64,000 nucleotides of DNA, taken from Phycicoccus sp. M110.8. GTDB lineage: Bacteria; Actinomycetota; Actinomycetes; Actinomycetales; Dermatophilaceae. The stretch covers positions 1 through 64,000 of the forward strand of contig NZ_JAWDIC010000005.1 of assembly GCF_032464895.1 (NCBI RefSeq), given 5' to 3'. Both the position numbers and the translations under genes were made by a program. Positions 1 through 64,000 of the stretch are shown here, piece after piece (within the stretch, counting starts at the first letter, position 1; every line of letters begins with the position of its first letter). The notes beneath the pieces were generated by a model that saw nothing but the letters and a program-made list of their open reading frames with translations, was not told where the DNA came from and searched no databases.

Positions 1-28
1 AGTAGGACGCAGCCGAACATACTTTGTC

Positions 29-59
29 AAAAGGGCCACCCCACACGGGTGGCCCTTTT
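29..59 (+). terminator. Intrinsic terminator of an upstream gene
   Basis: A perfect 13-bp stem (29-41 with 47-59) closes a CACAC loop; the descending arm ends in TTTT. It would end a transcript entering from the left, whose gene is outside the window. In Mycobacterium tuberculosis the corresponding upstream neighbourhood contains tyrS (family knowledge, not visible here). Confidence 0.9.
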
Positions 60-99
60 GCATTCACGGGCCCCACCGCGCGACGTGGTGGCAGGTCCG

Positions 100-105
100 T
101 AGACT
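100..105 (+). promoter_or_regulatory. Putative -10 box (TAGACT)
   Basis: TANNNT-type -10 hexamer just after the terminator and 32 nt before the GTG at 138. A GAGGAG ribosome-binding site lies at 124-129. No convincing -35 is visible, which is usual for actinobacterial promoters. Confidence 0.5.
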
Positions 106-137
106 GCCGACCGACCGCACCAGCGAGGAGTGACCCC

Positions 138-1256
138 GTGTCCGAAGACCAGAACGGCCGTCGTGGCCAGAGCAGCCGCCCGTCGTCCGGTGGGGGTCCG
201 CGCGGCGCCGGCGGCCAGGGTGGGAGCCGGGGGTCCTACGGCGGCCGGGGTGGTTCGTCCGGCGGGGGCCGGGGTGGTTCGTCCGGCGGGGGCCGGGGTG
301 GTTCGTCCGGCGGGGGCCGGGGTGGTTCGTCCGGCGGGGGCCGGGGTGGTTCGTCCGGCGGTGGTTGGGGCGGTTCGAGCGACGGCCGGCGTGGTCCGCG
401 TGACGACTCGCGTGGGGCGCCGGGTGCACGCCGAGGCCGGGACGACCGTGGCGGCCAGGGGCGCGAGCGTGGCGCTGGGACGTTCGACAACTCCGAGCGG
501 CGAGGGGGACCGCGGCTGGCGCCGAAGAAGCCGAAGCTCCCCGAGCCCAGGATCGCCGAGGGCGTGACGGGCAAGGAGCTCGACCGTTCGGTGCACATGC
601 AGCTGCGGACTCTGAGCAAGGAGAACGCCGAGGGTGTCGCCCAGCACCTCGTCATGGTGGCGGCGCTGCTCGAGGCCGAGGACGTCGAGGGTGCCGAGGC
701 ACACGCTGAGACGGCAGTGCGCCGGGCCGGACGCGTGCCGGCGGCTCGCGAGGCGCTCGGTATGGTCGCCTACCGCAAGGGGGAGTGGGCGCGGGCGCTC
801 AGCGAGTTCCGGACGGTGCGCCGCTTGAGCGGCTCCTCGCACCTGCTGCCACTGATGGTCGACTGCGAGCGGGGGCTGGGCCGGCCCGAGCGCGCGCTCG
901 AGCTGGCGACGTCCCCGGAGGCCAAGTCACTGGCGGTGGAGGAACGGGTCGAGCTGGCGATCGTGGTGTCCGGTATCCGTCGCGACCTCGGCCAGGCGGA
1001 CGCCGCCCTGTTGGCCCTCGAGATCCCGCAGCTGCGGGGGTCCTCCCGAAAGCCGTACGCCGCGCGCCTGTCCTACGCCTACGCCGACGCGCTCCTCGCG
1101 CTGGGCCGGTCCGAGGAGGCGAGGGACTGGTTCGCCAAGGCCGTGGCCGCCGACGACGAGCTCGAGACCGACGCCGCCGACCGGCTGGCCGAGCTCGACG
1201 GCGTGGTCCTGACGGACCTGCTCGAGGGTGAGGACGACGACGAGGTGCAGTCCTAG
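138..1256 (+). CDS. RGG-repeat, TPR-containing hypothetical protein (Rv1691-like)
   Basis: Predicted 372-aa cytoplasmic protein. The first ~130 residues are a Gly/Arg/Ser-rich, probably disordered tail with five near-identical 8-residue GRGGSSGG-type units at about residues 36-75. The remainder is an Ala/Leu/Glu-rich helical region with the periodicity of tetratricopeptide repeats and an acidic end. Start chosen at GTG 138 because GAGGAG lies 8 nt upstream; the longer reading would start in the terminator. Position before a HAD-IIA phosphatase and tlyA matches Rv1691. RGG boxes are common in RNA-binding proteins, so an RNA or ribosome link is possible, but no function is established. Confidence 0.8.
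   Translation: MSEDQNGRRGQSSRPSSGGGPRGAGGQGGSRGSYGGRGGSSGGGRGGSSGGGRGGSSGGGRGGSSGGGRGGSSGGGWGGSSDGRRGPRDDSRGAPGARRGRDDRGGQGRERGAGTFDNSERRGGPRLAPKKPKLPEPRIAEGVTGKELDRSVHMQLRTLSKENAEGVAQHLVMVAALLEAEDVEGAEAHAETAVRRAGRVPAAREALGMVAYRKGEWARALSEFRTVRRLSGSSHLLPLMVDCERGLGRPERALELATSPEAKSLAVEERVELAIVVSGIRRDLGQADAALLALEIPQLRGSSRKPYAARLSYAYADALLALGRSEEARDWFAKAVAADDELETDAADRLAELDGVVLTDLLEGEDDDEVQS
243..362 (+). repeat. Five tandem 24-bp repeats coding for GRGGSSGG units
   Basis: Five units of 24 bp start at 243, 267, 291, 315 and 339. The first four are identical and the fifth differs only in its last base; a decayed sixth follows at 363-386. The near-identity at DNA level, third positions included, suggests recent expansion by slippage or recombination. 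Copy number is likely to vary between strains. Confidence 0.95.
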
Positions 1257-2270
1257 GTGTCGGGTCTGATCGACCACTACTCCGGGGTCGTCTGCGACCT
1301 CGACGGCGTCGTCTACCGGGGCCCGGAGGCCGTCGACCACGCGGTCGAGGCATTGTCCGCACTCCCGGTGCCCGTGGTGTACGCGACGAACAACGCGTCC
1401 CGGCCCCCGGAGGAGGTCGCCGCGCACCTGACCGACTTGGGCCTGCACGTCACCGGTCGGGATGTCGCGACCAGCGCCCAAGCAGGCGCCGAGGAGCTGT
1501 TGCGTCACCTCCCGGGCGGCGCGGCTGTCCTCGCCGTCGGTGGGGATGGAGTGCGGGAAGCGCTGCGCGACAACGGGTTCCGGGTGGTCGACCCCAAGGC
1601 GGCGGGCGCTGACCCGGGCCTGCGCCTCGGCGGGGTGCTCCAGGGGTATGGCGCGTCCGTGACCGCGTCAGACCTCGCGGAGGCCACGTACGCCGTGGCC
1701 GCGGGCGCGGTCTGGGTCGCGACGAACACCGACGAGACGCTGCCCACCCACCGCGGTACCGCTCCGGGGAACGGCATGCTGGTCGCCGCCGTCCGTCGTG
1801 CCGTCGGACGCGACCCGATCGTGGTCGGCAAGCCCTACGCCCCGCTCTACGTCCTGTGTGCCAGCCGCCTGGGCCTGTCACCCCACTCGCTCCTCGCGGT
1901 CGGTGACCGGCTGGAGACCGACATCGCCGGTGCCGTCGCGGCCGGGTTGGACTCGGTCTTCGTGCTCACGGGGGTCGACTCGGTCCGCACCCTCGCCCGC
2001 GCGCCCCACGACCAGCGACCCACCTACCTGCTGCCGGACCTGCGCGAGCTCAGCGAGGTCTACGTGGGAGCCGAGACCGACTACACCTGGTGGGTGTGCG
2101 GCGGCGACCGGCGGCGGGTCGTCGACGGGGCGTGGGACGTCGCCACGAAGGGCTCCCCGGTCGAGGCGGCCCGGTCGGGCATCGCCTGTCTCCACGAAGC
2201 CCTCGACGACGACGAGATCGACCTCGCGACAGCCGACCGGCTCGCCGCAGAGCTGGACGAGTGGCAGTAG
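1257..2270 (+). CDS. HAD-IIA family phosphatase (glycerol-3-phosphate phosphatase-like)
   Basis: 337 aa. HAD motif I is DLDG with D14 and D16, motif II is T44-N-N, a lysine sits in VVGKP near residue 190, and the acidic motif IV is GDRLETD near 215-222. This is the NagD/phosphoglycolate phosphatase-like class with a C2 cap. The M. tuberculosis homologue in this position, Rv1692, was characterised as a glycerol-3-phosphate phosphatase of lipid recycling; transferring that substrate is inference. The GTG start follows directly on the preceding stop, implying translational coupling. An extra ~65 residues follow the HAD core. Confidence 0.88.
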   Translation: MSGLIDHYSGVVCDLDGVVYRGPEAVDHAVEALSALPVPVVYATNNASRPPEEVAAHLTDLGLHVTGRDVATSAQAGAEELLRHLPGGAAVLAVGGDGVREALRDNGFRVVDPKAAGADPGLRLGGVLQGYGASVTASDLAEATYAVAAGAVWVATNTDETLPTHRGTAPGNGMLVAAVRRAVGRDPIVVGKPYAPLYVLCASRLGLSPHSLLAVGDRLETDIAGAVAAGLDSVFVLTGVDSVRTLARAPHDQRPTYLLPDLRELSEVYVGAETDYTWWVCGGDRRRVVDGAWDVATKGSPVEAARSGIACLHEALDDDEIDLATADRLAAELDEWQ

Positions 2271-2280
2271 CGTGACACCG

Positions 2281-2299
2281 ACGGACGACGAGCGTCCGT
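2281..2299 (+). other. Hairpin upstream of the histone-like gene
   Basis: ACGGACG / CGTCCGT form a perfect 7-bp stem with a 5-nt loop in the 48-nt gap before the gene starting at 2319. There is no T-run, so a leader hairpin or weak terminator are both possible. Confidence 0.4.
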
Positions 2300-2318
2300 C
2301 CCGGGCGGGAGGACCACC

Positions 2319-3182
2319 ATGGCATTCGAATCCGTACGCAGCTACGTCCAGCTGGCCAGCGGCCTCGGCGAGATGACCAAGGCGCGCGCGCTCGAGGCCG
2401 CGCAGGGGCTCCTGGCCCTGCCGGGCGCGGACGAGGTGACACGGCGCGCGGTCCAGGCGTCCACGCTGGCCGACCAGCTGCTCGAGGCGGCCAAGGCCAA
2501 CCGCGACAACCTCGTCGCGCTGGTGCAGTCCGAGGTCGAGGCGGCGCTCAAGCGCGCGGACGTGGCACGGCTGGCTGACGTCGAGGCTGCCCGGACCTCG
2601 TTGGCCGCCCTCACCCGCGAGATCGCCGACCTGCGCTCCACGGTCCTGGCGGCCGGCGTGTCGGCAGTGAGCACTGCGTCACGGACCCCCTTGGGAGGCC
2701 TGGGCCGCCCGACCACCGGTGCGGTCAGCACGCGGACCGCCCGCATCGCGGAGGAGGCCGCGGACCGGCTCGGCGTCGCGGAGGTCGGAGAGGCCGTTGC
2801 CTCCGCCACCACCGCCGGCGGGGCCACGACCCGCGCGGGGGCCCCCCGGTCGGCGGCGTCGAAGTCGGCTGCGAAGAAGTCCGCCGCGAAGAAGTCCGCC
2901 GCGAAGAAGTCCGCGGCGAAGAAGACGACTGCAAAGAAGTCGGCTGCGAAGAAGGCAACTGCGACGAAGTCGGCTGCGACGAAGTCCGCGGCGAAGAAGT
3001 CTGCGTCCACCCGGTCCGCCGCGAAGGCGACCGCCCCCTCGGCCGCGAAGAAGTCCACGGCACAGAGGTCGACCACGAAGAGGTCGACCGCCAAGAAGGC
3101 GACCGCGACCAAGGCGACGACCGGCACCACCACGACCAGCACCTCGACCACCGGGTCGACGGCGACGAAGGCGACCACGTGA
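2319..3182 (+). CDS. Histone H1-like Lys/Ala-rich protein with helical N-terminal domain
   Basis: 287 aa. Residues 1-110 are charged, heptad-like helices without Cys or Trp, resembling phasin or coiled-coil proteins. From about residue 178 the chain is a long tail of SAAKK, TAKKS and related pentapeptides, then a Thr/Ser-rich end. Such tails occur in bacterial H1-like proteins and in mycobacterial HupB and bind DNA non-specifically. The tail DNA is itself repetitive (about 2871-2995). GGGAGGA at 2307-2313 sets the ATG. A nucleoid-associated or polymer-granule role is plausible; no function is proven. Confidence 0.7.
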   Translation: MAFESVRSYVQLASGLGEMTKARALEAAQGLLALPGADEVTRRAVQASTLADQLLEAAKANRDNLVALVQSEVEAALKRADVARLADVEAARTSLAALTREIADLRSTVLAAGVSAVSTASRTPLGGLGRPTTGAVSTRTARIAEEAADRLGVAEVGEAVASATTAGGATTRAGAPRSAASKSAAKKSAAKKSAAKKSAAKKTTAKKSAAKKATATKSAATKSAAKKSASTRSAAKATAPSAAKKSTAQRSTTKRSTAKKATATKATTGTTTTSTSTTGSTATKATT

Positions 3183-3439
3183 GCCAGACCCCGATCACCC
3201 CGGACACCGACGGAGCCCACGAGGACCCGCGCGAGGACCCCCGCGAGGAGGGAGCCCGCCAGGCGGTCCCCGTCCCGGGTGCAGGACTGGGCGCCCGGGC
3301 GACCGGCGACATCGTGATCGACTCGGCGCTGCAGGACCTGCGGGACGCGCCGGCCGACGACCTCGACGCCCAGATCGAGGCGGGCCGGCGGGTGCACCGC
3401 ACCCTGCAGGGACGGCTGTCCGACCTCGGCGGCGAGTGA
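3179..3439 (+). CDS. Small acidic hypothetical protein
   Basis: 86 aa, strongly acidic at the N terminus with a repeated DPRE motif, then a helical Asp/Arg-rich C-terminal half. It overlaps the preceding stop by 4 bases and tlyA by 4 bases, so it is translationally coupled on both sides. A short ORF is found at this place in mycobacteria too (Rv1693). I recognise no domain. Confidence 0.75.
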   Translation: MSQTPITPDTDGAHEDPREDPREEGARQAVPVPGAGLGARATGDIVIDSALQDLRDAPADDLDAQIEAGRRVHRTLQGRLSDLGGE

Positions 3440-4242
3440 CCGGCTCCGCCCGGCTCGACGTCGAGCTCGTCCGCCGTGGGTTGGCCCGCTCGCGCGGGCA
3501 CGCCCGCAGCCTCGTCGAGGACGGCCTCGTCACGGTCGACGGCCAGCGGGCGACCAAGCCGTCGGCCCCGACCACCGAGGGCCAGCAGGTCGACGTGCGG
3601 GCCGAGGGCCCGCGCTGGGTCGGCCGCGCGGCATACAAGCTGGTCGGTGCGCTCGAGGAGTTCGGGCCACGCGGGCTGGAGGTGCAGGGGCGTCGCTGCC
3701 TCGACGTGGGGGCGTCGACCGGCGGGTTCACGCAGGTGCTGCTGCACCACGGCGCCGCCCACGTCGTCGCGCTCGACGTCGGCCACGACCAGCTGGTGCC
3801 CGAGGTGGCCGGCGACCCGCGGGTGACCGAACGCTCCGGCACCACCGTCCGGGGGTTGTCCCCCGACGACATCGGGGGACCGGTCGACGTCCTCGTGGCG
3901 GACCTGAGCTTCATCTCGCTGACCCTCGTCCTGCCCGAGCTCCGGTCGCTCCTTCGCGACGACGGGGACGCGGTGGTGCTGGTGAAGCCCCAGTTCGAGG
4001 TGGGGCGCAGCCGCCTGGGCAAGGGCGGGATCGTCCGCGCGCAGGGCGACCGTGCCTGGGCGGTGACCGACGTCGCGCGGGCCGCGATCGAGGCCGGCCT
4101 GCACCCCAAGGGCCTCGCCGCCAGCCCGGTCGTGGGCACGGAGGGTAACGCCGAGTACCTCCTGTGGCTGACCCCCCGCGCTACGGAGTCGATGGGATGG
4201 CAGGCTCTGGTGAGGGCCGCCGACGAGGTGAGCGCCCCGTGA
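3436..4242 (+). CDS. tlyA: TlyA: 16S/23S rRNA (cytidine-2'-O)-methyltransferase
   Basis: 268 aa, the usual family length. An N-terminal S4 RNA-binding domain (about 4-62) precedes an FtsJ-like Rossmann methyltransferase with AYKLVGAL, the SAM loop DVGASTGGF (near residue 90), DLSFISL and VKPQFEVG carrying the K-D-K catalytic set. TlyA methylates 16S C1409 and 23S C1920; its loss gives capreomycin resistance in M. tuberculosis. Start GTG 3436 overlaps the previous stop by 4 bases; the much longer in-frame reading upstream is an out-of-frame shadow of the histone-like gene. The neighbouring nadK and recN match the canonical actinobacterial order. Confidence 0.95.
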   Translation: MTGSARLDVELVRRGLARSRGHARSLVEDGLVTVDGQRATKPSAPTTEGQQVDVRAEGPRWVGRAAYKLVGALEEFGPRGLEVQGRRCLDVGASTGGFTQVLLHHGAAHVVALDVGHDQLVPEVAGDPRVTERSGTTVRGLSPDDIGGPVDVLVADLSFISLTLVLPELRSLLRDDGDAVVLVKPQFEVGRSRLGKGGIVRAQGDRAWAVTDVARAAIEAGLHPKGLAASPVVGTEGNAEYLLWLTPRATESMGWQALVRAADEVSAP

Positions 4243-4258
4243 GCGCGAAGGGAGCCCC

Positions 4259-5278
4259 GTGAGCACCGGAGACAACCGCAGGATCCTGCTGGTCGCCCAC
4301 CCGCGGCGGCAGGAGGCCACGGCCGTCGCCCTCGGGGTGGTCGACCGCCTGCACGACGCGGGCATCGGCGTGGTCATGGCCCGCGAGGAGGCCGACGCGC
4401 TCGGGCTCTCCTCGCACCACGGCGTCACCGTCGCCGAGGGCGGCAACCCTGCGCGCGGCTGCGAGCTCGTCTGCGTCCTCGGCGGCGACGGGACCATCCT
4501 GCGCGGGGCCGAGGTCTCGCGCGGCAGCGGTGCGCCGCTCCTCGGCGTGAACCTCGGGCACGTCGGCTTCCTCGCCGAGGCCGAGCGCGAGGACATCTCC
4601 GCCACCGTGGAGCACATCGTGCGACGCGCCTACACCGTCGAGGAACGGATGACCCTCGACGTGACCGCCCACGTCGACGGCACCCCGGTCTACAGCAGCT
4701 GGGCACTCAACGAGGTCACCGTCGAGAAGGCGAACCGCGAGCGGATGCTCGAGATCGTCGCCGAGATCGACGGCCGCCCGCTCACGACCTGGGGCTGCGA
4801 CGGCGTCGTCGTCGCGACGCCGACCGGCTCCACGGCATACGCGTTCTCCGCCGGGGGGCCGGTGGTGTGGCCGGACGTCGAGGCGCTCCTGCTGGTGCCG
4901 ATCAGCGCGCACGCGCTCTTCGCCCGACCCCTCGTCGTCGGGCCGAACTCCCACCTGGCGCTCGAGGTGGTCCAGGACACCCTCGGCACCGGTGCCTTGT
5001 GGTGCGACGGGCGCCGCGCGGTGGACCTGCCGCCGGGCGCGCGCATCGAGGCCGTCCGCTCGGCCACCCCGGTGCGTCTGGCGCGCCTGAGCACCTCGCC
5101 GTTCACCGACCGGCTCGTGGCCAAGTTCGACCTGTCCATCCACGGCTGGCGCGGCGAGGCGCGACGCGAGGCCCGACGGAGCAAGGAGAAGGGGACCGGG
5201 GGGGCGGGAGGAAGCGTGCCGCCCGTGGGCTCCGCCTCGTCGGTGCCGACCGGAGCCGCGACGCCCCCTCGCGCGTGA
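4259..5278 (+). CDS. nadK: NAD kinase
   Basis: 339 aa. Phosphorylates NAD to NADP with ATP or polyphosphate. The GGDGT motif is at residues ~75-79, NEVTVEK and the Gly-rich TPTGSTAYAFSAGGP block follow, and the C-terminal ISAHALFARPLV strand is intact. Beyond the conserved core lies a ~45-residue low-complexity basic then Gly/Pro-rich tail not needed by the fold. The end of the gene lies inside a 35-bp direct repeat (5260-5342), so the tail may be a recent extension. GTG start 16 nt after tlyA. Confidence 0.95.
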   Translation: MSTGDNRRILLVAHPRRQEATAVALGVVDRLHDAGIGVVMAREEADALGLSSHHGVTVAEGGNPARGCELVCVLGGDGTILRGAEVSRGSGAPLLGVNLGHVGFLAEAEREDISATVEHIVRRAYTVEERMTLDVTAHVDGTPVYSSWALNEVTVEKANRERMLEIVAEIDGRPLTTWGCDGVVVATPTGSTAYAFSAGGPVVWPDVEALLLVPISAHALFARPLVVGPNSHLALEVVQDTLGTGALWCDGRRAVDLPPGARIEAVRSATPVRLARLSTSPFTDRLVAKFDLSIHGWRGEARREARRSKEKGTGGAGGSVPPVGSASSVPTGAATPPRA

Positions 5279-5342
5279 AGCGCGACGCCAGCGCGCGTGT
5301 GAGCCCGGACGCCCCCTCGCGCGTGAAGCGCGACGCCAGCGC
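5260..5342 (+). repeat. Two 35-bp direct repeats across the nadK stop
   Basis: Identical copies at 5260-5294 and 5308-5342. Each contains TCGCGC-GTGAA-GCGCGA, a perfect 6-bp hairpin with a 5-nt loop. The first copy holds the nadK TGA. It may act as a double hairpin between nadK and recN or be a short interspersed palindrome that has duplicated. Confidence 0.9.
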
Positions 5343-5386
5343 CCGCCTGGGCCGCGGCGTCACCGCTGCGTGAGAGGCTGTGCCCC

Positions 5387-7105
5387 GTGCTCCAGGAACT
5401 GCGGATCCAGCGACTCGGCGTCATCGACGACGCCGTGCTGGACCTGCACCCCGGCCTCAACGTCGTCACGGGTGAGACCGGTGCCGGCAAGACCATGGTC
5501 GTGACCGGCCTCGGGCTGCTGCTCGGGGCGCGCTCCGACGCCGGCCTCGTGCGGTCCGGCGAGGCCAACGCGGTCGTCGAGGGGCTCGTCGACGTGCCCG
5601 TGGACCACCCGGCGGCCGTGCGTGCCGCCGAGGCCGGGGCCGATGTGTCCGACGGGCTGGTGCTGGTCCGCTCGGTGAGCGCCGAGGGCCGGTCCCGCGC
5701 GCACGTGGGCGGCCGCAGCGCCCCTGTGGGTGTCCTGGCCGAGGTCGGGGAGCACCTCGTGGCCGTGCACGGCCAGGCCGACCAGTGGCGGCTGCGCCAG
5801 AGCGACCAGCACCGGGCGGTGCTCGACACCTTCGGCGGGGCCGCCGTGCGCGAGGCCGCGCAGGCGTACACCACCGTCTACGACGAGCACGAGGCCGCCG
5901 TGCGCGAGCTCGCCGAGCTGCGGCAGCAGGGGCGCGAGCGCGCGCAGGAGATCGAGGTCCTCGAGCACGGCCTCGCCCAGCTCGAGCAGCTCGACCCGCA
6001 GCCCGGGGAGGACGCCGACCTGCGCGTCGAGGACGAACGCCTCAGCCACGCGGAGGGCCTGCGCACCGCGTCCGCCCAGGCCCTGGTGCACCTCGCCGGG
6101 GACGAGGAGTATGCCGCCGAGCCCGTGCCGAACGCGATGGCCGTCGTCGCCGCGGCGCGCCAGGCGCTGGCGGGTGAGGTCGAGCACGACCCCGCCCTGC
6201 GCGAGCTCGACCGCCGCCTCGCCGAGGTGGGCTACCTCGTGGGCGACATCGCCGCCGACCTCAGCTCCTACGTGACCGACGTCGACGTCGACCCGGGCCG
6301 CCTGGCGTTCGTCCAGCAGCGCCGGGCCGACCTGACCGCCCTCACCCGCAAGTACGGCGACACCATTGACGACGTGCTCGGGTGGGGCCGCGCCGCCGCC
6401 AAGCGACTGGACACCCTGCTGGGCTCGGACTCCCGGATCGAGGAGCTCGAGCAGCTGGTCGACGAGCTCGCGGCCCGCCGCGACACGGCGGCGGCCGCCC
6501 TCACGGCAGCCCGCACCGAGGCGGCCGCGGCCCTCGCCGAGGCGGTGACCGCCGAGCTCGCCCACCTGGCCATGGGCTCGGCCACGATCGAGGTCCGGGT
6601 GAGTCCGCGCGCTGCCGGACCGGCCCGCCACGGCGCCGACGACGTCGAGGTGATGCTCGCTGCCAACCCCGGCGCGCCCGCCCGTACCGTCGCCAAGGCC
6701 GCCTCCGGTGGTGAGCTGTCCCGGGTCATGCTCGCGCTCGAGGTCGTCACCGGCGCGTCCGGCGGGGTCGACGTCCCGACCTTCGTCTTCGACGAGGTCG
6801 ACGCCGGGGTCGGCGGCGCGGCGGCCCTCGACGTCGGGGCGCGGCTCGCCGCGCTCGCCCGCCACGCGCAGGTGGTGGTGGTGACGCACCTGCCGCAGGT
6901 CGCGGCATACGCCGACCGGCACCTCGTCGTGCGCAAGGCCAACGACGGGCACATCACCTCCAGCGGCGTGCACGCCGTCGAGGGCGAGGAGCGGCTGCGC
7001 GAGCTGGCCCGGATGATGGCCGGCGTCGACACCGGGACCTCCCTCGAGCACGCGCGCGAGCTCGTCGAGCAGACCACCCTGCGACGGGCCGCAGCGACGA
7101 GCTGA
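5387..7105 (+). CDS. recN: DNA repair protein RecN
   Basis: 572 aa SMC-like ATPase of recombinational double-strand-break repair. Walker A GETGAGKT is at residues 29-36. A long central coiled-coil region spans about 150-370. The ABC signature ASGGELSRVML (near 440) and Walker B FVFDEVDAGVGG (near 465) complete the head domain. GAGAGG at 5373-5378 precedes the GTG start. It directly follows nadK, as in most Actinobacteria. Confidence 0.96.
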   Translation: MLQELRIQRLGVIDDAVLDLHPGLNVVTGETGAGKTMVVTGLGLLLGARSDAGLVRSGEANAVVEGLVDVPVDHPAAVRAAEAGADVSDGLVLVRSVSAEGRSRAHVGGRSAPVGVLAEVGEHLVAVHGQADQWRLRQSDQHRAVLDTFGGAAVREAAQAYTTVYDEHEAAVRELAELRQQGRERAQEIEVLEHGLAQLEQLDPQPGEDADLRVEDERLSHAEGLRTASAQALVHLAGDEEYAAEPVPNAMAVVAAARQALAGEVEHDPALRELDRRLAEVGYLVGDIAADLSSYVTDVDVDPGRLAFVQQRRADLTALTRKYGDTIDDVLGWGRAAAKRLDTLLGSDSRIEELEQLVDELAARRDTAAAALTAARTEAAAALAEAVTAELAHLAMGSATIEVRVSPRAAGPARHGADDVEVMLAANPGAPARTVAKAASGGELSRVMLALEVVTGASGGVDVPTFVFDEVDAGVGGAAALDVGARLAALARHAQVVVVTHLPQVAAYADRHLVVRKANDGHITSSGVHAVEGEERLRELARMMAGVDTGTSLEHARELVEQTTLRRAAATS

Positions 7106-7164
7106 CCCCGTCCGGACCAACGCGAGACACCCCACATCCCCCGCGTGGGGCGCACGGCCGGCTG

Positions 7165-7180
7165 CTCCCACCATGGGAGG
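7165..7180 (+). promoter_or_regulatory. Hairpin covering the steA ribosome-binding site
   Basis: CTCCCA-CCA-TGGGAG forms a 6-bp stem that includes most of the GGGAGG Shine-Dalgarno (7175-7180) 11 nt before the steA ATG. A second weaker stem CCCCAC/GTGGGG (7130-7150) lies upstream. Masked translation initiation is possible. Confidence 0.4.
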
Positions 7181-7191
7181 ATGAACGAACG

Positions 7192-8376
7192 ATGCCACTG
7201 AAGATCCCACGCCAGCGCGCCCGCGTCCCCGACAGCCCGGGGGTCCGCGGGCCGGTCCGCGTCGACGCCCGCACCAAGAACCTCACCAAGCGGCTGCGGC
7301 CCGGGGAGATCGCGGTCATCGACCACCAGGACATCGACAAGGTCAGTGCCGAGGCGCTGCTCGCCTGCCGTCCCGCGGCGGTCGTCAACGCCTCGCCCTC
7401 GATCAGCGGCCGCTACCCCAACCTCGGCCCCGAGATCCTCGTCGAGGCGGGCATCCCCCTGGTCGACAACGTCGGTCGCGACGTCATGCACGACCTGCAC
7501 GAGGGCCAGCTGGTCCGCGTCGAGGGCGGGGAGGTCTGGGTCGAGGACACCGTCGTCGCCCGCGGGCAGGCCTTCGACCAGGAGCTCGTGCAGGCTGCGA
7601 TGACCGAGGCCCGCGCCGGTCTCGCCGTGCAGCTCGAGGCGTTCGCCGCGAACACGATGGAGTACCTGCGCCGGGAGCGCGAGCTGCTGCTCGACGGCGT
7701 CGGCGTGCCGGACATCACCACGGACCTCGAGGGCAAGCACGCGCTGATCGTCGTCCGCGGGTACCACTACAAGGAGGACCTCAAGACCCTCCGCAGCTAC
7801 ATCCGCGAGTACCGGCCGGTGCTCGTCGGCGTCGACGGGGGAGCCGACGCGCTCGTCGAGGAGGGCCTCAAGCCCGACATGATCGTCGGCGACATGGACT
7901 CGGTGTCCGACGCGGCGCTGCGCTGCGGGGCCGAGATCGTCGTCCACGCCTATCGCGACGGGAACGCCCCCGGGCTGGAGCGCGTGCGTCGCCTCGGCGT
8001 CGAGCCGGTGGTCTTCCCCGCGACCGGTACGAGCGAGGACGTCGCGATGCTGCTCGCCGACGACAAGGGCGCAGAGCTCATCGTGGCCGTCGGCACGCAC
8101 GCCACGCTCGTGGAGTTCCTCGACAAGGGCCGCAGCGGCATGGCGAGCACGTTCCTCACCCGGCTGCGGGTGGGCGGCAAGCTGGTCGACGCCAAGGGCG
8201 TGAGCCGGCTCTACCGCTCCCGGATCTCCAACCTGACCCTCATCTTCATGCTCCTCGTCGGCCTCAGCGCGCTCTTCGCCGCGCTGTGGTCGACGACCGG
8301 CGGCCGCGCCCTGCTCCAGGTGCTCGCGGCTCGCTGGGATGACCTCTGGTCCTTCGTCGTAGGAACTGTCACGTGA
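7192..8376 (+). CDS. steA: SteA-like cytokinetic ring protein (thiamin pyrophosphokinase-like fold)
   Basis: 394 aa. The central part resembles the thiamin pyrophosphokinase catalytic domain (DGGADAL and VGDMDSVSD around residues 215-240). One C-terminal membrane helix lies at about 345-368 with a short tail. SteA of Corynebacterium glutamicum acts with SteB at the division septum and affects ethambutol tolerance. The M. tuberculosis counterpart is Rv1697. The 4-base overlap with the next gene supports the SteA-SteB pairing. TPPK activity itself is not expected. Confidence 0.85.
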   Translation: MPLKIPRQRARVPDSPGVRGPVRVDARTKNLTKRLRPGEIAVIDHQDIDKVSAEALLACRPAAVVNASPSISGRYPNLGPEILVEAGIPLVDNVGRDVMHDLHEGQLVRVEGGEVWVEDTVVARGQAFDQELVQAAMTEARAGLAVQLEAFAANTMEYLRRERELLLDGVGVPDITTDLEGKHALIVVRGYHYKEDLKTLRSYIREYRPVLVGVDGGADALVEEGLKPDMIVGDMDSVSDAALRCGAEIVVHAYRDGNAPGLERVRRLGVEPVVFPATGTSEDVAMLLADDKGAELIVAVGTHATLVEFLDKGRSGMASTFLTRLRVGGKLVDAKGVSRLYRSRISNLTLIFMLLVGLSALFAALWSTTGGRALLQVLAARWDDLWSFVVGTVT

Positions 8377-9311
8377 TCGACTTCCGCTACCACCTCGTCT
8401 CCATCGTCTCGATCTTCCTGGCCCTCGCCGTGGGGATCGTGCTCGGTGCCGGCCCCCTCAAGGAGGACCTGGGCAACACCCTGACGTCGGAGGTGAAGAA
8501 CCTGCGCACCGACAAGGCCGCGCTGCGGACCGAGCTAGACGCCGCCGACAAGGCCGCCAAGGCGCGCGACGACTTCACCGAGGCGAGCAACCGCAGCCTG
8601 CTGGCCGGCCGGCTCACCGACACGACCGTGAGCGTCATCGCGCTGCCCGGCGCCGACCAGGGCGTCGTGAAGGCCACGAGTGCCACGCTCGCCGCCGCCG
8701 GCGCCAAGATCGGGTCCACCGTGACCGTCCAGGACGCGTGGGTCGACCCCGACAAGGCGACCTTCCGGGCGACGCTGGGTTCCAACCTCGCCAGCGGCGT
8801 GGGGGTGCCGGTCGACGAGGGCGGCAGCGACGTCGTCAACGCCGTGCTCGCGCGGTCGGTGCTGACCAAGGCCGGGTCGACCGCGCAGGGAGCCCGCGCC
8901 GCCCTGGAGTCGCTGCGCACCGGCGAGCTGGTCAAGTACTCCGGCACCGTCGTCCCGTCGACGGTCGCCGTGGTCGTGGCCGGCCCGGTCGCGGGCAACA
9001 GCGCCGACGACCGCACCACGCGCGCCACCGCCCTCGCCAAGCTCGCCGGGGCGATCGACGACGCGGGCGCCGGGGCCGTCCTCGTGACGCCGACCCTCGA
9101 CCCGAAGGCGACGGGGGCCGCGTCCGTGGTCACGACCGCCCGCGCCGACGGCGACCTCACCAAGCAGCTGTCGACGGTCGACGACGTCGACCTCCCGATG
9201 GGTCAGGCGAGCGTCGTCTTCGGGCTGCTCGAGCAGGAGGCCGGCCGGGCCGGGCAGTACGGCCTGGCCGCCGACGCCGCCGCCGCGTTCCCGCAGCTGG
9301 CCACGAAGTAG
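8373..9311 (+). CDS. SteB/MctB family copper transporter or septal protein
   Basis: 312 aa. An N-terminal helix (about residues 5-28) acts as signal anchor, a coiled-coil stretch covers 35-70, and the rest is an Ala/Val/Thr-rich exported domain. It matches Rv1698 (MctB, described as a copper export/outer-membrane protein) and C. glutamicum SteB (partner of SteA). These assignments differ, so the biochemical role is open. GTG start overlaps steA by 4 bases. Confidence 0.85.
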   Translation: MIDFRYHLVSIVSIFLALAVGIVLGAGPLKEDLGNTLTSEVKNLRTDKAALRTELDAADKAAKARDDFTEASNRSLLAGRLTDTTVSVIALPGADQGVVKATSATLAAAGAKIGSTVTVQDAWVDPDKATFRATLGSNLASGVGVPVDEGGSDVVNAVLARSVLTKAGSTAQGARAALESLRTGELVKYSGTVVPSTVAVVVAGPVAGNSADDRTTRATALAKLAGAIDDAGAGAVLVTPTLDPKATGAASVVTTARADGDLTKQLSTVDDVDLPMGQASVVFGLLEQEAGRAGQYGLAADAAAAFPQLATK

Positions 9312-9318
9312 GGCAGTC

Positions 9319-10149
9319 GTGCGCGCCCCCGTGCCCGGACTGGTCCCCGGCCTCGTCGCCGGCGTCACCGGGTCCCTCGCCCTGCGGGCGCTGCGGGCCG
9401 CGCCGCCCGGCGGCGCAGCCCGGTGGGAGCGGACCAACCACGCCGGCCGCCCGGTGACCCTGCTCGAGGGTCCGGCGTATGCCGTGGGGGCCGCGACCGG
9501 CGCCGCCCTCCTCGGCGGCGGGCCGGCGCCGGTGCTCGCCACGACGACTGCGGCCGCCCTCGGCGCGCTCGACGACCTCGCCGGCGACTCCAGCAGCAAG
9601 GGCCTGCGCGGCCACCTCGGCGCCCTCGCCCGCGGTGAGGTCACGACTGGGGCGGTCAAGGTGCTGGGGTTGGCCCTGACCGGGCTCGCCACGGCCGCGC
9701 TGGTGGACCGCGGCGAGCGGGGCCCCCGGGGTGGGGACGGGCCGAGCGCGCTCGACACGCTCGTGGGGGGAGCGGTCGTGGCCGGCACGGCGAACCTGTT
9801 CAACCTGCTCGACCTGCGACCCGGTCGCGCGCTCAAGGCAACCCTGGCGCTCGGCGCGGTGGCAGCGACGCGCCCCCGGTCGGTGGTGGCCGGTGCCTCG
9901 GCCGCCGGGGCTGCCGTCGGCCTGCTGCGCCCGGACCTCGCAGGGGAGTCGATGCTGGGCGACACCGGCGCCAACGCCGCCGGGGCGCTGCTGGGCACCG
10001 CCATCGTGCAGGGGGCCGGCCGCCGCGGGCGCTGGACCGCCCTGGCGGTGCTCGTCGGGCTCACGCTCGCCTCGGAGAAGGTGTCGTTCACGAAGGTCAT
10101 CGAGTCGACGCCGGTGCTGCGCGAGCTGGACGCCCTGGGGCGCCCGTGA
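9319..10149 (+). CDS. MraY/WecA-like membrane protein (glycosyl-4 transferase family paralogue)
   Basis: 276 aa polytopic membrane protein. It keeps the polyprenyl-phosphate sugar-1-P transferase signatures: DDLAGDSSSKGLRGH near 86-100 (MraY-type DD...KGL..H), NLFNLLDLRPGRALK near 158 (N.NLLD), and GDTGANAAG near 213. It is shorter than MraY (usually ~360 aa) and probably lacks some helices. Placement between steB and murJ, with a 4-base overlap to murJ, suggests a lipid-linked envelope precursor role. Substrate unknown; the canonical mraY should lie in the dcw cluster elsewhere. Confidence 0.75.
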   Translation: MRAPVPGLVPGLVAGVTGSLALRALRAAPPGGAARWERTNHAGRPVTLLEGPAYAVGAATGAALLGGGPAPVLATTTAAALGALDDLAGDSSSKGLRGHLGALARGEVTTGAVKVLGLALTGLATAALVDRGERGPRGGDGPSALDTLVGGAVVAGTANLFNLLDLRPGRALKATLALGAVAATRPRSVVAGASAAGAAVGLLRPDLAGESMLGDTGANAAGALLGTAIVQGAGRRGRWTALAVLVGLTLASEKVSFTKVIESTPVLRELDALGRP

Positions 10150-11821
10150 CCGCGACGTCCGTGGGGACCTCGATCGCCCGAGCGGCCGGCATCATCGCCG
10201 TCGCCACGCTGCTCAGCCGCCTGGCCGGGTTCGCCCGGACGCTGGTGTTCTCCCAGAACGTCGGCACGACCAGCGTCGGTGACGTCTACCAGACCATCAA
10301 CCTGGTCCCCAACGTCGTGTACGAGGTCGCCGCCGGGGGAGTGCTGGCCGCCGTCGCCGTGCCGCTCATCGCCGGCCAGCTCGGGCTCGGCAAGGAGCGG
10401 GAGGCCGACGAGACCGCCTCGGCACTGCTGTCGTGGGCCGTGGTGGTCCTGCTGCCCCTCAGCCTGCTGCTCGCCCTCGTCTCCCCGTGGCTGAGTCGAG
10501 CCCTGCTGGGGGCCGGCGCCTCCGACCCCGAGGCGACCCTGGGCCGGCACATGCTCGTGCTCTTCGCACCCCAGGTCCTGCTCTACGGCATCGGCATCGT
10601 GCTCAGCGGCGTCCTGCAGGCCCGGCGCCGGTTCCTCGCCGCGGCGCTCGCGCCGCTGCTGTCCAGCCTCGTCGTCATCGCGTCGTACCTCACGTACGGC
10701 CAGCTGGTCGACCGGTCGGCGACCACCGCGGCCACCGTGTCAGACGGCGCGGTGTGGGTGCTCGCGGGCGGCACCACCCTGGGCGTGGTGGTGCTGAGCC
10801 TGCCGCTGCTCGTGCCGACCCTGCGGGCCGGTGTCCGGCTGCGCCCCACCCTGCGCTTCCCCGACGGCGCGGCGCGGCGCGCGGGGTCGCTCGCCGGTGC
10901 CGGTGTGGTGGCGCTGCTCGCCCAGCAGGGGGCGGTGCTGGCCACCCTCTGGGTCACCCACCACCGCACCGACGCCGTCGGCGCCGTGAACGTCTACTCC
11001 TACGTCCAGGCCGTCTACCTGCTGCCGTATGCCGTGCTCGCCGTGCCGATCGCGACCTCGGCGTTCCCTGCGCTGGCCCACACCGCTGCCGCCGAGTCGG
11101 CCGACGCCGAGCTCCTGCCCGGCACCGCCGCGCGCGACACCCTCGCCCGCAGCCTGCGCGGGATCCTGCTGCTGGTGTCCGGCGCCGCCGCGGTGCTCAT
11201 GGCGGTCGCCCAGCCGGTCGGGGAGTTCTTCCGCTCGATCGACCCCGGCGCGCACGGGGCCACGCCAGGCACGCGGGGCTCGGGCGCGGAGGCGCTGGCC
11301 GCCCTCCCCGGCGCGCTCTCGGCATACGCACCGGGGGTGGTGGGCTTCGCGGTGGCTGCCCTGCTCACCCGTGCCCTGTACGTGCGCGGCCGCCCGCTCT
11401 ACGCCGCCCTTGCGGTCGCTGCAGGCTGGGCCGTGACGGCCCTGGGGCCGATCGCCCTGCTGCCGGAGGGCTCCAGCGCAGCGTCGACCCTCGGGGTGCT
11501 GGGTGTCTCCTCGACGGTCGGCATGACGCTGTCCGCCGCCGTCCTGGCGCTGCTCGTGCGGCAGGCGTGGGGCCCGGAGGCACTGGCCGGCAGCGGCAGG
11601 ACGCTGGGCGCGGCGCTCGTGGGCGTTGCGGTCGGGTTCGGGGTCGGTGACACCGCGGCACGGTCGATGCAGCCGCAGGGCGTGGTGTCCGCGCTCGCCG
11701 CCGGTGTGGCCGTGGCTCTGCTCACCGGCCTGTCCTACCTGTTCGTGATGGCGGTGGGGGACCGGCGCTCGATGCAGGCCCTGCGCGAGCGGGGCCGCCG
11801 GCGCCGCCGCGGAGCGGCCGC

Positions 11822-11825
<4 letters not shown>
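10146..11825 (+). CDS. murJ: MurJ/MviN-type lipid II flippase
   Basis: 559 aa integral membrane protein of the MOP superfamily, with about 14 helices. The N terminus TLLSRLAGFARTLVFS and the charged loop residues match MurJ, which flips lipid II across the membrane for peptidoglycan synthesis. It lacks the pseudokinase tail of mycobacterial MviN and ends in an Arg-rich cytoplasmic stretch. Start ATG-type codon overlaps the MraY-like gene by 4 bases. A MurJ paralogue near the chromosomal origin is usual in Actinobacteria, so this may not be the only copy. Confidence 0.85.
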
Positions 11826-14652
<2,827 letters not shown>

Positions 14653-14656
14653 CGCG

Positions 14657-15340
14657 GTGGGGGACCAGCCCGTCGAGCAGCCCGCCGAACGGCATGCCGG
14701 CACGCACGCCGGCCAGCTCGCCGACCGGTTCGAGGGCCGTCCCGTCGTCTCCACCGAGGTCGCGATGCACGGCCTCGTGTGGGACGTCGTGCGCGACCGG
14801 GTCGACCTCGGTGAGGCCGGGGAGGTCACGCGCGAGTACGTGCGCCACCCCGGCGCCGTCGCCGTCGCCGCGCTCGACGAGCAGGGCCGGATCTGCCTGA
14901 TCCAGCAGTACCGGCACCCGGTGCGCGCCTTCGAGTGGGAGATCCCTGCGGGCCTGCTCGACGTCGACGGCGAGCCGCCGCACCGTGCCGCGGCCCGCGA
15001 GCTGCACGAGGAGGCCGACCTCACCGCCGGGACGTGGAACGTCCTCGCCGACTACGTCAGCTCCCCGGGTGGCCTGGACGAGGGGCTGCGCATCTTCCTC
15101 GCGCGGGACCTCGCCGAGGTGCCGCACGGCGAGCGGCACGACCGCGACGGCGAGGAGCTGGGTATGCCGGTGCGCTGGGTGCTGCTGGAGGAGGTCCGCG
15201 ACGCGGTCCTCGCCGGGCGGGTGCACAACGCGACCCTGGCCATCGCAGCCCTGGCCGCACTCGCGGCCCGCGACCTCGACTGGTCGACCCTGCGCCCAGC
15301 CGACGCGCCCTGGCCCGGGCACCCGCACCTGCGCGGCTGA
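14657..15340 (+). CDS. Nudix hydrolase, ADP-ribose pyrophosphatase type
   Basis: 227 aa. The Nudix box (about residues 98-120, ending AARELHEEADL) matches GX5EX7REUXEEXGU apart from the last position. An N-terminal beta domain precedes it, as in dimeric ADP-ribose pyrophosphatases; it would cleave ADP-ribose to AMP and ribose 5-phosphate. GTG start 4 nt after pyrG. Rv1700 occupies the same place in M. tuberculosis; after it the conserved order (xerD, parA/scpA) is lost here. Confidence 0.88.
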   Translation: MGDQPVEQPAERHAGTHAGQLADRFEGRPVVSTEVAMHGLVWDVVRDRVDLGEAGEVTREYVRHPGAVAVAALDEQGRICLIQQYRHPVRAFEWEIPAGLLDVDGEPPHRAAARELHEEADLTAGTWNVLADYVSSPGGLDEGLRIFLARDLAEVPHGERHDRDGEELGMPVRWVLLEEVRDAVLAGRVHNATLAIAALAALAARDLDWSTLRPADAPWPGHPHLRG

Positions 15341-15387
15341 GCGAACGGGCGCACGGCAGCTCGACGTGCTCCCAAGCGCCCGACCCG

Positions 15388-15393
15388 TAGGCT
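15388..15393 (+). promoter_or_regulatory. -10 box for leaderless VOC gene
   Basis: TAGGCT followed by 7 nt and then the ATG at 15401. No Shine-Dalgarno. Confidence 0.6.
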
Positions 15394-15400
15394 CGGGCGC

Positions 15401-16120
15401 ATGTTCCTCGAGAACGTCGTCGTCGACTCCGCAGATCCGGGCCGCCTGGGCCGGTTCTGGGAGCGAGCGCTCGGCGCCACGACCCTGACCGACGAGCCCG
15501 AGGGCTACGAGACCCGCCTGGCCGTCGAGGGCGGTCCCGTCCTCGACCTGTGCTTCCAGCGCGTCGAGCACCCGTCGACCGCGGCGCCCAGGCTGCACCT
15601 CGACCTGTACGGCGGTCCGGACCGGTACGCCGTCGTCGAGCGCCTCCTGGGCCTCGGCGCCTCGCACGCCGACATCGGGCAGGGCGACGTGCCGTGGGTG
15701 GTCCTGGCGGACCCCGAGGGGCACCCGTTCTGCGTCCTCGAGGCGCGTCCGGCCTACCGCGACACCGGCCCTGTCGCGGCGATCCCCGTGCTGGGCGGCG
15801 ACCCGGAGCAGGTCGCCGCGTTCTGGTCCGAGCTGAGCGGCTGGCAGCGGTACGACGGCGTCGAGCCGGTCTCGCTGCGCCACCCCAGCGGCCGTGGCCT
15901 CGTGCTCGAGTTCTTCCCCGAGGACGAGCCCAAGCGGGACAAGAACCGGATGCACCTCGACCTGCGGCTCGAGGCGGGTGACGACCGCGCTGCCGTGTTC
16001 GCCCGCGTCGAGGAGCTCGGCGCCCGCCGGCTCGAGCACGACTGGGGCGACCTGCCCTGGACCAGCTTCACCGACCCGGCCGGCAACGAGTTCTGCATCC
16101 TGCCCGCGAGCACCGCGTGA
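15401..16120 (+). CDS. VOC-superfamily protein with two glyoxalase-like domains
   Basis: 239 aa formed by two tandem modules (about 1-115 and 125-237), each with the beta-alpha-beta-beta-beta arrangement of Glyoxalase_6-type proteins. Both modules end in similar strands (VLADPEGHPFCVLE and FTDPAGNEFCILP). The fold supports metal-dependent isomerases, dioxygenases and drug-binding proteins, and the substrate cannot be inferred. Starts a two-gene unit with the SEC-C gene (4-base overlap). Confidence 0.8.
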   Translation: MFLENVVVDSADPGRLGRFWERALGATTLTDEPEGYETRLAVEGGPVLDLCFQRVEHPSTAAPRLHLDLYGGPDRYAVVERLLGLGASHADIGQGDVPWVVLADPEGHPFCVLEARPAYRDTGPVAAIPVLGGDPEQVAAFWSELSGWQRYDGVEPVSLRHPSGRGLVLEFFPEDEPKRDKNRMHLDLRLEAGDDRAAVFARVEELGARRLEHDWGDLPWTSFTDPAGNEFCILPASTA

Positions 16121-16575
16121 GCGTCTTCGGGGCGGCGGTTCCCGCCCCGCGCGAGTGCCCCTGTGGCAGCGGACAGGCCTACGTCACCTGCTGCGCGCCG
16201 ATGCACCACGGCGAGCGCGAGGCCACGACCGCCGTGCAGCTCATGCGCTCGCGGTATGCCGCGTACGTCGTCGGGGACGAGGCGTACCTCCTGCGGACGT
16301 GGCACCCCCGCACCCGGCCGGCCGACCTCGGGCTCGGCCACGCGGGGACGCCGCGCTGGCTCGGTCTCAGCATCCTGGCCACGGCGGACGGCAACGAGGG
16401 GGACTCGGCCGGGGAGGTCGAGTTCGAGGCCCGGCACGTGGGTGGGGTGATGCGCGAGCGCAGCGCCTTCAGCCGGCGGGCGGGCCACTGGGTCTACGTC
16501 GACGGGACGGTGGAGGAGGCCGACGGCCTCACCACCCCGGACGAGGCGACGGACGCGCGGGTCGAGCGGCGCTGA
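16117..16575 (+). CDS. YchJ/UPF0225 family SEC-C motif protein
   Basis: 152 aa. The zinc-binding SEC-C motif [13 protein letters not shown] is at about residues 14-26, followed by the UPF0225 domain ([12 protein letters not shown], then a beta-rich C-terminal half). Family function is unknown; SEC-C otherwise mediates SecA-SecB and ribosome contacts. GTG start overlaps the VOC stop by 4 bases. Confidence 0.85.
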
Positions 16576-16694
16576 GGCTGCGGCGCCTGGCCCACGCGGG
16601 TGCGCCCCGGGGTGCGGCGGGGTGCGGCGAGCGGTGCGGCGGGGCGCAGCGAGTGGCGCGACAAACCGGTTCGTCGCCCTCCGCGCACGGTCCG

Positions 16695-16726
16695 TAGGAT
16701 GGGCGGGCTGCCGGGCCGTCCCGGCA
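16695..16726 (+). promoter_or_regulatory. aspS promoter -10 and leader hairpin
   Basis: TAGGAT at 16695-16700 is followed by a perfect hairpin TGCCGGG-CCGT-CCCGGCA at 16709-16726 in the ~55-nt leader of aspS. The upstream gap (16576-16690) holds GC-rich GGTGCGGCG repeats without coding potential. Confidence 0.5.
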
Positions 16727-16759
16727 CCCGAATCCCCAGCCCCGATCGAAGGACTCCTC

Positions 16760-18589
16760 GTGCTCCGCACCCATGAGGCCGGCACCCTGCGTGCCGACCA
16801 CTCCGGCCAGACCGTCACGCTCACGGGCTGGGTGGCCCGGCGGCGCGATCACGGCGGAGTGGCCTTCCTCGACCTGCGCGACGCCAGCGGCGTCGCCCAG
16901 GTGGTCGCGCGTGACGAGGTCCTCGCCGAGGGCGGCGCGCACGACCTGCGCAACGAGTACTGCGTCCGGGTCGTCGGCGAGGTGCGCACCCGCCCGGCGG
17001 GCAACGCCAACCCCGACCTGCCCACGGGCGAGATCGAGGTCCTGGCCGGCACCATCGAGGTGCTCAACCCCAGCGCCCCGCTGCCGTTCCAGATCGACGA
17101 GCGCGTGACGGTCGGCGAGGAGGCGCGGCTCAAGCACCGCTACCTCGACCTGCGCCGCCCCGGTGCGTCGTCCGCGGGTTCGGCGATCCGACTGCGCTCC
17201 AAGGTCAACGCCGCGGCCCGCAAGGTCCTCGGCGAGCGCGACTTCGTTGAGATCGAGACCCCGACGCTGACGCGCTCGACGCCCGAGGGTGCCCGCGACT
17301 TCCTCGTGCCGGCCCGCCTCGCGCCCGGTTCGTGGTACGCCCTGCCGCAGAGCCCGCAGCTGTTCAAGCAGCTGCTCATGGTCGCCGGGATGGAGCGGTA
17401 CTACCAGATCGCCCGCTGCTACCGCGACGAGGACTTCCGCGCCGACCGCCAGCCGGAGTTCACCCAGCTCGACATCGAGATGTCCTTCGTCGAGCAGGAC
17501 GACGTGCTCGAGCTCGGCGAGGCAGTGGTCAAGGAGGTCTGGCAGCTCATCGGTGTCGACCTGTCCACGCCCTTCGAGCGCATGACGTATGCCGAGGCGA
17601 TGGCCCGGTTCGGCTCGGACAAGCCCGACCTGCGGTTCGGCAACGAGCTCGTCGACTGCACCGAGTACTTCAAGGACACCCCGTTCCGGGTCTTCCAGGC
17701 CGAGTACGTCGGTGCGGTCGTCATGCCCGGCGGTGCGTCGCAGCCGCGCAAGCAGCTCGACGCCTGGCAGGACTGGGCCAAGAGCCGCGGTGCGAGGGGT
17801 CTCGCGTACGTCCTCGTCCAGGAGGACGGCACCCTCGGCGGCCCGGTGGCCAAGAACCTCACCGACGCCGAGCGCGACGGCCTCGCCGCGCACGTGGGTG
17901 CGCAGCCGGGCGACTGCGTCTTCTTCGGTGCGGGCTCGGCGCGCTCGAGCCGGGCACTGCTCGGCGCTGCCCGCCTCGAGATCGGCCGTCGCTGCGGCCT
18001 CATCGACGAGGACGCGTGGTCGTTCCTCTGGGTCGTCGACGCCCCGCTGTTCGAGCCGTCGTCGGAGGCCGTCGCCGCCGGTGACGTCGCCGTCGGTGCC
18101 GGCGCGTGGACCGCGGTGCACCACGCGTTCACCTCGCCGAAGAAGGAGTTCGAGGACACCTTCGACACCGACCCCGGGCCGGCCCTCGCATACGCGTACG
18201 ACATGGTCTGCAACGGCAACGAGATCGGCGGTGGCTCGATCCGTATCCACCGCCGCGACGTGCAGGAGCGGGTCTTCAAGGTCATGGGCCTGTCGCAGGA
18301 GGACGCCCAGGAGAAGTTCGGCTTCCTGCTCGACGCCTTCCAGTACGGCGCCCCGCCGCACGGCGGCATCGCCTTCGGCTGGGACCGCATCGTCTCGTTG
18401 CTGGCGCACACCGAGTCGATCCGCGACGTCATCGCGTTCCCGAAGTCCGGTGGCGGCTACGACCCGCTGACCGCTGCGCCGGCGCCGATCACGGCCGAGC
18501 AGCGCAAGGAGGCCGGGGTCGACGCCAAGCCGGCCGACAAGGCCCCCGCGCCCCAGGGCGCCGACGAGGTCAACCCGAAGCAGAGCTGA
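16760..18589 (+). CDS. aspS: Aspartyl-tRNA synthetase
   Basis: 609 aa class II synthetase of the long bacterial AspRS type. An OB-fold anticodon-binding domain (1-110) precedes the catalytic core with motif 2 ([25 protein letters not shown]), the GAD insertion (about 300-420) and motif 3 ([12 protein letters not shown]). GAAGGA at 16748-16753 sets the GTG start. The ~35 C-terminal residues after motif 3 form a Lys/Ala/Pro-rich tail. Whether it is discriminating or also charges tRNA-Asn cannot be decided here. Confidence 0.97.
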
Positions 18590-19044
18590 TGGACCGCGCG
18601 CCCGGCGACGTGCTCGTGCACCTGCGCCGGGCGCGCGACCACGCCGACCGCCACTACACCGAGCCGATCGGGCTCGAGGAGCTGGCGGCGGTCGCCGGGC
18701 TGAGCAAGTACCACTTCCTGCGGCTGTTCCGGGCGGCCTACGGCCGCACGCCAGCGGCATACCTCAGCGAACGGCGGGTCGAGCGCGCCCAGGACCTGCT
18801 GCGCGCCACCAACCTCACGGTGACCGAGGTGTGCCACGCCGTGGGGTTCAGCAGCCTCGGCTCGTTCAGCAGCCGGTTCCGGGAGGTGGTGGGGGAGAGC
18901 CCCAGCGAGTTCCAGCGCCGGTATGCCGCGGGCGCACCCCACATCCCCGGGTGCTACGTCTTCATGTGGGGCCTGGTCGAGCGGAACGCCGCCCCGGCGA
19001 GCTCCGCAATCGAGGAGAAGCAGGCCGGGCGGAGCCACTCCTAG
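18589..19044 (+). CDS. AraC-family transcriptional regulator
   Basis: 151 aa, essentially a lone AraC/XylS DNA-binding domain: two helix-turn-helix motifs between residues ~20 and 105 (LAAVAGLSKYHFLRLFRAAYG and VCHAVGFSSLGSFSSRFREVVGESPSEFQRR). No separate ligand domain precedes it. Its ATG shares one base with the aspS stop, so it is translationally coupled to aspS. A VOC gene follows after 9 nt; short AraC plus VOC pairs are common in Actinobacteria and suggest that it regulates that gene. Confidence 0.88.
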   Translation: MDRAPGDVLVHLRRARDHADRHYTEPIGLEELAAVAGLSKYHFLRLFRAAYGRTPAAYLSERRVERAQDLLRATNLTVTEVCHAVGFSSLGSFSSRFREVVGESPSEFQRRYAAGAPHIPGCYVFMWGLVERNAAPASSAIEEKQAGRSHS

Positions 19045-19047
19045 GCT
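19042..19047 (+). promoter_or_regulatory. -10 box for leaderless VOC gene
   Basis: TAGGCT, containing the AraC stop codon, lies 6 nt before the ATG at 19054. Confidence 0.55.
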
Positions 19048-19053
19048 CGCCGC

Positions 19054-19482
19054 ATGATCACGAACATCAGCATCGTCAGCGTCTTCGTCAAGGACGTCGA
19101 CGAGTCCAAGACGTTCTACACCGACGTCTTGGGCTTCGCGGAGAAGGACGACATCACCCTCGGCGAGGGCTACCGGTGGTGCACGGTGGTCCACCCCAGC
19201 CAGCCCGAGCTGCAGGTGCACCTCGCGGTGCCGGGTCCGCCGCTCGCGCCCGAGCTGGTCGAGGCGATCCGCCGGTCCCAGGACCAGGGCGGGATGAGCG
19301 GCGTCGGGCTCAACGTGGACGACTGCCAGAAGACGTACGAGGAGCTGTCGGCGAAGGGGGTCGAGTTCCTGCAGCCACCGTCGCAGCGGCCGTACGGCAC
19401 CGAGGCCCTGTGCCGGGACAACTCGGGGAACTGGCTCGTCCTCGTCCAGCCCACCGAGTACACGCCGGCCGACTTCACCTGA
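19054..19482 (+). CDS. VOC-family (glyoxalase-like) protein
   Basis: 142 aa, one complete VOC unit of two beta-alpha-beta3 modules. Begins ISIVSVFVKDVDESKTFYTDVLGF and ends with the NSGNWLVLVQP strand typical of PhnB/glyoxalase-like proteins. It sits behind the AraC regulator but has its own -10 box, so it may be expressed both alone and with aspS-araC. Substrate unknown. Confidence 0.82.
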   Translation: MITNISIVSVFVKDVDESKTFYTDVLGFAEKDDITLGEGYRWCTVVHPSQPELQVHLAVPGPPLAPELVEAIRRSQDQGGMSGVGLNVDDCQKTYEELSAKGVEFLQPPSQRPYGTEALCRDNSGNWLVLVQPTEYTPADFT

Positions 19483-19488
19483 CACGCC

Positions 19489-19519
19489 GGTGCCGCCCGC
19501 TCCGGGAGCGGGCGGCACC
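19489..19519. terminator. Bidirectional terminator between convergent genes
   Basis: A perfect 14-bp GC-rich inverted repeat (19489-19502 with 19506-19519) lies between the VOC stop (19482) and the stop of the opposite-strand hydrolase (19534). There is no clear T-run on either side, so efficiency is uncertain. Confidence 0.65.
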
Positions 19520-19533
19520 AGCGCGGGGGTTGC

Positions 19534-20352
19534 CTACTTCGCGAGGAACTCGAGCAGGACCCGGTTGAACTCGTCCTGGTGCGAGACGTTGACGCCGTGC
19601 GGCCCGTCCGCCACGACGTGCAGCTCGCTACCGGCGACCGCCTCGTGGGTGCGCTGGCCGGACACCTCCAGGGGCACGGTGCCGTCGGAGTCGCCGTGGA
19701 TGACCAGGGTCGGCACGGTCACCTTCGCCAGGTCGTCGCGGAAGTCGCTCACCCACGCCGCGATGCACTGCGCCGCCGCCTCCGGGTCGGCCTGCGCGGC
19801 GAGGCCGAGGGCCTCCTGGCGCTGGGCCTCAGTGACCTTGAGGTCGTCCCCGGCGCTGAAGAACCCGGTCATGAACCCGTCGAAGAAGGCCGGTGGGTCC
19901 TTGCGCAGGTCCGCCTGCATCGACTCCACGGTCGCCAGGTCCAGGCCGCCGTCGGGGTGGTCGTCGGACTTCAGCAGGAAGGGCGGGATCGCGGCGGCGA
20001 AGACGGCGCTGTGGACGCGGTCCTGACCGTGCCGGCCGAGGTAGCGGGCCACCTCGCCACCGCCCATCGAGAACCCGACCAGGCTGGCGTCGCGCAGGTC
20101 GAGGGCCTCCAGCACGGCCTCGAGGTCGTCGGCGAAGGTGTCGTAGTCGTAGCCGTCGGCCGGCTTGCCGGACTGGCCGAACCCGCGGCGGTCGTAGGTC
20201 ACCACGCGGTAGCCGGCCTCGGTCAGGGCCGGCACCTGGTTCGACCACGAGGCGCCGCTGAGCGGCCAGCCGTGGATCAGGACGACCGGGCGACCGTCAC
20301 CGCCGGTGTCCTCGACATGGATCTCGACCGAACCGTTGGTCACGTTGGGCAT
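19534..20352 (-). CDS. Alpha/beta hydrolase of the cofactor-free haloperoxidase type
   Basis: 272 aa. Nucleophile elbow GFSMGG with S95, oxyanion LIHGWPLSG, YDRRGFGQS (both typical of non-heme chloroperoxidases), the acid in HGDSDGTVP near 222 and the histidine in GPHGVN near 251. The family acts as esterase/perhydrolase; the true substrate is unknown. ATG 20352 is preceded by GAAGGA; longer in-frame starts lack a ribosome-binding site. Confidence 0.88.
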   Translation of the reverse strand: MPNVTNGSVEIHVEDTGGDGRPVVLIHGWPLSGASWSNQVPALTEAGYRVVTYDRRGFGQSGKPADGYDYDTFADDLEAVLEALDLRDASLVGFSMGGGEVARYLGRHGQDRVHSAVFAAAIPPFLLKSDDHPDGGLDLATVESMQADLRKDPPAFFDGFMTGFFSAGDDLKVTEAQRQEALGLAAQADPEAAAQCIAAWVSDFRDDLAKVTVPTLVIHGDSDGTVPLEVSGQRTHEAVAGSELHVVADGPHGVNVSHQDEFNRVLLEFLAK

Positions 20353-20385
20353 CTCAGTCCTTCCGTCGGTGGAACCGTCCGGACG

Positions 20386-20391
20386 AATGTA
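20386..20391 (-). promoter_or_regulatory. -10 box of the hydrolase gene
   Basis: TACATT on the minus strand, ~34 nt upstream of the ATG, leaving a short leader that carries the GAAGGA ribosome-binding site. Confidence 0.5.
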
Positions 20392-20494
20392 GGCACGGCC
20401 GCGGCCACTCCGCACGCCCGCAGGGGGGTGCGGCGGTCGGGCGTCGGCCCCCAGCCGGCGTGGACGCCCGAGGGGGCCGAGGTTCCGAGCCGGC

Positions 20495-21274
20495 TCAGCC
20501 GACCGGTGCGCGCACCAGCCGCCGGCTCGACCACTCGTGGACGTCGCCGTACCCGAGGCCCCGGTAGACCCTGCGGGCCACGGTGTTGTGCGAGTACATG
20601 CCGAGGGTGCAGACGCCCGACTCGGCGACGGCCTCGCGGGTCAGGTGGGCCGTGACCGCCAGTCCCAGCCCGGTGCCGCGGGCCCTTGCCGCGACGGTGA
20701 TGCCGGCGAGCACGGGGGTCCGCGACACCCCCGGCTCACGGACGCCGCAGGCGAGCAGGCCGTCGCCCTCGCGCACCCCGAGCCAGTGCTGCCCCGGGTG
20801 CTCGAACGGGCGCGCGTCGGTGGTGGGGTTCGCCGCCTCCAGCAGGGCCCGGATCGCCGGCTCGTCGGCCGCCGTCAGCTCCTCGAGCCGCGACTCGGCC
20901 GGCACCTCGGGCGGGGGTGCGGTGGCGCACATCCACTCCCAGTCGTTGCCCCCGCCGAGCGGCAGGCGTGCCGCGACGGCGTCGAGGGAGCCGCGCTCGA
21001 CCGTCACCGACGCCATGGGGGCCGGCAGCAGGTCGTCCGCGAGCAGCACGTCGAGGAGGCGCGCCGTCTCGTCCGGAGGCCCCATGAGGAGCAGGCCGAG
21101 TCCGCGTGTGTGCGTGCGCCGCGGGACGGCGACGGCCGCGCCGAGCGCGTGTGCCGTCCCCTCGAGCGGATCGGGGATGTCGTGGCGGACGAACGCACTT
21201 CCGCCCGTCGCGGCGAGCAGCTCCTCGTGGCTGGTGAGCGCCGTGGGCCGGGTGGCACCCGCGCGCGACGTCAC
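20495..21274 (-). CDS. GNAT-family N-acetyltransferase
   Basis: 259 aa. A divergent N-terminal half (1-125) precedes a GNAT domain with the acetyl-CoA loop ARARGTGLGLAVTAHL near 205-220 and a C-terminal NTVARRVYRGLGY helix-strand, typical for GCN5 N-acetyltransferases. The GTG start overlaps the MMPL stop by 4 bases, so it is the downstream gene of a two-gene unit. Acceptor unknown. Confidence 0.82.
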   Translation of the reverse strand: MTSRAGATRPTALTSHEELLAATGGSAFVRHDIPDPLEGTAHALGAAVAVPRRTHTRGLGLLLMGPPDETARLLDVLLADDLLPAPMASVTVERGSLDAVAARLPLGGGNDWEWMCATAPPPEVPAESRLEELTAADEPAIRALLEAANPTTDARPFEHPGQHWLGVREGDGLLACGVREPGVSRTPVLAGITVAARARGTGLGLAVTAHLTREAVAESGVCTLGMYSHNTVARRVYRGLGYGDVHEWSSRRLVRAPVG

Positions 21275-23493
21275 TCCGTGATCCCGAACCGGGCGTGGAG
21301 GCGCTTCAGCCGCGCGGGCGCCCACCAGTTCCAGTCGCCGAGCAGCGTCATCGTCGCCGGCACCAGCAGCATGCGCACCAGGGTCGCGTCGATGGCCACG
21401 GCCGTCGCCAGTCCGACGCCGGTCTCCTTGATGACCAGGAGCTTGCCCGCCGCGAACCCGGAGAACACGATGACGACGAGCAGGGCCGCCGAGGTGATGA
21501 TCCGCCCCGACCGCTGCAGGCCGACGACCACGGCGTCGTCGTTGGAGTAGCCCCGCTCGTGCAGCTCGACGATCCGTGACAGCAGGAACACCTCGTAGTC
21601 CATCGACAGCCCGAACCCGAAGGCCAGGATGAGCAGCGGGATCGTGGACTCGATCGCCCCGGCGGACGAGAAGGACAGCAGCCCCTCGAGGTTCCCCCGC
21701 TGGAAGACCAGGACGAGCACGCCGAGCGACGCTCCCAGCGACACGACGTTGAGGAGCAACGCCTTCACGGGGATCACGACGGACCCGGTCATGAGGAAGA
21801 GCAGCACCAGCGTCGCGAGGGCGACGAGCGCGAAGGCGTACGGCGCCCGGGCGAGCATCGAGTCGGTGAAGTCGGTGAGTCCGCTGGCCTGCCCGACCAC
21901 CCAGGTCGGGAAGCCGGGGGTGTCCTCGCGCAGCTGGGTGGTCAGCGCCCGGGCGGGATCGTCCAGCGCCGCGCCCGGGACGTCGAGGCTCACGGTCGCC
22001 AGCCCGTCGCCGATGTCCTTGACGTCGCGCACGCGGCCACCGGCAGGCAGGGGTATGCCGGCGGCATACCGCTGCACCTGCGCCAGCGGGGCCCGGGCGA
22101 CGACCACAACGTCGGCCCCGCCGAGCTGCGGGTAGTCCTTCGCCAGCCCCTCGAAGAACTGGCGCTGGCTGCTGCTGGTCGGCAGGAGCTGCTCACCGGA
22201 GGAGGTCAGCCGCAGGTCGAACGCGGGCAGCGCGAGGGCGACGAGTGCCGCGAGGACCACGGCGATGATCGGGATGGGGCGACCGTGCACCCACTGGGCG
22301 AGCCGGGAGAACACTCCGTGCTCGGGGGCGGTCTCGGTGCCACGGCGCAGCAGCCGGCGCGCGCCGAGGACGCACAGCGACGGGATGAGGGTCAGCGCGA
22401 CGAGCATGGCGATGACGACCACGGACATGCCGGCCACGCCGATGCCCTTCATGATCGGGGCCTCGAAGACCAGCAGGCCGCCGAGCGAGATCGCGACGGT
22501 CAGCCCCGAGAAGACGACCGTCCGGCCGGCGGAGTCGACCGTGCGGGCCGCGGCCGACCGGATCATCTCGCCGGGGATCTGCGCAGCGGGCATGCCCTGG
22601 GCCCGCGCCCGCAGCTCCTCGCGGAACCGGCTCACGACGAGCAACCCGTAGTCGATGCACAGCCCCAGCCCGAGCACCGTGACGACGTTGACCGCGGTGG
22701 TGTCGAGGTCGATGAGGTAGGAGAAGCCGAGCAGCGAGGCGAGCGCCCCCGCGATCGACGCGACCGCCCCGGCGATCGGCATCCCGGCGGCGACGAAGCC
22801 GCCGAAGACGATGATCATCACGACGAAGCTGACCGGCAGGGCGATGCCCTCGCCCGTGCGCAGGTCGACCTCGAGCTGGTCGGTGATGGCGGTGATGAGG
22901 TCCGACAGGCCGGCCGCCGTGACCCGTGCGGCGGGTGCGGCGGAACGCACGGGGGCGAACGCGTCGCGGACGTCCGCCTCGAGCTGCTTCTGCTGCGCCT
23001 TGCCCGGGTCTCCGGAGAAGGTCACGACCGTGACGAACCCGCGCCCCGACGGCGAGCCGCCGGCCAGCAGCGGCGCGGCGGCCGGCCCCGTGGGCCCGCC
23101 CGGGACGACGTACGGGGAGGCGACCGAGGCCACGCCGGGAAGCCCCTTGATGTCGGCAGCGGTGCGGGTGGCGGCCTGCGCCAGCCCGGGGTCGGTGACA
23201 TCGACGTCGTCGACCCGGACCGTGTAGGTCGTCAGCTGCGACTGGCCCTGCTTGACCAGCAGGTCGCGTCCGTCGGAGTTCTGCCCCGACACCGAGGGCT
23301 CGCCGGTGCTGAGCCGGGCGAACAGCCGCTCGTTGCCGAAGGCGCCGAGCGCCGTGGCGAACCCGAGCACGACGAGCACGACCCAGGTGAGCACGACCGT
23401 CTTCGGGCGGTGGGCCAGGGCGGACCCGAGCCGGGACAGCAGGGAGCGGGACCGGTCGGGGTGCAGTGTGCTGGGGGAGGGCGCGTCGGGCAC
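21271..23493 (-). CDS. MMPL-family transporter (RND-type exporter)
   Basis: 740 aa with about 12 predicted helices in two repeats. Each half has one helix, a large extracytoplasmic domain (about 60-200 and 400-540), then five helices. The central part has the [17 protein letters not shown] motif (first repeat) and [15 protein letters not shown] (second), with proton-relay Asp-Tyr pairs as in MmpL and YdfJ. Exports lipids or drugs in relatives. GTG start at 23493, back to back with the rarA promoter; the upstream in-frame reading overlaps rarA antisense. Coupled to the GNAT gene downstream. Confidence 0.9.
22053..22069. repeat. Inverted pair of the over-represented octamer GTATGCCG
   Basis: GTATGCCG at 22053-22060 and CGGCATAC at 22062-22069, one base apart, inside the MMPL gene. 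It is the densest example of an octamer that recurs 41 times between 3629 and 61379 (see findings). Confidence 0.9.
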
Positions 23494-23499
23494 GGGGGA

Positions 23500-23505
23500 T
23501 AGCCT
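23500..23505 (+). promoter_or_regulatory. -10 box for leaderless rarA
   Basis: TAGCCT followed by 7 nt and GTG 23513, within 20 bp of the divergent MMPL start. Confidence 0.6.
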
Positions 23506-23512
23506 GCCACCC

Positions 23513-24919
23513 GTGGGAGGAGCGGCTGGAGAGGACCTGTTCGCGGCGACGAGTGCTGTGCGTGCCGGCGAGGCCGGCGACCGTATGCCGTCGGGCGCGC
23601 AGCTGCCTCCGCTCGCCGTCCGCATGCGGCCGCGCTCGCTGGAGGAGGTCCGCGGCCAGTCCGACGTCCTGCGCGCCGGCAGCCCGCTGCGACGGCTGAT
23701 CGAGGGCTCGGGCGGCTCGGCTGGGCCGCTGTCGGCGATCATCTGGGGTCCGCCCGGCACGGGCAAGACCACCCTGGCCCACCTTGTCGCCAACGCCGCG
23801 GACCGCCGGTTCGTCGAGCTCTCCGCGGTCACCGCCGGCGTGAAGGACGTCCGGGCGGTCATGGAGCAGGCCCTGCGCGACCGCGACATGTTCGACCGGC
23901 AGACCGTGCTGTTCCTCGACGAGATCCACCGGTTCACCAAGGCCCAGCAGGACGCGCTGCTCCCCGGGGTCGAGAACCGGCAGGTGATCCTCGTGGCCGC
24001 GACGACCGAGAACCCGTCGTTCTCCGTCATCGCCCCGCTGCTGTCGCGGTCGATGCTCGTGACCCTGGGCCCCCTGACCGACGAGGAGGTCGCCGACGTC
24101 CTCGCCTCCGCCCTGGTCGACGAACGCGGACTGGCGGGCGAGTACACCCTCGCCGACGACGCCCGGGACCACCTGGTCCGGATCGCCGGCGGCGACGCAC
24201 GCCGCTCCCTCACCTCGCTCGAGGCGGCCGCCGGCGTCGCCCAGGACGGGGTCGCGCCCGGGGCAGACGTCGACGGCCCGGTCGAGATCACGCTGGCGCA
24301 CACCGAGCAGGCGGTCGCGCACGCCGCCGTCCGCTACGACCGCACCGGCGACCAGCACTACGACGTCGCGTCCGCGCTCATCAAGTCCATGCGCGGCTCG
24401 GACGTCGACGCGGCGCTGCACTACCTCGCGCGCATGCTCGAGGCGGGGGAGGACCCGCGGTTCATCGCCCGGCGCATCGTCATCTCCGCGTCGGAGGACG
24501 TCGGCATGGGGGACCCGACCGCCCTGCAGACGGCTGTCGCCGCGATGCACGCCGTCGCCCAGATCGGGATGCCCGAGGCGCGGATCATCCTGGCCCAGGC
24601 GGTGGTCCACAACGCGCTCGCGCCCAAGAGCAACGCGGCATACACCGGCATCAACGAGGCCATCGCGGACGTCCGGGCGGGCAAGGGCGGCCTCGTGCCG
24701 CCCCACCTGCGCGGTAGCGGGTATGCCGGCGCCAGCCGGCTCGGGCACGGCGACGGGTACGTCTACGCGCACGACGAGCCGGACGGGGTCGCCCGGCAGG
24801 CGTACCTGCCGGACGACCTGCAGGGGCGGACGGACTACTACCGACCCACCGACCGGGGGTTCGAGGCCCGGCTGCAGCAGCGCTGGACGTGGCTCAAGGA
24901 GCGCATCCGCGGCAGCTGA
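23513..24919 (+). CDS. rarA: Replication-associated AAA ATPase RarA/MgsA
   Basis: 468 aa. Walker [10 protein letters not shown] near 79-87, Walker B FLDEIHRF near 132-140, sensor 1 TTENPSF, then the MgsA C-terminal tetramerisation domain ([29 protein letters not shown]). Acts at stalled forks and interacts with SSB in other bacteria. Start at GTG 23513 is supported by the -10 box 7 nt upstream; the longer reading overlaps the MMPL gene. In many Actinobacteria this gene precedes the rpsD/DUF948/alaS block; rpsD is absent here. Confidence 0.95.
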
Positions 24920-24945
24920 CCGCCGCCCCTCGGGTCAGCCGGTGG

Positions 24946-25659
24946 TCAGCCGGTGGTGAGGTCGAACGGGTGCCCGGCGGGGTCCGCCAGCGTCCGCCAG
25001 CCGTCACCGCCCCCGGGGAGCTCGGTCGCGCCGAGCTCCAGCGCCCGCGCCACGGCTGTGTCGAGGTCGTCGACGAGGACGTCGAGGTGCGCCTGCTGCG
25101 GGTGCTGGGGGTCCGGCCAGCGCGGTGCGGTGTACTCCTGCACCTGCTGCACCATCAGGGTGTGGCCATCGGTCGTGACCATCGCGCCCTCCGGGCCGTC
25201 ATAGGCCACCTTCACCCCGAACAGCCCGGCGTAGAAGTGGGCGAGGGCGGAGGCGTCGGGCGCGTCGTAGGTCACGGCGTACAGGCCGACCCCCTCCTGC
25301 CCGTCCTTCTGGCACAGGTCGAACGGGTGCCCGGCAGGGTCGGCCAGGGTCACCCACGACGCGCCGTCGGCCAGCCGGGTGGCGCCGAGGGAGACCGCCC
25401 GCTGTGCGGCCGCCTCGGTGCCGTCGACCAGCAGGTCGAGGTGGGCCTGCTGCGGGTGCTCCTGCCCCGGCCACTGCGGTGCCCGGTGGTCGGCCACCTG
25501 CTGGAAGGCGACCTCCTGGCCGTCGGGTGCGCGCAGCGTGGCCCAGTCGCCCACGTCACGGACCACCTCCCAGCCCGTGAGGTCGGCCCAGAAGCGCGCG
25601 GCGGCCCCCGCGTCCGGGACGTCGAAGGCGACCAGCTCGTAGCGTCCTGTCTCATCCAT
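24946..25659 (-). CDS. VOC-family protein with two glyoxalase-like domains
   Basis: 237 aa formed by two homologous modules (about 6-115 and 122-235). Both contain HPQQAHLD-LVD and a VTLADPAGHPFDL or TLADPAGHPFDL end, so the gene arose by internal duplication. Similar tandem VOC proteins are annotated as bleomycin-resistance/dioxygenase family; substrate unknown. ATG 25659 chosen because conserved sequence begins at RYELVAFDVPD; an upstream GTG (25701) is possible. Convergent with rarA. Confidence 0.8.
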   Translation of the reverse strand: MDETGRYELVAFDVPDAGAAARFWADLTGWEVVRDVGDWATLRAPDGQEVAFQQVADHRAPQWPGQEHPQQAHLDLLVDGTEAAAQRAVSLGATRLADGASWVTLADPAGHPFDLCQKDGQEGVGLYAVTYDAPDASALAHFYAGLFGVKVAYDGPEGAMVTTDGHTLMVQQVQEYTAPRWPDPQHPQQAHLDVLVDDLDTAVARALELGATELPGGGDGWRTLADPAGHPFDLTTG

Positions 25660-25726
25660 GGCCGCATCGTGCACCCGGCCACCGACAGCGCCCGTGACCA
25701 CGACGTCGACGGGCGCGGACGGGGAC

Positions 25727-25777
25727 GCGAACGGGCTCGCGGACGAGCCTGCGAACCGGGTCGCGAACGGGGTCGCG
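25727..25777. promoter_or_regulatory. Three imperfect palindromic repeats in a divergent promoter region
   Basis: GCGAACGGGCTCGCG-like boxes at 25727, 25751 and 25763, each with GCGA/TCGC half-sites, between the divergent VOC (25659) and DUF948 (25833) genes. Could be operators; equally, just GC-rich slippage. Confidence 0.35.
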
Positions 25778-25819
25778 GGGCGGCGGACAAGTCGGACGGG
25801 CGAGGCGCGGGCGTCGGGG

Positions 25820-25825
25820 TAGGGT
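25820..25825 (+). promoter_or_regulatory. -10 box for leaderless DUF948 gene
   Basis: TAGGGT followed by 7 nt and ATG 25833. This decides against the GTG at 25824, which overlaps the box. Confidence 0.6.
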
Positions 25826-25832
25826 GCTCGCC

Positions 25833-26225
25833 ATGGATTCAGTGAGTCTGGGCGACATCGCAGGCATGGTCGCCGCGCTGGCCTTCGCGTTCCTCGTGTT
25901 CCGGCTGGGGAGCGTGATCGGCAAGGCCGGCAAGATCCTCGACGAGACGAGGGTCAGCGTGCGCACGACCACCGAGAACGTCCAGCCGACGCTGCTCAAG
26001 CTCACCGACACCGTCAGCCTGACCAACGAGCAGCTGGCCCGGGTCGACACGATCACCACCAACGTCTCGGCGATCACCACGAACGCCAGCGCGCTGACGT
26101 CGCTGTTCGCGGCCACGCTCGGCAGCCCGGTGGTCAAGGTCGCCGCGTTCACCTACGGCGTCCGCTCGGCGCTCGGTGGCGGCGGGCAGCGCAACGCGGG
26201 CGGCCGTCGCCGCCGCAGGGGCTGA
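25833..26225 (+). CDS. DUF948-domain membrane-anchored protein
   Basis: 130 aa. One N-terminal helix (about 8-28), then a methyl-accepting-like helical stretch with repeated TT/TN-V/A-S-I-TTN segments, a second hydrophobic patch and an Arg-rich end. DUF948 proteins occur widely in Gram-positives; function unknown. Lies two genes upstream of alaS, as in Streptomyces. Confidence 0.85.
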   Translation: MDSVSLGDIAGMVAALAFAFLVFRLGSVIGKAGKILDETRVSVRTTTENVQPTLLKLTDTVSLTNEQLARVDTITTNVSAITTNASALTSLFAATLGSPVVKVAAFTYGVRSALGGGGQRNAGGRRRRRG

Positions 26226-26231
26226 TCGCCG

Positions 26232-26543
26232 GTGTCCCGACTCTTCTGGACCGCCCTGGGCGCCGCCGCCGGTGTGTATGCCGTGCGCCGGCTGAGCAAG
26301 GCCGCGCAGGCGTACACCCCCTCCGGGGTCGCCCACGGCCTGTCCGACTTCGGCGAGGGGCTCAAGGAGCTCGCTGCCGCCGTGCGTGAGGGCATGGAGC
26401 AGCGCGAGGGCGAGCTGCGCCTCGCGCTGGGCATCGACACCGACACCGTCGACGACGTCGCGGGCCGTCCCCGGCTCGACGCCGACTCCGCGCGGGCGCT
26501 GCTCGACGACCCGACGGGCCCCGGGGCGCACCGAGCTCGGTAG
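26232..26543 (+). CDS. Small membrane-associated protein upstream of alaS (DUF6167-like)
   Basis: 103 aa. A short N-terminal hydrophobic segment (FWTALGAAAGVYAV), then amphipathic helices (FGEGLKELAAAVREGMEQREGELRLALG) and an acidic tail. The same small gene lies between DUF948 and alaS in other Actinobacteria, where I believe it is called DUF6167. Starts 6 nt after the previous stop and is probably co-transcribed. Confidence 0.7.
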   Translation: MSRLFWTALGAAAGVYAVRRLSKAAQAYTPSGVAHGLSDFGEGLKELAAAVREGMEQREGELRLALGIDTDTVDDVAGRPRLDADSARALLDDPTGPGAHRAR

Positions 26544-26594
26544 GGGCGCCGGCGCCCCGCGCTGCCGCCCCGCACACGCCCACCGCACTGCCCG

Positions 26595-26600
26595 TACGAT
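26595..26600 (+). promoter_or_regulatory. -10 box driving the alaS leader peptide
   Basis: TACGAT, 5 nt before the ATG of the 10-codon leader ORF. The predicted start of transcription falls on or next to that ATG. Confidence 0.55.
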
Positions 26601-26605
26601 TCGTC

Positions 26606-26638
26606 ATGTCCGCCTGCAGACGCGCGGCATGCGCTTAA
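26606..26638 (+). CDS. Leaderless 10-residue leader peptide upstream of alaS
   Basis: ATG-initiated ORF encoding MSACRRAACA and ending TAA. Four of ten codons are Ala, and all four Ala codons (GCC, GCG, GCA, GCT) are used once; two Cys TGC codons are also present. The stop codon merges with the AAGGA ribosome-binding site of alaS, and alaS starts 14 nt downstream. This arrangement suits regulation by ribosome stalling or translational coupling on low Ala-tRNA. Expression is not shown; a chance ORF cannot be excluded. Confidence 0.45.
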   Translation: MSACRRAACA

Positions 26639-26652
26639 GGACTGATTCACCC

Positions 26653-29349
26653 ATGGAAACCGCCGAGATCAGGCGCCGCTGGCTCTCCTTCTTCGAGGGT
26701 CGGGGCCACACCGTCGTCCCCTCCGCACCGCTCATCTACGACGACCCGAACCTGCTGTTCGTCAACGCCGGGATGGTGCCCTTCAAGCCGTACTTCCTCG
26801 GCCAGCAGACCCCGCAGTGGGACCGGGCCACCTCGGTGCAGAAGTGCGTCCGCACCCAGGACATCGAGGAGGTCGGCAAGACCTCGCGCCACGGCACGTT
26901 CTTCCAGATGAACGGCAACTTCTCCTTCGGCGACTACTTCAAGGCCGGCGCCATCGAGTTCGCCTGGGAGCTGCTCACCACGCCCCAGGCCCAGGGCGGC
27001 TACGGCATCGAGCCCGACAAGCTGTGGGCGACCGTCTTCGAGGACGACGACGAGGCCGCAGACCTGTGGGTGCAGCTCACGGACATCCCGCGCGAGCGCA
27101 TCGTGCGCCGCGGGCTGGCCGACAACTACTGGCACATGGGCGTCCCCGGCCCCGGCGGCCCGTGCTCGGAGATCTACGTCGACCGTGGCCCGGAGTACGG
27201 CCCCGACGGCGGCCCGGCGGTCGACGAGGACCGGTTCATGGAGGTGTGGAACCTCGTCTTCATGCAGTCCAAGCTGTCGCAGGTCCGCAGCAAGGTCGAC
27301 TTCGACGTCTCCGGGCCGCTGCCCAAGCCGAACATCGACACCGGCATGGGCCTGGAGCGGATCGCCTCGATCCTGCAGGGCGTCGACAACATGTACGAGA
27401 TCGACGAGGTCTACCCCGTCCTCGAGCGTGCGGCCGAGCTCACCGGCAAGAAGTACGGCCAGCAGTCCGGGCACGACGCGGCGCACAGCCACCCCGACGA
27501 CGTCCGGCTGCGCGTCGTGGCCGACCACGTCCGCTCGAGCCTGATGCTCATCGGCGACGGCGTCACCCCGGGCAACGAGGGCCGCGGCTACGTCCTGCGC
27601 CGGATGCTGCGCCGCGCGGTGCGTTCGATGCGCCTGCTCGGCTTCGACGAGCCGAGCCTGCCGCTGCTGCTGCCGGTGTCGGTGGAGCGGATGAGCCAGT
27701 CCTACCCCGAGCTGCGTGACGGGTTCGAGCGCATCTCCCAGATCGCGTATGCCGAGGAGGACGCCTTCCGGCGCACCCTCGCCGCGGGCACGACCATCCT
27801 GGACACCGCGGTGACCCGCACCAGGGAGTCCGGCGGCAGCACCCTGGCGGGGGAGCAGGCGTTCCAGCTCCACGACACCTACGGGTTCCCGATCGACCTC
27901 ACCCTCGAGATGGCCGCCGAGCAGGGCCTGGAGGTCGACCGCGAGGGCTTCACCCGGCTCATGCAGGAGCAGCGCGAGCGGGCCAAGGCCGACGCGAAGG
28001 CCAAGAAGGGCGGCCACGCCAACACCGAGGTCTGGAAGGACCTGCGGGCGCTCGGCGCGACCGACTGGCGCGCGTACTCCGAGCTGACCACCGAGGCGAA
28101 GGTCCTCGGCCTGGTCGTGGACGGGGAGCGCGTCGAGGAGCTCGAGCCCGGCCAGCGCGGCCAGGTCGTGCTGGACCGCACCCCGTTCTACGCCGAGTCC
28201 GGTGGCCAGATCGCCGACGAGGGCGTCATCGTCGCCGACGGCGCGCACCTCAAGGTCGTCGACGTCCAGCGCCCGGTCAAGGGCCTGGTCGTGCACACCG
28301 TCGAGGTCCTCACCGGCCCGGTCCGCCAGGGCCTGGAGGTCAGCGCCGAGGTCGACCCCGAGTGGCGCATCTCGGCGTGCCAGGCGCACTCAGGCACGCA
28401 CGTCGTGCACGCGGCGCTGCGCCAGGTGCTCGGCCCGTCGGCCCTGCAGTCCGGCTCCTACAACAAGCCCGGCTACCTGCGCCTCGACTTCGCGTGGGGA
28501 CAGGCGCTCAGCGCCGAGACCCGCAGCGAGATCGAGGAGGTGGCGAACCTCGCGGTCCGCCAGGACCTGCCAGTCTCCGCGCAGTACATGACCCTGCCCG
28601 AGGCCCGCGAGTTCGGTGCGCTGGCGCTGTTCGGGGAGACCTACGACGAGCAGGTCCGCGTCATCGAGATCGGTGGCCCCTGGTCCCGCGAGCTGTGCGG
28701 TGGCACGCACGTCGGCCACTCCAGCCAGATCGGCGCGCTGTCGGTCACCGGTGAGTCCTCGGTCGGCTCCGGCGTGCGCCGCCTGGAGGCGTTCGTCGGC
28801 ATGGACGCGCTGCGCTACCTGGCCAAGGAGCGTGCGCTCGTCGCGGAGCTGACCGACATCGTCAAGGTCCAGCCCGGAGAGCTCAAGGAGCGGGTCGCCC
28901 AGCTCGTGGCGCGGGTCCGCGAGGCCGAGCGCGAGATCGAGCGGATGCACCGCGAGCAGGTCCAGGCCCAGACCGGCCGGCTCGTGGAGTACGCCCGCGA
29001 CGTCGACGGGGTCCGCCTGCTCACCCACGACGCCGGTGAGGGCGCGTCCGCGGACGACCTGCGCACCATGGCCCTGGACCTGCGGGGCCGGCTCGGTGAC
29101 GCGGCCCCCGCGGTCGTGGCGCTGACCGGGGTCGCGAAGGGCCGTCCGTCGGTCGTCGTCGCCACCAACGCCGGCGCCCGAGAGCGCGGGATCCGCGCCG
29201 GCGCGCTCGTCCGGGTCGCCGCGCAGGCGCTCGGCGGCGGGGGCGGCGGCAAGGACGACCTGGCCCAGGGCGGCGGCACCGACGCCAGCCGTACCGGTGA
29301 GGCCCTCGGACAGGTCGACGCGGCCGTCCGGAACGGCTCGGCCGGGTGA
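26653..29349 (+). CDS. alaS: Alanyl-tRNA synthetase
   Basis: 898 aa. Class II catalytic domain from TAEIRRRWLSFFEGRGHT, tRNA-recognition middle domain, editing domain with HSGTHVVH (about 578-585) and the zinc-binding CGGTHVG (near 681), then the C-Ala domain with a coiled coil (about 730-780) and a Gly-rich GGGGGGK end that binds the tRNA elbow. ATG 26653 chosen because AAGGA lies 11 nt upstream and the sequence begins at the family's usual N terminus; another in-frame ATG at 26629 would add eight residues with a rare TTA codon. Confidence 0.97.
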   Translation: METAEIRRRWLSFFEGRGHTVVPSAPLIYDDPNLLFVNAGMVPFKPYFLGQQTPQWDRATSVQKCVRTQDIEEVGKTSRHGTFFQMNGNFSFGDYFKAGAIEFAWELLTTPQAQGGYGIEPDKLWATVFEDDDEAADLWVQLTDIPRERIVRRGLADNYWHMGVPGPGGPCSEIYVDRGPEYGPDGGPAVDEDRFMEVWNLVFMQSKLSQVRSKVDFDVSGPLPKPNIDTGMGLERIASILQGVDNMYEIDEVYPVLERAAELTGKKYGQQSGHDAAHSHPDDVRLRVVADHVRSSLMLIGDGVTPGNEGRGYVLRRMLRRAVRSMRLLGFDEPSLPLLLPVSVERMSQSYPELRDGFERISQIAYAEEDAFRRTLAAGTTILDTAVTRTRESGGSTLAGEQAFQLHDTYGFPIDLTLEMAAEQGLEVDREGFTRLMQEQRERAKADAKAKKGGHANTEVWKDLRALGATDWRAYSELTTEAKVLGLVVDGERVEELEPGQRGQVVLDRTPFYAESGGQIADEGVIVADGAHLKVVDVQRPVKGLVVHTVEVLTGPVRQGLEVSAEVDPEWRISACQAHSGTHVVHAALRQVLGPSALQSGSYNKPGYLRLDFAWGQALSAETRSEIEEVANLAVRQDLPVSAQYMTLPEAREFGALALFGETYDEQVRVIEIGGPWSRELCGGTHVGHSSQIGALSVTGESSVGSGVRRLEAFVGMDALRYLAKERALVAELTDIVKVQPGELKERVAQLVARVREAEREIERMHREQVQAQTGRLVEYARDVDGVRLLTHDAGEGASADDLRTMALDLRGRLGDAAPAVVALTGVAKGRPSVVVATNAGARERGIRAGALVRVAAQALGGGGGGKDDLAQGGGTDASRTGEALGQVDAAVRNGSAG

Positions 29350-29885
29350 CCGACCCGCACGACACGTCGATGCCCACCCGCCCCGGCCGGCGGGTGGGCA
29401 TCGACGTCGGCAGCGTGCGCGTCGGCGTCGCCGCGAGCGACCCCTCCGCGCTGCTGGCCACCCCGGTCCGGACCGTGGCGAGGGACGCCGACGCCACGGC
29501 CGAGGCCCCCACCGACGTCGAGGAGATCGTCGAGCTGGTGCGCGAGCTCGAGGCGGTGGAGGTCGTCGTGGGGCTGCCGCGCTCACTTTCGGGCTCCGAA
29601 GGTCCCGCTGCCGGCATCGCACGCACGTATGCTGGGCGGCTGGCGGTCCGCGTCGCCCCGGTTCCCGTGCGTCTCCTCGACGAGCGGAACACCACGGTCG
29701 AGGCCCACCGCCAGCTCCGCGCCAGCGGTGTCGGCGGCCGGTCCCAGCGGGCCGTCGTCGACCAGGCGGCAGCAGTCCTCATCCTGCAGGCGGCACTGGA
29801 CGCGGAGCGCAGCTCAGGGCGCCCGCCCGGCGAGCTGGTGAGGACCGGTGGGCGCAAGCCCAGGACGAAGGACAGGCACCGATGA
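29346..29885 (+). CDS. ruvX: Holliday-junction resolvase-like RuvX (YqgF)
   Basis: 179 aa. RNase H-like fold with RVGIDVGSVRVGVA (first acidic residue), VVGLPRSLSG, LLDERNTT (second acid) and DQAAAVLILQAAL (third acid). Family members process 16S rRNA 5' ends or resolve junctions. GTG 29346 overlaps alaS by 4 bases; an internal ATG at 29370 lies inside the large inverted repeat and would remove eight non-conserved residues. A ~25-residue basic C-terminal tail follows the core. Confidence 0.9.
   Translation: MTDPHDTSMPTRPGRRVGIDVGSVRVGVAASDPSALLATPVRTVARDADATAEAPTDVEEIVELVRELEAVEVVVGLPRSLSGSEGPAAGIARTYAGRLAVRVAPVPVRLLDERNTTVEAHRQLRASGVGGRSQRAVVDQAAAVLILQAALDAERSSGRPPGELVRTGGRKPRTKDRHR
29364..29407 (+). 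repeat. Perfect 19-bp inverted repeat in the ruvX start region
   Basis: 29364-29382 pairs exactly with 29389-29407 around a CCGGCC loop. It spans codons ~7-21 of ruvX and covers the alternative ATG (29370). There is no following T-run. A very stable hairpin of this length inside coding sequence is unusual and could attenuate transcription or restrict translation between alaS and ruvX. Confidence 0.95.
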
Positions 29886-31075
29886 CCGAGCCCCGGCTGG
29901 ATCACTCGATCTTCGGGGGGCACGACGAGCACCACGAGCACCCGGACGTGCACCACGGGGACGCGCCCGTCCGCACGCGGTCCGAGCGGCACCAGCGCCC
30001 GCGCCGCCGTCGTCGGCGTGGCCGCCGGTTCGGCATCCTCGTCGTGGCCCTGGCCATCGTGGCGGCCGCAGCGCTCGCGGCATACACGGTCCTGCGCCCG
30101 GTCGTCGACGGGTTCCTGGAGAGCAACGACTACCCCGGCCCGGGCACCGGGCAGGTGCAGGTGACCATCAAGGACGGCGACCTGCCACCGGCCATGGGCC
30201 GCGCGCTCGTCGCCGCGGGCGTGGTGAAGTCGACCAAGGCGTTCGCCGACGCGGCTGCCGCGAACCCGCGCATCACGGGCGTCCAGCCGGGCACGTACAC
30301 GTTCCGCAAGCAGATGAAGGCCGCGGACGCGGTGGCGATCCTGATCGACTCGAAGAACCGCGCCGACGTCCCCCGCGTGACGATCCGCGAGGGGTTGTGG
30401 AAGAACGAGATCTTCGCCGCCCTGTCCAAGGGGACGGGTGTGCCCGTGGCCGACTACCAGGCAGCGGCCAAGGACCCGGCCGCGCTCGGCCTGCCGGCTG
30501 CGGCCAAGGGCAACGTCGAGGGCTGGCTGTTCCCGTCGACGTACGAGTTCGCGAAGGACGCCACCGCCACCGACCAGCTCAAGCAGATGGTCGCGATGAC
30601 GGTGAGCGAGCTCTCCAAGGCCGGGGTCGACGAGGGCGACGCCGAGCGCGTCCTGACCGTGGCGTCGATCGTCGAGGGAGAGGTCAGCGGCGACGCCGAC
30701 CGTGGCAAGGTCGCGCGCGTCATCGTCAACCGGCTCGCGACCAGGGGCGCGCCCAACTTCGGGCTGCTGCAGATGGACTCCACCGTCCACTACGCCGTCC
30801 AGAAGCGCGGCCGCGCCGGCACCAGCAATGCCGACCGGCAGAGCCCGAGCCCGTACAACACCTACAAGGTCCAGGGCCTGCCGCCCGGGCCGATCAACAG
30901 CCCCGGCGCGGCCTCGATCGAGGCGGCCGCCAACCCGACCCCGGGGCCGTGGCTGTTCTTCGTGACCGTCGACCCCGACACGGGCGAGACCAAGTTCGCC
31001 GCCACGCAGGCCGAGCACGACCGGAACGTCAAGGAGTTCCAGTCGTGGTGCCGGCAGCACAGCGACCGGTGCTGA
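29882..31075 (+). CDS. mltG: Endolytic murein transglycosylase MltG
   Basis: 397 aa. A His/Arg-rich cytoplasmic N terminus, one membrane helix (about 48-69), then an extracytoplasmic LysM-like subdomain and YceG catalytic domain. ASIVEGEV (catalytic Glu near 266), LQMDSTVHYA and the SPYNTYKVQGLPPGPINSPG block are the MltG signatures. It cleaves nascent glycan strands and sets chain length. Overlaps ruvX by 4 and aroE by 7 bases. Confidence 0.94.
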   Translation: MTEPRLDHSIFGGHDEHHEHPDVHHGDAPVRTRSERHQRPRRRRRRGRRFGILVVALAIVAAAALAAYTVLRPVVDGFLESNDYPGPGTGQVQVTIKDGDLPPAMGRALVAAGVVKSTKAFADAAAANPRITGVQPGTYTFRKQMKAADAVAILIDSKNRADVPRVTIREGLWKNEIFAALSKGTGVPVADYQAAAKDPAALGLPAAAKGNVEGWLFPSTYEFAKDATATDQLKQMVAMTVSELSKAGVDEGDAERVLTVASIVEGEVSGDADRGKVARVIVNRLATRGAPNFGLLQMDSTVHYAVQKRGRAGTSNADRQSPSPYNTYKVQGLPPGPINSPGAASIEAAANPTPGPWLFFVTVDPDTGETKFAATQAEHDRNVKEFQSWCRQHSDRC

Positions 31076-31899
31076 ACGCTGCCGTCCTGGGGCAGCCGGT
31101 GGCCCACTCGCTGTCGCCGACGCTGCACGCTGCCGGCTACCGCGCGCTCGGGCTGACCGAGTGGCGCTACACCGCGCACGAGGTGGGCGCCGACGACCTG
31201 GCTGGCTGGGTGGGGGAGCGCGACGAGTCCTGGCGCGGCCTCAGCCTCACCATGCCGCTCAAGGAGGTGGCGTTCGAGGTCGCCGCGACGGTGACGGAGA
31301 CCGCGCGGGTCACCGGGGCGGTCAACACCCTGGTCCGGCGTGAGGACCTCGGGTGGGACGCCCACAACACCGACGTCCACGGCATCGAGGCAGCCCTGGC
31401 CGGCGCCCCGCACGACGGTGCCGCGACCGTCCTCGGGGGCGGTGCGACGGCGCGCAGCGCGCTGCTCGCCCTGGCAGGTCTGGGGGTGCGTTCGGTGCAG
31501 CTGGCGGTCAGGGGCGACGCGCGGCCCGAGACGCTGCGGCTGGCCGTGCACGCCGGCGTGGCGGTCGAGGTCGTCGCGCTGGCGGACTGGGCGAGGGACC
31601 CGGGTCGCCTCGTGGTCAGCACGCTTCCGCCTGCCGGTGCGGTGGCCGCCGCGGCCGCACTGGGGGGCCCGGCCGGCGGTCGGAAGGGGCGCGAGCTGTC
31701 GGGCGCGACGGTCATGGACGTCGTCTACGCCGACTGGCCCACGCCCCTGGCGCGAGCGGCCACGGCGGCGGGCGCCACCGTGGTGTCGGGGCTCGACATG
31801 CTCGTCCACCAGGCTGCGGAGCAGTTCCGGCTGTTCACCGGCGAGGCCCCGCCCGTGGACGCGATGTATGCCGCCGGGCGACAGGCCCTGGCCCGGTGA
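31069..31899 (+). CDS. aroE: Shikimate dehydrogenase
   Basis: 276 aa. Reduces 3-dehydroshikimate to shikimate. Substrate site PVAHSLSPTLHAAGY (about 10-24), TMPLKE (catalytic Lys), AHNTD, the NADP loop LGGGATARSAL and the C-terminal DMLVHQAAEQF are present. GTG 31069 overlaps mltG by 7 bases. Start of the shikimate genes that resume at 35590. Confidence 0.93.
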   Translation: MLNAAVLGQPVAHSLSPTLHAAGYRALGLTEWRYTAHEVGADDLAGWVGERDESWRGLSLTMPLKEVAFEVAATVTETARVTGAVNTLVRREDLGWDAHNTDVHGIEAALAGAPHDGAATVLGGGATARSALLALAGLGVRSVQLAVRGDARPETLRLAVHAGVAVEVVALADWARDPGRLVVSTLPPAGAVAAAAALGGPAGGRKGRELSGATVMDVVYADWPTPLARAATAAGATVVSGLDMLVHQAAEQFRLFTGEAPPVDAMYAAGRQALAR

Positions 31900-32585
31900 C
31901 CGTCTGGGCGCCGCACGCCGGGACGGCGTGGTGGCTCGTCATGGTCTTCACCCTGGCCGGGGCGCTGGTCGGTGTGCTGACGGGGCGCCAGCTCGCCACC
32001 GGCGGCTACCGCATCGAGTCGGACGAGGCCGGCGAACTGCCGCGCCACGCGTGGTGGCCGGGGGTGGCGCTCGCGCTGCTGTGGGGCTGGCTCTCCTGGC
32101 AGGTGGGTGGTTCGGCCGGCTGGGCCGCGCTGCCGGCATACCTCGCGTTCGCATGGCTCGCGGTCGCCCTGGTGTGGATCGACGCCGACGTGCACCGCCT
32201 CCCGGACGGGCTCGTGCTGCCGGCGTACCCCGTGCTGCTGGTGCTCGTGGCGGTGGCCGCGCTGGGGGCGGGGGAGTGGCAGCCCCTGGTGCGGGCGCTG
32301 GTCTGCGCGGCGGCCCTCTACGCGCTGTACTTCGTGCTCGCGCTGGTCTCCCCGGGGTCGCTCGGGTTCGGCGACGTGAAGCTCTCCGGCCTCATCGGCC
32401 TCGTCCTCGGCTGGCTCGGGGTCGGCGCCGTCGTCATGGGGACGGTTGCGGGCTTCGTCGTCGGTGGAGTGGTCGCCCTGGTCATGCTGGCCGGGCGGCG
32501 GGTCGGGCTCCGGTCGCACATCGCCTTCGGGCCCGCGATGCTCGTGGGCGCCTTCGTCGGTGTCGCCGCCCGCTACACGCTCTGA
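31896..32585 (+). CDS. A24 prepilin peptidase
   Basis: 229 aa, about seven membrane helices. Both catalytic Asp motifs of type IV prepilin peptidases are present: WIDADVHRLPDG and GFGDVKL. The N-terminal methyltransferase Cys domain of PilD is missing, as in TadV/CpaA-type enzymes. It overlaps aroE by 4 bases. A homologue follows aroE in M. tuberculosis (Rv2551c). No pilin genes are nearby, so its substrates are elsewhere. Confidence 0.88.
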   Translation: MTVWAPHAGTAWWLVMVFTLAGALVGVLTGRQLATGGYRIESDEAGELPRHAWWPGVALALLWGWLSWQVGGSAGWAALPAYLAFAWLAVALVWIDADVHRLPDGLVLPAYPVLLVLVAVAALGAGEWQPLVRALVCAAALYALYFVLALVSPGSLGFGDVKLSGLIGLVLGWLGVGAVVMGTVAGFVVGGVVALVMLAGRRVGLRSHIAFGPAMLVGAFVGVAARYTL

Positions 32586-32734
32586 GCGGGTGCGTCCCGG
32601 TTCTCGCGTCCGGGAGAAGGTCACCGCGACACCCGCGGTTCCTGCCACGTCGTTGCGTCACGGCAGGGATGTGGACGCGACAGGTCGGTGCGAGGCTGGT
32701 CCCGTCGATGTGGCCGATCTGAGCAGGGGGTGCC

Positions 32735-33835
32735 GTGACGAACACCGGGCGCGTGACGTCCTCGGAGCAGTTCGAGGCGCGGTTGGTCGACGTCCGCGCG
32801 CAGGCAGGCTCTGCTGCGGGGTACGAGGCCGCGGTGACCGCACTGGCCCACGACCTGCCGCCGGTGCGGTGGGGGACGGTGCTCAAGGTCGCCCGTGCCG
32901 GGCTGCCGGACGAGGCCGCCGTGTCCTCGACGGCCAGAGGACGTGAGGCGGCCCTGGCGGAGGAGCTCTGGGACTGGCTGGCCGACGTCCGACACGGCAG
33001 GGTCGCTCCCGGTGACTTGGCGGTGGCAGTGCCTGCGTATGTCGCCCTGCCGGCCCGCGAGGACTTCGATGACGTGGCCGGACGCGGGTCGAGCATCGAC
33101 GCGCACACGCTCTGCATGCTCGTGGTCGAACGAGTGCTGACGTGGGTCGGCGCGGGCGAGGTGCACGAGCAGACCGAGACGGATCTCTTCCGGTGGCTCC
33201 ACCTGCGCGCACACCCCGAACCGACCTCCGAGCAGCTGGCGCAGGTGATGGCACGGCGCCGTCGACGGCTCGAGGCCGTCACCCGTCCCGCCGGTGAGGT
33301 GGCCGGGTCGCTGTGCTCGTCCGCACCACCGGCCGGGTGGCTCGACGACGCCCTCGAGGCCATCGTCGCCGGCCCCTACTCGGCCGACCAGCTCGACGAG
33401 ATGCTGGAGCAGCTCGCGGCCGGACAGGGGGGCGGCTCGCCCCGGTGGGAGAGCTGCCGCCAGGGGTTCGCCGTGGGGGTCCAGACCGAGCTCACCGCGC
33501 TCGCGCCTGCGGATGCCGCGTCCGTGCACGGTTCGCTGCTGCGCTGGCTGGTCGATCAGGCCGTGCCGGTCACGGTGGCCCGCCTGAGGTGGGCAGAGAG
33601 CTACACCCGGTTGGTGCTGGCGTTCCTCGCACCGCACCCGTCGCGCGACGGGCGCAACACAGCACTGCAGGCACACCACCTCGCCCTTGCCGCCATGCGT
33701 CGCGAAGGGGGTCCGGGCCCGGATCTGCTGGAGGAGCTGATCCTGGTCGCCTGGTTGTGCCACCAGCAGCGGTTGGGGCTCGACGTCGCGGCCTTCCTCG
33801 AGAGCCGTACGAAGCTCGCGCGGCTGCTCGGTTGA
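32735..33835 (+). CDS. Hypothetical protein, family not recognised
   Basis: 366 aa, soluble, no signal peptide or membrane helix. Predicted largely helical; rich in Ala, Leu, Glu and Arg with several Trp (for example LWDWLADV, FRWLHLRAHP). An Arg cluster (ARRRRRLEAV) sits near residue 170. AGGGGG precedes the GTG start. No motif I can assign. The third codon position is slightly less G+C-biased than in neighbouring housekeeping genes, which fits an acquired gene. The 149-nt gap before it holds no visible gene. Confidence 0.65.
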   Translation: MTNTGRVTSSEQFEARLVDVRAQAGSAAGYEAAVTALAHDLPPVRWGTVLKVARAGLPDEAAVSSTARGREAALAEELWDWLADVRHGRVAPGDLAVAVPAYVALPAREDFDDVAGRGSSIDAHTLCMLVVERVLTWVGAGEVHEQTETDLFRWLHLRAHPEPTSEQLAQVMARRRRRLEAVTRPAGEVAGSLCSSAPPAGWLDDALEAIVAGPYSADQLDEMLEQLAAGQGGGSPRWESCRQGFAVGVQTELTALAPADAASVHGSLLRWLVDQAVPVTVARLRWAESYTRLVLAFLAPHPSRDGRNTALQAHHLALAAMRREGGPGPDLLEELILVAWLCHQQRLGLDVAAFLESRTKLARLLG

Positions 33836-33864
33836 GCTCGAGGACGTGGGGGCGCCGGAGTCGG

Positions 33865-33870
33865 TAGTCT
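33865..33870 (+). promoter_or_regulatory. -10 box for leaderless DUF2071 gene
   Basis: TAGTCT followed by 7 nt and GTG 33878. Confidence 0.6.
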
Positions 33871-33877
33871 CCGACCC

Positions 33878-34648
33878 GTGACCGGGGTGGGGACCTTCGC
33901 GCTGAGACCGCCCAGCCTGGCGGGAGAGGTCGAGCGCCGGCTGCTGGTCAACTTCCGGGTCGACCCCACCGTGATCGGCCGCCTGCTGCCGCCGGGGTTC
34001 CGACCCCAGATCGTCGACGGGTATGCCGTCGCCGGGATCTGCCTGATCCGGCTCGGTTCGATGCGCCCGCGCGGGCTGCCCGCGTGGGTCGGCCTGCGCA
34101 GCGAGAACGCTGCCCACCGCGTTGCGGTGGAGTGGGACTCCCCGCGTGGGATCCGGACCGGCGTCTACATCCCCCGACGAGACAGCAGCTCACCGGTCAA
34201 CGTCCTCGTCGGTGGGCGCCTGTTCCCCGGTGAGCACCACCGTGCCGACTTCGACGTCAGTGAGTCGACCGAGCGGATGCGCGTGGCCTTCGCAGCCCGC
34301 GACGGGAGTGCCGAGGTCAGCGTGGCTGTCGGCATCACGGACCAGCTGCGCGGCAGCAGGCTGTTCGCCGACGTGGCTGCCGCCTCGGCCTTCTTCGAGC
34401 GCGGGTCGGTCGGGTACTCAGGCACACGCGATCCCGGGCGGTTCGACGGGCTCGCCCTGCGCACCAACGCCTGGCGAGTTGACCCGGCCGAGGTGTTGGA
34501 GGCGCACTCCTCGTTCTTCTCCGACCGGTCGGCATTCCCTGACGGGTCTGCGCAGCTCGACTGCGCGCTCGTCATGCGGCGTGTCCCCGTCACGTGGGAA
34601 CCGCTGACGCCGCTCGAGCCGACGGCATCGACGGTCGGATCCTCGTAG
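33878..34648 (+). CDS. DUF2071-family protein (YqjF-like)
   Basis: 256 aa. The opening VERRLLVNFRVDPTVIGRLLPPGFRP and the following beta-rich body match DUF2071, an acetoacetate-decarboxylase-like fold without known reaction. It carries the octamer GTATGCCG at codons 48-50. Leaderless start supported by the -10 box. Part of the islet between the prepilin peptidase and aroC. Confidence 0.75.
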   Translation: MTGVGTFALRPPSLAGEVERRLLVNFRVDPTVIGRLLPPGFRPQIVDGYAVAGICLIRLGSMRPRGLPAWVGLRSENAAHRVAVEWDSPRGIRTGVYIPRRDSSSPVNVLVGGRLFPGEHHRADFDVSESTERMRVAFAARDGSAEVSVAVGITDQLRGSRLFADVAAASAFFERGSVGYSGTRDPGRFDGLALRTNAWRVDPAEVLEAHSSFFSDRSAFPDGSAQLDCALVMRRVPVTWEPLTPLEPTASTVGSS

Positions 34649-34731
34649 GACGAACGCCGGCTGATGCCGACCAGGGGGCGCGCAGTGTTCGACGTCGCCA
34701 CGCGCGCCTCGCGGCAGACCACGACCGAGGT

Positions 34732-34995
34732 TCAGCGGTCCGGGTCGGCCACCAGCTCCACCTCGACCTCATCGCCCGCGCCGCGTCCCGTCTGCTTGCG
34801 GGTCTCCGCGTTGAACGAGACGAGGTAGCGGCCTCCCATCACCCCGATGGTCGTCCTGTAGGTGTAGTCGCCGTCGATCGTCACCACGACGGGGACCCGC
34901 TTCCCGCGGTCGAAGGCGAGCACCGTCTCCTCGGGAACGACGATGCCCACGTTGTTGCCGCCTGTCGCCTGGAGCACCGTGCGGAAGGTCGTCAT
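34732..34995 (-). CDS. DUF1905-domain protein
   Basis: 87 aa single-domain protein. The conserved pattern GKRVPVVVTIDGDYTYRTTIGVMGG, then GDEVEVELVAD, is typical of DUF1905 (OB-like barrel, often fused to YdeI/OmdA proteins). Start at ATG 34995 because a TATCGT box lies 6 nt upstream on this strand; the longer reading has no support. Confidence 0.8.
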   Translation of the reverse strand: MTTFRTVLQATGGNNVGIVVPEETVLAFDRGKRVPVVVTIDGDYTYRTTIGVMGGRYLVSFNAETRKQTGRGAGDEVEVELVADPDR

Positions 34996-35001
34996 GCGTT
35001 C

Positions 35002-35007
35002 ACGATA
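35002..35007 (-). promoter_or_regulatory. -10 box for leaderless DUF1905 gene
   Basis: TATCGT on the minus strand, 6 nt before ATG 34995. Confidence 0.6.
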
Positions 35008-35151
35008 GATCCCGCGGTGCACCCATCCGCCGCGATCCGCCCGGTCCGGGCCTGCGAGGTCGGGAGGGTCGACGTCCGTCCCCGGCGCGACGTCCCCGCT
35101 CGGGAAGGGCGCGACGTCACTGCTCACTGCGCGGCGACGAGGTTGCCCCGG

Positions 35152-35439
35152 TCACCCGCCGAACGGCAGCAGCTGCCCCAGGAGAAACGGGACGCACAGC
35201 CCGACCGCCGACCCCCACAGCAGCGGCTTCCACCACGGGCCTGCAAGGACCCGGGCTGCGAGCACGAGACCACCCGCCAGGGCCAGCGTCAGCGGCGCCA
35301 CCCAGAACATGAGGGAACCGACCACGCAGCCGGCGAGCAGGCCCAGGACGCACAGGGCTGCTTGCGCTGCGCTGCGCAGCACCCCCGACCGGCGCCGATG
35401 CACCGCACCGGGCGTGCTGGGCGTGTCTGGGGCGGCCAT
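35152..35439 (-). CDS. Small membrane protein
   Basis: 95 aa. A basic N terminus (AVHRRRSG) precedes three hydrophobic segments at about 26-48, 50-66 and 72-90, with WWKPLLWG in the last loop. No recognisable family. Lies divergent to aroC, separated by 150 bp that contain 24-bp tandem repeats. Confidence 0.6.
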   Translation of the reverse strand: MAAPDTPSTPGAVHRRRSGVLRSAAQAALCVLGLLAGCVVGSLMFWVAPLTLALAGGLVLAARVLAGPWWKPLLWGSAVGLCVPFLLGQLLPFGG

Positions 35440-35465
35440 GGTGCCGCATCCTCGCACGCGTCGCC

Positions 35466-35537
35466 GCCGCCTGCGGGAGTCCGCGGTCTGCCGCCCGCGG
35501 GAGACCGGGGTCCGCCGCCCGCGGGAGACCGGGGTCC
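35466..35537. repeat. Three tandem 24-bp repeats upstream of aroC
   Basis: Units start at 35466, 35490 and 35514. The last two are identical (GCCGCCCGCGGGAG core), the first is diverged. Located in the divergent promoter region of the small membrane gene and aroC, so copy number could affect expression. Confidence 0.85.
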
Positions 35538-35589
35538 ACGGTGAGAGCACCCTCGTCGGGTGCGGTGGTGCCCGTGGGAGGATCGGGAC

Positions 35590-36809
35590 ATGCTCCGCTG
35601 GTTGACCGCAGGTGAGTCCCACGGCCCCGCCCTGCTCGCGACGATGGAGGGGCTGCCGGCCGGCGTGCAGGTGACCACCAAGGACGTCGCCGCCGCCCTG
35701 GCCCGCCGTCGCCTCGGCTTCGGCCGCGGGGCCCGGATGAAGTTCGAGCAGGACGAGGTGGAGTTCCTCGGCGGGGTGCGCCACGGGGTGACGATGGGCT
35801 CGCCCGTCGCCATCCGGGTCGGCAACACCGAGTGGCCCAAGTGGCAGACCGTCATGGCCGCGGACCCGGTCTCGGACGAGGCGTACGCCGCCGCCGACGA
35901 CGTCAACGCCGAGAAGGAGGTCGCGCGCAACAGGCCGCTCACCCGCCCGCGTCCCGGCCACGCCGACCTCGTCGGCATGCAGAAGTACGGCTTCGACGAC
36001 GCCCGCCCGGTGCTGGAGCGCGCCTCCGCCCGGGAGACTGCCGCCCGGGTCGCGCTCGGCGAGGTCGCGTCGCGGTTCCTCGAGCAGGCGTACGGCATCC
36101 GGCTCGTCTCGCACACGGTCGCGATCGGCACCGCGGGCGTCGCCGACGAGGCGCCGCTGCCCACCCCGGACCAGGTCGAGGAGGTCGACGCCGACCCGGT
36201 GCGCACCCTCGACGCCGCCGGCAGCGCCGCCATGGTCGCCGAGGTCGAGGCCGCCAAGAAGGACGGCGACACGCTCGGCGGGGTCGTCGAGGTCCTCGCC
36301 TACGGCCTGCCGCCGGGCTTGGGCTCGCACGTGCACTGGGACCGTCGCCTCGACGCGCGTCTCGCCGGCGCCCTCATGGGGATCCAGGCGATCAAGGGCG
36401 TCGAGGTGGGCGACGGGTTCCGCACGGCCGCGCGGCGGGGTTCGGCCGCGCACGACGAGATGGAGCGCGACGCCGAAGGGACGATCAGGCGTCGCACCGG
36501 CCGTGCGGGCGGCACCGAGGGCGGCATGTCCACCGGTGACGTGCTGCGGGTGCGTGCTGCGATGAAGCCGATCTCGACCGTGCCGCGCGCCCTCGACACC
36601 GTCGACACCACCGGCGCCGAGGCTGCCAAGGCGATCCACCAGCGGTCCGACGTGTGCGCCGTCCCGGCAGCCGGCGTGGTGGCCGAGGCGATGGTCGCCC
36701 TGGTCCTGGCGGAGGCGTGCCTGGAGAAGTTCGGCGGGGACTCAGTGGCCGAGACCGCACGCAACCACGCGGCATACCTCGCCTCGATCCCGGAGGCCAT
36801 GCGCACGTG

Positions 36810-36813
<4 letters not shown>
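35590..36813 (+). CDS. aroC: Chorismate synthase
   Basis: 407 aa. FMN-dependent last step of the common aromatic pathway. N-terminal [14 protein letters not shown], the [12 protein letters not shown] loop, [13 protein letters not shown] and the C-terminal [14 protein letters not shown] block are intact. GGGAGGA at 35576-35582 sets the ATG. First gene of aroC-aroK-aroB with 4-base overlaps between all members. Confidence 0.96.
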
Positions 36814-38455
<1,642 letters not shown>

Positions 38456-38551
38456 AGTCGGTGGGGCGAGCCGTGTGCCGGCGCCGGGACCGTGGCACGC
38501 GACGCCGAGTCGCGCCAGCGCCGAGCCGGGCGGGCGCAGAGGTCCGACGGC

Positions 38552-38791
38552 TCAGCGCCGTCCGAACTCGAGGATGACGATGCCGAAGAGGATGGTCAGG
38601 AGGCCGGCGCCGAGCCCCCAGGGCAGATAGCGGCGGATCCACTCGGCGGCGGTGACGTCGCGCCGCCGGATGCGTCCATACCTGCCGATCGCGAAGCTGC
38701 GGGCAGGATCGCGCCGCGCGACGCGGGACATCCAGCCGCCCACCCCGGCATACAGCAACACGGTGGCCACCCCCAGCACCACGAACGGCAT
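38552..38791 (-). CDS. Small membrane protein with two helices
   Basis: 79 aa. Hydrophobic segments at about 2-20 and 57-75 flank a basic loop (RVARRDPARSFAIGRYGRIRRRD). Unknown family. Leaderless start supported by TACCGT on the same strand. Confidence 0.6.
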   Translation of the reverse strand: MPFVVLGVATVLLYAGVGGWMSRVARRDPARSFAIGRYGRIRRRDVTAAEWIRRYLPWGLGAGLLTILFGIVILEFGRR

Positions 38792-38797
38792 GAGCGG

Positions 38798-38803
38798 ACG
38801 GTA
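38798..38803 (-). promoter_or_regulatory. -10 box for leaderless small membrane gene
   Basis: TACCGT on the minus strand, 6 nt before ATG 38791. Confidence 0.55.
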
Positions 38804-38836
38804 GCTCCGGTTTGCGTTCCAGCGCAGCGGTTTCGG

Positions 38837-39499
38837 TCAGGAGAACATGTCCTGCGCAGCTTCGAGGCCGGAGACTTGGACCGGGACGCGGCTGGTGAGG
38901 GAGTCCCAGCGGGGACGGGTGAGCCGCAGGCGGTCCGAGACCAGCACCTCGTCGCCGCGGCGGTCGCGCGAGATGCCGTCCGGCTCGTAGCCGAGCTTGC
39001 GCGACACCCCCTGCGAGGCGTGGTTGTCCTGGAACACCTCCGTCGTCGCGTCGGTGGCGCCGAGGTGGTCGAAGGCGAGGGCCAGCAGCGCGGTGCGCGC
39101 CTCCGTGCCGTACCCCTGACCCTGGAAGCGCACACCCAGCCACGAGGAGGTGGTGACCTCGCGGGTGACGCGGAAGTCCCGCGCCCTCAACGTCGCGATC
39201 CCCATGGGTGTCCCGGCCTCGTCGATGACGGCCATGCCGAGGCCCCAGCTGTCCTGCTCCCACGTGCCGAGCCGGTACCAGTGGCCCTCCAGTACGCCGC
39301 GCGCCCTGTCCGCGGGGCTGCCCTCGGTCCAGGGCGTGAGGAACGGGCGCTCGTCCGGGCCGTGAACCCCCTCGGCCGCCACCTCGGCCAGGGCGACGAG
39401 CTGGTCCGTCGAGGGGAGGCGCAGCGTGAGCCGCGGGGTGGTCAGGACGAGGCCGAACGTCGGCCAGAGGTCAGCGAGCACCCCCGGATCCTGCCCCAT
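38837..39499 (-). CDS. RimJ/RimL-type GNAT acetyltransferase
   Basis: 220 aa. Acetyltransf_3-like domain: LTTPRLTLRLPSTDQL near the N terminus, acetyl-CoA loop GVRFQGQGYGTEARTAL and the DNHASQGVSRKLGY helix (Asn/Ser-rich, as in RimJ). Relatives acetylate ribosomal-protein N termini or small amines. ATG 39499 gives the shortest reading starting at the conserved region. Confidence 0.8.
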   Translation of the reverse strand: MGQDPGVLADLWPTFGLVLTTPRLTLRLPSTDQLVALAEVAAEGVHGPDERPFLTPWTEGSPADRARGVLEGHWYRLGTWEQDSWGLGMAVIDEAGTPMGIATLRARDFRVTREVTTSSWLGVRFQGQGYGTEARTALLALAFDHLGATDATTEVFQDNHASQGVSRKLGYEPDGISRDRRGDEVLVSDRLRLTRPRWDSLTSRVPVQVSGLEAAQDMFS

Positions 39500-39570
39500 C
39501 GCGACGACCGGCCGCGCGCGCGTTTCGAGCGCGCCTGCCCGTTTCCGCTCCCGCATCCGATCTCGAGGGC

Positions 39571-39576
39571 TACCGT
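39571..39576 (+). promoter_or_regulatory. -10 box of the 56-residue membrane peptide gene
   Basis: TACCGT, 33 nt before the ATG at 39609. Direct repeats TCTCGAGGG flank the region (39561 and 39592). Confidence 0.45.
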
Positions 39577-39608
39577 GGACGTGAACGGTTCGTCTCGAGG
39601 GGGTGGCC

Positions 39609-39779
39609 ATGGGCGTGTTCCTGTATGCCGTGTTCGGGCTGGGGGTGGCTGCGTTCGCGGCCCTCATCGGGTACGGGATCGTCCGGCGCCTGCGTGGGCG
39701 ACGCAACGAGGCGTGGCAGGACGACGAGGTGCACGTCCACCCCGGTGCCGGCTGGGGCAACGGCGGCTCCTGGACGTAG
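39609..39779 (+). CDS. 56-residue single-pass membrane protein
   Basis: Small ORF with good signals: GAGGGGG at 39597-39603 and ATG 39609. The product has one helix (about 3-24), a basic GRRN-flanked stretch and a hydrophilic His/Gly/Trp tail. It carries the octamer GTATGCCG in frame at Tyr6-Ala7. No family recognised. Codon use (G/C third positions) supports coding. Confidence 0.6.
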   Translation: MGVFLYAVFGLGVAAFAALIGYGIVRRLRGRRNEAWQDDEVHVHPGAGWGNGGSWT

Positions 39780-39872
39780 ACGGCGCCAGCCGGCCCCCGG
39801 TGTCACGGGGTCATGCCGCGACCTCGGGGTGCGGTCTGTGCCAGCGCCGGGCCGAGGGGAGTGCCCTCGGGC

Positions 39873-40856
39873 TCAGAGCTCGTTCAGCTCGGCGAGGTCG
39901 GCGGCGGTCGGCTCCCAGGCGATGGCCTGGGCGTTGCGGAGCACCTGCTCGGGCCGGGTGGCACCGGCGATGACCGACGCCACGGCCGGCTGCGCCGCCA
40001 GCCCGCCCATGGCGACGTCCAGCAGCTCGAGGTCCCGCTCGGCCGCGAAGCGCTCCAGCCCGTCGATCCGGTCCCAGTCCGCGTCCGCCAGCCAGCCGGC
40101 GCGGTCGGACTCCAGGGCCGCCCGCGACCCCGCCGGCGCGGTCTCGCCCCTGCGGTACTTGCCGGTCAGCAGCCCATGGGCGAGGGGGAAGAAGGGCAGG
40201 ATGCCGAGGCCGAAGCGCTCGCACGCCGGCACGACCTCGGTCTCGATCTCGCGGTCGAGCAGGTTGTACTCGTTCTGCACCGACACGAAGGACGCCAGCC
40301 CGGCGGTCTGCGACATCCACGCGGCGTCCGCCACCTGCCAGCCGTCGAAGTTGGAGCACCCGACGTAGAGCACCTTGCCCTCGCGGACCAGGTCGGTCAG
40401 CGCCTCGAGGGTCTCCTCCAGCGGCGTCACCGGGTCGGGCCGGTGCAGCTGGTAGAGGTCGATGTGGTCGGTCCGCAGCCGTCGCAGGCTGGCCTCGACC
40501 GCCCGGCGCACGTACCGGCGCGACCCGCGCACCCCGAAGTCCTCGCCGTTGGCCCCCTGCATGTCCATCCCGAACTTCGTGGCGAGCACGAACTCGTCGC
40601 GCTGCCCCTGCAGGGCCTCGCCGAGCATCGACTCGCTCTGCCCGGGACGTCCGCCGTAGATGTCCGCGGTGTCGAGCAGCGTCAGCCCCACATCCCGTGA
40701 GGCGCGCAGCAGGGCCGCCACCCCGTCCTGGTCGACCCGGCGGCCGAACGCGTTGCACCCCAGTCCGAGGCTGCTCACCACGAGCCCGCTGTCGCCCAGG
40801 GGCTGGTAGGTCATCGCGGTCTCGGTGCTGCGGGCGTCGTGGCCGGTGCTCGTCAC
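39873..40856 (-). CDS. Aldo/keto reductase
   Basis: 327 aa (beta/alpha)8 NADPH-dependent oxidoreductase. Catalytic tetrad: Asp and Tyr in DTADIYGG, Lys in ATKFG, His in YQLHRPD. The family's [10 protein letters not shown] and the C-terminal [10 protein letters not shown] cofactor motif are present. GTG 40856 is supported by a -10 box 6 nt upstream; ATG 40814 ([10 protein letters not shown]) is the alternative. Substrate unknown. Confidence 0.9.
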
Positions 40857-40862
40857 GGACCC

Positions 40863-40868
40863 ACCCTA
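40863..40868 (-). promoter_or_regulatory. -10 box for leaderless aldo/keto reductase gene
   Basis: TAGGGT on the minus strand, 6 nt before GTG 40856. Confidence 0.6.
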
Positions 40869-40906
40869 GGCAGGACGGCGATTCGGGGCAGGCCGGGCCC
40901 GGCGGC

Positions 40907-40912
40907 TAGACT
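40907..40912 (+). promoter_or_regulatory. -10 box of efp-nusB
   Basis: TAGACT, leaving a ~110-nt GC-rich leader before efp. The leader contains one copy of the octamer (CGGCATAC, 40966), the only clear intergenic one. Confidence 0.5.
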
Positions 40913-41030
40913 GTCCGCCGATCCCCGCACCGAACTTCCGGGACTGCCGCGCGCGCCGAGCCACGCGGCATACCGAGACCGGCGGCGGCGCCCACCGGCC
41001 CGCGCCCACCGACGAGAAAGCGACTTCCCC

Positions 41031-41591
41031 GTGGCATCGACCAACGACCTCAAGAACGGCATGGTGCTCAACATCGAGGGCCAGCTCTGGTCCGTCGTGG
41101 AGTTCCAGCACGTCAAGCCCGGCAAGGGCCCGGCCTTCGTGCGCACCAAGCTGAAGAACGTCCTGTCCGGCAAGGTCGTCGACAAGACCTTCAACGCGGG
41201 CGTCAAGGTCGAGACCGCGAACGTCGACCGTCGCGACATGCAGTACCTGTACAAGGACGGCAGCGACTTCGTCTTCATGGACGGCGACACCTACGACCAG
41301 ATCCACATCCCCGAGGCCACCGTCGGCAGCGTCGCGGACTACCTGCTCGAGAACCAGACCGCCCAGGTCGCGACCCACGACGGCACCGTGCTCTACGTCG
41401 AGCTGCCGGCCTCGGTCGTCCTCGAGATCACCTACACCGAGCCGGGCCTGCAGGGCGACCGCTCGACCGGTGGCACCAAGCCGGCCACCCTCGAGACCGG
41501 TGCGACGATCAACGTCCCGCTGTTCCTCGAGCAGGGCACCAAGGTCAAGGTCGACACCCGCGACGGCTCGTACCTCGGCCGCGTGAGCTGA
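41031..41591 (+). CDS. efp: Translation elongation factor P
   Basis: 186 aa, three beta-barrel domains. Relieves ribosome stalling at polyproline. The domain I loop reads PGKGP at residues 30-34, the actinobacterial PGKGP subfamily, described as working without the beta-lysyl or other lysine modification. GTG 41031 gives the family N terminus [12 protein letters not shown]; longer in-frame readings run into the leader. nusB follows after 1 nt. Confidence 0.96.
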
Positions 41592-41592
41592 G

Positions 41593-42006
41593 GTGGCTGC
41601 TCGCTCCAAGGCGCGCAAGCGCGCCGTCGACATCCTCTTCGAGGCCGAGCAGCGCGGGCTCAACGCCCGCGACCTGCTCGCCGAGCGGCTCGCGAAGCCG
41701 GTCACAGAGGCGCCGCTCAACCAGTACACCGCCGACCTCGTCGAGGGTGTCGTCGCGCACTGGACCGACATCAACGAGCTGCTGACGACGTACTCGCAGG
41801 GCTGGTCGCTCGAGCGCATGCCCAGCGTCGACCGGGCGATCCTGCGGCTCGGTGCGTTCGAGGTGCTGTACGGCGACGACGTGCCCGAGGGCGTGGCGAT
41901 CTCCGAGGCCGTCGAGCTGGCGACCACCCTGTCGACCGACGACAGCCCCAAGTTCGTCAACGGCCTGCTCGGCCGGCTGGCCGAGGTCAAGCCGACCCTG
42001 GCCTGA
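41593..42006 (+). CDS. nusB: Transcription antitermination factor NusB
   Basis: 137 aa, all helical. The N-terminal Arg-rich SKARKRAVDILFEAEQ helix binds boxA RNA with NusE (S10); the C-terminal PEGVAISEAVELA and FVNGLLGRLAEV motifs match the family. Starts 1 nt after the efp stop, consistent with an efp-nusB operon. Confidence 0.95.
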   Translation: MAARSKARKRAVDILFEAEQRGLNARDLLAERLAKPVTEAPLNQYTADLVEGVVAHWTDINELLTTYSQGWSLERMPSVDRAILRLGAFEVLYGDDVPEGVAISEAVELATTLSTDDSPKFVNGLLGRLAEVKPTLA

Positions 42007-42030
42007 AGCCCGTGCCGTGACGGGCGCGCC

Positions 42031-42600
42031 GTGACTGGAGATGCCGCGGCCGGGCGCAGCGCGATCCGGTATGCCGTGCGGCCGGCGACCTCCGCCGACC
42101 TGCTGCAGCTGGCTGCGGTGGAGTCCGCCGCGGACCGGGTGTTCGACCCGGTCGTGGACACCAGCCTGTGGGGCGAGCCGCCCAGGGGGGAGGCCCGCGC
42201 CGCCGAGCCGGGGTTCCTGCTCGTCGCGGGTGATCCGGTGGTCGCGGGTGACCCGGTCCTCGGGTTCGCGCACGTGCTGCTGCTCGACGGGGACGGCGAC
42301 GGCCCGGGTGGGGCACGCGCGCACCTCGAGCAGCTGGCGGTCCACCCGGACCACGGCCGCCGGGGGATCGGCAGCGCCCTCGTGGAGGAGGTGTGCGCGC
42401 AGGTCAGGGACAGGGGTTTCGACCGCGTCACGCTGCGCACCTTCGCCGACATCCCGTGGAACGGACCCTTCTACGCCCGGCTCGGGTTCGTCGAGCTGGT
42501 GCCTGACCCCGCGTGGATGGCGCCGATGCTGCAGGCCGAGGCCCGGATCGGTCTCCCGCAGGCCGGCCGGCGCGTCGCCATGGTGCGCCACCTGGGCTGA
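42031..42600 (+). CDS. GNAT-family N-acetyltransferase
   Basis: 189 aa single GNAT domain. Acetyl-CoA binding at QLAVHPDHGRRGIGSALVEEV, then GFDRVTLRTFADIPWNGPFYARLGF. A 12-bp duplication (VAGDPVVAGDPVLG) is visible before the core. Starts 24 nt after nusB without a strong ribosome-binding site. Substrate unknown. Confidence 0.82.
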   Translation: MTGDAAAGRSAIRYAVRPATSADLLQLAAVESAADRVFDPVVDTSLWGEPPRGEARAAEPGFLLVAGDPVVAGDPVLGFAHVLLLDGDGDGPGGARAHLEQLAVHPDHGRRGIGSALVEEVCAQVRDRGFDRVTLRTFADIPWNGPFYARLGFVELVPDPAWMAPMLQAEARIGLPQAGRRVAMVRHLG

Positions 42601-42623
42601 GCCTCCTGTCGTGGCCCGGGCCC

Positions 42624-42698
42624 CGCGAAAGGTTGGCCCAAGATTCCTCTTGCGAGTGAACCTTCACTGGCAGGGCGGATCTTGGGCCAACCTTCGCG
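42624..42698. repeat. Large inverted repeat with nested hairpin
   Basis: Arms 42624-42644 and 42679-42698 match over 20 bp with one extra A in the left arm. The loop contains a second perfect hairpin, AGTGAA-CC-TTCACT (42655-42668). It lies between convergent genes and is more A+T-rich than its surroundings. A bidirectional terminator, a small structured RNA, or a MITE-like remnant are all possible. Confidence 0.9.
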
Positions 42699-42709
42699 TG
42701 CGGCGGGGC

Positions 42710-43657
42710 TCAGGGCTCGACGAGGACGTCCCCGACCATGCCCATGCCGTCGTGGATGGCGCAGATGTAGTGGAAGGTGCCCGTCGCCGTGAAGGTCACG
42801 GAGAACGGGACGCCCGGTGCGAGCAGGCCGCTGTTCAGGTCGCCGCCGGCGTAGTGTGCCGGGTCGCCCGAGGGGCCGAAGAGTGCCGGGATGGGCGGCT
42901 CCTGCCCGAACGTGACGGTGTGGGGTGCCTCGCCCATGGTGGTGAACGAGACGGTGTCACCGACGTGGACGACGACGTGGTCGCGCACGAACCGCATCAC
43001 CGAGAAGCCGTCACCGTCGATGCCGACCTCGACCGAGTGGCCGGTGGTCGCGTGGGCCTGCTTCGACGCCCGCCACGCGTCCCGGCCCGCGGCGAGGTCC
43101 GCCTGGGCCTGCGCGGTGCCGACCCGGTCGTAGTCCTGTTGGGTGTACGGGTAGGGCGTGCCCGCTGCCCGCACGTGGACCGTGCCGGACATCATCTCGC
43201 CGTGCACGAGGCAGTAGTACGTGAAGCTGCCGGTCGTCGGGAAGGTCAGGTCGTAGCTGGTGGCCGGGTCGGTGAACGTGAAGATCGGCTGCGTGGCCAT
43301 GATCCCGGAGTTCGTGTATGCCGTGCCGTCCTCCGTCGTGCCGCCCTGCCTGGTGACCTGCGTGGGGTCGAACGGGTTCAACGGCGGCAGCGAGGTACCG
43401 GGAGCCAGGAAGGTCACCGTGTGCGGCTCGGCGCTCCCGGACGTCCAGTGGACCGTGTCGCCGGCGTCGACCCAGACCTCCTTGGGCAGGAAGGCCATCG
43501 CGCTGACGGCCATGTCCGGCGACTCGGCCCCCACCCGGACGTGCCAGGTGACCGGGGTGGCCGCCGACGCCGACGGTGCGAGGGCGACGGGGATGGCGAG
43601 TGCGGTGGTTCCGGCGACGGCGAGGGCAAGGCGTCGCAATAGTCCGATCCTGTGCAT
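42710..43657 (-). CDS. Secreted protein with two cupredoxin domains
   Basis: 315 aa. Basic n-region, hydrophobic core and an ASA cleavage region (about 1-33) form a Sec signal peptide. Two plastocyanin-like domains follow; each has a type 1 copper set: EPHTVTF with YYCLVHGEMM, and APHTVTF with YICAIHDGMGM (His, Cys, His, Met). A ~60-residue linker separates them. Likely extracellular electron transfer or copper binding. AGGAG precedes ATG 43657; the longer reading lacks a signal peptide start. Confidence 0.88.
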   Translation of the reverse strand: MHRIGLLRRLALAVAGTTALAIPVALAPSASAATPVTWHVRVGAESPDMAVSAMAFLPKEVWVDAGDTVHWTSGSAEPHTVTFLAPGTSLPPLNPFDPTQVTRQGGTTEDGTAYTNSGIMATQPIFTFTDPATSYDLTFPTTGSFTYYCLVHGEMMSGTVHVRAAGTPYPYTQQDYDRVGTAQAQADLAAGRDAWRASKQAHATTGHSVEVGIDGDGFSVMRFVRDHVVVHVGDTVSFTTMGEAPHTVTFGQEPPIPALFGPSGDPAHYAGGDLNSGLLAPGVPFSVTFTATGTFHYICAIHDGMGMVGDVLVEP

Positions 43658-43807
43658 GGCGGTGCTCCTGGGGTGAACGGGGCCACGGGGTGCGACCCCC
43701 TGACGGATCGCTCGTGACCCTTCACCGCGGGCAGTCCACGTCACACGGTCCTCGCGGGCCGGTGGCGCGTCATCATGCCGAAGGACTACGCGCCACGGCC
43801 CGGGCAG

Positions 43808-44683
43808 TCATCCCCGTCGCACCCGGAACACCTCGGCGACCGCCGCCATGTCGTCCCCACCGTGCCCCTGCTCCGTGGCGCGGGCGTATGCCGCCGCCAG
43901 CGCCTCCAGGACGCGCGTGTCCACCCCCGCCGAGGTCGCCGCCTCGACCATCAGCCCGACGTCCTTGGAGACGTTGTCGACGGCGAACGCGGGGGAGTAC
44001 GCACGCTCGAGCACCAGACCCCCCTTGAGCTGGGCGTAAGGGGTGTCGGTGGGGCCGCCGCCGATCGCCTCGAGGAACAGCCGCGGGTCGACGCCGAGGC
44101 CCTCGGCCAGGGCGAGCGCCTGCCCGACACCGGCGTTGATCGTCGCCACCCACGAGTTGACCGCGAGCTTGAGCCGGCTCGCCGCGCCGGGTACGTCCCC
44201 GACCCACATGGTGCGTGATCCGACGGCGTCGAGGACGGGCTGAGCGCGGTCGGCGAGCGAGCGGTCGCCGGAGACCAGGACGACCAGGGCGCCCTTCTCG
44301 GCCGGGTCCTTCGTCCCCAGCACCGGGGCGTCGAGGAAGGCGATGCCCCGCTCGACGGCGAGGGACGCGAGGGCCTCGGTGCCCGCAACGCCGACGGTCG
44401 ACGCCTGCAGCCAGACCGTGTCGGCCCCGAAGGCGTCCGCGCACTGCTCGACCGTCGACCGGACCGCCTCGTGGTCGTAGAGCATGGTGACCACGACGTC
44501 GGCGCCGTCGACGGCCCCGACGGCGGTGTCGCACACGGTGGCACCGGCCTCCGCGAGCGGCTCGGCCTTCTCCCGGCTGCGGTTCCACACGCGGACGGGC
44601 AGGTCGGCCCGGCGCAGGCTGCGGGCCATCCCTGCGCCCATGATGCCGGTGCCCAGCACGGCGACGGTCGGGGTGCTCGTCAT
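43808..44683 (-). CDS. Beta-hydroxyacid dehydrogenase (3-hydroxyisobutyrate dehydrogenase family)
   Basis: 291 aa. N-terminal NAD(P) Rossmann domain with GTGIMGAGMARSLRRADLPVRVWNR, substrate loop near LQASTVGVAG, catalytic Lys in SRLKLAVNSWVA, then an all-helical C-terminal domain. NRSREKAEPL at strand 2 suggests NADP preference. CAGGAGAG precedes ATG 44683. The substrate (hydroxyisobutyrate, tartronate semialdehyde, or an imine) cannot be told. Confidence 0.88.
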   Translation of the reverse strand: MTSTPTVAVLGTGIMGAGMARSLRRADLPVRVWNRSREKAEPLAEAGATVCDTAVGAVDGADVVVTMLYDHEAVRSTVEQCADAFGADTVWLQASTVGVAGTEALASLAVERGIAFLDAPVLGTKDPAEKGALVVLVSGDRSLADRAQPVLDAVGSRTMWVGDVPGAASRLKLAVNSWVATINAGVGQALALAEGLGVDPRLFLEAIGGGPTDTPYAQLKGGLVLERAYSPAFAVDNVSKDVGLMVEAATSAGVDTRVLEALAAAYARATEQGHGGDDMAAVAEVFRVRRG

Positions 44684-44863
44684 CGTCTCTCCTGTCGGTG
44701 TCGACTCGAGGTCCCGGTCGGGACCCCTCGGTCCTACCCGCTGCGGGACGCCACCGCACCCCGGCGCGGGAGGTCGTCGCCCCGCACGCACGGTCTGGTC
44801 GCCATCCACGCCCAGCCTGGGTCCAGCGGGTGGGCCGCGTCGCGTCCCCGCCGGGCGACCCGT

Positions 44864-44869
44864 TACAGT
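44864..44869 (+). promoter_or_regulatory. -10 box of the pyr operon
   Basis: TACAGT, about 7 nt before the predicted transcription start and 66 nt before the pyrR ATG. The preceding 180 bp hold no gene. Confidence 0.6.
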
Positions 44870-44884
44870 TGCTCGCGAACGACA

Positions 44885-44922
44885 TCCTTTAACGACCTGT
44901 CCCGTGAGGCAGGGAAGGAGGT
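44885..44922 (+). promoter_or_regulatory. PyrR-binding leader overlapping the pyrR ribosome-binding site
   Basis: The leader holds GTCCCGTGAGGC, close to the PyrR-binding loop consensus ARUCCNGNGAGGYU, closed by CCTG/CAGG (44896-44899 with 44910-44913). It is followed at once by AAGGAGG (44915-44921). An upstream TCCTTT (44885-44890) can pair with that Shine-Dalgarno. No terminator hairpin follows. This fits translational repression by UMP-bound PyrR, as described in mycobacteria, not transcription attenuation. Confidence 0.75.
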
Positions 44923-44934
44923 CCAGACGCCGTC

Positions 44935-45573
44935 ATGCGTCCAGACTCAGCTGTACCCGCCGCGGTCGAGCCCTCCGCTCCCGCAGGCTCCGCCACTCCT
45001 GCGACACCCGGTTCACCCGGGCCGGCCGCCGACGAGCGCTCGGTCATGAGCGCCGCCGACGTCTCCCGGGTCCTGCGCCGGGTCGCCCACGAGATCCTCG
45101 AGCGGAACAAGGGCGCTGCCGACCTCGTCGTCCTCGGCATCCCCACCCGGGGCGTCGTGCTGGCGCGCCGGCTCGCCGCCCTCATCGAGGAGGTGGAGGG
45201 CGTCCCGGTCGCCGTCGGCGCCCTCGACGTCACGATGCACCGCGACGACCTGCGCCGGCAGCCGACCCGCAGCCCGATGCACACCGACATCCCGGCCACG
45301 GGCATCGACGACAAGGTCGTCGTGCTGGTCGACGACGTCCTCTACTCGGGCCGCACCGTGCGGGCCGCCCTCGACGCCCTCTCGGACCTGGGCCGCCCGC
45401 GCGTCGTCCGGCTCGCGGTCCTCGTCGACCGCGGCCACCGTGAGCTGCCGATCCGCGCCGACCACGTCGGCAAGAACCTGCCCACCTCGAGCAGCGAGAA
45501 GGTCCGGGTGCGCCTCGCCGAGCCCGACGGCGTCGAGGACCAGGTCACCATCGCCGGAGGGGAGCCCCGATGA
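44935..45573 (+). CDS. pyrR: Bifunctional pyr operon regulator / uracil phosphoribosyltransferase PyrR
   Basis: 212 aa. Type I phosphoribosyltransferase with the PRPP loop [16 protein letters not shown]-binding Arg/His-rich segment [11 protein letters not shown], and the conserved N-terminal helix [21 protein letters not shown] ~35-residue Pro/Ala-rich N-terminal extension precedes the usual start; an internal ATG at 45046 would give the standard length, but the ribosome-binding site fits 44935. Overlaps pyrB by 4 bases. Confidence 0.93.
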
Positions 45574-46577
45574 CCACCACCGCCCCGACTGCGGGCCTGG
45601 CCACGACGAACGGCGCCACGGGCGCACGTCCACGACGGCACCTGCTGTCCTCTGCCGACCTGACCCGCGAGCAGGTGCGCGAGCTGCTCGACACCGCCGC
45701 CGAGATGCACGCCGTGCAGAAGCGCGAGGTCAAGAAGCTGCCCACCCTGCGCGGCCGGACCGTGGTGAACCTCTTCTTCGAGGACTCCACCCGCACGCGC
45801 AGCAGCTTCGAGATCGCCGGCAAGTGGCTCTCCGCCGACGTCATCAACATCAGCGGCAAGGGTTCCTCGACGTCCAAGGGCGAGTCGCTGCGCGACACGG
45901 TGATGACCGTGGCGGCGATGGGCGTCGACGCCCTGGTCATCCGGCACTCCGCCAGCGGCGCCGCCCACCAGGTCAGCCAGTGGGTCGACGCCCACGTCGT
46001 CAACGCCGGGGACGGCACGCACGAGCACCCGACGCAGGCCCTGCTCGACGCGTACACGATGGAGCACCGGCTGGGCAGCCTCGAGGGGCGGCACGTCGCG
46101 ATCGTCGGCGACCTCACCCACTCGCGGGTGGTCCGCTCGAACCTCATCACCCTGCGGACCCTGGGGGCGAGGGTCACCCTCGTCGCACCGCCGACCCTCA
46201 TGCCGAGCGGCATCCGGGCCTGGTCGGAGCGCGACGGCTTCGCGCTCAGCCACGACCTCGACGCCGTGCTGCCGACCGCCGACGCGGTGATGATGCTGCG
46301 GGTGCAGCGCGAGCGGATGAGCGGCGGGTTCTTCCCGACGGCCCGTGAGTACACCGTCGGCTACGGCCTGACCCGCGCCAGGCTCGACGCGCTCACCGCG
46401 GCGAACCCCGACGCCGTCATCTGCCACCCGGGCCCGATGAACCGCGGCCTCGAGATCGCGGCCGACGCCGCGGACGCCGCCCAGAGCCTCGTGCTCGACC
46501 AGGTCAGCGCGGGGGTGGCGGTGCGGATGTCCGTGCTCTACCACCTGCTCGCCGGAAGCGAAGGAGAGGACGCCTGA
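45570..46577 (+). CDS. pyrB: Aspartate carbamoyltransferase catalytic subunit
   Basis: 335 aa. Carbamoyl-phosphate loop [15 protein letters not shown] (about 72-86), [16 protein letters not shown] and the C-terminal CHPGPMNRG are conserved. The first ~25 residues are a non-conserved Thr/Ala-rich extension. No pyrI lies nearby, as usual in Gram-positives. ATG overlaps pyrR by 4 bases. Confidence 0.96.
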
Positions 46578-47866
46578 TGCCCGCGCTGCTCGTGACCGGG
46601 GCCGACCTGCTCGGACAGGGGGCCCAGGACCTGCTCGTCGAGGACGGCGTCGTGACGCAGGTCGGCTCGATCCGCTCCGCCAAGGGCGCGGACGTGCTCG
46701 ACGCCGACGGGCTGGTCGCGCTGCCCGGCCTGGTCGACCTGCACACCCACCTGCGCGAGCCCGGCCGCGAGGACGCCGAGACGATCGCGTCCGGGTCGGC
46801 CGCCGCGGCGGTGGGTGGCTACACCGCCGTCCTCGCCATGGCCAACACCACGCCCGTGACCGACACCGCCGAGGCGGCGGAGCGCATCCTCGACCTGGGG
46901 CGAGCGGCCGGCCTGGTCGACGTCGTGCCGGTGGGTGCCGTCACCAAGGGCCTGGCCGGCGAGGAGCTCGCCGAGCTCGGCCTCATGCACCGCTCCCGGG
47001 CGGCGGTGCGCGTCTTCTCCGACGACGGCCACTGCGTCGCCGACTCGCGCGTGATGCGCCGGGCCCTGGAGTACGTCCGTGCGTTCGGCGGCGTCGTCTC
47101 CCAGCACGCGCAGGACCCGCACCTCGCGGGGAGCTCGGCGTGCGCCCACGAGGGCGAGCTGTCCGGCCGGCTCGGCCTGCCGGGGTGGCCCGGCATCGCC
47201 GAGGAGAGCATCGTCGCCCGCGACGTCATGCTGGCGCGGCACACCAGCTCGCGCGTCCACGTCGCCCACGTGTCCACCGCCGGGACGGTCGAGGTGGTCC
47301 GCTGGGCGAAGGCCCAGGGCATCGACGTGACCGCCGAGGTGACCCCGCACCACCTGCTGCTGACGACCGACCTGCTCGCCGGCTACGACCCGGTCTACAA
47401 GGTCAACCCGCCGCTGCGCCCGAAGGAGGACGTCGACGCCCTGCGGGCCGCGCTCGCGGACGGCACCATCGACGCCGTGGCCACCGACCACGCCCCGCAC
47501 GCCCGCCACGACAAGGAGCACGCCTTCGTCGACGCGGCGTTCGGCATGCTCGGCCTCGAGACGGCCCTGTCGGTGGTCGCGGACGTGATGGTCGGGTCAG
47601 GGCTGCTCGACTGGGCCGGCGTGGCCCGCGTCATGTCGACGGCCCCCGCCCGCATTGCCGGCCTCGAGGAGCACGGCCGACCGCTCGAGCCGGGATCGCC
47701 CGCGAACCTCACCCTGGTCGACCCGACCGCCGAGGTCACGGTGGACCGCAGCGCCTCGCTCTCGCTGTCGCGCAACAACCCCTGGCACGGGCGCACCTTC
47801 CGGGGCGCCGTCCACGCCACCGTCCTGCGCGGCCGGGTCACCGCCCAGAAGGGAGCCCTCGCGTGA
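46577..47866 (+). CDS. pyrC: Dihydroorotase (class I)
   Basis: 429 aa amidohydrolase. Zinc ligands in [10 protein letters not shown], Asp/His in [14 protein letters not shown] and the catalytic ATDHAPHA are present. ATG shares one base with the pyrB stop; GAAGGAGAGGA precedes it. Catalyses carbamoyl-aspartate cyclisation. Confidence 0.95.
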
Positions 47867-48522
47867 CGCGACTGCAGGCCGTCGGGATCATGCTCGTGGC
47901 CCTCGGCCTGGTCTACGCCCTGCTGTATGCCGCGTGGCTGCGCAAGCGCCGCCGCAACGCCTCCGCGGTCATCGCCGTCGAGCGCCACCGCACCGAGGAC
48001 GCGGCGCCGGCCGCCCCCGCCCTGGACGACCAGCGCGGGCACAGCCTGGTCGTGGAGGGCACCTACATCAGCACGACGACGGCGGAGAGCCGGCTCGAGC
48101 GGGTCGCCGTGGAGGGCCTGGGCAACCGGTCCCGGGCGACGCTCACCGTCAACCGGGGCAACCCCGACCAGCTGGTCCGGATCGACCGCCAGGGCGAGTC
48201 GACGGTCGTCGTGCCCGGCAGCCGGCTGGTGAGCGTGCGCCGCGACCGCGGCATGGCGGGCAAGTTCATCGGGGCCAACCGCCTCCTCGTCCTGCAGTGG
48301 CGCGCCGAGGACGGCGCCGTCTACGAGACCGGCTTCCTCCCGCGCTACCGCGCCGACGTCGACCGGGTCGAGTCCGCGCTGTGGTGGCACAGCAGCGACG
48401 CCGCCGAGACGCAGCCTGCCGACCCCGCGGTCGACACAGCGACAGACACCGACACAGACACCCACACAGACACCGACCAGGGGCAGGAGCCCACGGCACC
48501 CGAAGGAGGGACCACCCGATGA
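47863..48522 (+). CDS. Membrane-anchored PH-like protein of the pyr operon
   Basis: 219 aa. One N-terminal helix (about 4-24), a KRRR stop-transfer, then a ~130-residue beta-rich domain seen in the PH-like protein that sits between pyrC and carA in Mycobacterium (Rv1382) and Streptomyces. The last ~35 residues are an acidic Asp/Thr repeat encoded by a GACACA-type microsatellite (48433-48478). Function unknown despite strict conservation of place. Overlaps pyrC and carA by 4 bases each. Confidence 0.82.
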
Positions 48523-49717
48523 GTGTGGCCGCACAGCTGGACCTCGACCGCGACGACGCCGTGCTGGTGCTCGAGGACGGCCGGGTCTTCCGTGGCGAGG
48601 CCTACGGCGCCACCGGCAGCACGGTCGGCGAGGCCGTCTTCTCGACCGGCATGACCGGGTACCAGGAGACCCTCACCGACCCCAGCTACCACCGCCAGGT
48701 CGTCGTGATGACGGCCCCGCACGTCGGCAACACCGGCGTGAACGACGAGGACCCCGAGTCGCGGCGCATCTGGGTGGCCGGGTACGTCGTCCGCGACCCC
48801 GCCCTGCGACCGTCGAACTGGCGCTCGCAGCAGTCGCTCGAGGACGACCTCGAGGCCCAGGGCGTGGTCGGCATCAGCGGCATCGACACCCGCGCGCTGA
48901 CCCGGCACCTGCGCGAGCGCGGTGCCATGCGGGTCGGGATCTTCTCCGGGGCGCGCGCTTCCGAGCCGGTCGAGGCGCTCGTCGCCGAGGTCGTCTCCGC
49001 ACCGCTGATGGAGGGCGCCGCCCTCGCCGCCGAGGTCACCACCCGCGAGCCGTACGTCGTGCCGGCGGTGGGGGAGAAGCGCTTCACCGTCGCCGCGGTC
49101 GACCTCGGCATCAAGTCGATGACGCCGGCCCTCATGGCGCAGCACGGCATCGAGGTGCACGTGCTCCCGGCGACCACGACCTTCGAGCAGGTGCGCCGGG
49201 TCGGCGGCGAGCACGGCCCCGACGGCGTGTTCTTCTCCAACGGCCCCGGCGACCCGGCCACGGCCGATGCCGAGGTCGCGGTGCTGCGCGAGGTGCTCGG
49301 CGCCCGCATCCCGTTCTTCGGGATCTGCTTCGGCAACCAGCTGCTCGGGCGTGCGCTCGGCTTCGGCACCTACAAGCTCAAGTACGGCCACCGCGGCATC
49401 AACCAGCCGGTCATGGACCGGACGACCCGCAAGGTCGAGGTGACGGCGCACAACCACGGGTTCGCGGTCGACGCGCCGCTCGACCCCGAGGGGGTCCCGG
49501 CGCCCAGCGACGCCGCGGACGGCACCGCATACGGCCGGGTGCGGGTCTCGCACGTGTGCCTCAACGACGACGTGGTCGAGGGCCTGGAGTGCCTCGACCT
49601 CCCGGCGTACTCGGTGCAGTACCACCCCGAGGCGGCGGCGGGCCCGCACGACGCGGCCTACCTGTTCGACCGGTTCATCTCCCTCATGCAGGGCAACAAG
49701 GAGAAGGGACACCGCGC

Positions 49718-49721
<4 letters not shown>
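48519..49721 (+). CDS. carA: Carbamoyl-phosphate synthase small subunit
   Basis: 400 aa. N-terminal domain [16 protein letters not shown] and [17 protein letters not shown]-terminal class I amidotransferase with nucleophile Cys in [16 protein letters not shown] and His/Glu in [13 protein letters not shown]. Supplies ammonia from glutamine to CarB. GAAGGAGGG precedes ATG 48519. Confidence 0.96.
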
Positions 49722-53019
<3,298 letters not shown>

Positions 53020-53023
<4 letters not shown>

Positions 53024-53919
53024 GCGACGTCGCCCAGGGCACGGCCGTCGGGGACGCAGCCGTCGTCCAGGGGACCGGGCGGCTCGTGTCGAACGAGCGG
53101 GTCGGTGCCTACCACCACCTGACCTTGGAGGTGCCCGGGCTCGCTGAGCACGCGCGGCCCGGCCACTTCGTCGCCCTGGCGGTGGGTGGCCCGACGAGCG
53201 CGAACCTGCTCCGCCGCTGCTTCTCCATCCACCGCGCCGACCCGGCGGCCGACACGGTCGACGTCGTCATCTCGCCCGTCGGCGCGGGCACGGAGTGGCT
53301 CGCGGGACTGCGCGCCGGCGACCAGGTCGACGTGATCGGGCCGCTCGGTCGCGAGTTCCCGGTGCCCGAGGAGCCGGTGGGGTGTGTCCTCGTCGGCGGC
53401 GGCTACGGCAGCGCACCGCTCGCCTGGCTGGCCCGGTCGCTGCGCGCCCGGGGGTGCCACGTCGAGGTGGTGCTCGGGGCCGCGACCGCGTCGAAGCTGT
53501 TCGGGGTGCAGGAGGCCCGCGAGGTCGCGGACGGCGTCACCGTGACGACCGACGACGGGTCCGAGGGGACCCGCGGCTGGGTCTCGGACGTGCTGCCCGA
53601 GGCGATCCGCCGTGCCGGCGGGGGCGGGAACGTCTACGGCTGCGGCCCCATGGGCATGCTGCGCTCGATCACCGACGTGGCGGCCGCCGAGGGCGCCACC
53701 GCCCACGTCGCGGTCGAGGAGTCCATGGCCTGCGGTGTCGGGGTCTGCATGACCTGCGTCATGCCGGTCGTCGGTGACGACGGTCGGACGCGGATGGTGC
53801 GCTCGTGCGTCGAGGGGCCGGTGTTTCGTGGCGACCGGGTGCGCTGGGACGCGTTCTCGGACGGACTGTGCCGGGTGCCCGACGACGCCGTCGGGGCGCC
53901 GGGGACGGGAGGCCACTGA
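53020..53919 (+). CDS. pyrK: Dihydroorotate dehydrogenase electron-transfer subunit
   Basis: 299 aa ferredoxin-reductase-like protein. FAD domain with [11 protein letters not shown] domain with [16 protein letters not shown], and a C-terminal 2Fe-2S site with four Cys in [12 protein letters not shown] then RSC. This is the PyrK architecture that passes electrons from class 1B PyrD to NAD+. Longer than B. subtilis PyrK (~256 aa), mainly at both ends. Overlaps carB by 4 bases. Confidence 0.92.
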
Positions 53920-54905
53920 TGACCACCACCGCCGCCCCCGCCGCCACCACCGCTGTCGACATGTCGGTGGACCTCGCCGGCATGCGGCTGCCCAGCCCGA
54001 TGATGACGGCCTCGGGCTGCGCGGCCAACGGCAAGGAGCTCGCCCGCTTCTTCGACCTGCGCGAGCTCGGCGCCTTCGTCACCAAGTCCGTCATGGCCGA
54101 CCCCCGGTCCGGCCGGGGCACGCCGCGGATGGCCGAGACGCCCTCGGGCATGCTGAACTCGATCGGCCTGCAGGGCCCGGGCATCACCGCTTTCGTCGAG
54201 CAGGACCTGGCGTGGCTGCACGAGAACGGCGCCCGGGTGCTGGTCTCGATCGCCGGCGGCACGAGCGCCGAGTTCGCGGACGTCGCGGCGCGGCTGGCGG
54301 CCAGCGAGGCGTTCGCCGCCGTCGTGGGCGTCGAGGTGAACATCTCCTGCCCCAACGTCGCCAACCGCGGCCTGGTCTTCGCCTGCGACCCGGCCGCCTC
54401 GGCCGACGTGCTCTCGCAGGTCCGACCCCAGCTGCCACCTGAGGTGCCGATCTTCGCCAAGCTCACGCCCGACGTGACCGACATCGTGACCGTGGCGCAG
54501 GCGGCGGTCGAGGCCGGCGCCGACGGGCTGACCATGATCAACACCCTGCTCGGCATGGTCATCGACACCGACCTGCTGCGCCCCCAGGTCGCCGGCGTGA
54601 CGGGCGGCCTGTCGGGCCCGGCCGTCCGCCCGGTGGCCGTCCGAGCCATCTGGCAGACCCGGGCCGCCATGCGCGACGGGCGGCTGCCCGAGGTGCCGGT
54701 CATCGGCGTCGGGGGGGTGCGCACCGGTCGCGACGCCCTCGAGCTCGTCGCCGCGGGCGCCTCGGCGGTCCAAGTCGGGACCGCGGCGTTCAACGACCCC
54801 AACGCCCCGGTCCGCGTCGGACGCGAGCTCAGGGACCTGCTGCACGAGAAGGGGTTCTCCCGGCTGTCGGACGTCGTCGGGATCGCCCACGAGAGGATGG
54901 CGTGA
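53919..54905 (+). CDS. pyrD: Dihydroorotate dehydrogenase, class 1B
   Basis: 328 aa. FMN-binding barrel with MMTASGCAANGKE, the active-site Cys in VNISCPNVANRG (Cys marks class 1; class 2 has Ser), and GVGGVRTGRDALE. With PyrK it is a soluble NAD-dependent enzyme rather than the quinone-linked class 2 protein of mycobacteria. ATG shares one base with the pyrK stop. The first ~18 residues are a Thr/Ala-rich extension. Confidence 0.94.
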   Translation: MTTTAAPAATTAVDMSVDLAGMRLPSPMMTASGCAANGKELARFFDLRELGAFVTKSVMADPRSGRGTPRMAETPSGMLNSIGLQGPGITAFVEQDLAWLHENGARVLVSIAGGTSAEFADVAARLAASEAFAAVVGVEVNISCPNVANRGLVFACDPAASADVLSQVRPQLPPEVPIFAKLTPDVTDIVTVAQAAVEAGADGLTMINTLLGMVIDTDLLRPQVAGVTGGLSGPAVRPVAVRAIWQTRAAMRDGRLPEVPVIGVGGVRTGRDALELVAAGASAVQVGTAAFNDPNAPVRVGRELRDLLHEKGFSRLSDVVGIAHERMA

Positions 54906-54906
54906 C

Positions 54907-55770
54907 ATGAGCGGTACCAGCGAGACCACCTTCGGCCAGCGGCTCCGCGCCGCCACCCGGGCCCACGGGCCGTTGTGCGCGGGCATCGACCCGCACCGCA
55001 CCCTCGTCGAGTCGTGGGGCCTGACCTACGACCTCGAGGGCCTGACCCGGTTCACCGAGACCTGCGTCGAGGCGTTCGCCGGGCACGTGGCCGTGGTCAA
55101 GCCGCAGTCCGCCTTCTTCGAGGTCTTCGGCTCCGCCGGGGTCGCCGTCCTCGAGCGCGCCACCCGTGCGCTGCACGAGGCCGGCACCCTCGTGCTCGTG
55201 GACGCCAAGCGTGGCGACATCGGGAGCACGATGGCGGCCTACGCCGAGGCGTTCCTCGGCAAGGACGCCGTGGCGCCCGGGGACGCCGTGACCCTGAGCC
55301 CGTTCCTCGGGTTCGAGTCGCTGCGCCCGGCCCTCGACCTGGCCGCCCAGACCGGTCGCGGGGTCTTCGTCCTGGCGCTCACGTCCAACCCCGAGGGCCG
55401 GACCGTGCAGCACGCGCGACTGCGCGACACCAGCGTGGCGGAGGGCATCGTGCGCAGCGCCGCCGCCGAGAACGCCGCCGCGGGGGAGCGGGGCGAGCTC
55501 GGCAGCGTCGGACTGGTCGTGGGCGCCACCGTCGGCACCGCCGTCCAGGAGCTCCAGCTCGACCTCGCCGCCGTCAACGGGCCGCTCCTGGCCCCCGGCG
55601 TGGGTGCCCAGGGCGGCACGAGCGACGACCTGCGGCGGGTCTTCGGCGACGCCCTTCCCAACGTCCTCCCGGCCAGCAGCCGTGAGGTCCTGTCGGCGGG
55701 CCCGGACGTGTCCGCGCTGCGCGACCGGGTCCGGTCGACCAGCCAGGCCATGGCCGCGCTGCTGCACTGA
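54907..55770 (+). CDS. pyrF: Orotidine 5'-phosphate decarboxylase (type 2)
   Basis: 287 aa. The catalytic DAKRGDIGST and N-terminal LCAGIDPHRTLVESWGL mark the long type 2 OMPDC of Actinobacteria. ATG 1 nt after the pyrD stop. Last gene of the pyr operon; pyrE is not present in the window. Confidence 0.95.
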   Translation: MSGTSETTFGQRLRAATRAHGPLCAGIDPHRTLVESWGLTYDLEGLTRFTETCVEAFAGHVAVVKPQSAFFEVFGSAGVAVLERATRALHEAGTLVLVDAKRGDIGSTMAAYAEAFLGKDAVAPGDAVTLSPFLGFESLRPALDLAAQTGRGVFVLALTSNPEGRTVQHARLRDTSVAEGIVRSAAAENAAAGERGELGSVGLVVGATVGTAVQELQLDLAAVNGPLLAPGVGAQGGTSDDLRRVFGDALPNVLPASSREVLSAGPDVSALRDRVRSTSQAMAALLH

Positions 55771-55799
55771 CCGGCGCGGCCGGCTGACCGGCGCGGCCG
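55767..55799. repeat. 16-bp direct repeat after pyrF
   Basis: CTGACCGGCGCGGCCG occurs at 55767-55782 and 55784-55799, the first copy holding the pyrF stop. The GC-rich block between pyrF and mihF also contains further GGCGCGGC copies and may fold into a terminator-like structure, but no T-run is seen. Confidence 0.8.
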
Positions 55800-55843
55800 A
55801 CAGGCGCGGCAGGCGCCGGGGAGAAGACTTCCCCGTCGGTTGC

Positions 55844-55849
55844 TAGAGT
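55844..55849 (+). promoter_or_regulatory. -10 box of mihF
   Basis: TAGAGT, giving a ~60-nt leader with the AAGGAGA ribosome-binding site at 55902-55908. Confidence 0.6.
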
Positions 55850-55915
55850 CAGTGCCACCCCACCCCCCGAACCGACTCGCGTGCACCAAGCACGTCCGCA
55901 CAAGGAGACGCAGCC

Positions 55916-56233
55916 GTGGCCCTTCCCCCGTTGACGCCGGAGCAGCGAGCTGCCGCCCTGGAGAAGGCCGCCGTCGCCCGACGGGAGCGTGCAGCGGTGA
56001 AGAACCGCCTCAAGTACGCCCAGGGGTCGCTGAAGGAGGTCATCGCTGACGGCAAGGAGAACGAGGTCGTGGGCAAGATGAAGGTCTCCGCCCTCCTCGA
56101 GTCCATGCCCGGGGTGGGCCGGGTGCGCGCCCGCCAGATCATGGAGGAGGTCGGCATCTCCGAGAGCCGGCGCGTCCGTGGCCTCGGCGCGAACCAGATC
56201 TCCGCGCTGCTCACCCGCTTCGACGAGGCGTGA
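55916..56233 (+). CDS. mihF: Integration host factor, actinobacterial type (mIHF/sIHF)
   Basis: 105 aa basic helical DNA-binding protein. The helix-two-turn-helix segment [18 protein letters not shown] (about 64-81) is the family hallmark. Nucleoid-associated, essential in mycobacteria, needed for phage L5 integration. GTG start with AAGGAGA 8 nt upstream; gmk overlaps by 4 bases. Confidence 0.95.
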
Positions 56234-56814
56234 GCGGGTCCGCTCCAGGGGACACCGACCGGGCCCACCGCCTCGTCGTCCTCGCCGGCCCCACCGCGGT
56301 CGGCAAGGGCACCGTCTCGGCATACGTCCGCGACCACTTCCCCGACGTCTGGCTGAGCGTCTCCGCCACCACCCGCCGCCCCCGCCCGGGGGAGGAGGAC
56401 GGCATCCACTACCACTTCGTCGACGCCGGCGAGTTCGCCCGGATGGACCGTGACGGCGAGCTGCTGGAGTCCGCCGTCGTGCACGGCCGGAACTCCTACG
56501 GCACGCCGCGTCGCCCGGTCGAGGACGCGCTGGCCGCGCACCGCATGGCCCTGCTCGAGATCGACCTGCAGGGCGCGCGCCAGGTGCGCCAGACGATGCC
56601 CGAGGCGCTGTTCGTCTTCCTGGCGCCCCCGAGCTGGGACGAGCTGGTGCGCCGGCTCGTCGGCCGGGGCACCGAGGACGAGGAGGAGCGCACCCGCCGG
56701 CTCGAGACGGCCAAGGTGGAGATGGCCGCCGAGAAGGAGTTCGACGTCACCATCGTCAACGACGACGTTCGTCGGGCTGCCGAAGAACTCGTATCATTGA
56801 TGCGGACCCACTGA
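56230..56814 (+). CDS. gmk: Guanylate kinase
   Basis: 194 aa. P-loop GPTAVGKGT at residues 20-28, GMP-binding [20 protein letters not shown] and the DLQGARQV motif. Phosphorylates GMP to GDP. GTG overlaps mihF by 4 bases. The last ~15 codons are unusually A+T-rich because they hold the rpoZ promoter. Confidence 0.96.
56792..56797 (+). promoter_or_regulatory. -10 box of rpoZ inside the gmk 3' end
   Basis: TATCAT within the final codons of gmk, ~60 nt before the rpoZ start. Local A+T enrichment supports it. Confidence 0.5.
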
Positions 56815-56856
56815 CCGAGCTGTCCCGAGACAGCGACTGCACCCGACAACAGAGAT

Positions 56857-57132
56857 GTGAGCACCCACGTGTCCGGAACCGTCGCCAACCCCATCGGCAT
56901 CACCAACCCGCCGATCGACGACCTCCTCACCAAGGCCGACTCCAAGTACGCCCTGGTCATCTACTCGGCCAAGCGCGCCCGCCAGATCAACGCGTACTAC
57001 AGCCAGCTCCAGGAGGGCCTGCTCGAGTACGTCGGCCCACTCGTCGACAGCCAGGTGCACGAGAAGCCCATGTCCATCGCGCTGCGCGAGATCAACGAGG
57101 GCCTGGTCACCTCCGAGCCGATCGAGGCCTGA
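56857..57132 (+). CDS. rpoZ: RNA polymerase omega subunit
   Basis: 91 aa. Conserved [27 protein letters not shown] and the C-terminal [10 protein letters not shown] segment. Assists beta' folding; in many bacteria it mediates ppGpp response. GTG 56857 chosen; GTG 56869 (SGTVANP) is the alternative. Confidence 0.94.
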
Positions 57133-57166
57133 GCCAGACCCCACCCCCCGACGCAGGGAGTCCTCG

Positions 57167-58456
57167 ATGGCGCGGATCGTCCTCGGTGTCAGCGGTGGCA
57201 TCGCGGCCTACAAGGCCTGCTCGCTGCTGCGCCTGCTGACCGAGTCCGGCCACGACGTCACCGTGGTGCCGACCGCGTCGGCCCTGCAGTTCGTCGGCGC
57301 CCCCACGTGGGAGGCGCTTTCGGGCAAGCCGGTCCACACCGACGTGTGGTCCGGCGTCCACGAGGTCCCGCACGTGCGCCTGGGCAAGCAGGCCGACCTC
57401 GTCGTCGTCGCCCCCGCGACCGCCGACCTGCTCGCCAAGGCCGCGCACGGGCTGGCCGGTGACCTGCTCACCAACGTGCTGCTCACCGCGCGCTGCCCCG
57501 TCGTCATGGCCCCGGCGATGCACACCGAGATGTGGGAGCACCCGGCCACACAGGCCAACGTCGAGACGCTCACCGAGCGCGGCGTGCACGTCGTCCCGCC
57601 GGCCAGCGGCCGGCTCACCGGCGCCGACACCGGCCCGGGGCGGCTCCCCGAGCCTGAGGACCTGTATGCCGTGTGCGCGCGGATTCTCCAGCACGGCCAC
57701 CCCGGCGTCGCCTCGCCCACCGGGCCCGACGCGGCCCACACCAGCCGCTCGGCGGCCACGCCGGCCGACGAGCACGGGCTCGAGGGCCGCCGGGTCGTCG
57801 TGAGCGCCGGTGGCACCCGGGAGCCGCTGGACCCCGTGCGGTTCCTCGGCAACCACAGCTCGGGCAAGCAGGGCTACGCCCTGGCCCGGGTCGCGGCGCG
57901 GCGCGGGGCCGAGGTCGTCCTCGTCGCCGCGAACAGCTCCCTGCCGGCCCCGGAGGGCGTCACCGTCGTGCCGGTGCAGACCGCCCTGGAGCTGCAGGAC
58001 GCTGTCCTCGAGGCGTCCCGCGAGGCCGACGTCGTCGTCATGGCTGCGGCGGTGGCCGACTTCCGGCCGGCCCGGTACGCCGACGCCAAGATCAAGAAGA
58101 CGCACGACCCGGCCGACCCCGACGCAGCTCCCACAATCGAGCTGGTTCGCAACCCCGACATCCTCGCCGGGCTCGTACAGGAGCGCGGCGACGACGCGAG
58201 CCCTGTGGTGGTCGGCTTCGCGGCAGAGACTGGTGACGCCCAGGGGAGCGTCCTCGACCACGGCCGGGAGAAGCTGCTCCGCAAGGGCTGCGACCTGCTC
58301 GTCGTGAACGAGGTCGGCGCCGACAAGACGTTCGGGCACGACGACAACACCGTGCACATCCTGCGCCAGGGCAGCAGCCACGTCGTCGACGCCGGGCCCG
58401 CCTCCAAGGACGAGGTGGCTGCCGCAGTCTGGGACGCCGTGCAGGAGATCCTGTAG
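57167..58456 (+). CDS. coaBC: Bifunctional phosphopantothenoylcysteine decarboxylase/synthetase
   Basis: 429 aa. CoaC flavoprotein domain (1-180: GGIAAYKACSLLRLL, catalytic His in EVPHVRLGKQADL, PAMHTEMWEHPATQ) and CoaB synthetase domain (about 205-425: SAGGTREPLDPVRFLGNHSSGK, AAAVADFRP, KIKK, LLVVNEV). Makes 4'-phosphopantetheine for CoA. The CoaC substrate flap reads GRLTGADTGPGRL, without the Cys seen in E. coli Dfp. GGGAG precedes ATG 57167. Confidence 0.95.
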   Translation: MARIVLGVSGGIAAYKACSLLRLLTESGHDVTVVPTASALQFVGAPTWEALSGKPVHTDVWSGVHEVPHVRLGKQADLVVVAPATADLLAKAAHGLAGDLLTNVLLTARCPVVMAPAMHTEMWEHPATQANVETLTERGVHVVPPASGRLTGADTGPGRLPEPEDLYAVCARILQHGHPGVASPTGPDAAHTSRSAATPADEHGLEGRRVVVSAGGTREPLDPVRFLGNHSSGKQGYALARVAARRGAEVVLVAANSSLPAPEGVTVVPVQTALELQDAVLEASREADVVVMAAAVADFRPARYADAKIKKTHDPADPDAAPTIELVRNPDILAGLVQERGDDASPVVVGFAAETGDAQGSVLDHGREKLLRKGCDLLVVNEVGADKTFGHDDNTVHILRQGSSHVVDAGPASKDEVAAAVWDAVQEIL

Positions 58457-58463
58457 CCGCGGC

Positions 58464-58501
58464 TACACTCGCGAGGTCGTCGGTCCCACCGGGCCGGGAC
58501 C
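58464..58501 (+). promoter_or_regulatory. metK promoter -10 and leader hairpin
   Basis: TACACT at 58464-58469, then a GGTCCC/GGGACC stem (58482-58487 with 58496-58501) in the ~55-nt leader. AAAGGAG at 58519-58525 is the ribosome-binding site. Too short for a SAM riboswitch of any class I know. Confidence 0.5.
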
Positions 58502-58531
58502 CCGAAACGTCGTTGCGCAAAGGAGACCTGA

Positions 58532-59752
<1,221 letters not shown>

Positions 59753-59776
59753 GCCCCCGCGGCACCTCTCACCGCC

Positions 59777-59818
59777 GACCCGGCCGACACCCTGCCCCGC
59801 AGGGCTGTCGGCCGGGTC
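59777..59818 (+). terminator. Intrinsic terminator of metK
   Basis: A 13-bp stem (59777-59789 with 59806-59818) continues as a 6-bp CCCTGC/GCAGGG stem with one bulged C and a CCC loop. It is followed by GACTAGTTTT. The T-run coincides with the priA -10 box. Confidence 0.9.
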
Positions 59819-59821
59819 GAC

Positions 59822-59827
59822 TAGTTT
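59822..59827 (+). promoter_or_regulatory. -10 box for leaderless priA
   Basis: TAGTTT followed by 6 nt and GTG 59834. It overlaps the U-tract of the metK terminator. Confidence 0.6.
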
Positions 59828-59833
59828 TCCGGT

Positions 59834-61897
59834 GTGTCCGAACCGGGAGCAGGGGAGCAGCTGGCGCTGATCCGCTCCGCCCTGCCCAAGGCGCCGCGCG
59901 TGCGACCCGAGCAGGAGCCCGCGGCCACCGACCCCGTCGCCGCCGTGGTCGTCGACACCGGCCTGGCACACCTCGACCGGCCGTTCGAGTACCTCGTGCC
60001 GGAGTCGATGGCGCAGACCGCCGTGCCGGGCGCGCGGGTCAAGGTCCGGTTCGCGGGCCAGGACCTCGACGGCTTCGTCGTCGAGCGCCGGGCCGAGCCC
60101 GAGCACACCGGGCGGCTGGCGCCGCTGCGGCGCGTGGTGTCGCCCGAGCCGGTGCTGACGCCGCCGCTGCTCGCCCTGTGCCGGGCCGTCGCCGGGCGCT
60201 ACGCCGGGACGCTCGGGGACGTGCTGCGCCTGGCCGTCCCGCCCCGCCACGCGGCGGCGGAGAAGGCCCTCGCCGAGCAGGCGCCCGAGCCCGACCCGTT
60301 GCCCTCGCCGCCCGACCGGGTGCCCTCGTGGAGCAGGTATGCCGGGGGGCCGGCCTTCCTCGCCCGGCTCGCCGCGGGGGAGTCGCCGGCCGCGTCCCTG
60401 CTCGCCCTTCCCGCCCGCACGCCTGACGAGGACTGGCCCACCGCCCTCGCCTTCGCGGCGGCGGCAGCCCTCGCGAGCGGTCGCGGCAGCGTCATCGTCG
60501 TGCCCGACCACCGCGACGTCCGCCGGGTCGACACCGCGCTCACCGCCGTCCTCGGCAAGGGGCGGCACGTCCGCCTGACCGCCGACCAGGGGCCGCAGGC
60601 CCGCTACACGGCGTGGCTGAAGCTGCTGCGTGGGCACGTGTCGGTCGTCGTCGGCACCCGGGCGGCCGCGTTCGCCCCGGTGCGCTCGCCGGGCCTGGTC
60701 GCGTGGTGGGACGACGGCGACGACCTGCTGGACGAGCCGCGTGCGCCGTACCCGCACGTGCGCGAGGTCCTGCTGGCCCGCGCCCGGATCGAGGGGGCGG
60801 CCGTCCTCAGCGCGGGCTTCACGCGCAGCGTGCCGGTGCAGCGCCTCGTCGAGGCCGACGAGCTGCGCACCGTGGCGGCGGCCTCGGTGCGTGGGGTCGT
60901 GCCCCGGGTCCGGGTCGCAGGCGAGGGGCTCGACGCCGAGCGGGACCCGGCTGCGTCCAGCGCCCACCTGCCGTCGGTCGCCTGGCGCACGGCCAAGGCG
61001 GCCCTGGAGTCCGGGCCGGTGCTGGTCCAGGTGCCGCGCCGGGGCTACCTGCCCTCGCTGGCCTGCCAGACCTGCCGCGCGCCCGTCCGGTGCCGCCACT
61101 GCGGCGGACCGGTGGCGCAGTCGGCACGCGGGGCCGAGCCCGCCTGCCGCTGGTGCGGCAAGGGCGTGGGCCGGTTCGAGTGCCGGGAGTGCGGGGGCCG
61201 TGAGCTGCGCTCCTCGGTCGTCGGCGCGCGGCGCACCGCCGAGGAGCTGGGCCGCGCCTTCCCCGGCGTGCCGGTCCACACGTCGGGCGCGGGCGCGGTG
61301 CTCGACACCGTGGCCGCGACGCCCGCGCTCGTCATCGCCACGCCGGGGGCCGAGCCCGTGGCCGACGGCGGGTATGCCGCCTCCCTGCTCCTCGACGCGT
61401 GGGCGTCCCTCGACCGGGCGACCCTGGACGCCGCCGAGGAGGCCCTGCGCCGGTGGCTGGGCGCGGCCGGCCTGACCCGCGGCGCCGCCGACGGCGGGCA
61501 GGTGGTGCTCTGCGGGGCACCGACGCACACGACCCTGCCGGTGGTGGAGGCGCTGGTCCGCTGGGACCCCGGCTGGTTCGCCGGTCGAGAGCTCGCCGAC
61601 CGGGCCGCCCTCCACCTGCCGCCGACGGTCGCCCTGGCCGCGATCACCGGGGAGCGCCGCGCGGTGCGTGCCACCGTCGAGCAGGCCGACCTGGCCCGGT
61701 TCGGGCTGCAGGACGTCGTGGAGCAGCTCGGTCCGCTCTCGGTCGGGCAGGACGAGGCGCGCGTGCTGCTGCGGGCACCGCTCGAGGTGGCGCCGGCCCT
61801 GGCCGAGGTGCTCGCCGACGTGCGCGCCTCGCGCAGCGCCCGCAAGGAGGCGGCCGGGGTGCAGCTCCGGATGGACCCGCCGGACCTCGCCGGGTGA
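59834..61897 (+). CDS. priA: PriA-like primosomal protein N' without ATPase motifs
   Basis: 687 aa. N-terminal 3'-DNA-binding domain (VVDTGLAHLDRPFEYLVPE onward), a helicase-like middle and the zinc-binding region with eight Cys between about residues 412 and 455. Walker A is absent: the GTGSGKT place reads ALPARTPDEDWPTA. The DEXH box place reads WWDDGDDLLDE. Actinobacterial PriA proteins are known to be degenerate in this way, so it probably works as a replication-restart scaffold, not a helicase. Start fixed by the -10 box. Confidence 0.9.
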   Translation: MSEPGAGEQLALIRSALPKAPRVRPEQEPAATDPVAAVVVDTGLAHLDRPFEYLVPESMAQTAVPGARVKVRFAGQDLDGFVVERRAEPEHTGRLAPLRRVVSPEPVLTPPLLALCRAVAGRYAGTLGDVLRLAVPPRHAAAEKALAEQAPEPDPLPSPPDRVPSWSRYAGGPAFLARLAAGESPAASLLALPARTPDEDWPTALAFAAAAALASGRGSVIVVPDHRDVRRVDTALTAVLGKGRHVRLTADQGPQARYTAWLKLLRGHVSVVVGTRAAAFAPVRSPGLVAWWDDGDDLLDEPRAPYPHVREVLLARARIEGAAVLSAGFTRSVPVQRLVEADELRTVAAASVRGVVPRVRVAGEGLDAERDPAASSAHLPSVAWRTAKAALESGPVLVQVPRRGYLPSLACQTCRAPVRCRHCGGPVAQSARGAEPACRWCGKGVGRFECRECGGRELRSSVVGARRTAEELGRAFPGVPVHTSGAGAVLDTVAATPALVIATPGAEPVADGGYAASLLLDAWASLDRATLDAAEEALRRWLGAAGLTRGAADGGQVVLCGAPTHTTLPVVEALVRWDPGWFAGRELADRAALHLPPTVALAAITGERRAVRATVEQADLARFGLQDVVEQLGPLSVGQDEARVLLRAPLEVAPALAEVLADVRASRSARKEAAGVQLRMDPPDLAG

Positions 61898-61968
61898 GGT
61901 GCCCCGCCACACACTCCCGACGGCCGCGCATGTCTGCGGGTCACATGGTGGAGGGCGGGCCGGCTGCC

Positions 61969-61974
61969 TAGCGT
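61969..61974 (+). promoter_or_regulatory. -10 box for leaderless hydrolase gene
   Basis: TAGCGT followed by 6 nt and ATG 61981. Confidence 0.6.
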
Positions 61975-61980
61975 GCGGTC

Positions 61981-63048
61981 ATGAGCGTGCGCACCGCCGC
62001 GAACGGCATCGACCAGAACGTCCTCGTGTGGGGTCCGCAGGACGGCATCCCGCTGCTGCTGGTCCACGGCAACTGCTCCTCGGCAGCCTTCTGGGAGCCG
62101 TTCGTGCGCGGACAGCTCGGCGGTGACGACGGTCCGTGGCGGGTGGTGGCCCCGGACCTGCGCGGGTACGGCGACAGCCAGACGGTGCCGGTGGACGCGA
62201 CCCGGGGCCTGCGCGACTTCGCCGACGACGTCGCGGCACTCCTCGACGTCGAGGGGCTGTTCGCGCCCGGCAGCACACCGCTGGTGGCGGCCCACTCGAT
62301 GGGCTGCGGCGTCGTGATGCAGCTCGCGGTCGACCACCCCGGCCGCGTCGCGGGTCTGCTGCTGGAGTCGCCGCTGTCGCCGTACGGGTTCGGGGGCACC
62401 CGGGACCTGGACGGCACACCCACGACCGAGGACTTCGCCGGCACGGGGGCGGGGGCGGTCAACCCGGACTTCGTCGCCCGGCTCGCCGCCAAGGACCGGT
62501 CCGGTGACGAGGCGACGACCCCGCGGGCCGTCATGCTCTCGGCCTACGTTGCCGACCCCTCGGCCTTCGGGGCCGACGAGGAGGCGATGCTCGACACCGT
62601 CCTGTCGACCGCGGTGGGGGAGGACAACTACCCGGGCGACGGCGCCACCAGCCCGAACTGGCCGACCACGGGTCCCGGCACCCGCGGGGTGACCAACGCG
62701 ATGTCGCCGCGATGGTTCCGTGTCGCCGACGAGCTGGTGCGCCTGGAGCCCAAGCCGCCGGTGGAGTGGGTGCGCGGCACGGCGGACGTGATCGTGTCCG
62801 ACACCTCGCTGTTCGACCTGGCGTACCTGGGGCAGCTGGGCGCCGTCCCGGGCTGGCCCGGGGAGCAGGACTGCCCGCCCCAGCCCATGGTCGGCCAGAC
62901 CCGCGCGGTGCTCGAGCGCTACGCCGCGGCCGGTGGCGCGTTCGCCGAGACCGCCCTCGACGGCTGCGGCCACTCACCCCACATCGAGCGGCCGGCCGAC
63001 GTCCTGGCGGCCCTCGAGCGGCTGGCGGGCGCAGCCCGCCTGCGCTGA
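61981..63048 (+). CDS. Alpha/beta hydrolase
   Basis: 355 aa. Oxyanion LLVHGNCSSAAFW, APDLRGYGDSQ, nucleophile elbow AHSMGCG (about Ser 104) and a C-terminal GCGHSPHIERP histidine. A ~110-residue cap domain lies between strands 6 and 7, longer than in simple esterases, with Trp/Pro/Gly-rich segments. Substrate unknown. It separates priA from def, which are often close. Confidence 0.87.
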   Translation: MSVRTAANGIDQNVLVWGPQDGIPLLLVHGNCSSAAFWEPFVRGQLGGDDGPWRVVAPDLRGYGDSQTVPVDATRGLRDFADDVAALLDVEGLFAPGSTPLVAAHSMGCGVVMQLAVDHPGRVAGLLLESPLSPYGFGGTRDLDGTPTTEDFAGTGAGAVNPDFVARLAAKDRSGDEATTPRAVMLSAYVADPSAFGADEEAMLDTVLSTAVGEDNYPGDGATSPNWPTTGPGTRGVTNAMSPRWFRVADELVRLEPKPPVEWVRGTADVIVSDTSLFDLAYLGQLGAVPGWPGEQDCPPQPMVGQTRAVLERYAAAGGAFAETALDGCGHSPHIERPADVLAALERLAGAARLR

Positions 63049-63141
63049 CACCGCCGCGTCGGGACGGCGGCCCGGGGCCCGCATCCCGCGCGCGGGGAGG
63101 CGGGACGCGGCGCGCCCCGGGTGCGGGTCGCGGCCTCTGGT

Positions 63142-63147
63142 TACGGT
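63142..63147 (+). promoter_or_regulatory. -10 box for leaderless HAD gene
   Basis: TACGGT followed by 6 nt and GTG 63154; this decides against the upstream GTG at 63121. Confidence 0.55.
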
Positions 63148-63153
63148 GGGCCG

Positions 63154-63798
63154 GTGACGTCCACGCCCACCGTCGTCTTCGACCTCGGCAACGTCCTCAT
63201 CGCGTGGGACCCGCACCCGGCCATCGCCGCCGCCGTCGGTCCCGACCGCGCCCGCGCGTTCCTCACCGGCGACTTCGGCTTCTCCGCGTGGAACCACGCG
63301 CAGGACGCCGGCCGATCCTGGGACGAGGGTGAGGCGGCGGCGCTGGCCACCCACCCGCACCTCGCCGACGAGATCCGCGCCTACCGCACCCACTTCGACC
63401 TCTCGATGGTCGGTCCCGTCGAGGGTTCGGTGACCATCCTGCGCACGCTGGCCGCCCATGGCACCCGGCTGCTCGCCCTCACCAACTGGTCGGCCGAGCT
63501 GTTCCCGCGGGCGCTGGAGCGGTTCGACTTCCTCTCGTTGTTCGAGCACATCACGGTCTCCGGCCGGATCTCGGTCGCCACGCCGGACCCGGCGGTCTTC
63601 CATCGGCTGGCCGCGGACGCGCCGGTCGACCTCCTGGGCGCGATCTTCGTCGACGACAGTCCCACCAACGTCGAGGCGGCGGCCTCGGTGGGCATGGACG
63701 CGATCACGTTCACGACGCCGGCGCAGCTGGCCCGCGAGCTGGCGCTTCGGGGGCTGCCGGCGCCGACCCCGGCCGAGCTGGGGGAGCCGCGCACCTAG
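63154..63798 (+). CDS. HAD-superfamily hydrolase (YihX-like, subfamily IA)
   Basis: 214 aa. Motif I FDLGNVL with the nucleophile Asp and Gly two residues on, as in YihX; motif II LTNWS; motif IV FVDDSPTNVEAA. The motif III Lys expected in front of PDP is Thr here (VATPDPAVF). A helical cap lies between motifs I and II. Sugar-phosphate phosphatase activity is the family expectation but the missing Lys makes it doubtful. Confidence 0.85.
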   Translation: MTSTPTVVFDLGNVLIAWDPHPAIAAAVGPDRARAFLTGDFGFSAWNHAQDAGRSWDEGEAAALATHPHLADEIRAYRTHFDLSMVGPVEGSVTILRTLAAHGTRLLALTNWSAELFPRALERFDFLSLFEHITVSGRISVATPDPAVFHRLAADAPVDLLGAIFVDDSPTNVEAAASVGMDAITFTTPAQLARELALRGLPAPTPAELGEPRT

Positions 63799-63801
63799 AC
63801 T
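63796..63801 (+). promoter_or_regulatory. -10 box for leaderless def
   Basis: TAGACT, including the HAD stop codon, 6 nt before GTG 63808. Confidence 0.6.
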
Positions 63802-63807
63802 GCTCAG

Positions 63808-64000
63808 GTGCCGATCCAGAACATCCGCCTCTTCGGGGACCCGGTGCTGCGCACGCCGGCCGCGCCCGTCGTCGACTTCGACCGCGAGCTGCGCCAGCTG
63901 GTCAAGGACCTCACCGACACGATGCTGGACGCCCCCGGCGCCGGTCTCGCGGCGCCGCAGATCGGCGTGGGGCTGCGGGTGTTCACGTACTGGGTCGACG
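63808..64000 (+). CDS. def: Peptide deformylase (3' end outside window)
   Basis: First 64 residues only. IRLFGDPVLRTPAAPV and motif 1 GAGLAAPQIGVGLRV identify polypeptide deformylase, which removes the formyl group from nascent chains. The EGCLS and HEXDH metal motifs lie beyond the window end. fmt often follows in this neighbourhood. Confidence 0.93.
   Translation, partial: MPIQNIRLFGDPVLRTPAAPVVDFDRELRQLVKDLTDTMLDAPGAGLAAPQIGVGLRVFTYWVD

Follow-up and report, generated by a model that had tools for sequence, protein, structure and literature searches.

An abundant octamer in the window and its genome

The DNA analysed here, a stretch of 64 kb that we refer to as the window, comes from a soil actinobacterium. 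Between positions 3629 and 61379 it holds 41 exact copies of the octamer GTATGCCG, 25 on the plus and 16 on the minus strand. Plus-strand copies lie at 6109..6116, 9477..9484, 11027..11034, 15162..15169, 16254..16261, 17587..17594, 18921..18928, 22053..22060, 23583..23590, 24721..24728, 26276..26283, 27747..27754, 31866..31873, 34021..34028, 37564..37571, 39623..39630, 42069..42076, 43316..43323, 43886..43893, 47925..47932, 51228..51235, 52999..53006, 57664..57671, 60337..60344 and 61372..61379; minus-strand copies lie at 3629..3636, 4833..4840, 6903..6910, 11320..11327, 12798..12805, 18755..18762, 22062..22069, 24636..24643, 30078..30085, 32134..32141, 36770..36777, 38746..38753, 40966..40973, 51798..51805, 56318..56325 and 58857..58864. 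The copies starting at 22053 and 22062 are the two arms of an intragenic inverted pair with a 9-bp stem. Two of the 41 are non-coding or sit at a gene boundary: the copy at 40966 is intergenic, and that at 42069 coincides with a predicted gene start.

An earlier note on this DNA had arrived at the same total and strand split and had called the word strongly over-represented; exact counting and shuffling agree. Dinucleotide shuffles of the window (n=100) yielded a mean of 0.69 copies and never more than 3, and under an order-2 Markov model no other 8-mer of the window is as over-represented as GTATGCCG (41 versus 0.96). Synonymous-codon shuffling of the 64 called window genes gave a mean of 1.57 and a maximum of 5 copies against 38 observed, and in a set of 725 genes, comprising the window and 740 kb of contig C1, a mean of 14.1 and a maximum of 21 against 412. 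A count at the level of a codon-aware model, by which the note had proposed that its claim could fall, was thus not what we found, and the shuffles support its view that the word rather than the dipeptide is selected. Called genes contain 257 of the 301 copies present in 464 kb, read as Tyr-Ala (145), Ala-Tyr (85), Gly-Ile (19), Gly-Met-Pro (7) or otherwise (1); the Gly-Ile frame, GGC-ATA-CC, was missing from the frames listed before. That the word forces rare codons, as had been claimed, is evident from TAT, 230 of whose 311 occurrences in the 725 genes fall inside GTATGCCG.

The excess likewise extends beyond the window, as the genome-wide check suggested in the note shows. The whole 4.12-Mb genome carries 2,476 copies, balanced between the strands (1,234 + 1,242), against only 74 + 61 of the reversed word. 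This amounts to about one copy per 1.7 kb. The enrichment over the order-2 expectation is 36-fold, and one-mismatch variants are not in excess (633 versus 639 expected). The four longest gaps free of the word have a lower G+C content. Copies are kept between congeners more than control 8-mers are. The synonymous-codon shuffles refute codon or composition bias without function as the source of the word, and this conservation and the lack of same-strand avoidance in control words described below also speak against it; we found no point in favour of such a bias and give it practically no weight.

Spacing strand by strand

Over the 844 kb read, GTATGCCG occurs 256 times on the plus and 261 times on the minus strand. 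Because copies are dispersed on both strands throughout this length, the ParB- or MatP-like site put forward in the note is unlikely. Counts are also balanced locally: in 340 kb (101 plus, 118 minus) nearly every 20-kb bin is close to balanced, and no local strand skew was seen in the 444 kb binned at this size. An FtsK-like site, also on the note's list, is unlikely for this reason, as a strong skew towards dif would be expected of KOPS.

The spacing of copies depends on orientation. Same-strand pairs below ~1 kb are depleted (40 versus 103 expected, ratio 0.39), whereas opposite-strand pairs are not (144 versus 117 expected), so that the two strands behave as nearly independent. Four control words that are also abundant in this genome showed no same-strand avoidance. 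Close opposite pairs are not above chance in number (12 versus 9.5), and seven of the 12 are perfect intergenic hairpins with stems of 16-20 bp. A methyltransferase target, another of the note's candidates, would by itself leave the strand-specific spacing unexplained. This also bears on the idea that a methyltransferase or a mutational process maintains an iterated word akin to cyanobacterial HIP1, the classic abundant word (PMC4390886). Both words are abundant and iterated through coding sequence; HIP1, however, is a palindrome, whereas GTATGCCG is asymmetric and spaced strand by strand, and it shows no one-mismatch excess of the sort that PMC1939737 reports for the palindrome of cyanobacteria (1,830 versus 160, with the expectation taken from base composition). 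We consider such an origin improbable.

For comparison, we applied one method to the uptake sequences DUS and USS and to E. coli Chi. The DUS and USS samples were drawn from IMG/VR contigs and are therefore biased to prophage surroundings; we counted them after discarding near-duplicate and low-density loci as well as tightly spaced inverted pairs. Enrichment was 173 for DUS10 (inner 8-mer 26), 49 for USS9 (inner 8-mer 21), 36 for GTATGCCG and 3 for Chi. The one-mismatch ratio was 0.97 for GTATGCCG, compared with 2.9 for DUS10, 1.7 for USS9 and 1.5 for Chi; the inner 8-mers of DUS10 and USS9 gave 1.25 and 1.39. DUS showed the same kind of spacing in weaker form, with 61 same-strand pairs versus 79.5 expected (0.77) and 90 opposite pairs versus 86.5, yet its close opposite pairs exceeded chance (15 versus ~5, anchor pairs removed). 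The USS sample, with 169 sites, is too small for judging spacing. Chi differed in its skewed strands (117:44) and its same-strand clustering (62 pairs versus 34.9). It is because of these yardsticks that we place an uptake sequence ahead of the Chi idea to which the strand-specific spacing had first pointed.

None of the yardsticks reproduces the full signature of GTATGCCG, that is, avoidance on the same strand below 1 kb, none between strands and no one-mismatch excess. This would suit some other strand-polar signal, for instance an asymmetric nick, or a mark on one strand, that guides strand-directed repair and is read every 1-3 kb or so on either strand, and single-strand excision tracts may have a length scale resembling the spacing of the word. 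We nevertheless regard such a signal as doubtful, although worth keeping in mind: it has no candidate enzyme, and the uptake reading already explains both hairpin pairs and dialects.

Dialects in the Dermatophilaceae and a possible Chi-like role

We also made the comparison with related genera that the note had recommended. In the host genus, a Pedococcus-like member of the Dermatophilaceae, GTATGCCG is enriched in all 11 genomes examined; across the family its occurrence is patchy, and some genera have dialects that differ by one letter (GTATGNCG, GGATGCCG, GAATGCCG and GTATGCGG). Genome-wide, GGATGCCG reaches 3,816 and 3,838 copies in genus g17; within genus g2 the count is clearly up in G011 (1,336) and hardly so in G106 (949), and 12 other genomes compared have 453-869 copies. 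Five Janibacter-type genomes carry an unrelated word, CGAAGGGG, in 1,746-3,180 copies, versus 90-297 in 11 others. GTATGCCG itself was rejected as a dialect of genome G030, where 10 of the 13 copies in the stretches read form one tandem array. Among the papers listed for Actinobacteria with uptake sequences or Chi as their subject, we met no account of GTATGCCG, and among the matches listed, literature on the octamer itself dealt with other subjects.

AdnAB, a helicase-nuclease, is the actinobacterial counterpart of RecBCD and AddAB. It might start degrading DNA at a double-strand end, go on as far as a correctly oriented GTATGCCG and then switch to a recombination mode, and reading in one orientation would mean that each strand needs its own evenly spaced copies. 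Such a one-sided reader predicts the orientation-specific spacing and near-independence of strands, and as in Chi the word is an asymmetric octamer. The window's genome encodes AdnAB as the candidate cognate enzyme (matches to solved-structure chains at 2e-175 for AdnB and 9e-149 for AdnA) and lacks RecC. RecBCD was rejected as the reader, RecC being absent from nine of ten congeners as well. RecC is also rarer in genera with the word or a dialect (6/29, or 8/29 with half genera) than in word-less ones (11/17; Fisher 0.005 or 0.028, uncorrected for phylogeny). This association weakens to p 0.048 or 0.11, again uncorrected for phylogeny, when Janibacter-type genera, which have both their own word and RecC in 18 of 18 genomes, count as word-bearing.

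Other observations weigh against AdnAB as the reader. AdnA and AdnB are also present in the word-less genomes G016, G018, G019, G020 and G023, and a co-evolution signal is absent for AdnA (p 0.35) and weak for AdnB (p 0.06). Of 30 genomes whose loci were fetched, 28 gave an AdnA match by blastp and 26 an AdnB match, the misses being possibly gene-caller artefacts; PDDEXK nuclease-family matches occur in 36 of 36 family genomes, and AdnA and AdnB residues were uninformative about the dialects among the residues listed. Passages of PMC8022716 treat replichore polarity as a criterion for predicting Chi, also in relaxed form; GTATGCCG lacks this polarisation, as its 20-kb bins attest. The low enrichment, skew, clustering and one-mismatch excess of E. 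coli Chi likewise set it apart. The repair or recombination hotspot proposed in the note is possible, with a signature that departs from that of E. coli Chi. We rate AdnAB as an unlikely, if serious, contender; a 2026 paper (PMC13309787) calls its handling of a Chi-like step unclear.

A proposed uptake-like self tag

Among the candidates listed in the note, an uptake-type sequence fits best, and we regard GTATGCCG as a self tag of this kind, possibly the first in a monoderm, with a confidence just short of even. Uptake sequences are described for Neisseriaceae and Pasteurellaceae in parts of PMC7811141, PMC1939737 and PMC3630211, with dialects of DUS in the last of these and hairpins formed by USS and DUS in excerpts of PMC7811141 and PMC2397512. 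Like them, GTATGCCG is a short asymmetric word present in thousands of copies, many of them genic, on both strands without skew, and it shares their intergenic hairpin pairs and family-level dialects. It differs in its actinobacterial host and in a likely association with Tad rather than type IVa pili.

We propose that GTATGCCG would work as DUS and USS do. A DNA receptor at the surface, probably one of the minor Tad pilus subunits, would favour DNA in which the word occurs. One strand of the bound DNA would then be imported by ComEA and ComEC and recombined into the chromosome by DprA and RecA, so that kin DNA would be preferentially taken up. Copies would accumulate through this favoured uptake and keep an even spread along each strand, and a change of receptor might shift the word by one letter, as in the dialects, or replace it, as in Janibacter. 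Abundance, conservation, strand-specific spacing, dialects and hairpin pairs were observed, as were comEC, comEA, dprA and tadA/B/C/E-type genes in the window's genome; that the word is bound and taken up, by which receptor, and how its copies accumulate, we infer. PilM of type IVa pili was undetected in that genome and in 34 of 36 family genomes; type IVa pili were rejected as the uptake machine, and Tad was considered, on this ground.

Several observations speak against an uptake sequence. Drive by biased uptake predicts a one-mismatch excess, which is missing. Same-strand avoidance is much stronger than in DUS, and the close opposite pairs, unlike those of DUS, do not exceed chance. USS uptake is independent of orientation according to a passage of PMC1939737, with which the purely same-strand avoidance of GTATGCCG is at odds. 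ComEC (57 of 58 genomes) and secretion ATPases (48 of 48 searched) also occur in word-less genomes, and ComEC presence thus fails to divide word-bearing from word-less genera. No receptor for the word was found: none of the candidates stood out in a partial distance test over 13 proteins, which gave p 0.13 for ComEC and p 0.34 for ComEA. One further protein from the same locus gave p 0.0015, which we take as chance or confounding. For TadE2, identity to the window's genome relative to that of TadB was 0.76-0.99 in seven word-bearing genera, compared with values of 0.63, 0.77 and 0.67 for three genera that lack the word (some matches partial); with ranges overlapping and confounded, TadE2 is only a lead as the receptor. 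To our knowledge, no member of the Dermatophilaceae has been reported to be transformable.

Taken together, we tentatively propose, somewhat short of an even call, that Dermatophilaceae carry fast-changing, strand-polar words of a thousand copies or more, which vary by a single letter from genus to genus, are wholly replaced in Janibacter and are read strand by strand. Such words would match neither uptake sequences nor Chi in their classical form, and the leading options are a first monoderm uptake sequence or a first sequence that regulates AdnAB. An uptake sequence would be new for Actinobacteria; DNA 'mate choice' would then have arisen a further time, on the basis of different pili, and the several dialects could serve in finding the receptor. 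If AdnAB is the reader, the word would answer how this enzyme is regulated. On either reading, GTATGCCG and its dialects constitute a ready test substrate.

Abundance and coding context

Exact matches to GTATGCCG in the window number 41 (25 on the + strand, 16 on the - strand), as the earlier note had counted by eye, against a shuffle mean of 0.69 and 0.96 expected under an order-2 Markov model. The over-representation survives a codon-aware control. Synonymous codons were shuffled in genes called with our own codon-based caller: 38 copies were observed in the 64 genes called in the window, where 1.57 were expected, and 412 in 725 genes, where 14 were expected. The excess also extends beyond the window: the whole genome, for which our statements are word counts (884 kb were read as sequence), holds 2,476 copies, with 1,234 and 1,242 on the two strands, versus 135 for the reversed word. 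The Tyr-Ala and Ala-Tyr frames described earlier were seen together with Gly-Ile, and these three make up 249 of 257 coding copies; the proposed use of rare codons likewise held, with 230 of 311 TAT codons examined falling within the word. Flanks are weakly constrained, A being disfavoured 5' and C or T, then G, preferred 3'. The four longest gaps free of the word (10-12 kb) have a G+C content of 69-71%, versus 73% overall, and one of them contains secretion-ATPase (tad-type) genes.

Strand-specific spacing

Across 844 kb, gaps between same-strand copies are more even than random (CV 0.57-0.73 versus 0.96-0.99 simulated). Relative to expectations that presuppose uniform placement, same-strand pairs 60-1,500 bp apart numbered 104 versus 226 (sd 15), and opposite-strand pairs 237 versus 228. 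The same-strand avoidance recurred elsewhere: ratios at 60-500, 500-1,000 and 1,000-1,500 bp were 0.45, 0.53 and 0.50 in 15 loci of congeners and 0.70, 0.47 and 0.75 in 32 loci of other genera; the corresponding opposite-strand ratios were 1.81, 0.76 and 0.74, and 1.13, 1.02 and 1.06. Same-strand avoidance was absent from four control words that are abundant in the window's genome, and four rarer ones gave too few pairs to judge. For the dialects (words one letter off GTATGCCG) and the Janibacter word, the trend was weak or absent. In the first 340 kb (p 0.05) and in contig C5 (p 0.69), the order of + and - copies could not be told clearly apart from circular shifts. Over the whole 740-kb stretch, same-strand neighbours numbered 136 versus 161 in shifts (sd 7.9); because neighbours thus alternate beyond the shifts, + and - copies are nearly, not fully, independent.

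Because the spacing is strand-specific, a Chi-like signal for AdnAB, the actinobacterial counterpart of RecBCD/AddAB, was considered first. AdnAB is encoded in the window's genome, and RecC was found neither there nor in nine of ten congeners. A by-eye genus tally of word against RecC, in which 46 of the 48 genera were used and two ambiguous ones set aside, gave a negative association that weakens once Janibacter-type genera count as word-bearing. However, E. coli Chi, measured by the same method, is only three-fold enriched, skewed and clustered, in all three respects unlike GTATGCCG, and we consider a Chi-like role unlikely. That the word is a strand-polar signal of an undescribed kind also appears improbable.

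Distribution, dialects and other words

All ten other genomes of the genus carry GTATGCCG (625 to 3,986 copies). This genus, probably GTDB Pedococcus or a near neighbour, takes in Knoellia koreensis together with two strains named Pedococcus and several named Phycicoccus. Within the family Dermatophilaceae (158 genomes, 48 genera) occurrence is patchy, named word-bearing loci including Terrabacter, Knoellia, Humibacillus, Lapillicoccus and Phycicoccus elongatus; counts in 22 genomes from the order's other families range from 2 to 167. At aligned places, 13 of 19, 9 of 17, 5 of 19 and 6 of 17 copies are identical in congeners G001, G002, G009 and G010, and 13 of 27, 9 of 15, 5 of 8 and 6 of 6 in the reverse direction; control 8-mers gave 1, 3, 1 and 2 of 8.

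Dialects were surveyed in 20-104 kb from each of 30 genomes and in 72 of 80 named loci. GTATGNCG was found in G013 and Flexivirga, GAATGCCG in G022, GGATGCCG in G026, G011 (Nostocoides Soil756) and an Ornithinibacter bin, and GTATGCGG dispersed in G030; the stretches read from several genera held none of these words. Genome-wide counts cover GGATGCCG and the Janibacter word CGAAGGGG, the other dialects resting on the stretches read. In genus g17 GGATGCCG stands out (3,816 and 3,838 copies); it is moderately abundant in G011 (1,336), and in the congener of G011, G106, it is barely raised (949) over a background of 453-869 in 12 other genomes counted. A tandem array of ten GTATGCCG at ~62.6-bp spacing lies at L178:17714-18284 (G030) and L239:4032-4602, probably one genome, in which GTATGCGG seems to be the dispersed word.

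Janibacter loci L229, L230 and L236 bear CGAAGGGG, unrelated to GTATGCCG and in most cases having another G after it. They hold nine close opposite-strand (hairpin) pairs of this word, two of which precede a T run. CGAAGGGG reaches 1,746-2,201 copies in four genomes of genus g54 (G064, G098, G135, G150), which we infer to be Janibacter, and 3,180 in G063 (g53), versus 90-297 in 11 other Dermatophilaceae genomes counted.

Further words recur elsewhere. Within 20 kb of L017 (G005, Pedococcus bigeumensis) there are 14 occurrences of CCGGACTGA and of 9-mers overlapping it, probably a local repeat. CGCCGTCC, possibly another signal word, is ~4- to 7-fold enriched in Kineosporiaceae loci L246, L247 and L257 (51 versus 11.6, 46 versus 11.1, 34 versus 4.8). 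G016 (L025, L164), of a word-less genus and with a single weak secretion-ATPase match, has 40 CCGGCTCC versus 7.3.

Comparison with uptake sequences

Seven of 12 close opposite-strand pairs of GTATGCCG in 844 kb form perfect 16-20 bp stems, all intergenic and five of them <=75 bp past the end of a + strand gene. The USS of Pasteurellaceae is biased to gene ends, as described in part of PMC2346458; 438 sites of GTATGCCG showed no such bias. The window's genome encodes ComEC, ComEA, DprA and Tad pilus genes, and Flp (Tad) pili of Micrococcus luteus bind DNA, according to part of PMC6370729. Beside its Tad cluster, G000:C1:605471-609820 (L150:5471-9820) encodes a divergently transcribed 1,449-residue FHA and FtsK/SpoIIIE protein. 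In the word-rich congener G004, the ComEC (Competence) domain match at C1:1517076-1517881 is split in two pieces; either the gene is disrupted or the sequencing is at fault.

Several observations count against an uptake role. The 12 close pairs are only about as frequent as chance (9.5), one-mismatch words show no excess, and a distance test of 13 proteins found no reader protein. The neisserial DUS, measured like the USS on prophage-biased sequence pieces, shares the high enrichment and also a same-strand avoidance, though one weaker than that of GTATGCCG. Nevertheless, GTATGCCG matches DUS and USS, as described in passages of PMC3630211, PMC7811141 and PMC2397512, in abundance, strand balance, dialects and hairpins. 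Because of this match, and because uptake genes are encoded, we tentatively prefer the reading of GTATGCCG as an uptake-sequence-like tag of self.
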